Below are positions 1-28,476 of a DNA stretch of 28,476 nucleotides, one piece after another (position 1 is the stretch's first letter; every line of letters starts with the position of its first letter). A model generated the notes under the pieces. It saw only the letters and a program-made list of their open reading frames with translations. It was not told where the DNA came from and searched no databases. The translations under genes and the position numbers were made by a program. Source of the DNA: Baffinella frigidus (Eukaryota; Cryptophyceae; Cryptomonadales; Baffinellaceae); assembly GCA_026770585.1 (NCBI GenBank), contig MU646577.1:469076-497551 (forward strand). Reading direction: 5' to 3'.

Positions 1-109
1 AGGGTAGGGCAGGGTAGGGTAGGGTAGGGTAGGGTAGGGTAGGGTAGGGTAAGGTAGGGTGTTGGGTGTAGGGTGTAGGGTGTAGGGTGTAGGGTCTAGG
101 AGGGCCGAC
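1..109. repeat. Telomere-like AGGGT/GGGTGT tandem repeats in an intron
   Basis: The window opens with about ten AGGGT pentamers followed by GGGTGTA units, running up to the donor side of the first visible pyrophosphatase exon. They belong to the intron after that exon on the minus strand. The units are degenerate relatives of TTTAGGG. They are interstitial, because coding exons follow directly; nothing shows a chromosome end here. Confidence 0.7.
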
Positions 110-3100
110 CGAGGGAGGTGACGAAGAGCTGGATCTTGAGCGCGGTCTCGATGTCCTCCTCCTTGACCACCGGCATGAGGTCCGTGGCGATGAAGGAGAC
201 GAGGAGGCACACGATGATCCCGGCCGAGGAGATGAACAGCGGGAACACGAGGGCAGACCACCTGGTTTACGGGTTAGGGTTTAAGGTTTAGGGATGATGT
301 GTTAGGAGGTGAGGGTGTAGGGTTTAGGGTTTAGGGTTTAGGGTATAGGGTTTAGGGTTTAGAGTTGAGGGTATAGGGTGTAGGCTGGGGGCTTAGCGTT
401 GAGGGTTCAGGGGGCATGAATTCAGGGGTTTGGGGTTTATGGTTGGAAACCCTAAACCCTAAACCCTAAACCCTAAACCATGAAACCCTAAACCCTAAAC
501 CCTAAACCCAAAAAAACGGAGGACTAATGGTTTAAGATGGATCAAGGTTCAGGAGGGGTTGGGGTGTAGGGTGTAGGGTGTAGGGTGTAAGTTTTGGGGT
601 GTAGGGTGTAGGGTTTAGGGTTTGGTATAGTACCCGCCCTCCTCGATTGCGACCGAGGCAGAACCGATGAGCATGGCGGCGCATGACGCCTCGCCTCTCT
701 CTCCCTGCAACCTACACCTACACCCTACACCCCTGCACCCCTACACCCCTACACCCCTACACCCCTACACCCCTACACCCTAAGCCCTGCATCCTACACT
801 CTACACCCCAAACCCTAAGCCCTACACCCTACCCCTCAAACTACCCGATGAGGTTTGGGGGCTAGGGCGTAGGGCTTAGGGTAAAAACATTAGGTTCTAG
901 AGCGAAAACATGAGGGTGTAGGGGTTACCCGCCCTCCTCGATGGCAATCGAGGCAGAACCGATGAGCATGGCGGCGCAGGACGCCTCACCGAACGACCCG
1001 AAGAGGTCCGAACCCTGTTTCGCGTTTCGGGTTTAGGGTTGAAGGTTGAAGGTTTAAGGTCTCTGGTGTCTGGTTTCTGGTTTAAAGTTTCGAGGGTTTA
1101 GGGTTTGGTTGAGAAGGGTTTAGGGTATAAAAGAGTTCAGGGTTTAGGGATTAGGGATTAGGGTTTAGGGTTTAGGGTTTAGGGTGTACTCTTTGGGGTT
1201 TAGGGAGTAGAGTTTGGGGGGTGGGGTTTTGGGGGGGTGGTTTAGGGTTTAGGGTTTAGGGTTTAGGGTTTAGGGTTTAGGGTTTAGGGACCCTCCCCCC
1301 ACCTCCACAGAGTTGAGGGTTTGGGGTTTACCATGCCCGCGACGTCGCCGACGGTGTCCCCGACGTTATCAGCGACAACACCCGGGTTGTAGGGCGAGGC
1401 TACTCTCGGAAGTCTTATGGTTGATGGTTGATGGTTGATGGTTGATGGTTTCGAAGGGTTTAGGATATGGAAGGGGTGGTGTTGAGAAGGGAGCAGGGGT
1501 TAGGATACATACGGGGTTGGGGTTTAGAACTTTGAGGGTTGAGAAGTGAGAGGGTCGAGAAGTTAGAGGGGTTGGGTTGGTGGGTAGGGGTTAGGGGTCG
1601 CACCATGCCAGCGACGTCGCCAACGTTGTCCCCGACGTTATCGGCGATAACACCCGGGTTGTAGGGCGAATCCTCGTCGAGCTTCTTGCCGTCGCCCACG
1701 CCGATCACCTGATATAATAGATGGACAGGCTGTTTAGTACCAGGAAAGGCGCATACAATAGATGTATTGACTCGTAGAATAGATGTATGGGATATACAAC
1801 CACTTTTATAGCCCGGTTTGGGTTAGGGACGCGACGACGCCCGGGTTGTAGGGCGAGTCATCGTCGAGCTTCTTGCCGTCGCCCACGCCGATCACCTGAG
1901 GTTACGTACGAGGATCGCGATATCGGGTTGTGAGGCCCCGCTCCAAAGTTGACGGATTTGTACCACGAACGCAGCATGTCAACTTAGGAATAGTCCCTGA
2001 TCACACCCGGGTTGTAGGGAGAGTCCGTGTCGAGTTTTTTGCCGTCGCCCACACCGATCGCCTGAGGTTACGTTGGGTTTAGGCAACCCTACAGCTCACC
2101 CTTTATCTGCGACGGTTAACCCTAAACCCTAATAATAGACCTTGAACGCACCTTAAGCCTCAACCCTGAAACAACCCTTACCATACCTTGCCAGAGAACC
2201 GTCGACAATGAATAAACCTTCACCGTGCCTTGCCAGAGAAAACCCTGAATAAACCGTTAACACACCTTGCCAGAAAAACCTCAACCCTGAATACATCCTA
2301 AACCCTGAATAAACCGTAAACCATTTTAAATTAACCGTAAACCCTGAGTCGACGCACCTTGCCGGAGAGGTCAGCGCCGACGTCGGCCGCCTTGGTGAAG
2401 ATGCCGCCGCCCACGCGCCCGAACCTAGCGGAGCGTTTCGGGGTTAGAACATAGAGAGTGGGGCGCCTGTTCAGGGTTTCGTGTTGTTTCGTGTTTCGTG
2501 TGAGGATTACGAAAATCGGGATTCGGGTGTCGGGGTTATATATAACATGGAAAGGGAGGAGCCCGTTTCGGGTTTCGGGTTCCCGGGTGAGAACATGGCG
2601 ATCGGGCTCGCTTCAGGGTTTCGAATTTAGAGTTTAGGGTTTCGGGTTTCGGGATGAGCACATGGCGATGGCGGAGCCGCCGAGCCCGTAGCCAGCGAGG
2701 CACTCAAAGAGCTCCTTGTAGTTGACGGTGCGGGTCTCCCCTTCCATCTGGGGGAGGGGGGGGTAAGGGTTTAGGGTTTGGGGTTTAGGGTGGAGGGTGG
2801 AGGGTGGAGGGTGTAGGGTTTAGGGTGTAGGGTGTAGGGTGTAGGGTGTGGGGTTTGGGGTGTGGGTTCAGGGTTCAGGGTTCAGGGTTCAGGGTTCAGG
2901 GTTTAGGGTGTCGGGCGAAGGGTTCAGGGTTTAGGGTGCGGGGTGTATACCTTGGTGAAGTACTCGCGGAAGACGAGAGCGAGCATGTACAGGATCATCA
3001 TCGAGATCGCCACCAGCGAGTAGCCCATGACCCCACCTGGTGTGGGGTTTAGGGTTGAGCCCCCCACACCGCGGGCTACGAAGGGATTTCGTGAACTACC

Positions 3101-6100
3101 CATACGTGAACACTCCATAGGACCCTACGGTAGGCCATATGTAGGGGCATAGGGTTGTTCCTAGGGTCATCCTAACCGAAACCTGGTTTCGGTTGATAAC
3201 CGAAACCTGGCTTCGGTTGATACCCACCCAGGTTTCCCTTGGTAGCCCGCTGTGTGGTCGGGGTAAATTGGGGCCTGGCGAACCGACCAGAATCATTCAC
3301 TTGGAGCACCGGCGCGGCGGTGCTCAACCCCGAACCCTACCCGCTCTACCAAACGCACCCCCGCACTAAAGTTGCAACCCCCCCACTAAAGTTGCAGCCC
3401 AGGGGGTACCGGCGCGGAAGGCGGTGTTGAAGGAGCCCTTCCAGCCCTCGGCGCCGTCCTTCTTCGCCATCACCGCCGTGCGCGCGTTCGAGTACACCGC
3501 CACCTGGTTTCGCGAATTGTGTGTAAGCCGGCAGTTAGATACGTATATCCTACTGTCAGTACGTGTGGGTGTATACGTATGTACATACGTATACACGCAG
3601 TATATGTGTATACATACACGCAGTATACGTGTATACATACATATATACGAGTGTGTGAGATACGAGTGTGTGAGATGGCCAGCCCTCGGCGCCGTCCTTC
3701 TTCGCCATCACGGCCGTGCGCGCGTTCGAGTACACCGCCACTTGGTTTCGCGAATTGTGTGTAAGCCGGCAGTTACATACGTATATTCCACTATTGGTAC
3801 GTGTGCGTGTATACGTATATACATACATATACACGCAGTATACGTGTATACGTGTATACATACATATAAGAGTGTGGGGGCATATACGAGTATGTGAGAT
3901 GACCAGCCCTCGGCGCCGGGAGTACGCGGCAACCTGCGCCATTTCGTGGATATTGTGTGAGATGGCGTTTAAGAGTATGTGAGATGACCCCAACTATTTA
4001 GGATGGGATGGTGGGGGGGCGAAGGTTGGAAGGGTGTAGGGTTTAGGGATGGCGGAGGATGGTATCTGTGTTTGGGAGATTTAGTGTGGAACACCCACAT
4101 AGTTAAGGTCCTCGTATACACTCTGAACTGGAGTTGAGGCAGGGGGCGGGACCATCATGCCGATGTAGCCAGAGAGGATCGAGGTGAGGCCGCCCACCAC
4201 GAACGAGAGGCAGGTGAGCGCGCCTGGATTCAGGGGGTCGGAGATTAGGTTTCATGCTTTGCCCCATGTTGCCGAAAACCAACGGGGACCAACGGGGACG
4301 TTCCCGTTCGTGATATCCAGGGGTGAAGGTTGCAGGGTGCAAAGGGTGCAGGGCGATACTAATGCCCCCCTTCCACGCACATGCTACCGATGGCCCACTT
4401 CCTCAAACGTGCTATGTCCCGGGTTCAGGGGTGCAGTGCTATTCATGGTTGAGGTATTGAGGGTTGAGGGGTGCGGGGCGAGACCGATGTCCCACTTCCA
4501 GACAGCTTCGCCGTTCTCGGTGGTGTGCGAGACGAGCACCAGCACGATCGCGCCTGGTTTAGGGTTGGGGTTTAAGGTTAGGGTTTAGAGTTTAGGGTTT
4601 AGGGTCGAGGGTTGGGGTTTAGGGTGTAGGGCAAGGGTTTAGGGTTTATGGTTGGGGTTTAGGGTCTAGGGTCTCGCGCCAGCGCCGAGGAGGGGGGGGG
4701 GGTCTGAAGCGCTTTATATATAGAGCGCGAGCGGGGTTTGGGGTTTAGGGGTTGAGATTTGGGATTCAGGGTGCAGAATGCAGGGTGCAGGGTTGAGGGG
4801 GTACCGAAGACAACGATGAAGACGAAGCAGAACTGGTACTCGGCCCAGAGGAACGACTTCGCCCCCTCGCGGATCGTCTCGTAGATAACCTGTTCGCGAG
4901 AGAGAGTTTAGGGGGTAGGGTTTAGGGTTGGGTTTGCCTGGTTTCTCTGAGAGTTTCAGGGGAAGGGTTTAGGGTGACAGTTTACAAACGCGATGCCATT
5001 GCAGGTGTTCGCAACCCTACACCCTTCAACCTTCACCCTTCACCCTCCACCCTCCACCCTTCAACCTCCTTCACCCTTCACCCTACACCCTACACCCTAC
5101 ACCCTACACCCCACACCCTACACCCTCAACCCGAAACGCACTTGAGCTTCTCGTCAGAGGCCTTGGTCGACGCGACCAGCTTCAGCCAGTTGACTAAAAC
5201 ATGGCCACTTTCGTTGGTCAAACTTACCCAGTTGACTAAAATACGGCAACTTTCGTCGGCTAAAGTTGTCGCACCTTGAGCTCCTCGTCAGAGGCCTTGG
5301 TCGATGCGACCAGCTTCTCGTCCTCCTGTTTGGGGTTTGGGGTTTGGGGTTTAGGGTTTAGGCTTTAGGGTTTCGGGTTTCGGGTTTCGGGTTTAGAGTT
5401 CAGGGTTTAGGGTCAAACCCTCCTCGGGTTTAGGGTTGGGGGTTGAGAGTTAAACCCCCCAACCAGGCTGTCACGTTTCCTCCGGATATTCTGCAGGGAA
5501 CGTGACCATTTCCAGTGCACTTACAGGCCGTGGCACCACAAAACATGTACACAAAGTACCCCTCTGGCACACAGGACCCACAACCGCCACGCAAGAGGCT
5601 TTGGGCCGAGCTCCCTGTGGAGGTGATACCCGATATCGGATATTTGACCCTTCAAAATGGCGAATTGCGGGGGAATTCCGTGATTTCTCTCGCAAAGTGG
5701 CCGCTCCGTCGAACGAATAGTAAAAAGACTCTGTGCCGGCCGCTCGCGAATAGCCTCGTGCGTAGCGTGACAGAGCTTGCGCGCCACTGGGTGTGCATCA
5801 AACTCTAAACCCTACACCACGTGCGCTACGCCCCGAACCCTACACCACGGCTCCCTACGCAGCTAGCCGCGAGAGACACCCCAGCCGTGCCACCACGATA
5901 GAGAGTCCCAACGGATGACAAGATAGGGTTGTTTCTCGTACGAAGCCTGTTCTCTTTTGGGATCTTCCTGGCATAAAACGTGTTCGTGTTGCGAAGGGTC
6001 GCATTTGGATTGTGGAAGACTCACACTCACCAGTCCTTAGTGTCTCAGCATTCCGCCTGTCGCAATCCCCTTGGTGTGTAGTGGAGAGGCTCGCTCCGGT

Positions 6101-6890
6101 GCAAATCACGGGCGCCGCAAAAGGCGATTTGGTCCCTCATCGAGGGTTGGAGTGTGTCGGGGAATCGCGAGATGTGCTTGCTCACCTCCTCAGAGTCGAG
6201 GGAGATGAGCGAGACAGTGTAGAAGAGGTAGGCAGCGAACGCCAGCCCCACCGCGCCACAACCGAAGATCACGACGGCCGGCATAACCTGCACCACGGGT
6301 CTTTCCGTCAGCGACTAGCGCCCGGCATATCCCCTCGGAAGCACTGTTCACGGCACGCTGGCACGAAGGGTCTCGCCGACGTCTTTTGGCATGGTGGTTG
6401 TGAGCCCGGAGCCCTGTCCACCATGGTCACGATGTAACCCTCCCCATGAGAGTAACCCTCCCCATGAGAGTCACTTCGCGCACGCTCCATCCGTTCCGTC
6501 TCTCCTGCTCTGCCTCCGGCGAGAACCATGCGAAGGGGCATATTAAGGAATCTGGGGGAATGGTCTGACCATGCCGGCCCCGTCGCTCGTGTCCGTGACG
6601 TACTTCTCCCCGCCAACACCAGCGGGTGCAGCAGCTGCGGCATCGCCCTCGGCGGGAGCCGCGTCGCCCTCAGCGAGCTTGGAAGCCGTCGCCTTGAGGG
6701 GAGCAGAGGGGAGAGCCTTCCCGAGGAGAATGGAAGGAGTGGCATCCCCAGCGTTCTGGTAGACGGCCAAGCAGAGAGCTGCGCAGAGCCCGACGCAGAG
6801 GATACCAGCGCCGTGACGCCACAGCTTCCCCTGCTGCGTGTGCCGGATAGACCTCACCGGCGAGGGCATGTCCTTTGGGGCAGAGGACAT
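110..6890 (-). CDS. Membrane-bound proton-translocating pyrophosphatase, 13 exons, C-terminus off window
   Basis: Integral membrane pump that hydrolyses pyrophosphate and moves H+ into an acidic compartment such as the vacuole. Exons on the minus strand in order: 6890-6570, 6287-6186, 5325-5275, 4889-4805, 4553-4485, 4223-4153, 3503-3410, 3036-2951, 2747-2662, 2424-2358, 1708-1604, 1014-929, 261-110. All boundaries are GT/AG and all phases close, giving about 458 residues. Family signatures include [10 protein letters not shown] (exon 10), [14 protein letters not shown] (exon 11), [16 protein letters not shown] (exon 12) and the hydrophobic [20 protein letters not shown] (exon 13). Exon 1 encodes an extra N-terminal region with one membrane segment (about residues 27-44) and an Ala/Pro/Gly-rich linker. 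The start is the first ATG of the open frame, next to a short divergent promoter. The last third of the protein, including the site that distinguishes K+-dependent from K+-independent types, is outside the window. Family sure; N-terminal exon less so. Confidence 0.93.
634..694 (-). pseudogene. Echo of pyrophosphatase exon 12 (3' part with donor)
   Basis: Second copy of the end of the exon at 929-1014, reading [20 protein letters not shown] and keeping the GT donor. It lacks the GSDLFGSF part and any acceptor. It lies downstream of the intact exon in transcript order and differs from it by several substitutions. Confidence 0.85.
1182..1290. repeat. TTTAGGG array plus a 66-bp block shared with an SOD intron
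   Basis: Positions 1182-1247 hold a non-simple G-rich block containing TGTACTCTTTGG and GAGTAGAGTTTGG. It is followed by about seven perfect TTTAGGG units to 1290. The same block recurs at 25973-26039 with about one substitution and one indel. Confidence 0.85.
1332..1398 (-). pseudogene. Echo of pyrophosphatase exon 11 (3' part with donor)
   Basis: Reads [20 protein letters not shown] followed by GM and a GT donor. The intact copy at 1604-1708 has the canonical [12 protein letters not shown]. The echo has no acceptor and sits downstream of the intact exon in transcript order. Confidence 0.85.
1839..2061 (-). pseudogene. Two echoes of pyrophosphatase exon 11 (5' part with acceptor)
   Basis: Copies at 1839-1895 and 2004-2061 carry the first half of the exon ([19 protein letters not shown] and [20 protein letters not shown]) with a CAG acceptor and shared upstream flank CGTAACCTCAG. 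Neither contains the second half or a donor. Both lie upstream of the intact exon in transcript order. Confidence 0.85.
2181..2279 (-). repeat. Three mini-echoes of the exon 10 donor end
   Basis: Short copies of the end of the exon at 2358-2424 recur around 2183, 2234 and 2266 (plus-strand ACCTTGCCAGAGAA or close variants; the middle copy has GCCTTG and so lacks the donor). They are separated by CCCTGAAT-type spacers. They lie downstream of the intact exon in transcript order. Confidence 0.65.
3063..3258. mobile_element. Foldback (MITE-like) element, family C
   Basis: Inverted termini CCACACCGCGGGCTACGAAG and, reverse-complemented from the right end, CCACACAGCGGGCTACCAAG bound about 195 bp. 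The interior has an ACCCTACGGTAGGCC core and a second small inverted repeat, AACCGAAACCTGG. There is no ORF. A sister copy is at 9733-9897. It lies in the pyrophosphatase intron between exons 7 and 8. No clear target-site duplication was found. Confidence 0.65.
3569..3596. repeat. 28-bp perfect palindrome in a TACGTATAC microsatellite
   Basis: Alternating purine/pyrimidine tract built from GTGTATACGTATGT and its exact reverse complement. A degenerate version (3800-3865) accompanies the second echo of the adjacent exon, so the tract was duplicated with the exon fragment. Confidence 0.8.
3678..3945 (-). pseudogene. Two echoes of pyrophosphatase exon 7 (5' part)
   Basis: 3678-3750 repeats the first two thirds of the exon at 3410-3503 ([20 protein letters not shown]) plus its upstream intron (CGAATTGTGTGTAAGCCGGC region and microsatellite); its acceptor has drifted from CAG to AAG. 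3901-3945 is a shorter copy with an internal deletion joining VAAYS to the EGW end. Both lie upstream of the intact exon in transcript order and lack its 3' end and donor. Confidence 0.85.
5143..5272 (-). pseudogene. Echo of pyrophosphatase exon 3 (3' part) and a 40-bp tandem repeat
   Basis: Positions 5143-5185 encode [14 protein letters not shown], a copy of the 3' part of the exon at 5275-5325; one G lost at the end weakens the donor. Next to it, CAGTTGACTAAAA-type units of about 40 bp are repeated twice (5195-5265). The echo lies downstream of the intact exon in transcript order. Confidence 0.75.
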
Positions 6891-7017
6891 TTTCGCGGAG
6901 ATCACAAATAGAGTTATATATTGTTTTAAACTACAACGTTTCGGGGACGCGATTCTCCCTTTAAAACGACTTGTGAAGACCACAAACGTCGTTAGGGCGA
7001 CGTAACCCCGAGCACAG
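6891..7017. promoter_or_regulatory. Compact divergent promoter
   Basis: Only 127 bp separate the pyrophosphatase start codon (minus) from the proposed start of the unrecognised gene (plus). The stretch has a TATATA at about 6915-6920 and a TTTTAAA nearby, an AT-rich island in GC-rich surroundings. Both genes would share it if both starts are right. Function is inferred from position alone. Confidence 0.45.
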
Positions 7018-10000
7018 ATGGACGAGGCGCGGTTCCGTCCGGGGCGCAAGGACGGGTTCGATACTGAGGAGGATGAGGAGGACGACATGTCGCCGTCCCT
7101 GCGTCCGGTGGGCGCCGTCTGCCTCCCGGAGGGTCCGGTCCCTCCTCGCCGTGGACCCCTTGGGGTCCACGGCCAGCAACTTGGGGTCCACGGCGAGCAA
7201 GTGGTGGGCACTTTGCATCTGACTCGCTCGGGGCTGGGCAGGTGAGGGAGCAGATGCACGCGAGTGAAGGAGAGGATGAGGAGTATCAGGGTGAGGCGGG
7301 GAGTTCGAGCGAGAGTGACAACGACAGCGACAGCTCTGAGGCCGCGGTGCGCCCCGCCGAAAAGTCGTGGGTTGTGTGGGTGCAGAGAGGGTAGGGTATT
7401 GGAGACAAGGCTCAGGATCACATTCGAGGGTGATGGGGTGTGGGAGCTGGGCGGGGCGGGCTAACCGTCCACACTGGTCTGTGACTTTCACGCTGTGGCC
7501 TGAACGGCAAACTTGGGTGGAGGGGAGGGGGCGCAGGAGCCGGAGAGAGACAGAGACAGAGAGGAAGAGAGAGACAGAAAGAAAGAAAGCGAGAGCGAAA
7601 GAGAGAAATACAGAGAGACATGGAGAGATAGAAAAAGACAGAGAGCGACAGAGACAGAGACAAAGAGACAGAGACAGAGAGGGAAAGGAAGAAAGGAAGG
7701 AAGTGGGGGAGAGGAAGGAAGGGAGAGACGACGAAACCCCAAACCCCACCTAACCCGGAACCCAGAATCCAAAACCCGAAACCCGAATCCCTAATCCATC
7801 AACCCTAAAACCTGAATGAGGTGCGGGATTTCAAGAAGCGGTACGCCGACGAACCGCTACACCAGAAACCCTAAACCCTAAACCCTAAACTTCAAACCCT
7901 AAATCAGGTGCGGGAGTTCAAAAAGAGGTACGACGACGTGCGGGCGGCGGTCGCGTCCGATCACGCGGGAGGGTGCCTAGCCCAGACCCTCGAAACCCGT
8001 TAGGCCCCATACAACAATCCCTCTCAACACCCTCTCAACTTCCAGTGCAGAGGACGGTCGTGTTAGATCACGCGGGGGGGTACCTACCCCCTCTCTATAT
8101 CTCGATCAGTCTATTTGGTCTCACTAATCTGCTTCCTCCGGGCTCTTTCCCGCACTAACGTTGACGGGTTTCTACAACACACCCAGCATGTCACCTTGAA
8201 AATGGTCCGTGAGCCAACCCGCGTGAGGCAGAGCTAGATCTCCTGAAAACGAAACCCGAAAGCGGTACGACGACGTGCGGGCCGCGGTCGCGTCAGATCA
8301 CGCGGGAGGGTTCCTGACCCCTGAACCCTCGAAACCCCCACATGTTCTCCCTAAACCCTGCACAAGGAACCAGAGTGTCGAGGGTTGAGAGAACACTTCA
8401 ACACACTCTCAACTCCAAACCCGAATTCCGAAACCCGAAACCCTAAAGCGCTGCGACGACGCGCGGTCGCGTCAGATCCCGCGGGGGGGTACGACCCTCT
8501 AATCCCCAACCCCCAAACCGTGACCCCAACCCCCAAACCCCGAACCCCAAACCCCGAACCGTAGCCCCTAACCAAGGTACCGCGCGCTTCACACAGGTAC
8601 CGCGCGTGGCTCATGATAGAAGGGCGTGGCTCAGTCCTCGACCGCATAGAGTACCAAAATCCGCAAACACCGAACCTAAACCCGTGACCGCTGGTATTGA
8701 TACCGCGTCTGGCTTGTAGGTACCCAGTGCAGAGGGCGTCGGAGCACACGAACCGTAGCCCCTAACCAAGGCGCCGCGCCTAACACAGGTACCGCGCGTG
8801 GCTCGTGCGCCGGATGATGGAGTGACGCGGCTCAGTCCTCGACCTCATTGAGTACCCGACACCGCAAAAATCAAACACCGAACCTAAACCCGTAACCGCC
8901 GGTATTGATACCGCGTCTGGCGTGTAGGTACCGTGCGGTGCCTCGAATTGTGGCGCCGCAAAAAGCACGAGAAGGATCACACTTGCGAGGTAAGTCGGAG
9001 CACGCGATCCGTAGACCCTAACCAAGGTACCGCGCCTCACACAGGTACCGTGCGTGGCTCGTGCGGCGGATGATGGAAGGCAGGGGGTCGGTCCTCGACC
9101 GGATAGAGTACCAGACGCCGTCCTGCTTCATGTCCTCTGACAATCCCGCGGTGCGCCCTCTCTCTCCCATCATCTTGCGGCCCCCTCTGTACCAACATCC
9201 TGGCCCCCCCCTTGAAGTGCTTCAGAGATAATGCATGCGGGGGTTCCGTAGGGGACACACACCAGAAGCGGTGTATGGCTCCTGAACCTGAATCGGGTTC
9301 AGGAGATGGCTCCTGAACCTGAATCGGGTTCACGATATGGCTCCTGGGCCTGAACCGGGTTCAGGAGCTCCTGAACCCGGCCCCAGCAGCGGCTCTTCAG
9401 ACCACCAGCCCTCGGAGGTTGCTCAAATTGTGGTCTGGAGTTTGAGCCATTTTACCCTGCATCTACCCCAGATCTGGGGTAGATGTCCATCTATTCGACC
9501 AATTTGTACCAGTGGGTAAATTTTCCAGAAAAGCTCCAGACCACAATTTGAGCAACCTCCGAGAGCTGGTGGGAACTAAGCACCGACCCTGCTCGGTTGA
9601 TGCATCGCTTCCTGCGAACATAACTAAGACGAATACTAGACTGTGCGGATAGTAACTAAACCCTTAACACCTCTCTTGCTCTAAGGGATGCTCTGCAGAG
9701 AACTAAAAACTGTTAGTTGTAACCCTGCCCTCAACCACACAGTGGGCTACGAAGGGATTTTCGGACACTGAGTGCCCGAGTTTCCGTTACCTTATCCGTA
9801 GGAACCCCCCTATGCCCCTACGGGTTGCCTACCGTAGGGTCCTAGGTCTTATCGCTTAGGGCTTATTCAAAATCCCGTCGAAGTCCGCTGTGTGGTTTGG
9901 TCATCGCGTCCTGCGAACGTTGAAACACCTCCCTCTGTCGATCGCAGGGACATCAAAACACCCCCTTATCGCAAATTTTGGATCTAGGAGCGTGGACCAG

Positions 10001-13000
10001 GCAGCGTGTACGAACATTAAAAAACCTCGCTCGCTCGCTCAATTGTTTGAATGTTGACTAAATCCTAAAAATCTTTCTCAATCGCGCGCAGGGACGCACG
10101 GGGGGGCACCGCGCGAAGCAGCCGGTGCGTCTCCCCCCGGAACACACCTCTTCCCGAAATGTTGGGAGTGCACTCCCCCAAGCATTGAGATTGAACTCGT
10201 GCGTGCTCTGCCCTCCTCTTGGTGCTTGGTTAACAAACTGCCCCTCTCTCGGTTCTTGGTTCGTGGTTCGTGGTTCGTGGTGCTTGGTGCTTGGTGCTTG
10301 GTGCTTGGTTCTTGATACTTAGTTCGTGGTTCTTGGTTCTTAGTTATTGGTTCTTAACAAACTGAACACCCAGTGGCGATGGGGTTGCCGAATGGAGTCA
10401 GGGAACGGTCTCTGCACAGTCCCCCCAAACAATGACATTGCACTCCACCAAACGTTGAGGTTGAAACCCCCCTCCTCCCCCCTCCCCGTCTGCACATTTT
10501 CCCGGGAAAAGGACACGGCCGAAGCAGCCGGAGCGTGTCCTGCCCCCCCTCTTGGTTCGTGGTTCTTGGTTCTTGAAACTCAGCATCGTAGTGACGGGGT
10601 TGCCGAATGGAGTCAGGGTCTGGTCTCGTCGCATGCTCCCCAAACAATGACAGTCCCCCAAGGTATCGGTCTCTGAACAGTCACCCTGACTCCATTCCAG
10701 AGACCAGTCACCCTGACTCCATTCGACAACCCCATCGGTCTCTGCACAGTTCCCCCAAACAATGAGATTGCACTCCCCGAAACATTGAGGAACTCCTCGA
10801 TAACCCATGGGTGACCACTCGGTAGGCTACGGGGCACGCCCCTCCCCGGAAATCTGGGGGGGGGGCGTGCCAAATTGCTGACTTTTGGCTTGTTTCTTTG
10901 GCAAGAATTCACTAATTAACTAAGCACAGTTCCCCGTAATGTTCCGAGTGGTAACCGCAGCGTCCCCTTCAGAACCCGTAGCGCATTTTGACGCGTCAGG
11001 GCGTCGCAGGCATTCTGGACGATTTAGAACCCTCTGGACGATTTAGAACCTTCTGGACGATTTAGAACAATCCTAAGCCCTAAACCCTAAACCCTACTCT
11101 CAGGCAAGCAAGGCGTTCTGGGCGCCGAGCAACCCGTACATCGCATCGTCCTACGACAAATCTGAACCCTAAATACTAAATACTAAATACTAAATACTAA
11201 ATACCAAAGCAGGAAAGCGAGGCGTTCTGGGCGCTGAGTAATCCGTACATCGTATCGTCCTGCGACAAATATATACCCTGAACCCTGAAGCCTACTCTCA
11301 GGAAAGCGAGGCGTTCTGGGCGCCGAGCAACCGTCACGCGCGGCTCGAGAGCACCGCGCCTGTCGAAAGCCGCATGCTCTCCGCACAGGTATCTGAACCC
11401 TCCACCAGGTTTCCACCAGAGAGAGCGAGAGAGAGAGCGCGCTAGGGAGTTCCACCACCAGATTTCTACCAGATTGAACTCCCTGAGAGAGAGACAGATT
11501 TAGTTTGAAGCAAACAGCTGGCCGGGTCTAGAAAAACCCAGCCTTCCTGAGGGGGGGGCGGGGGGGGGTGTTTTGGGCGGCGAGCAACCGGCACGCGCGG
11601 CTGGAAAGCACCGCGCCTTTCGAGAGCCGCATGCTCTCCGCACAGTTTAAACCCGAAGGAAACCCGAAACCCAAACTGGAAGGAAAGCCGAAACGCCTCC
11701 CAGAGAGAGATTTAGTGTAAAGCAAGCAGCGCCTCGAGAGCACCTCTGCAGTCGAACCCCGCATGCTGTCCTGTCCGCGCATGTGCCTAGCCTTCCTGAG
11801 AGACCAGCCCGCGACGTTGGAGCAAATCGCCTGATTCACTCCCCTTGATTCGTACTGAGGTCGTCGGATTCCGACGACCTGTGGTACGAATCAGGGGGGG
11901 GGGGGTGCAGACGGTTTGCTCCCACTCTTGAGGGATGACAGCATGCGGCCTCGAGGACACCTCTGCGTTTGAAAGCCGCATGCTATCCGCGCAGTTGAAA
12001 CCTCACCCCGAAACACTAAACTCTCAACCCTCCACCAGAGTTCCACCACCAGATTTTCACCAGATTTTCGCGATCATATTTTCACCAGAGTTCAACTTCC
12101 TGAGAGAGAGATTTAGTGTGAAGCAAANNNNNNNNNNNNNNNNNNNNNNNNNNNNNNNNNNNNNNNNNNNNNNNNNNNNNNNNNNNNNNNNNNNNNNNNN
12201 NNNNNNNNNNNNNNNNNNNNNNNNNNNNNNNNNNNNNNNNNNNNNNNNNNNNNNNNNNNNNNNNNNNNNNNNNNNNNNNNNNNNNNNNNNNNNNNNNNNN
12301 NNNNNNNNNNNNNNNNNNNNNNNNNNNNNNNNNNNNNNNNNNNNNNNNNNNNNNNNNNNNNNNNNNNNNNNNNNNNNNNNNNNNNNNNNNNNNNNNNNNN
12401 NNNNNNNNNNNNNNNNNNNNNNNNNNNNNNNNNNNNNNNNNNNNNNNNNNNNNNNNNNNNNNNNNNNNNNNNNNNNNNNNNNNNNNNNNNNNNNNNNNNN
12501 NNNNNNNNNNNNNNNNNNNNNNNNNNNNNNNNNNNNNNNNNNNNNNNNNNNNNNNNNNNNNNNNNNNNNNNNNNNNNNNNNNNNNNNNNNNNNNNNNNNN
12601 NNNNNNNNNNNNNNNNNNNNNNNNNNNNNNNNNNNNNNNNNNNNNNNNNNNNNNNNNNNNNNNNNNNNNNNNNNNNNNNNNNNNNNNNNNNNNNNNNNNN
12701 NNNNNNNNNNNNNNNNNNNNNNNNNNNNNNNNNNNNNNNNNNNNNNNNNNNNNNNNNNNNNNNNNNNNNNNNNNNNNNNNNNNNNNNNNNNNNNNNNNNN
12801 NNNNNNNNNNNNNNNNNNNNNNNNNNNNNNNNNNNNNNNNNNNNNNNNNNNNNNNNNNNNNNNNNNNNNNNTGTATCACTCAACTCAAGGCTCAAGGGCC
12901 TCATTTAGGACCTGTATCGAGAGTGATAAAGAAGATACCCCCCAGCATTCCCCCCTTTGAAATACCCAGCAACATTCTCCCCTGTGCAATGTTCCCCAGC

Positions 13001-15767
13001 ATTCCCCCCTCAACAATATCCCCCAGCATTCTCCCCATGCTGTCGCTGTGCGCATGCCCCCCAACCTGAGTCCCCCTCTTCTCAAAACAATCAGACGACG
13101 GAGAGCATGGTTCTGCAGGAGGAGCTCAATCCGGTAACAGGTATTTTTCTTTTAAAAGCTGGCAATGAAAATTACTACACACCTGGTCACATCAGAAGCA
13201 ATTATGTAGTAATTATCGTGCAGATTTTTTGAAAGGACAATACTTGTTCCCGGATGAAGCTGCCAGAGGACTACACCCCCAAACCCTGCCTAACCCCCAA
13301 CCCTAAACCCTAAACCCTTGAATGCAGCGGATCAAGTCGCTGCTCGCGCTGGACCGGCAGCCGCCCTCGGTGCACCGCTGCACCCTCGACCGCACCCCGG
13401 TACAGAGAGATTTAAGGGTTTGAGTTGAGGAGTTTAGTGGGTAGGGTGTGGGGTGTGGGGTGTAGGGCGCCGCTAGCCAGCGTCGGTGCACCGCTGCACC
13501 CTCGACCGCACCCCGGTACAGAGAGACTCAGGGTTTCATGTGTGGGGAATGGGGAGATTTAGGGTTTGGGGCTTAGGGGATAGGTGTTAGGGGTTATGAT
13601 TCAAGGGTGGGGGGTGAGGGGGTGAGTTGAGGAGTTTAGTACCCTCGACCGCACCCCGGTACAGAGAGATTTAGGGTTTCTTCTTCTTCTTCTTCTTCTT
13701 TATTACCCTCACATGGTGTGCGCCATGGGGACCTCGAGAGAGGCCCCCCAGCCTTTTGAAAAGTGATCAACTTAATACTACTCTAATACCGCGATGTGGC
13801 GGGCGGGCTTGACTCCTTTTCATACGGAAAATAGGGTTTCATGTGCGGGGAACAGGGAGATTTAGGGTTTGGGGCTTAGGGGATAGGTGTTAGGGGTTAT
13901 GATTCAAGGGTGCGGGGTGAGGGGGTGAGTTGAGGAGTTTAGTGGGTAGGGTTTGGGGTGTGGGGTGTAGGGCGCCGCTAGCCAGCGTCGGTGCACCGCT
14001 GCACCCTCGACCGCACCCCGGTACTGGGAGAAGGGTTTCATGTTTGGGGTTTATGGGGTTGGGATTCAGGGGTGAGGGTTGGGGGTGAGGGGTGAGGGGC
14101 TTAGGGCACCGCTGTCCGTTGGTGCACCGCTGCACCCCAGTACACCCCCCCCTACAGGGAAATTTGGGTTTGGAAGGTTTGGGGTTTAGGGGTTAGGGGT
14201 GAGGGGTTAGGTGTTATCAGGGGTTAGCGGTTAGTGGTTTTCAGGGTTCAGGGGTTGGGGGTTGGGGAGTGGGGTTTGGGGTTGAGGGCGCCGGCTGCCG
14301 GCTTGAGTGCGGCGGATGACATCGCTGCTCGCGGAGGATCGCTAGCCACCCTCGGTGCACCGCTGCACCCTCGACCCCACCCCGGTACATCTCCCTCAGG
14401 GTTGGGGGTTCGGGTTTATCAGGGTTTGGGGGTGAGGGGTGCGGGTTGAGGGTTGAAGGTTGAAAGTTTGGGGGTCAGGGGCTAGGGGTTGTCGGGGTTT
14501 AGGGGTGAGGGTTTGGGGTGGGGTGTTTGGGGTTCAGGGCGTCGCCAGCCGCCTTCCGTGCACCCTCGACCGCACCCCGATACAGAGAGGAGGTGTTTGG
14601 GGCTCGGGGGTTAGGGTTGGGTGTCAGGTGTCAGGGGTTGGGTGATCTCAGGGGTTAGGGGTTAGGGGTCGGGGGTTAGGGTGTCTCCGTCTGTCGGGCA
14701 CCGGGGTCCGGTGGAGGGTGCAGCGTTGCACCGAACCTTAAAATCCTAAATCCTAAGCCCTAACCAATACACCCGAAACCCCAAAGCCATACCCATAAAC
14801 CATAAACCATAAACCATAAACCCTCAACCCTAAACCCTAAACCCTAACCCCCGAACCCTAAACCCTAATCCCTAATCCCTAATCTCTAACCCCTAACCCC
14901 CCCAAAACCTTCACCCTAAACCCCAAACCCCGAACCCTAAACCCCAACCGCAGGCCCTGAAAGAGTTCATGGGCAAAATCGGGCGGTGTACCTAAACCAT
15001 AACCTCCCAACCATAAACCATAAACCATAAACCATAAACCATAGACCATAAACCATAAACCATAAACCAGCAAGTCTAAATTGGGTGGGACAATAAACCA
15101 GCACGTCTAAATTGGGTGGGACAATAAACTGCAGGCGCTGAAAGAATTCATGGGCAAGATCGGGCGGGGCACCGCGCACTACGACCCCCTTCGCGATGTC
15201 TTCACCGTCGACCAGGTGGACCCCCGAAACCCGAAACACGAAAATCCAAATATGAAACATGAAGTACGAAACACGAAACACGAAACACGAAACACGAAAA
15301 TCCAAACCTAAAACATCAAGTACGGAACACGAAACACGAAACACGAAACACGAAGCACGTACGCGAAACACCGAAACACGAAACACGAAATACGAATCCT
15401 GCCACACGGAACCATCAGTGTCAAGCCCATCGATGGATGGACGGGACCTCACGAACCGTTGCGTAACTGAAAATGCTGATAATGCACGCGTCCATATACA
15501 GGAAACCATCAGCCTCAAGCCGGTGCGAATGGAAGGGACCTCCCCAACCGTCGCGCCTCCGCACTTACTGACAAATGCTGATATCAAATGCTGACAAATG
15601 CTGACAAATGCTGACAAATGCTGACAAATGCTGACAACGCACGCGTCCCTTTACAGGAAACCATCAGCATCAAGCCCGTGCCCATGGACGGGAAACTGCG
15701 AACCGTCGAGGCCCCGCACTCGTCCGTGGGCGCCAACGCGGGCGTCAACGTCATCCGCCGTCGCTGA
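7018..15767 (+). CDS. Unrecognised multi-exon gene with acidic Ser-rich N-terminus
   Basis: I do not recognise the product. Proposed exons: 7018-7137, 7242-7379, 7908-7972, 9045-9150, 11302-11388, 13095-13133, 13328-13399, 15135-15215, 15657-15767. All have GT/AG borders and consistent phase, giving 272 residues if no exon hides in the N gap. The N-terminus is acidic (GFDTEEDEEDD, EGEDEEYQGE, SSSESDNDSDSSE), then come charged, probably helical segments (VREFKKRYDDVRAAVASDHA, YRAWLVRRMMEGRGSVLDRI) and a basic end (VNVIRRR). No signal peptide or membrane segment is visible. Acidic Ser stretches are common in nuclear proteins, but that is only a hint. Exons from 7908 onward are supported by their neighbouring echoes, which recognise the same borders. 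Exon 1, the 39-nt exon at 13095 and the start codon are least certain. Confidence 0.6.
7148..7194. repeat. 12-bp-arm hairpin with a repeated right arm
   Basis: GCCGTGGACCCC (7148-7159) is followed after TT by its exact reverse complement (7162-7173), and the right arm TTGGGGTCCACGGC recurs at 7181-7194. It lies in the proposed first intron of the unrecognised gene. Confidence 0.7.
7541..7732 (+). repeat. Polypurine GA/CAGAGA tract
   Basis: About 190 nt of nearly pure purine on the plus strand (GAGAGACAGAGA and AAAGAAAG units) in the second intron of the unrecognised gene. It explains the long low-complexity Arg/Glu and Ser/Leu frames that cross it; these are not genes. Confidence 0.85.
7821..7850 (+). 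pseudogene. Echo of exon 3 of the unrecognised gene (5' part)
   Basis: Reads VRDFKKRYAD after a GAG acceptor-like junction. It matches the start of the exon at 7908-7972 (VREFKKRYDD), lies upstream of it and lacks the 3' half and donor. Confidence 0.75.
8065..8488 (+). pseudogene. Three echoes of exon 3 of the unrecognised gene (3' parts with donor)
   Basis: Copies at 8065-8080 (DHAGG end only), 8260-8309 (KRYDDVRAAVASDHAGG) and 8446-8488 (decayed, with deletions) all end at a GT donor and lack an acceptor. All are downstream of the intact exon at 7908-7972. Confidence 0.8.
8574..8940 (+). pseudogene. Two echoes of exon 4 of the unrecognised gene (5' part with acceptor)
   Basis: Around 8574-8670 and 8768-8865, copies of the first half of the exon at 9045-9150 follow an ACACAG acceptor (YRAWL...SVLD.IEY). 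They degrade at the point matching the middle of the exon, then run into a shared flank (AAACACCGAACCTAAACCCG; GGTATTGATACCGCGTCTGG). The two units are about 194 bp apart, and short acceptor fragments (CCAAGGTACCGCGC) add a finer layer. All are upstream of the intact exon. Confidence 0.8.
9278..9377. repeat. Tandem ~30-bp palindromic units
   Basis: Three units of the form ATGGCTCCTGAACCTGAATC followed by GGGTTCAGGAG. Each can fold on itself (CTCCTGAACC against GGGTTCAGGAG). They lie in the fourth intron of the unrecognised gene. Confidence 0.75.
9402..9573. mobile_element. Foldback element with 30-bp perfect arms
   Basis: CTCGGAGGTTGCTCAAATTG... (9411-9440) is the exact reverse complement of 9534-9563, and the match extends outward with one mismatch to about 9402 and 9573. 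Between the arms is a perfect 26-bp palindrome (9460-9485, centred on AGATCT). There is no ORF. It looks like a small MITE or foldback transposon; no second copy was found in the window. Confidence 0.65.
9733..9897. mobile_element. Foldback (MITE-like) element, family C, second copy
   Basis: Termini AACCACACAGTGGGCTACGA and, from the right end reversed, AACCACACAGCGGACTTCGA. The 165-bp element carries TGCCTACCGTAGGGTCCTAG inside. It is the same family as 3063-3258 but diverged, and lies in the fourth intron of the unrecognised gene. Confidence 0.7.
10240..10760. repeat. Simple GGTTCTTGGTGCTT repeat and complex direct/inverted repeats
   Basis: 10240-10345 is a GGTTCGTGGTTCTTGGTGCT simple repeat, with a shorter one at 10551-10580. 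A unit containing GGGGTTGCCGAATGGAGTCA occurs at 10381 and 10597 on the plus strand and, reverse-complemented, near 10685-10735. CCCCAAACAATGA-type blocks are interspersed. I see no exon in this stretch (9151-11103). Confidence 0.65.
11104..11271 (+). pseudogene. Two echoes of exon 5 of the unrecognised gene (5' part with acceptor)
   Basis: ASKAFWAPSNPYIASSYDK (11104) and ESEAFWALSNPYIVSSCDK (11213) each follow an AG acceptor and match the start of the exon at 11302-11388 (ESEAFWAPSN). Both then continue with a shared segment (PYI.SS.DK) absent from the intact exon. They are upstream and have no donor. Confidence 0.75.
11570..11992 (+). pseudogene. Three echoes of exon 5 of the unrecognised gene (3' part)
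   Basis: Copies at 11570-11646, 11729-11790 and 11940-11992 repeat the HARLESTAP...ESRMLSAQ half, with intervening intron containing GAGAGAGATTTAGTGTRAAG. Donors are decayed (CACAGTTTAAA, CGCAGTTGAAA). The next unit's intron runs straight into the N gap. Confidence 0.8.
11847..11893. repeat. Hairpin
   Basis: GATTCGTAC-TGA-GGTCGTCGG faces CCGACGACC-TGT-GGTACGAATC with an AATT-like loop. This gives about 18 paired bases in an imperfect 47-bp foldback. No ORF. Confidence 0.65.
12128..12871. other. Assembly gap (744 N)
   Basis: Run of N. The left flank ends inside the repeated unit that carries the exon-5 echoes (GAGAGAGATTTAGTGTGAAG), so the missing sequence may be further copies. It could also hide an exon of the unrecognised gene. 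Confidence 0.99.
13470..14590 (+). pseudogene. Array of echoes of the RIKSLLALDRQ exon (3' parts with donor)
   Basis: The exon at 13328-13399 encodes RIKSLLALDRQPPSVHRCTL followed by DRTP and a GTACAG donor. Copies follow at about 13470, 13640, 13975, 14106, 14290 and 14530. All contain part of TGCACCCTCGACCGCACCCC, and most keep the GTACAG donor. The copy at 14310-14390 is nearly full length but carries a stop and missense changes. Intron between copies is G-rich TTTAGGG-like repeat. A TTCTTC microsatellite sits at 13678-13700. Confidence 0.85.
14697..14733 (-). pseudogene. Inverted echo of the RIKSLLALDRQ exon
   Basis: GGTGGAGGGTGCAGCGTTGC matches the reverse complement of the exon's CACCGCTGCACCCTCGACC end. 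It is the only echo in opposite orientation. Just to its right the telomere-like repeat switches from GGGTTTA-type to CCCTAAA-type on the plus strand. Confidence 0.6.
14954..14989 (+). pseudogene. Echo of the ALKEFMGKIGRG exon (5' part with acceptor)
   Basis: GCAG acceptor followed by ALKEFMGKIGR, then break. It matches the start of the exon at 15135-15215 and is upstream of it. Between them are CATAAAC tandem repeats and a 38-bp direct repeat containing AGTCTAAATTGGGTGGGACA. Confidence 0.85.
15230..15395. repeat. CGAAACACGAAACA tandem repeat
   Basis: Degenerate 8-9 bp units (ACACGAAAC) fill most of the last intron's start, with two blocks repeating AAAATCCAAA and CATGAAGTACG. Confidence 0.8.
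15404..15560 (+). pseudogene. Two echoes of the last exon of the unrecognised gene (5' part)
   Basis: 15404-15470 and 15480-15560 carry copies of the start of the exon at 15657 (ACCATCAGTGTCAAGCCC; ACAG acceptor then ETISLKPVRMEGT). The second also copies the upstream flank ATGCACGCGTCC. Both are upstream of the intact exon and neither holds the stop. Confidence 0.8.
15568..15638. repeat. CTGACAAATG 10-bp tandem repeat
   Basis: Six or so copies of CTGACAAATG just before the last exon's acceptor. The repeat also flanks the preceding echo as GAAAATGCTGATAATGC. Confidence 0.9.
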
Positions 15768-15784
15768 AGCCTTGCGTTTTGACG

Positions 15785-15929
15785 CGTTTGGACACGACCT
15801 GTGGGACGTGCGGACACGACCCAGGACGTGAGAACACGGGCGCTAACGTCGTCCGCGGTCGCTGAGGCCTCGCGTGTGGACGTGACACAGGACGTGGGTA
15901 CACACGACTTAGGACGTGTGGACACGACA
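15785..15929 (+). repeat. 3' echo of the last exon plus GGACGTGTGGACACGAC repeats
   Basis: 15838-15875 copies the coding end and stop of the unrecognised gene with its 3' flank (GCTAACGTCGTCCGCGGTCG CTGAGGCC against the intact GTCAACGTCATCCGCCGTCGCTGAAGCC). It is embedded in GGACACGAC / GGACGTGTGGACAC repeats that resume at 16033-16060 beyond an inserted element. Confidence 0.75.
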
Positions 15930-15930
15930 T

Positions 15931-16032
15931 ATCCCTTGAGTCCCAGTAGGCGCATACGCCCTACGGTAGGACCCTAGGACCTGCCTAGGGAGAGTTAGGG
16001 TGAATGTTCCCCCTATCGGCACTTAAGGGATA
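15931..16032. mobile_element. MITE-like element, family A (copy 1)
   Basis: About 102 bp bounded by TATCCCTTGAGT and ACTTAAGGGATA. The interior has GCCCTACGGTAGGACCCTAG. It interrupts a GGACGTGTGGACACGAC repeat, so it looks like an insertion at TA. Confidence 0.7.
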
Positions 16033-16066
16033 GGACGTGTGGACACAACACTGGACGTGGCAGGGG

Positions 16067-16191
16067 TACAGGGGTACCTCGCTCATAAGAAACCACCCCA
16101 CCCTAGGACCCTACAGTAGGCCGATGCCTAGGGCCCTATGGTGGTCTTTTTTTGGGGGGGGGGGGTCTCTTATGAGCGAGGTACCCCTGTA
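16067..16191. mobile_element. MITE-like element, family B (copy 1)
   Basis: Termini TACAGGGGTACCTCGCTCAT and the matching ATGAGCGAGGTACCCCTGTA. The interior has GGACCCTACAGTAGGCC and a long G run. Beyond its right end is another partial terminus (AGGGGTACCTGGCTCATAAG, 16192-16211), a nested or abutting second copy. No ORF. Confidence 0.75.
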
Positions 16192-16302
16192 GGGGTACCT
16201 GGCTCATAAGGAAACGCCCCTGCCCCTCTAGGTCCTGCTCAGACGCAGCCTCGGTGAGGATGCGGCCGTGTTGGTAATAATAAAGGTCTCTCACTCTCTC
16301 TC

Positions 16303-16402
16303 TCAAGTGGCGAGTAGGCTCATATGCCCTACCGCAGGGCCCTAGGACCTGCCTACGACCTCTTGGCGGTCAATTTTGGCCGCCTCGCCACTTAAGGGAT
16401 AA
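16303..16402. mobile_element. MITE-like element, family A (copy 2)
   Basis: CTCAAGTGGCGAG and CTCGCCACTTAAGGGATA enclose GCCCTACCGCAGGGCCCTAG. The left terminus merges with a CTCTCT run. Confidence 0.65.
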
Positions 16403-16534
16403 CCCCTCTCTCTCTTAGGACGGACACGCTGGAGTGTCCAAGAACCAAGAACCACGAACCGAGTGACCTGTTCATTGCCAGCACAAAGTGTGCGTGTACA
16501 TGCATGTGTGGAATAAAACCAGGTATGAAAGCTG

Positions 16535-16639
16535 TATTCCTTAAGTGCCCAGTAGGCTCATACGCCCTACGGTAGGGCCCTAGGACCTGCCTAGGACCTC
16601 TAGGCCCTCAAATTTGTGGGCATGGGCACTCAAGGGATA
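16535..16639. mobile_element. MITE-like element, family A (copy 3)
   Basis: TATTCCTTAAGTGCCC and GGGCACTCAAGGGATA bound 105 bp. The core is GCCCTACGGTAGGGCCCTAG. Confidence 0.7.
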
Positions 16640-16670
16640 GATGCAGCAATGCACTCCTGCACCCGTCGGT

Positions 16671-17080
16671 CAGTTTCAGTCCGGTTTTGCCTCGCCATCA
16701 AGGACTGAGTTTTTCGACGTTTCTTGCAGTCAGCCGGGAATCCAGGAGTAAAAACTCTCTCTGCCTTTAGGTCCTTTAGGTTTTAATTTCTCCCAACATA
16801 CGCCAACGACACGCCCTTCCGTAGAAAGGACTGCAGAGGAAGCATTTTTGCTTTCGGATCGCGTTTCGCTCTCCAGTGCAGAGGCTCGTGAAGAGGGGAT
16901 ACAGGGTGACTCTCTTGGGGTCTTACGACGGCATACCTTCATGAGTCAACCACCGAGGCTCGTCACCTGTTCAACGGAGGCTCACAGGTCTGGTTTTGCC
17001 TCGTTATCATGGACTGCGTCTTTCGGCGTTTCTTGCAGTCCGCGGCCGCCGGAAATCCAGGAGTAAAAACTTTCTCTCTG
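16671..17080. repeat. Direct repeat E, two ~100-bp copies
   Basis: 16671-16771 and 16980-17080 share GGTTTTGCCTCG, GGACTG.GT.TTTCG.CGTTTCTTGCAGTC and ATCCAGGAGTAAAAACT with about 85% identity by eye. A diverged D-like segment (16764-16885) follows the first copy. No gene is seen in 15930-17946. Confidence 0.65.
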
Positions 17081-17217
17081 CCACCACACATCCCCTGCCG
17101 ATCAGGCCCTGCTTGATTAGGACCAAAACGCCACACGGCCACCATGTATGCACACACCACCAAGGCTTGTTTTTGAGCAGGGCGCCGATCGAGGTTCCGA
17201 CGCATTGTGTCCTCTGC

Positions 17218-17321
17218 ACCGGGAGGCTTGATGCGATCCGAAACGAAGCAGGGCTTTTCTGCAGAACCAGTTCCAGTGTCCGCCAATTGTGGGAGTAAAA
17301 AGAACCTAGAGGACCTAAAGG
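17218..17321 (-). mobile_element. Dispersed element D (copy in minus orientation)
   Basis: Reverse complement begins CCTTTAGGTCCTCTAGGTTC and ends near GGATCGCATCAAGCCTCCCG, matching copies at 18302 and 20080. TGCA flanks both sides (17214-17217 and 17322-17325), a possible short target duplication. Confidence 0.6.
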
Positions 17322-17377
17322 TGCATGGCAGTGAGAGAGATCTGGATGCCTTTCTTGATCGTGACAAGGCCGCCATG

Positions 17378-17500
17378 TACAGGGGTACCTGGCTCATAAG
17401 AAACTGCCCCCCCCCCCTGGGACCACCGCAGGGCCCTAGGCATAGGCCTACTGTAGGGTCCTAGGGGGAGGCGGTTTCTAATGAGCGAGGTACCCCTGTA
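17378..17500. mobile_element. MITE-like element, family B (copy 2)
   Basis: TACAGGGGTACCTGGCTCAT and ATGAGCGAGGTACCCCTGTA bound 123 bp. The core is CCTACTGTAGGGTCCTAGG. Confidence 0.75.
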
Positions 17501-17644
17501 TTCACTCCCACGGATGTGACGCCCCCCGTCGGCAGTCGAGGTAGACCTTTGCTCTACCACCCCCGAAGAGGCTGCGTCTGAGCAGGATCTAGAGAGAGGT
17601 TACGCGCACTCTACACCTTGTGCACATCTGAACTACATCTGGAC

Positions 17645-17768
17645 TACAGGGGTACCTCGCTCATGAGACAACGCCCCCTCTCCTAGGACCACCGCAGGGC
17701 CCCAGGTGTCGGCCTACTGCAGGGTTCCTAATGGAGGGTGTTGTCTTGTGATCGAGGTGCCCCATGTA
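17645..17768. mobile_element. MITE-like element, family B (copy 3, decayed)
   Basis: TACAGGGGTACCTCGCTCAT at the left; the right end is ATCGAGGTGCCCCATGTA with several changes. The core is CCTACTGCAGGG. Confidence 0.7.
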
Positions 17769-17946
17769 GCAATTCTGAGCAAGGTTTGGTTACGTGTGTG
17801 TTGCAGGCACGACCTTGCGAAATCTAGTCCAGGTTCACTCAACCTGCGGGCGTGCACGCCCAAGAAGGCTGGGACTGTAAGGAGAGATCTGCTGGCTTCA
17901 TCCCTTCGGTGATGAACTCCTGTCTCGTGTAGCAAGGAGAAAGGAT

Positions 17947-18243
17947 ATGTCGGCAGCGTTGGCCGTGGCGATCCAGACTCTGTCGCTCCAGACCAGCTGC
18001 GCCCACTGCGGGAAGGAGGTTTCTTCGCACCGCTGCTCGCGCTGCAGGCAAGCCTGGTCCTGCGGGGCTGCATGCCAGACCGCGGATTGGAAGAAGCACA
18101 AGAAGACGTGCGCGCCGCCGATGTCTCTGGACGACGTTCGTGCGAAGGTGCTGGCGGCAGGCGTCGCTCAAGACTGGCGGGAGGTTCTCAAGTGGGAGGG
18201 GCGCATCGATGAGCTGATGGAGGGGCTTCAAGATGACACCTGA
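17947..18243 (+). CDS. Short MYND zinc-finger protein
   Basis: 98-residue ORF. A complete MYND-type zinc finger occupies residues 18-55, with C18, C21, C30, C33, C39, C43, H51 and C55 in the usual spacing. MYND fingers are protein-interaction modules. After the finger comes a conserved tail, DWREVLKWEGRIDELMEG, that also occurs in the pseudogene at 19105-20290. The ORF stops right after LQDDT, where sequence related to the right end of element D begins (CATCAGGCCCCCC). The gene therefore looks 3'-truncated relative to longer MYND/TPR relatives; the stop may have been created by that junction. No intron is needed. The start is the only ATG before the finger in this frame. The finger is sure; whether it is expressed is not. 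Confidence 0.75.
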   Translation: MSAALAVAIQTLSLQTSCAHCGKEVSSHRCSRCRQAWSCGAACQTADWKKHKKTCAPPMSLDDVRAKVLAAGVAQDWREVLKWEGRIDELMEGLQDDT

Positions 18244-18301
18244 CATCAGGCCCCCCGGTGCAGAAGGGTCGCGGCAGAACCCAGAAAAAGTTTTCCAGGA
18301 A

Positions 18302-18404
18302 CTTTAGGTCCTTTAGGTTCTTCGAGCTCCCAACATAGGCGGACACCGGAACGTATCCTGCAGAAAGGCCATGCTTCCTTTCGGATCACATCAGGCCCCC
18401 CAGT
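18302..18404 (+). mobile_element. Dispersed element D (copy)
   Basis: About 103 bp from CTTTAGGTCCTTTAGGTTCT to GATCACATCAGGCCCCCCAGT, nearly identical to 20080-20183. No ORF and no long inverted termini. A related right end also sits at 18244-18262, just past the MYND stop. Confidence 0.75.
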
Positions 18405-18691
18405 GCAAAAGGATCAACTCCGGGAAGTTCTGGCGGGAACAGGCAAAATCAGGAAGGAACGAAAGAAAGATAACTTTTATGGTGGGAGTTGAAAGAACCT
18501 GAAGGACATAAACCATCTGGAATGATGTCGTATACCTTCACACGCCCGATTGAGGACTACCCTTTAGCCGGTTTCTGTCTCGATCATCTGATGTGATCCG
18601 AAAAAACGCATGGCTTTTCCTAGAACGAAGATGGTGCTGCAGAGGGCGGAGGCGTGCAAGGGCGGTGAGAGGGGCGGGAGAGGGTGGGAAG

Positions 18692-18857
18692 ACGGCGAGA
18701 CAGAGAAATTGAGACATAGAGGCAGCGAGACACAGGGAGGAAGAGGGAGGGAGAGAGAGCGAGCGCGAGAGGGAGAGGGAGAGAGGGAGGGGGGGGGAGG
18801 GAGAGGGAGAGAGGGAGAGGGAGAGAGGGAGAGGGAGAGGGAGATGGAGAGGGGTTC
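18692..18857 (+). repeat. Polypurine GAGAGGGA tract
   Basis: About 165 nt of nearly pure purine. The rest of 18405-19104 holds decayed D-like pieces (18478-18613, 18870-18900) and no gene that I can see. Confidence 0.85.
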
Positions 18858-19104
18858 CAGGAACAACTAATCAGGACCTAAAGGACCTAAAGGACGGGGA
18901 ACTGGAAAAATCGCCTCGATGGCGCCCTCCAGGTCTGGAACAGAGCCTTCCCCCCCGCAACCATGGGGGAGAGGGGGATATTGCCTTGAACATCGCACTT
19001 GGCTGTATCGCCGCGGACCTTCAGGATAAAGGGAAAGCGGGGTTCCCGGGACAACAGTAGGGGACGGGAGGGGCGTCGCGCCTGCGAAAACGGCGCATTT
19101 CGAA

Positions 19105-20290
19105 ATGGAGCCAGCGTGCAGCGCGGACCTCAAGGCGAAGGGGGACGCAGTGTTCCAGGCCCAGCCAGGCCCAGGACTACGAGACCGCCGCCTCGTGGTT
19201 CACCAAGGGCATCGCGGTCGACGGCGCCAACCACGTGCTCTTCTCGAACCGCTCGGCCGCGTTCGCGGGCCTGAAGCAGTACGGCGAGGCGCTCGCGGAC
19301 GCCGACAAGTGCATCTCGCTCAAGCCGCACTGGGGCAAGGGCTGCGCGCCGCGGGTACGTGCGCGCAGGCCTCGGGGATATCGCGGGCGCGCTCCAGGCA
19401 TACAGGCAGGGCCTCACGGTCGAGCCTGGCCTCTCGATCCTCCAAGAGGGCGTGGAGCGGCACCTTGTTGAGGAGATGAGGGAGAAGCTGGTGGCGGCGG
19501 GTGAAAACATGGTGCCGGATTCAATGGAGGTGCTCAAGTGGGAGGGGCGCATCGAAGAGCTCCTGGAAGGACTGCCAGATGCCACCTGCTACGCCTTCAT
19601 TTTCCAAATTTCTTTCGCGCACATGAAGGAAGCGATGGAAATGGCCTCAGCGGGCGTGTCAACGCGAAACCATATTCTCGCTGCCATCAGATTGCAAAAA
19701 AACGACAAGTGGAACTCCTCGGCAAGATGGCGCGCTTCCGGGATCAAGGCAAGACTCTCTGCCAGATGGCCGATAATATCATGATGGCCGGCAAGACCCA
19801 CGACGCAAAAAAATCCTTCCAACGTGCCCGCGACGTCGGCGCCAAGCACGGCTTCTTCTCAGTGGAGTGCAAAGGCGTGCCTAGGCGTGGGGAGGCTGGC
19901 GGTGAGGGAGGGGCGCGACGAGGAGGGCGTGGAGCTGCTCCAGAACGCTCTCGCTGCAGCGCCCCTGAGCGAGGAGGTGGACAGCAACCCGCTGGAAATA
20001 TAAGTTCTTTGCTTTAACCAATGCGCTCTTCAAGACCAACGTAGTTGTCGACGAGGTGGAGCCGGTGGTTCTGCGCATTCCTTTAGGTCCTTTAGGTTCT
20101 TCGAGCTCCCAAGATAGGTGGACACCGGAACTTATCCTGCAGAAAGGCCATGCTTCCTTTCGGATCACATCAGGCCCCCCAGTGCATTCGAGAGGCGCTC
20201 GAGGCGCCCGTGCTTCTTGGATCTGCACAGCTTCTACTGCATCGCGCGAGTTCACGAGGTCGGATACCCCTGCCCAACGCTCGTCCCTTG
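19105..20290 (+). pseudogene. TPR / MYND-family pseudogene with frameshifts and an insertion
   Basis: Starts MEPACSADLKAKGDAVFQAQ, then TPR-like repeats of the co-chaperone type (NHVLFSNRSAAFAGLKQYGE, DADKCISLKPHWGKG, LGDIAGALQAYRQGL). A segment EVLKWEGRIEELLEGLPDAT follows, shared with the MYND ORF at 17947, then GKMARFRDQG, ARDVGAKHGFFSVEC, GRDEEGVELLQNALAAAPLS, YKFFALTNALFKTN and CFLDLHSFYCIARVHEVG. Reading it needs at least five frame changes: a perfect 10-bp tandem duplication at 19155-19174; shifts near 19350, in the A7 run at 19696-19702, near 19873 and near 19998. Element D then interrupts it at 20080-20183. Some single-base shifts could be sequencing errors, but the duplication and insertion are not. 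I call it a broken paralogue; the original function is unknown. Confidence 0.8.
20080..20183 (+). mobile_element. Dispersed element D inserted in the pseudogene, 5-bp flanking repeat
   Basis: 104 bp from CCTTTAGGTCCTTTAGG to CAGGCCCCCCAGT, flanked by GCATT on both sides (20075-20079 and 20184-20188). Skipping the element and one GCATT joins codons for VEPVVLRI to REALEA without loss, so the insertion boundaries are well defined. No coding capacity; probably a non-autonomous element. Confidence 0.75.
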
Positions 20291-20303
20291 CTTCCACCAA
20301 GGC

Positions 20304-20412
20304 TATCTCTTAAGTGACCAGTAGGCTCATACGCCCTACCGTAGGGCCCTAGGACCTGCCTAGCTAGGACCTCTTGGCCGTCAAATTTGACGGCATGACC
20401 ACTTAAGGGATA
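20304..20412. mobile_element. MITE-like element, family A (copy 4)
   Basis: TATCTCTTAAGTGACC and its partner GACCACTTAAGGGATA bound 109 bp. The core is GCCCTACCGTAGGGCCCTAG. It lies at the end of the recognisable pseudogene. Confidence 0.75.
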
Positions 20413-20439
20413 GCATCTGTCACAGGTTCCAGCTGCTCC

Positions 20440-20810
20440 AGTGAGGTGGTCACGTTGCCGCTAAATCTAGGGCTCCAGTGAGGTGGTCACGTTACCGCTA
20501 AATCTAGGGGTCCCGAAACCCTAGAAGCCCAACGTGTGGACATGGTGACCATGTTGGCTTCGATCCGTAATATATTTACTTTTCTCTCTTGGGACAACTA
20601 CGCGAGCCGCCAACCTCGAGGGATGAAAAAAAAAGGCCTCATAACCTGGACAACCTCTTGACCCAAACCCCTATGCTTTTCTGCAGGATAAGTTCCAGTG
20701 TCCGCCTATGTTGGGAGCTCGAAGCACCTAGCGGACCTACACTGTTGACCATCAAGATTCGACCATCAAGATTTGACCATCAAGATTTGACCATCAAGAT
20801 TTGACCATCA
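20440..20810. repeat. Direct repeats and a truncated D copy between pseudogene and SOD
   Basis: CCAGTGAGGTGGTCACGTTR CCGCTAAATCTAGG occurs twice (20440-20474 and 20472-20508). 20668-20737 is a truncated minus-orientation D copy (CTTTTCTGCAGGATAAGTTC). 20750-20810 is an ATCAAGATTTGACC tandem repeat. I see no gene here. Confidence 0.65.
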
Positions 20811-20814
20811 ACCT

Positions 20815-21737
20815 CTACACCCACTTGACCGGGGTCTGCTTCGAGGCGAACTTCTCGTAGTTGGAGGAGACCTGGTTTGTGGTTTGTGGTTGAGGGTTTG
20901 GGGTTTGGGGGTTGGGGATTAGGAATCAGGGTTTGGGGTTGGGGTGTTGGGGATTAGGGATTGGGTATTAGTGATTAGGGATTAGGGTTTGGGGTTTGGG
21001 GTTTGGGGTTTGGGGTTTGGGGTTTGGGGTTTGGGGTTTGGAGTTTCAGGTGTCGGGTTTCAGATTTAGGGTTTGGGATTTGGGGTTTGGGGTTTAGGGT
21101 TTGGGGTTCAGTTTGTAATGTTTCAACCTGCTCCCAGTTGACGACGTTCCAGAAGGCCGAGATGTACTCGGGGCGGCGGTTCTGGTACCTGGGGTTTGGG
21201 ATTTAGGGTTGAGGGTTTCGTGTTCAGCCACCCAGGATTGTTGGGGGGGGTATTTAATTTAATTAGGATTCATATGTAAAATTACCTATTCCATACTAAT
21301 TTCTCCTATGATCTATCCTATGCAACAGTTGACGACGTTCCAGAACGCGGAAATGTACTCCGGGCGCCAGTTCTGGTACCTGCGCTTGGGGTTTGGGGTT
21401 TGGGGTTTGGGGTTTGGGGTTTGGGGTTTGTGGTTTGGGTTTATGGTTTATGGTTTATGGTTTATGGTTTACGGCTTATAGTTCAGGGTTTAGGGTTTGA
21501 GGTTTACAGTTCAGGGTGCTGGTTCCTGTCAAGACACGAGTAAAAACCCCTTCAGGGATAGGGTTTAAGACTATTATTTAGGGGTTAGAGTTGAGGGGGG
21601 GGTGTAGAATTTCGGTTTGGGGTTGGGGCACGTCGAGACCGAGGAACCTCCAACTCACCCCCTCCACTCTCTACTCTCCAACCTTCACCCTCAACCACGT
21701 TCAGAGAGAGAGAGACACAGAGAAAGAGAGAGTACTT

Positions 21738-21773
<36 letters not shown>

Positions 21774-24700
21774 GAGGGAGAGAGGGAGAGGGGGCGGGGG
21801 GGGGGGGAGCCTACTTGAGGTAGTAAGCGTGCTCCCAGTCATCGAGGACGAGGAAGGGGATCATCGCAGCGCCCTCGCACCTCTCCATAAGGGGGTTGTC
21901 CATGTATTTTCGTGGTACTAGGGAGATCGGTCCATTTATGTTTGTGGTACCAGAGGGACGGTCCATCTATGTTCGTGGTACTAATCAAGAATTGCTCGGA
22001 ACAGAGACATCTTATTAACCTCAGGGATTAGGGTGTAGGGTGTGGGGATTGATACTTGAGGTAGTAGGCGTGCTCCCACACGTCGAGGCCGAGGAAGGGG
22101 ATCATCGCCGCGCCCTCGCACCCCCCCATCAGGGGGCTGTCTATCTATTTTCGTGGTACTGAGGAGATCGGTCCATTTATTTTCGTGGTACAAAGAGATC
22201 GGTCCATTTATGTTCGTGGTAGTAAGGAAGGGGTGCATACTTGAGGTAGTAGGCGTGCTCCCACACGTCGAGGCCGAGGAAGGGGATCATCGCCGCGCCC
22301 TCGCACCCCTCCATCAGGGGGTTGTCCTGCGGTTCGGGGGTTGGGGTTTAGGGTTTGGGGATCAGGGGTGAGGGGGATCAGGGGTGAAATCGCCTTTTTG
22401 TAACTTCCTTGATTATTACCTTTCTTGTGAGCCATTGCGCCGGAATCCGGCCTACTCGCAGTACCAATCAAGGAATCGCAACAGGCTGCGTTCGGGAGAC
22501 CTGGTTGGGAGTAGAAGAGACGACAAGCTTGCCCTCCGGGGAGACCCCAAGCCACGCCCACCCGGACCCAAACCGCTTCACCCTACACCCTAGACCCTAG
22601 ACCCTAGACCCTGGACCCTAGACCCTAGAGCCTACACTTTACATCCTACACCCTGAACTCAAACGTAAAAACGTACAAACGTACACCGTAAAGGGTAAAG
22701 GGTAAAGGGTATACCTGGTTGGGAGTAGACGAGACGACGAGCTTGCCCTCCGGGGACACCCCAAGCCACGCCCACCCGGACCCAAACCGCTTCACCCTAG
22801 ACCCTAGACCCTAGACCCTAGACCCTAGACCCTAGACCCTACACTTTACATCCTACACCCTGAACTCAAACGTAAAAACGTACAAACGTACACACGTACA
22901 CCGTCAAGCGTCGAGCGTAAAGGGTATACCTGGTTGGGAGTAGACGAGACGACGAGCTTGCCCTCCGGAGAGACGCCCAGCCACGCCCACCCGGACCCGA
23001 ACCGCTTCGCAGCCGCACCCTCGAACTCAGTCTGATGTAGGGCGTAAGGTTGAGAACTCAGCCGTTTCCAGGGTTAAGGATTTAGGGGCAGCCACGCCCA
23101 CCAGGACCCGCTTCGCCGCCGCACCCTCCAACACAACCTGATGTGTGGGGAGTAGGGGTTAGAAACCTTTTCAGGGGTTAGAAACCTAGACCCTCAACGT
23201 AACCCTAAACCAGGACGCCCAGCCACGCCCACCCGGACCCGAACCGTTCCCGGACCCGAACCGTTTCGCAGCAGCCCCATCGAACTCAGCCCCGTCGAAC
23301 TTTCGGGTTCAGGGTTTAGGGAAGGAAAAATCAACCGACATCCGGACAAGAGCATGTCTGCGTACTGAGAAATGGTTAATTACAACCCTGCTGCATTCTG
23401 CTGCACACTCCCCCCCAAACAAATCCAAAACCCGAAACCCGATCTGCGAATCCCGAAACCGCACCTTCGTCTTGTCCATGGAGCCGAAGGAGTCATCGAT
23501 CACCTTAGCGAGCAACGCGAAACCCGGTCAAAACGTCGGTTGCTAACATGTCTTTGTACCGAGCAATTATTAATTTGTACCCAGCAATTGTTAATTAGTA
23601 CTACGAACATAGGTGGACCGCACCTTCATCTTGTCCATGGAGCCGAAAGAGTCATCAATCGCCTTGGCGAGCGAGGCCGACGGCGCGCCACCCTGTTTCG
23701 AGTGAGGGTTCAGTGTTCAGGGCGTCGGGTTTAGGGTTTAGGGTTTGGGGGTTAGGGTTTCGGGTTTCGGGTATCAGGTTTCGGGTTTAGGACTTGGGGG
23801 TGTGGGTTTGGGTTTGGGGTTTTCGGTTTTCGTGTTTCGTGTTTCGGGTTTGCGAAGCAGACGGCGTGCACACTAGAGCGTTTAGGGTTTAGGGTTTAGG
23901 GGTTAGGGGGGTGTGCGCCGACCTTGCAAGCGGGCGCGAGGCTGGAGAAGAAGAGGCCGTGGTTGTAGAACCCGCCCCCGTTGTTGGAACCGTTCGCCAG
24001 TAACGTGACCAATCTTGCCCGGAAATCCGGGCAAGAGTGGCGTCGGTCACTTGAAAGTGGCAGGTGTCAGTTCAAACCCCTAAAACTCTGAACCCCTTAC
24101 AACTCTAAAACCCACCCCCCTAAAATGGCGCTGACCTTGCCAGCGGGCGCGAGGCTGGAGAAGAAGAGGCCGTGGTTGTAGAACCCGCCCCCGTTGTTGC
24201 GCAGCGCGGCACCATCCTTGATCGCAGAAGTCTGTTTGGGGTTCACGGTTTGGGGTTTAGGGATTGGGGCGGGGTTGTCATTTATTTAAATTAAATTGGG
24301 TTATTTAAATTAAATCTGTTTCCGTGGTTGTAGCCCCCACTGTTGCGCAGCGCGGCCCCGTCCTTGATGGTCAATTTTAAACTCTTGTCACTGCGACAGG
24401 AGTTTCGGGTTCAGGGTTTGTCAATTTTAAACACCCATAGATTTTAACATAGCACAAAACCTACCCGTAAGATTGCCAACGTTATGTAAATTAGATCTGT
24501 TTCCATGGATGTATGCGATTCTGTGGGTGTAGAACCCGCCCATATTGTTGCGAACCACTCGAGGCTGGAAGATGGAGTATTTTAAATGTGGGGTTGTTAA
24601 ATTTAGTACCAGTCACGGGCAGGTTTGGTCACGTTGCTGGGGGAATTCCCCCAGCAACGTGACCAAACGCCCCTATTTGTATGAAAATTAGGAAGAGGGG

Positions 24701-26788
24701 GAGGGACCTGGATCGCGGCGAGGTCCTTGGCGGGCTTGCCATCCATCGCCTTGTTCAGGTTCGTCAGGTACGCCTGATCGAGGAAGGGGGGGGGGTCAGC
24801 TTAAGCCCTAAACTCTGCAACCTGCACCCTGCACCCTCCGTCCAACGTCGCCGTGTGCCCTCCATCGCCTTGTTCAGGTTCGTGAGGTACGCCTGCAGAG
24901 AAGAAGGGCGGTGTCACCTTCTTCCACCGCAACCATTCCAGTTCAGTCAGAGCTGCTTTCGCAGTCACCAGGGCAAGGCTGTCGTCCTTCGTTGCACCCT
25001 GCACCCGCCATCGCCTTGTTCAGGTTCGTGAGGTACGCCCGCAGGAGTGGGGTGTGGTGTGGGTGCGGTTTGAGAATGTTTCGCCGCCACCAAGAACAAC
25101 GTTCGCCGTCACCAAGAAGATTGTATGGGTCGTCAAGCTTTCTTCTCTTGACCCTGCACCCTGCACCCTGCACCCTCCATCGCCTTGTTCAGGTTCGGCA
25201 GGTACGCCTACAGAGGGTTCGTTTCAGCTTCTTTCGTTCCGTTTCAGCTTCTTCCGCCGCCACTAGGTCAATGCAGTCTTCCTTCGCTTCACTCTCCACC
25301 CTCCACCCTCCACCCTGCGCCCTGGATCCTGGGCCCTGGGCCCTGGACCCTGGACCCTCCCGCAGAGGCTCCGGGTGAGCAGGTCCGCCCAGAGCCCATG
25401 TACCAGCCTGCAGTGCAGTGCTTTTTCCTGTCTGTGGAACAAACAAATCATGAATCCTAAATCCCAAACCCTGAACCCCAAACCCCGAACCCTAAACCGA
25501 AAACCGAAACCCCCAACCAAAAGCCGTAACCCCCAAAACCTAGACACCAAACACCAAACCCTTACCACTAAACTCAACATGCTTAATCCTAACCCCCCAC
25601 AAAACTCACGTTGAAGTGCTTGTCGTGGTGGAACTTCATCGTCGCCTGGTTCCACACAGGACCACTGAACCCAAACATCAGGGGGGCACCAACCCGGCGA
25701 CCCTAAACACTAAACCCTGAACCCTAAACCCAACACCCTAACCTCGCTCACGTTGAAGTGCTTGTCGTGGTGATGGTCCCTCTAAACCTTAAACCCAAAA
25801 CCCTGAACTACAATCCCTAAATCCTAAACCACAAACCCCCAAGAAACCCACGTTGAAGTGCTTGTCGTGGTGGAACTTCATCGTCGCCTGGTTTCGGGTT
25901 TGAGTTTTAGGGTTTGGTGTTGAGGGTTTGGGGTTTAGGGTTCAGGGTTTAGGGTTTAGGGTTTAAGGTGTAGGGTGTACTCTTTGGGGTTTAGGGAGTA
26001 GAGTTTGGGGTGTGGGGTTTTGGGGGGGGTGGTTTAGGGTCTACGGTTTAGGGTTTAGGGTTTAGGGTTTAGGGTTTAGGGTTTAGGGTTTAGGGTTTAA
26101 GGTGCAGGGTTTGGGGTTGGGGGTTTAGGGTTTAGGGTTTAGGGTTTCGGGGTTGGACCTCGTCGATGTGGGGCTCGAGCGCGGCGTAGTCGTAGGGGAG
26201 GGGCGGGAGGGAGAACATGCCGCCTGAAATAGGGTTTGGGGTTTGGGAGGTGCGAGAACCCCTGGAACGATCTCGGTAAGCCTGCGATTACTGTACTCGA
26301 AAATATTCCCAGGGCAGAGTGAGCACCGAGAACATCCCATCCGGGTCAGGGTTTGGGGGTTTGGGTTTGGGGTCCAGGGTCCCCGCGACTGTTGACTGGT
26401 CGAAGGTTTCTCTGGTACTAACCCTGCCCGGCTTACTCACCCCCCCGGTACAAAACCACCCCGGTTCAGTCAACCGTCGCGGGCCCCCGGCGCAGACCTT
26501 CCAGCTCTGCCTCACTCGAGCTAGCAAGACTATTCCAAAGTTGACAAGCTGGGCGTGCAGTGCAAATCCGTCAACTTTCGAGCGGGAAAGATCCTGGGCT
26601 CACCAAAACTGGTGAGCCGAAATAGACAGAGACTGGTCTAGGCACTTGCATACATCGGCGCTCCCAACTGGGAGCTGCTTGCAGGAGCGAAAAAATGTTT
26701 GGTGAAATAATGGAGAACCTTCGGCCGGCGCCACGGCCGGGAAGAGCGTCGACGCGGCGAGCGCCGCGGAGAAGATGCCGGAGAACAT
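20815..26788 (-). CDS. SOD: Superoxide dismutase, Mn-type signature, 10 exons, complete
   Basis: Converts superoxide to oxygen and hydrogen peroxide. Exons on the minus strand: 26788-26719, 26223-26159, 25887-25852, 24773-24708, 24231-24136, 23692-23624, 23031-22930, 22326-22241, 21188-21128, 20871-20815. Every junction is GT/AG and every phase closes, giving 235 residues and a TAG stop. Metal ligands by family alignment are H51 (FHHDKHF), H99 ([11 protein letters not shown]), D188 and H192 (LDVWEHAYY). The catalytic-shell Y59 and Q168 (PNQDNP) are present; Q at that place and GGG before the second ligand point to Mn rather than Fe. The last motif reads [17 protein letters not shown]. The N-terminus ([20 protein letters not shown]) looks like a signal peptide or transit leader; the compartment is uncertain. 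GC boxes lie 120-150 bp upstream. A second complete copy of the H51 exon is at 25610-25645. Confidence 0.95.
21328..21379 (-). pseudogene. Echo of SOD exon 9 (5' part with acceptor)
   Basis: GCAG acceptor then [17 protein letters not shown], ending before WEQ and the donor. It is upstream of the intact exon at 21128-21188 in transcript order. Confidence 0.85.
21709..21808 (+). repeat. Polypurine GAGAGA tract
   Basis: About 100 nt of GA-rich purine followed by a G run, immediately before an echo of SOD exon 8. Confidence 0.85.
21815..22141 (-). pseudogene. Two full-length but acceptor-damaged echoes of SOD exon 8
   Basis: 21815-21900 ([20 protein letters not shown] then DWEHAYYL) and 22056-22141 ([20 protein letters not shown]) both keep a GT donor. 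In the first the AG acceptor is gone; in the second it is displaced by one base, which would shift frame. The intact exon is 22241-22326, and both copies are downstream of it in transcript order. Both carry the D and H metal-ligand codons. Confidence 0.85.
21901..22231. repeat. ~34-bp tandem repeat GGTCCATTTATGTTCGTGGT
   Basis: Units of GATCGGTCCATTTATGTTCG TGGTACTA-type sequence fill 21901-21985 and 22142-22231, just 5' of the echoes of SOD exon 8. An inverted single unit occurs at 23595-23618 in another SOD intron. Confidence 0.75.
22501..22793 (-). pseudogene. Two echoes of SOD exon 7 (3' part with donor), 214-bp period
   Basis: 22501-22579 and 22715-22793 both encode [20 protein letters not shown] and onward to TPNQ with a GT donor, but lack the TEFEGAAA start. 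With the intact exon at 22930-23031 they form a three-unit array with 214-215 bp spacing. The interunit intron is CCCTAGA and ACGTACAAACGTAC repeats. Confidence 0.9.
23090..23286 (-). pseudogene. Two echoes of SOD exon 7 (5' part)
   Basis: 23090-23137 keeps the CATCAG acceptor and [10 protein letters not shown] before decaying. 23219-23286 reads [14 protein letters not shown] with an internal 18-bp duplication (AACGGTTCGGGTCCGGG). Both lie upstream of the intact exon and lack the donor. Confidence 0.8.
23465..23512 (-). pseudogene. Echo of SOD exon 6 (3' part with donor)
   Basis: [16 protein letters not shown] and GT donor. It copies the end of the exon at 23624-23692 and is downstream of it in transcript order. 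Confidence 0.85.
23933..23985 (-). pseudogene. Echo of SOD exon 5 (3' part with donor)
   Basis: [20 protein letters not shown] then K and a GT donor, lacking [11 protein letters not shown]. It is downstream of the intact exon at 24136-24231 and includes the ligand His codon. Confidence 0.85.
24325..24552 (-). pseudogene. Two decayed echoes of SOD exon 5 (internal parts)
   Basis: 24325-24370 ([12 protein letters not shown]) and 24518-24552 ([10 protein letters not shown]) are diverged fragments upstream of the intact exon. Between them are TTATTTAAATTAAAT direct repeats (24280-24316). Confidence 0.65.
24623..24668. repeat. 46-bp perfect palindrome
   Basis: GTTTGGTCACGTTGCTGGGGGAA is followed directly by its exact reverse complement, with no spacer and AATT at the centre. 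GGTCACGTT also ends other hairpins in the window (24000-24052; 20440-20508; GTCACGTTTCC at 5470). It may be a collapsed foldback element. Confidence 0.85.
24862..25207 (-). pseudogene. Three echoes of SOD exon 4 (5' part)
   Basis: [10 protein letters not shown] copies at 24862-24892, 25008-25037 and 25177-25207, each followed in transcript order by CCCTGCACCC-type repeats. The first and third keep an AG acceptor; the second has lost it. All are upstream of the intact exon at 24708-24773. Spacing is about 145-170 bp. Confidence 0.85.
25610..25645 (-). CDS. SOD: Second complete copy of SOD exon 3 (ligand exon)
   Basis: Encodes [12 protein letters not shown] with a CCAG acceptor and GTGAGT donor, identical in sequence to the exon at 25852-25887. 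It is 36 nt, so using both copies would keep frame and repeat 12 residues including a metal ligand; using either one gives a normal protein. A truncated third copy (25756-25780) lies between. Which copy is spliced cannot be told from the sequence; this one actually has the stronger donor. Confidence 0.6.
25756..25780 (-). pseudogene. Echo of SOD exon 3 (3' part with donor)
   Basis: HHDKHFN then GTGAGC donor; the acceptor and ATMKF are replaced. It lies between the two complete copies. Confidence 0.8.
25973..26100. repeat. TTTAGGG array and block shared with a pyrophosphatase intron
   Basis: 25973-26039 matches 1182-1247 almost exactly, and 26047-26100 is about eight TTTAGGG units. It lies in the SOD intron between exons 2 and 3. 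Confidence 0.85.
26536..26578. repeat. Small foldback AAAGTTGAC...GTCAACTTT
   Basis: 9-bp inverted ends around a 25-bp loop in SOD intron 1. A similar arrangement (AAAGTTGACGG...ATGTCAACTT) is at 1945-1985, and a decayed one at 8158-8200. The rest of intron 1 (26224-26718) shows no other clear feature. Confidence 0.5.
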
Positions 26789-26904
26789 CGCCTCGCGGCG
26801 CGTCGTCGAGAGCGGCTCGTTCTCAGCAACCTGGTGCCAGCAGCGCGCGCGCCGGTCAGCGCCGCGTGTCGCCTCACCACCAGGAGCGTCGCCACGCCGT
26901 CAGC

Positions 26905-26942
26905 GTCGGCGGGGGAGGGGGCGGGGCGGGGCGGGGCGCTGG
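26905..26942 (-). promoter_or_regulatory. GC-box cluster upstream of SOD
   Basis: Plus strand reads GGGGGAGGGGGCGGGGCGGG GCGGGGCGC, about 120-150 bp before the SOD start codon. On the sense strand these are repeated CCCCGCC boxes. A promoter role is inferred from position. Confidence 0.35.
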
Positions 26943-27065
26943 AGGCTGCTCTGGCTGGAGGTTTTGAAAGCTTGAAATCAAGCTTGCTTTTGTTTGAGCA
27001 AGGCGTCATTTCCGGCCGCTGTCAACCCCACTAAGATTCCATAGCACCGCGCTGCACCCTAGCCA

Positions 27066-27404
27066 CTACCGCGATGGAGCGCAGTACACCAGCTGCGACT
27101 GGTGCAGCCTGGCAAGGAAGGCGACAGGATTGTAAGATGGTGATTTCAAAAGGACAAACTGCCAGGACTTCTCCAGGGACTTGAGACTTCTCTGTAGGAG
27201 AGCCCGGTGTCGGGGGGCTAAAACAATGATGTTCTCCAAGGACACATAAGGTCGGGGTGGCGGCGGCACCATGCTCATCGGCGCAGGCGCAGCGCCGCGG
27301 TACTTTGACATCGCCGAGGGGGAGCGGAGGTTGATGTTGGGAGTGTTGGCAAAGAAGGCGGACGCCACCGGCAGGCATGCCAGCGCAAGGAACGAGACAC
27401 GCAT
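27066..27404 (-). CDS. Plastid-leader ORF, possibly first exon of a plastid protein
   Basis: 112-residue ORF. The start MRVSFLALACLPVASAFFAN is a textbook signal peptide with a cleavage site before a Phe pair, followed by a Ser/Arg/Pro-rich stretch (LRSPSAMSKYRGAAPAPMSM). This is the bipartite leader used to reach plastids of secondary red-lineage algae, where Phe at the start of the transit peptide matters. After about residue 58 the sequence stops looking like a mature protein (VLAPRHRALLQRSLKSLEKS). Either a donor such as ATG|GTGCCG near residue 45 removes that part, or the gene is truncated. I see no matching downstream exon before the SOD start at 26788, so a broken gene or a short orphan is possible. 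Cargo unknown. Confidence 0.55.
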   Translation of the reverse strand: MRVSFLALACLPVASAFFANTPNINLRSPSAMSKYRGAAPAPMSMVPPPPRPYVSLENIIVLAPRHRALLQRSLKSLEKSWQFVLLKSPSYNPVAFLARLHQSQLVYCAPSR

Positions 27405-27650
27405 CGTCGCCAGGTGGTTTCTGCGAACGTAAATGGGAAAACTGGTTCCGTGGGCTGGGTGCAAAGGGGGCCTCGGCAAACTCTGAGCTTCCTCCTTGCT
27501 TGGGCCTCGCCAGAATGCGATCTTAAGTTGCCGTGGATCCACTTTGAAAAGTGGCTGAGTTGACTTTATGTGCGGCCAGTTTCGTTCCATCGGAGCAAGA
27601 AACGTGCGTGCTGCTGTATGACGTTCATTAAAGCTCCATAAGCTCCATAA

Positions 27651-28476
27651 GACCGTCCTTCTCATAAGCTCCGACTGCTCCCGTTCCTTCGTGCTGCCGC
27701 TGGCGTCAGTACTGACTCCCTCCCAGGAATCGCCGCTGCCTTGGCGGCCACATCCATCCGTGGCTACTACCGCGCTGAAGCCTACAAACAGACGGTCACC
27801 GCTCGCCTCCTCACAGACATGGGCCTCGAAAGCCCCCCATTTGACCACCACCCGCCTGACGTCACCTCCCCCTGCGAAAAGTGCGGCAACTCAGCCACTT
27901 GCCTCTGGGTTATCCGCGCGAAGGGAATAAACAAAGACTGGACCCTGCCACCCTGCGTGACCCTCATCACCGCCATCTCTGAAGCTTATGCCTCCGCAAA
28001 TGACAAACGCATCGGCCCTAAACGTGGCCCCCTCACCGAGGGAACACGGCACGGAATCCGCCAAACCCTCTCTAAACACGGTGTGGCAGTCTGCTGGTTC
28101 TGCGCACTCCCAACTTTTATCTCTCGGCTCCGCTCCTCCTCACCCGAAGGCATATCCCTCTGCCCCCATCTCCCCGCACCCCCCTCCCTCGCCACCTTAC
28201 AACAGGATCTTCACCTCTACCTCCTCCGATACATCCTCGCTGCCATCGCTGGGCCAGAAGCGCGCAACTCCATCCTCACGCTCCTGGAGGTCCGCACTGC
28301 CACCCTACCGCACATACCCCACAAACGTGAACCCGAACACTTCCACCCTCTAAAACCCTTCCGTCGAGATCCTGAGGACCAGACCTCTACATTAATACCC
28401 GCGGCCTTGACCCCCTCACACATACAACATGACCACACTCGCCCCCAGCAACGAAATCACCAGAATCAACAACACC
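27651..28476 (+). CDS. Long open frame with Cys clusters, runs off the window
   Basis: Frame open for 275 codons from 27651 (after TAA at 27648) to the last base; first ATG at 27819. I do not recognise it. From that ATG: C19, C22, C28 and C46 (SPCEKCGNSATC), then C92-x2-C95 and C115-x-H117 (VCWFCALPTF, ISLCPH), patterns compatible with two zinc-binding sites. Between them is a basic stretch (NDKRIGPKRGPLTEGTRHGI). Codon third positions are C/T rich, and the DNA lacks the telomere-like repeats seen elsewhere. It could be the N-terminal part of a mobile-element protein or a host gene; the upstream frame RGYYRAEAYKQTVTARLL suggests coding begins before the ATG, perhaps in an earlier exon. Confidence 0.5.

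Follow-up and report, generated by a model that had tools for sequence, protein, structure and literature searches.

Partial copies of exon edges in the introns of Baffinella frigidus genes, possible relics of local tandem duplication during aborted repair

The window, a stretch of 28,476 nucleotides of DNA from the cold-water cryptophyte alga Baffinella frigidus, carries three genes. Two of them lie on the minus strand and were delimited by protein homology and splice sites: an H+-PPase gene with exons P1-P13 (6890 to 110), whose best solved relative is 4a01, and a Fe/Mn-SOD gene with exons S2-S10 (26221 to 20815), whose best solved relative is 2rcv. The exon edges of both genes follow AG..GT. 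Two pieces of the third gene, which is on the plus strand, were compared with Pfam and matched no family; the intact exons of this gene were set by reading the sequence. In a side-by-side reading, H+-PPase exons P4-P13 read like the public Baffinella frigidus protein P0001 apart from two splice choices (95% identity across 61% of the query); the translation of P0001 runs into the intron behind P10 and omits the start of P11. Heptamer arrays mask part of the introns. The genome sequence searched comprised 382 Mb in 1,364 contigs.

Many exons of these genes are accompanied in the adjoining introns by copies of themselves (echoes), nearly all of them partial. In the H+-PPase gene, where all features are on the minus strand, exon P12 (929..1014), identified as intact by homology, AG/GT borders and blastn, is followed downstream by a copy of its 3' part (631..695, blastn). 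Exon P11 (1604..1708, intact by homology and blastn) has two copies of its 5' part upstream (1831..1899 and 1999..2065) and one of its 3' part downstream (1317..1397), all three detected by blastn. The intact exon P7 (3410..3503) has an upstream 5' partial copy that includes part of the intron (3679..3801), and the intact exon P3 (5275..5325) has a downstream 3' copy without 8 nt at the 5' end (5137..5183). P10 has short downstream echoes of its 3' tail and donor (2162..2293), which were under the counting threshold.

The SOD gene, also with all features on the minus strand, is richer in copies. The intact exon S9 (21128..21188) is preceded by a 5' copy without 7 nt at the 3' end (21326..21421), and the intact exon S8 (22241..22326) is followed by two full-length copies (22052..22141 and 21804..21901). 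Around the intact exon S7 (22930..23031) there are two 5' partial copies upstream (23214..23289 and 23089..23164) and two 3' partial copies downstream, one of them including part of the intron (22661..22793) and the other at 22499..22579. The intact exon S6 (23624..23691) has one 3' partial copy downstream (23458..23513). Upstream of the intact exon S5 (24136..24216) lie a 5' partial copy (24322..24368) and an internal piece (24523..24552), and downstream a 3' partial copy (23915..23986) that is 97% identical over 72 nt and unalignable on its intron side, the 149 nt between copy and exon matching nothing past the copy. Three 5' partial copies (24856..24911, 25008..25039 and 25173..25209) precede the intact exon S4 (24708..24773). 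The exon S3 taken as intact (25852..25887) is followed by a 3' partial copy (25700..25772) and by a full-length copy (25550..25651), and either version of S3 may be the used exon.

Four exons of the third gene, chosen because they echo, show the same arrangement on the plus strand. Exon G2x (7908..7972, read as intact) has a 5' partial copy upstream (7774..7851) and three 3' partial copies downstream (8055-8090, 8259-8337 and 8463-8490), and exon G2y (9045..9150, read as intact) has two 5' partial copies upstream (8555-8656 and 8738-8864). One 5' partial copy (14946..14992) lies upstream of exon G2a (15135..15215, read as intact). The last exon, G2b (15657..15767), has a 5' partial copy upstream (15467..15565) and a 3' partial copy downstream, past the stop codon (15833..15882).

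The frequency and placement of the copies were determined by using each exon plus 60 nt of flank as a query against the 2 kb on each side (blastn, E<=1e-3; a match had to contain 20 or more non-simple exon nt). The counted set consisted of 44 exons, 22 of them from the H+-PPase and Fe/Mn-SOD genes of the window and 22 from kinesin and TCP-1 genes elsewhere in the genome. Local copies were found for 25 of the 44 exons, with a total of 59 copies, all in direct orientation; no inverted copy was found among the counted exons at this threshold. Over the 44 exons, all 29 copies of a 5' part were upstream of their exon and all 20 copies of a 3' part were downstream. Five copies reached both exon edges within 10 nt, although only three of the 59 were truly full length (S3 once, S8 twice), and another five held internal pieces. 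When the copies of P3 (8 nt short) and S9 (7 nt short) are scored as partial, the side rule holds in 51 of 51 cases. In the H+-PPase and SOD genes 11 of 22 exons echo, with 22 copies: nine 5' parts upstream, seven 3' parts downstream, five both-edge copies (P3 downstream, S9 upstream, S3 once and S8 twice downstream) and one internal piece (S5, upstream). In the kinesin and TCP-1 genes 14 of 22 exons echo, with 37 copies: 20 5' parts upstream, 13 3' parts downstream, three internal pieces upstream and one downstream. The third gene adds nine copies, five 5' parts upstream and four 3' parts downstream, and thus a further nine of nine in favour of the rule.

A preliminary description of this DNA had listed about 18 exons with around 40 copies in the three genes, which agrees with the present result if a less strict threshold is applied; here, the window holds 15 exons with 31 copies, plus the short P10 echoes. 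Its rule that 5' parts lie upstream and 3' parts downstream is upheld by all 49 edge-bearing partial copies of the 44 exons and extends beyond the window, since the fragments around the 22 kinesin and TCP-1 exons, scanned for side and part copied, are not randomly placed either. The absence of exceptions stands for the edge-bearing partial copies, but the rule leaves the three full-length and the five internal copies uncovered. The tandem geometry that had been proposed agrees with the direct orientation, with the short offsets (79-913 nt, median 233 nt, 52 of 59 within 500 nt) and with the serial occurrence of copies, which number up to seven per exon and hold 21-88 exon nt each.

The kinesin and TCP-1 exons were obtained by family searches that gave 45 kinesin and 10 TCP-1 matches, DNA being taken for 21 and 10 of them, respectively; a further family search (PF00122) gave one match, which was unused. 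Nine of these 31 matches were excluded from the count: K506c and K112b, which are copies themselves, and seven with unclear edges. The latter seven showed no direct copy of at least 30 nt (K62a had two 25-nt matches at 84%), and three of them (K138a, K138b and T031) had short inverted matches of 22-33 nt; if all seven are included, the prevalence becomes 25 of 51. The kinesin loci C506 and C112 had been selected partly for overlapping profile matches, which favours echoes. Without these two loci, copies were found for 22 of 41 exons, with 23 5' parts upstream, 14 3' parts downstream and zero exceptions. In a chance control, exons searched against foreign 4-kb targets gave 11 matches in 220 tries, of which seven were in loci overlapping the exon's own and four in other kinesin loci, as attributed by locus names.

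The side rule itself is a near-tautology. A tandem duplication that spans exon and intron spares one intact exon only when the partial copy comes to lie on the outer side. The rule therefore marks tandem duplication, as against dispersed or inverted insertion, and requires no further law. In the full-length copies of S3 (one) and S8 (two), both breakpoints of the tandem duplication lie at the exon edge or beyond it.

The copies are dead, 21 of their 26 indels being frame-shifting. Their differences from the intact exons are nevertheless distributed as in coding sequence, with 40, 48 and 202 at codon positions 1, 2 and 3 for about 1,000 sites each (3.9, 4.7 and 20%). The classified changes comprised 192 silent and 95 replacement changes, whereas random placement gives 76 and 212; no stop codon was found among these 287 changes, against about six under random placement. 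The resulting pN/pS of copy versus intact exon is 0.18 (exon-bootstrap 95% CI 0.13-0.25), with 0.20 in the window and 0.18 outside it, 0.16 (CI 0.09-0.27) with one copy per exon and 0.19 without C506 and C112. Between copies it is 0.26, in pairs that are non-independent. A copy that is dead from birth is expected to show about 0.5 against its working exon, because the dead copy changes at all sites and the exon at silent sites only, and two dead copies about 1 against each other. The preliminary description had taken the divergence of the copies as a sign of events of different ages; instead, the divergence is codon-biased, at a pN/pS that is unexpected for copies dead from birth. Third-position changes are even in direction (76 from GC to AT, 69 from AT to GC), a balance like that between two working sequences. 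A base-composition bias behind the third-position excess was unsupported, with 81 copy-side events from G/C and 44 from A/T; the GC content by codon position is 0.59, 0.46 and 0.88.

With paralogues as outgroups (L044 at C218 for SOD, L025 at C490 for the PPase), changes were assigned to the copy side at 16 third positions and 11 first and second positions and to the intact side at 6 and 0, with 3 undecided, copies being counted apart. The silent divergence at the time of copy death is estimated at about 0.15 (0.235 - 2 x 0.043). As the pN/pS values, including that between copies, are far below the dead-copy expectation, the silent differences seemingly predate copy death; judging by these substitution patterns, the copies seem to have already differed silently from today's intact exon when they died. 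These differences fit an origin from a diverged allele of this gene, or from such an allele having replaced the exon at a later time. A paralogue as donor, tested on the SOD and P7 copies, was rejected because the copies group with their own gene: at 25 + 47 sites the paralogue stands apart from both copy and intact exon, and at six sites it matches the copy but not the intact exon (each copy counted separately). The homologues at C218 and C490 act as paralogues and not as donors.

The placement of repeats was analyzed in the H+-PPase and SOD genes, a local direct repeat being defined by at least 24 unmasked bases per arm. Exons or exon copies take part in 29 of 33 such repeats (11 exons in all), and the other four are one further P10 echo and three heptamer-like repeats. 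No clear intron-only duplication was found in these genes, where the unmasked echo-free intron open to search was 2,158 + 3,250 = 5,408 nt, the repeat count having used a somewhat stricter mask. Duplications are thus seen at exon edges and not in introns, a preference that refers to these two genes. Between the genes, at about 15.9-17.8 kb of the window, five local direct repeats were observed that look like dispersed elements.

Homology to the intron beside the copied exon part is often missing. In 23 of the 51 partial copies it stops no more than 8 nt from the splice site, and in the other 28 more than 8 nt of intron can be aligned. The earlier proposal of a tandem duplication with one breakpoint in the exon and one in the intron holds for the geometry, but a simple duplication of a single continuous piece of one chromosome does not account for those 23 copies. 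The loss of intron homology shows only a weak relation to silent divergence (Spearman -0.21, p 0.13). Fast intron rearrangement was rejected as the main cause of the eroded homology, because the dead exon pieces are intron sequence themselves and remain alignable. Two further suggestions, that introns grow by such copies and that these leave decoy splice sites behind, agree with the data: aligned copy blocks make up 24% of the SOD and 8% of the PPase intron bases, and at the putative splice sites AG is retained in 17 of 31 and GT in 17 of 24 copies reaching the site, in a gap-free counting.

The echoes are interpreted here, with a probability of about 0.45, as dead relics of local tandem duplications that arose when homology-guided repair of breaks at exons, often with a diverged allele as template, was aborted and completed by end joining. 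According to this mechanism, a break would occur in or beside an exon, and one broken end would pair with the same exon on the homologous chromosome, be extended through the remaining exon into the adjoining intron and then be end-joined to the other broken end with no annealing. The template would restore one intact exon, and a partial exon would be left stranded on its outer side: extension of the right end would leave a 5' part upstream, extension of the left end a 3' part downstream. With a template allele that had the same exons and other introns, pairing could begin in exons only, the stranded part would keep the resident silent sites, and the gap would be the intron of the other allele; repeated events would enlarge the introns. 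We infer breaks and end joining as the route and, as the template, often a diverged allele sharing exons and not introns. Exon-bound repeats (29 of 33) are expected because exons alone would supply the homology for pairing, and an allele template with other introns predicts codon-biased divergence, a preference for exons and a lack of intron homology. For the 28 partial copies with more than 8 nt of alignable intron, no allele is needed. No diverged allele has been seen: a search of the visible genome with P1 returned P1 itself alone, and 14 of 20 sampled 10-kb pieces of the genome read entirely as N, so this absence proves little. A genome search for alleles carried out with the whole SOD region gave matches dominated by heptamer repeats.

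The foremost alternative, which is unlikely but the most serious of all, is plain serial tandem duplication on one chromosome, by slippage or unequal sister exchange, with later decay in which exon parts stay recognisable longer as the intact exon is conserved. The geometry of the copies fits it, as do the long stretches of alignable intron in several copies (P7, an S7 3' copy, K506a and K123b) and the regularly spaced series, such as those of K506a and K123b. The observed pN/pS of 0.18, and not about 0.5, speaks against this explanation; moreover, intron of the same age should align like the dead exon pieces, but in 23 of the 51 partial copies no intron can be aligned beyond 8 nt, and clear intron-only events are missing in two genes. 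A second explanation, which is improbable, places a one-chromosome echo in a hyperdiverse sexual population: the copy starts out identical to its exon, and a different allele of that exon is afterwards brought in beside it by crossing-over or conversion. This would account for the codon-biased divergence, for third-position changes without a preferred direction, for changes on the copy side as well as the intact side and for the lost intron homology beside the exon, but the missing intron-only duplications in two genes are left unexplained.

Small mobile elements, introner-like or MITE-like, that inserted at exon edges and duplicated 20-90 nt of target site would turn the echo into the duplication and the gap into the element. 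Dispersed repeats do occupy 33% of the unmasked bases in the gaps between exon and nearest copy, compared with 15% in control stretches, and a dispersed repeat of at least 30 nt is present in 16 of 35 gaps and in 11 of 60 control windows. The gaps vary in length and repeat content and do not constitute an element family between short direct repeats of set length, and long direct repeats would be expected inside introns too. A hairpin element with long target duplications was rejected, since in the one hairpin family considered a direct repeat spans the element in 5 of 11 cases, compared with 85 of 300 random positions, and is absent from the other six. The repeats that flank some known introner families are given as 3-9 bp (PMC9860276). 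The chances of this explanation are slim.

Even slimmer are those of an assembly artefact in which diverged haplotypes were strung together from short reads. One K506a copy ends in a 20 nt adapter-like sequence, which we take to be Illumina adapter. The published assembly of Baffinella CCMP2293 is described as Illumina-only, made with AllPaths-LG, with 534.5 Mb in 10,880 scaffolds (PMC9756366), a kind of assembly that would allow such an artefact. On the other hand, there are zero runs of N between the listed exons and copies, an exon may have up to seven copies, and the copies contain frame-shifts and amino-acid changes, unlike working haplotypes. The least credible alternative is the birth of introns by tandem duplication of a coding segment holding AGGT, with exon pieces left in the new intron; it would produce the same geometry, and intron positions do differ between the window genes and their paralogues, but many copies continue from the exon across its splice site into intron sequence, without entering the adjacent exon, and in the intron between P3 and P4, the sole one read by eye in this way, the echo continues with the P3 donor sequence and not with the start of P4.

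For aborted homology-guided repair, the closest known system is that of C. elegans helq-1 mutants, in which end-joined aborted SDSA intermediates are reported to yield tandem duplications measuring from about 100 bp up to 10 kb (PMC8654963). These duplications are likewise direct and tandem and start at about 100 bp, and an end that is extended on a homologous template before end joining would lead to the geometry observed here. Further marks of this type of duplication are junctions with microhomology or templated inserts, dependence on polymerase theta and suppression by HELQ. They differ in arising in a repair-deficient background, with a median of about 1 kb and the sister chromatid as the usual template, and are not said to be exon-bound in the accessible part of that source, whereas in Baffinella the median offset is 233 nt, the duplications are tied to exons in two genes and the template apparently is often a diverged copy. 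Intron gain by tandem genomic duplication, as outlined in a review (PMC3443670), also involves a local coding duplication that ends inside an intron; there, the duplicated AGGT makes both new splice sites, whereas in Baffinella existing introns lengthen and hold dead copies of splice sites. Direct repeats near splice sites (PMC11782384) have similarly been read as traces of insertion and repair at exon-intron borders, but the repeats described there have 4-30 bp (mean 11.4) and lie at or near both intron borders, while single exon edges are copied in Baffinella, often serially.

Introner-type intron change occurs in algae too. Introners and other transposon-made introns resemble the present case as a large-scale change of introns in eukaryotes, and the gaps found here hold dispersed elements, but the flanking repeats reported for some families have 3-9 bp (PMC9860276) and those of Baffinella hold 21-88 exon nt. 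Tandem exon duplication and mutually exclusive exons also place exon copies next to an exon. Mutually exclusive exons are complete, in-frame and alternatively spliced, whereas the Baffinella copies are nearly all partial and mostly shifted in frame by their indels. In a literature search that covered titles and the beginnings of abstracts, with most subscription papers outside its scope, no description of exon-edge echoes or of the side rule was found among the matches listed. Judged from the sequence comparisons, the process would be of a known kind, local tandem duplication, in an unusual variant.

As a tentative extension, to which rather less than even odds are given, the homologues of this alga would share exons and hardly any intron, repair would pair in exons and often abort at their edges, and the introns would collect dead edges of different alleles and grow by failed inter-allelic repair. 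If the pattern is genome-wide, about half of the exons of this alga would carry dead copies of their edges, many with usable-looking splice sites, which would explain part of the intron length and mislead gene prediction, as exemplified by P0001 at P10/P11. The codon-biased divergence would turn the introns into an archive of former alleles, in which failures of homologous repair in a protist could be counted.

Telomere-like heptamers were found to crowd the introns of both the H+-PPase gene (window 110-6890) and the Fe/Mn-SOD gene (window 20815-26221), with one orientation predominating. A heptamer count on the sense strand yielded 43 CCCTAAA and 8 TTTAGGG in the PPase introns and 30 and 8, respectively, in the SOD introns, the expectation in each case being well below one. 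In several introns of these two genes the ends of the heptamer arrays are the splice acceptors. The SOD paralogue L044 (C218), located outside the window in the same genome, contains an intron at about 600-1065 that is composed nearly entirely of CCCTAAA-like repeats, and the corresponding site in the window SOD gene lies in the uninterrupted exon S7. This intron is possibly a telomere-like insert that has become an intron.

A dispersed hairpin element with the core AAGTTGAC..GTCAACTT was found repeatedly within introns and between genes, its length being 40 nt in 10 of 11 cases. In the window it is located at 1900-1939, 20280-20319 and 26492-26531 (flipped-strand numbering), and outside the window it is present in L016, L023, L028, L032, L036, L039 and L043. 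The region between the plus-strand third gene and SOD includes, at about 15.9-17.8 kb, five local direct repeat pairs and one inverted pair, probably copies of small dispersed elements, and also a MYND zinc-finger frame (17948-18243). Another open frame, which contains MRVSFLALACLPVASAFF, runs on the minus strand from 27403 downward; its match to DUF5560 was weak, under the family cut-off, and it is similar to the plastid-targeting starts, with a signal and an ASAF-type motif, that are found in algae with complex plastids. Regarding the assembly, a run of 744 N (12128-12871) is located within the region of the third gene, and in the kinesin locus L036 (C506:55500-58500) a kinesin exon copy has at its end 20 nt (flipped strand, about 979-998) recognised as Illumina adapter sequence.

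The exons of the PPase paralogue L025 (C490), also outside the window, were compared with those of the window gene. Identity was 97% over 63 nt for P10 (L025:2265-2327), 90% for P9, 88% for part of P6 and 72-75% for P7 and P8, and the high value of P10 may reflect gene conversion between the two paralogues. Sequence comparison also revealed that intron positions are not the same in the paralogues and in the window genes. L044 has no intron at the S5|S6 position of the window SOD gene, and L025 lacks introns at the P6|P7 position and, as judged from a joined match, at the P3|P4 position of the window PPase gene. Because the paralogues differ from the window genes in this respect, rapid intron gain or loss seems to have taken place in this lineage.
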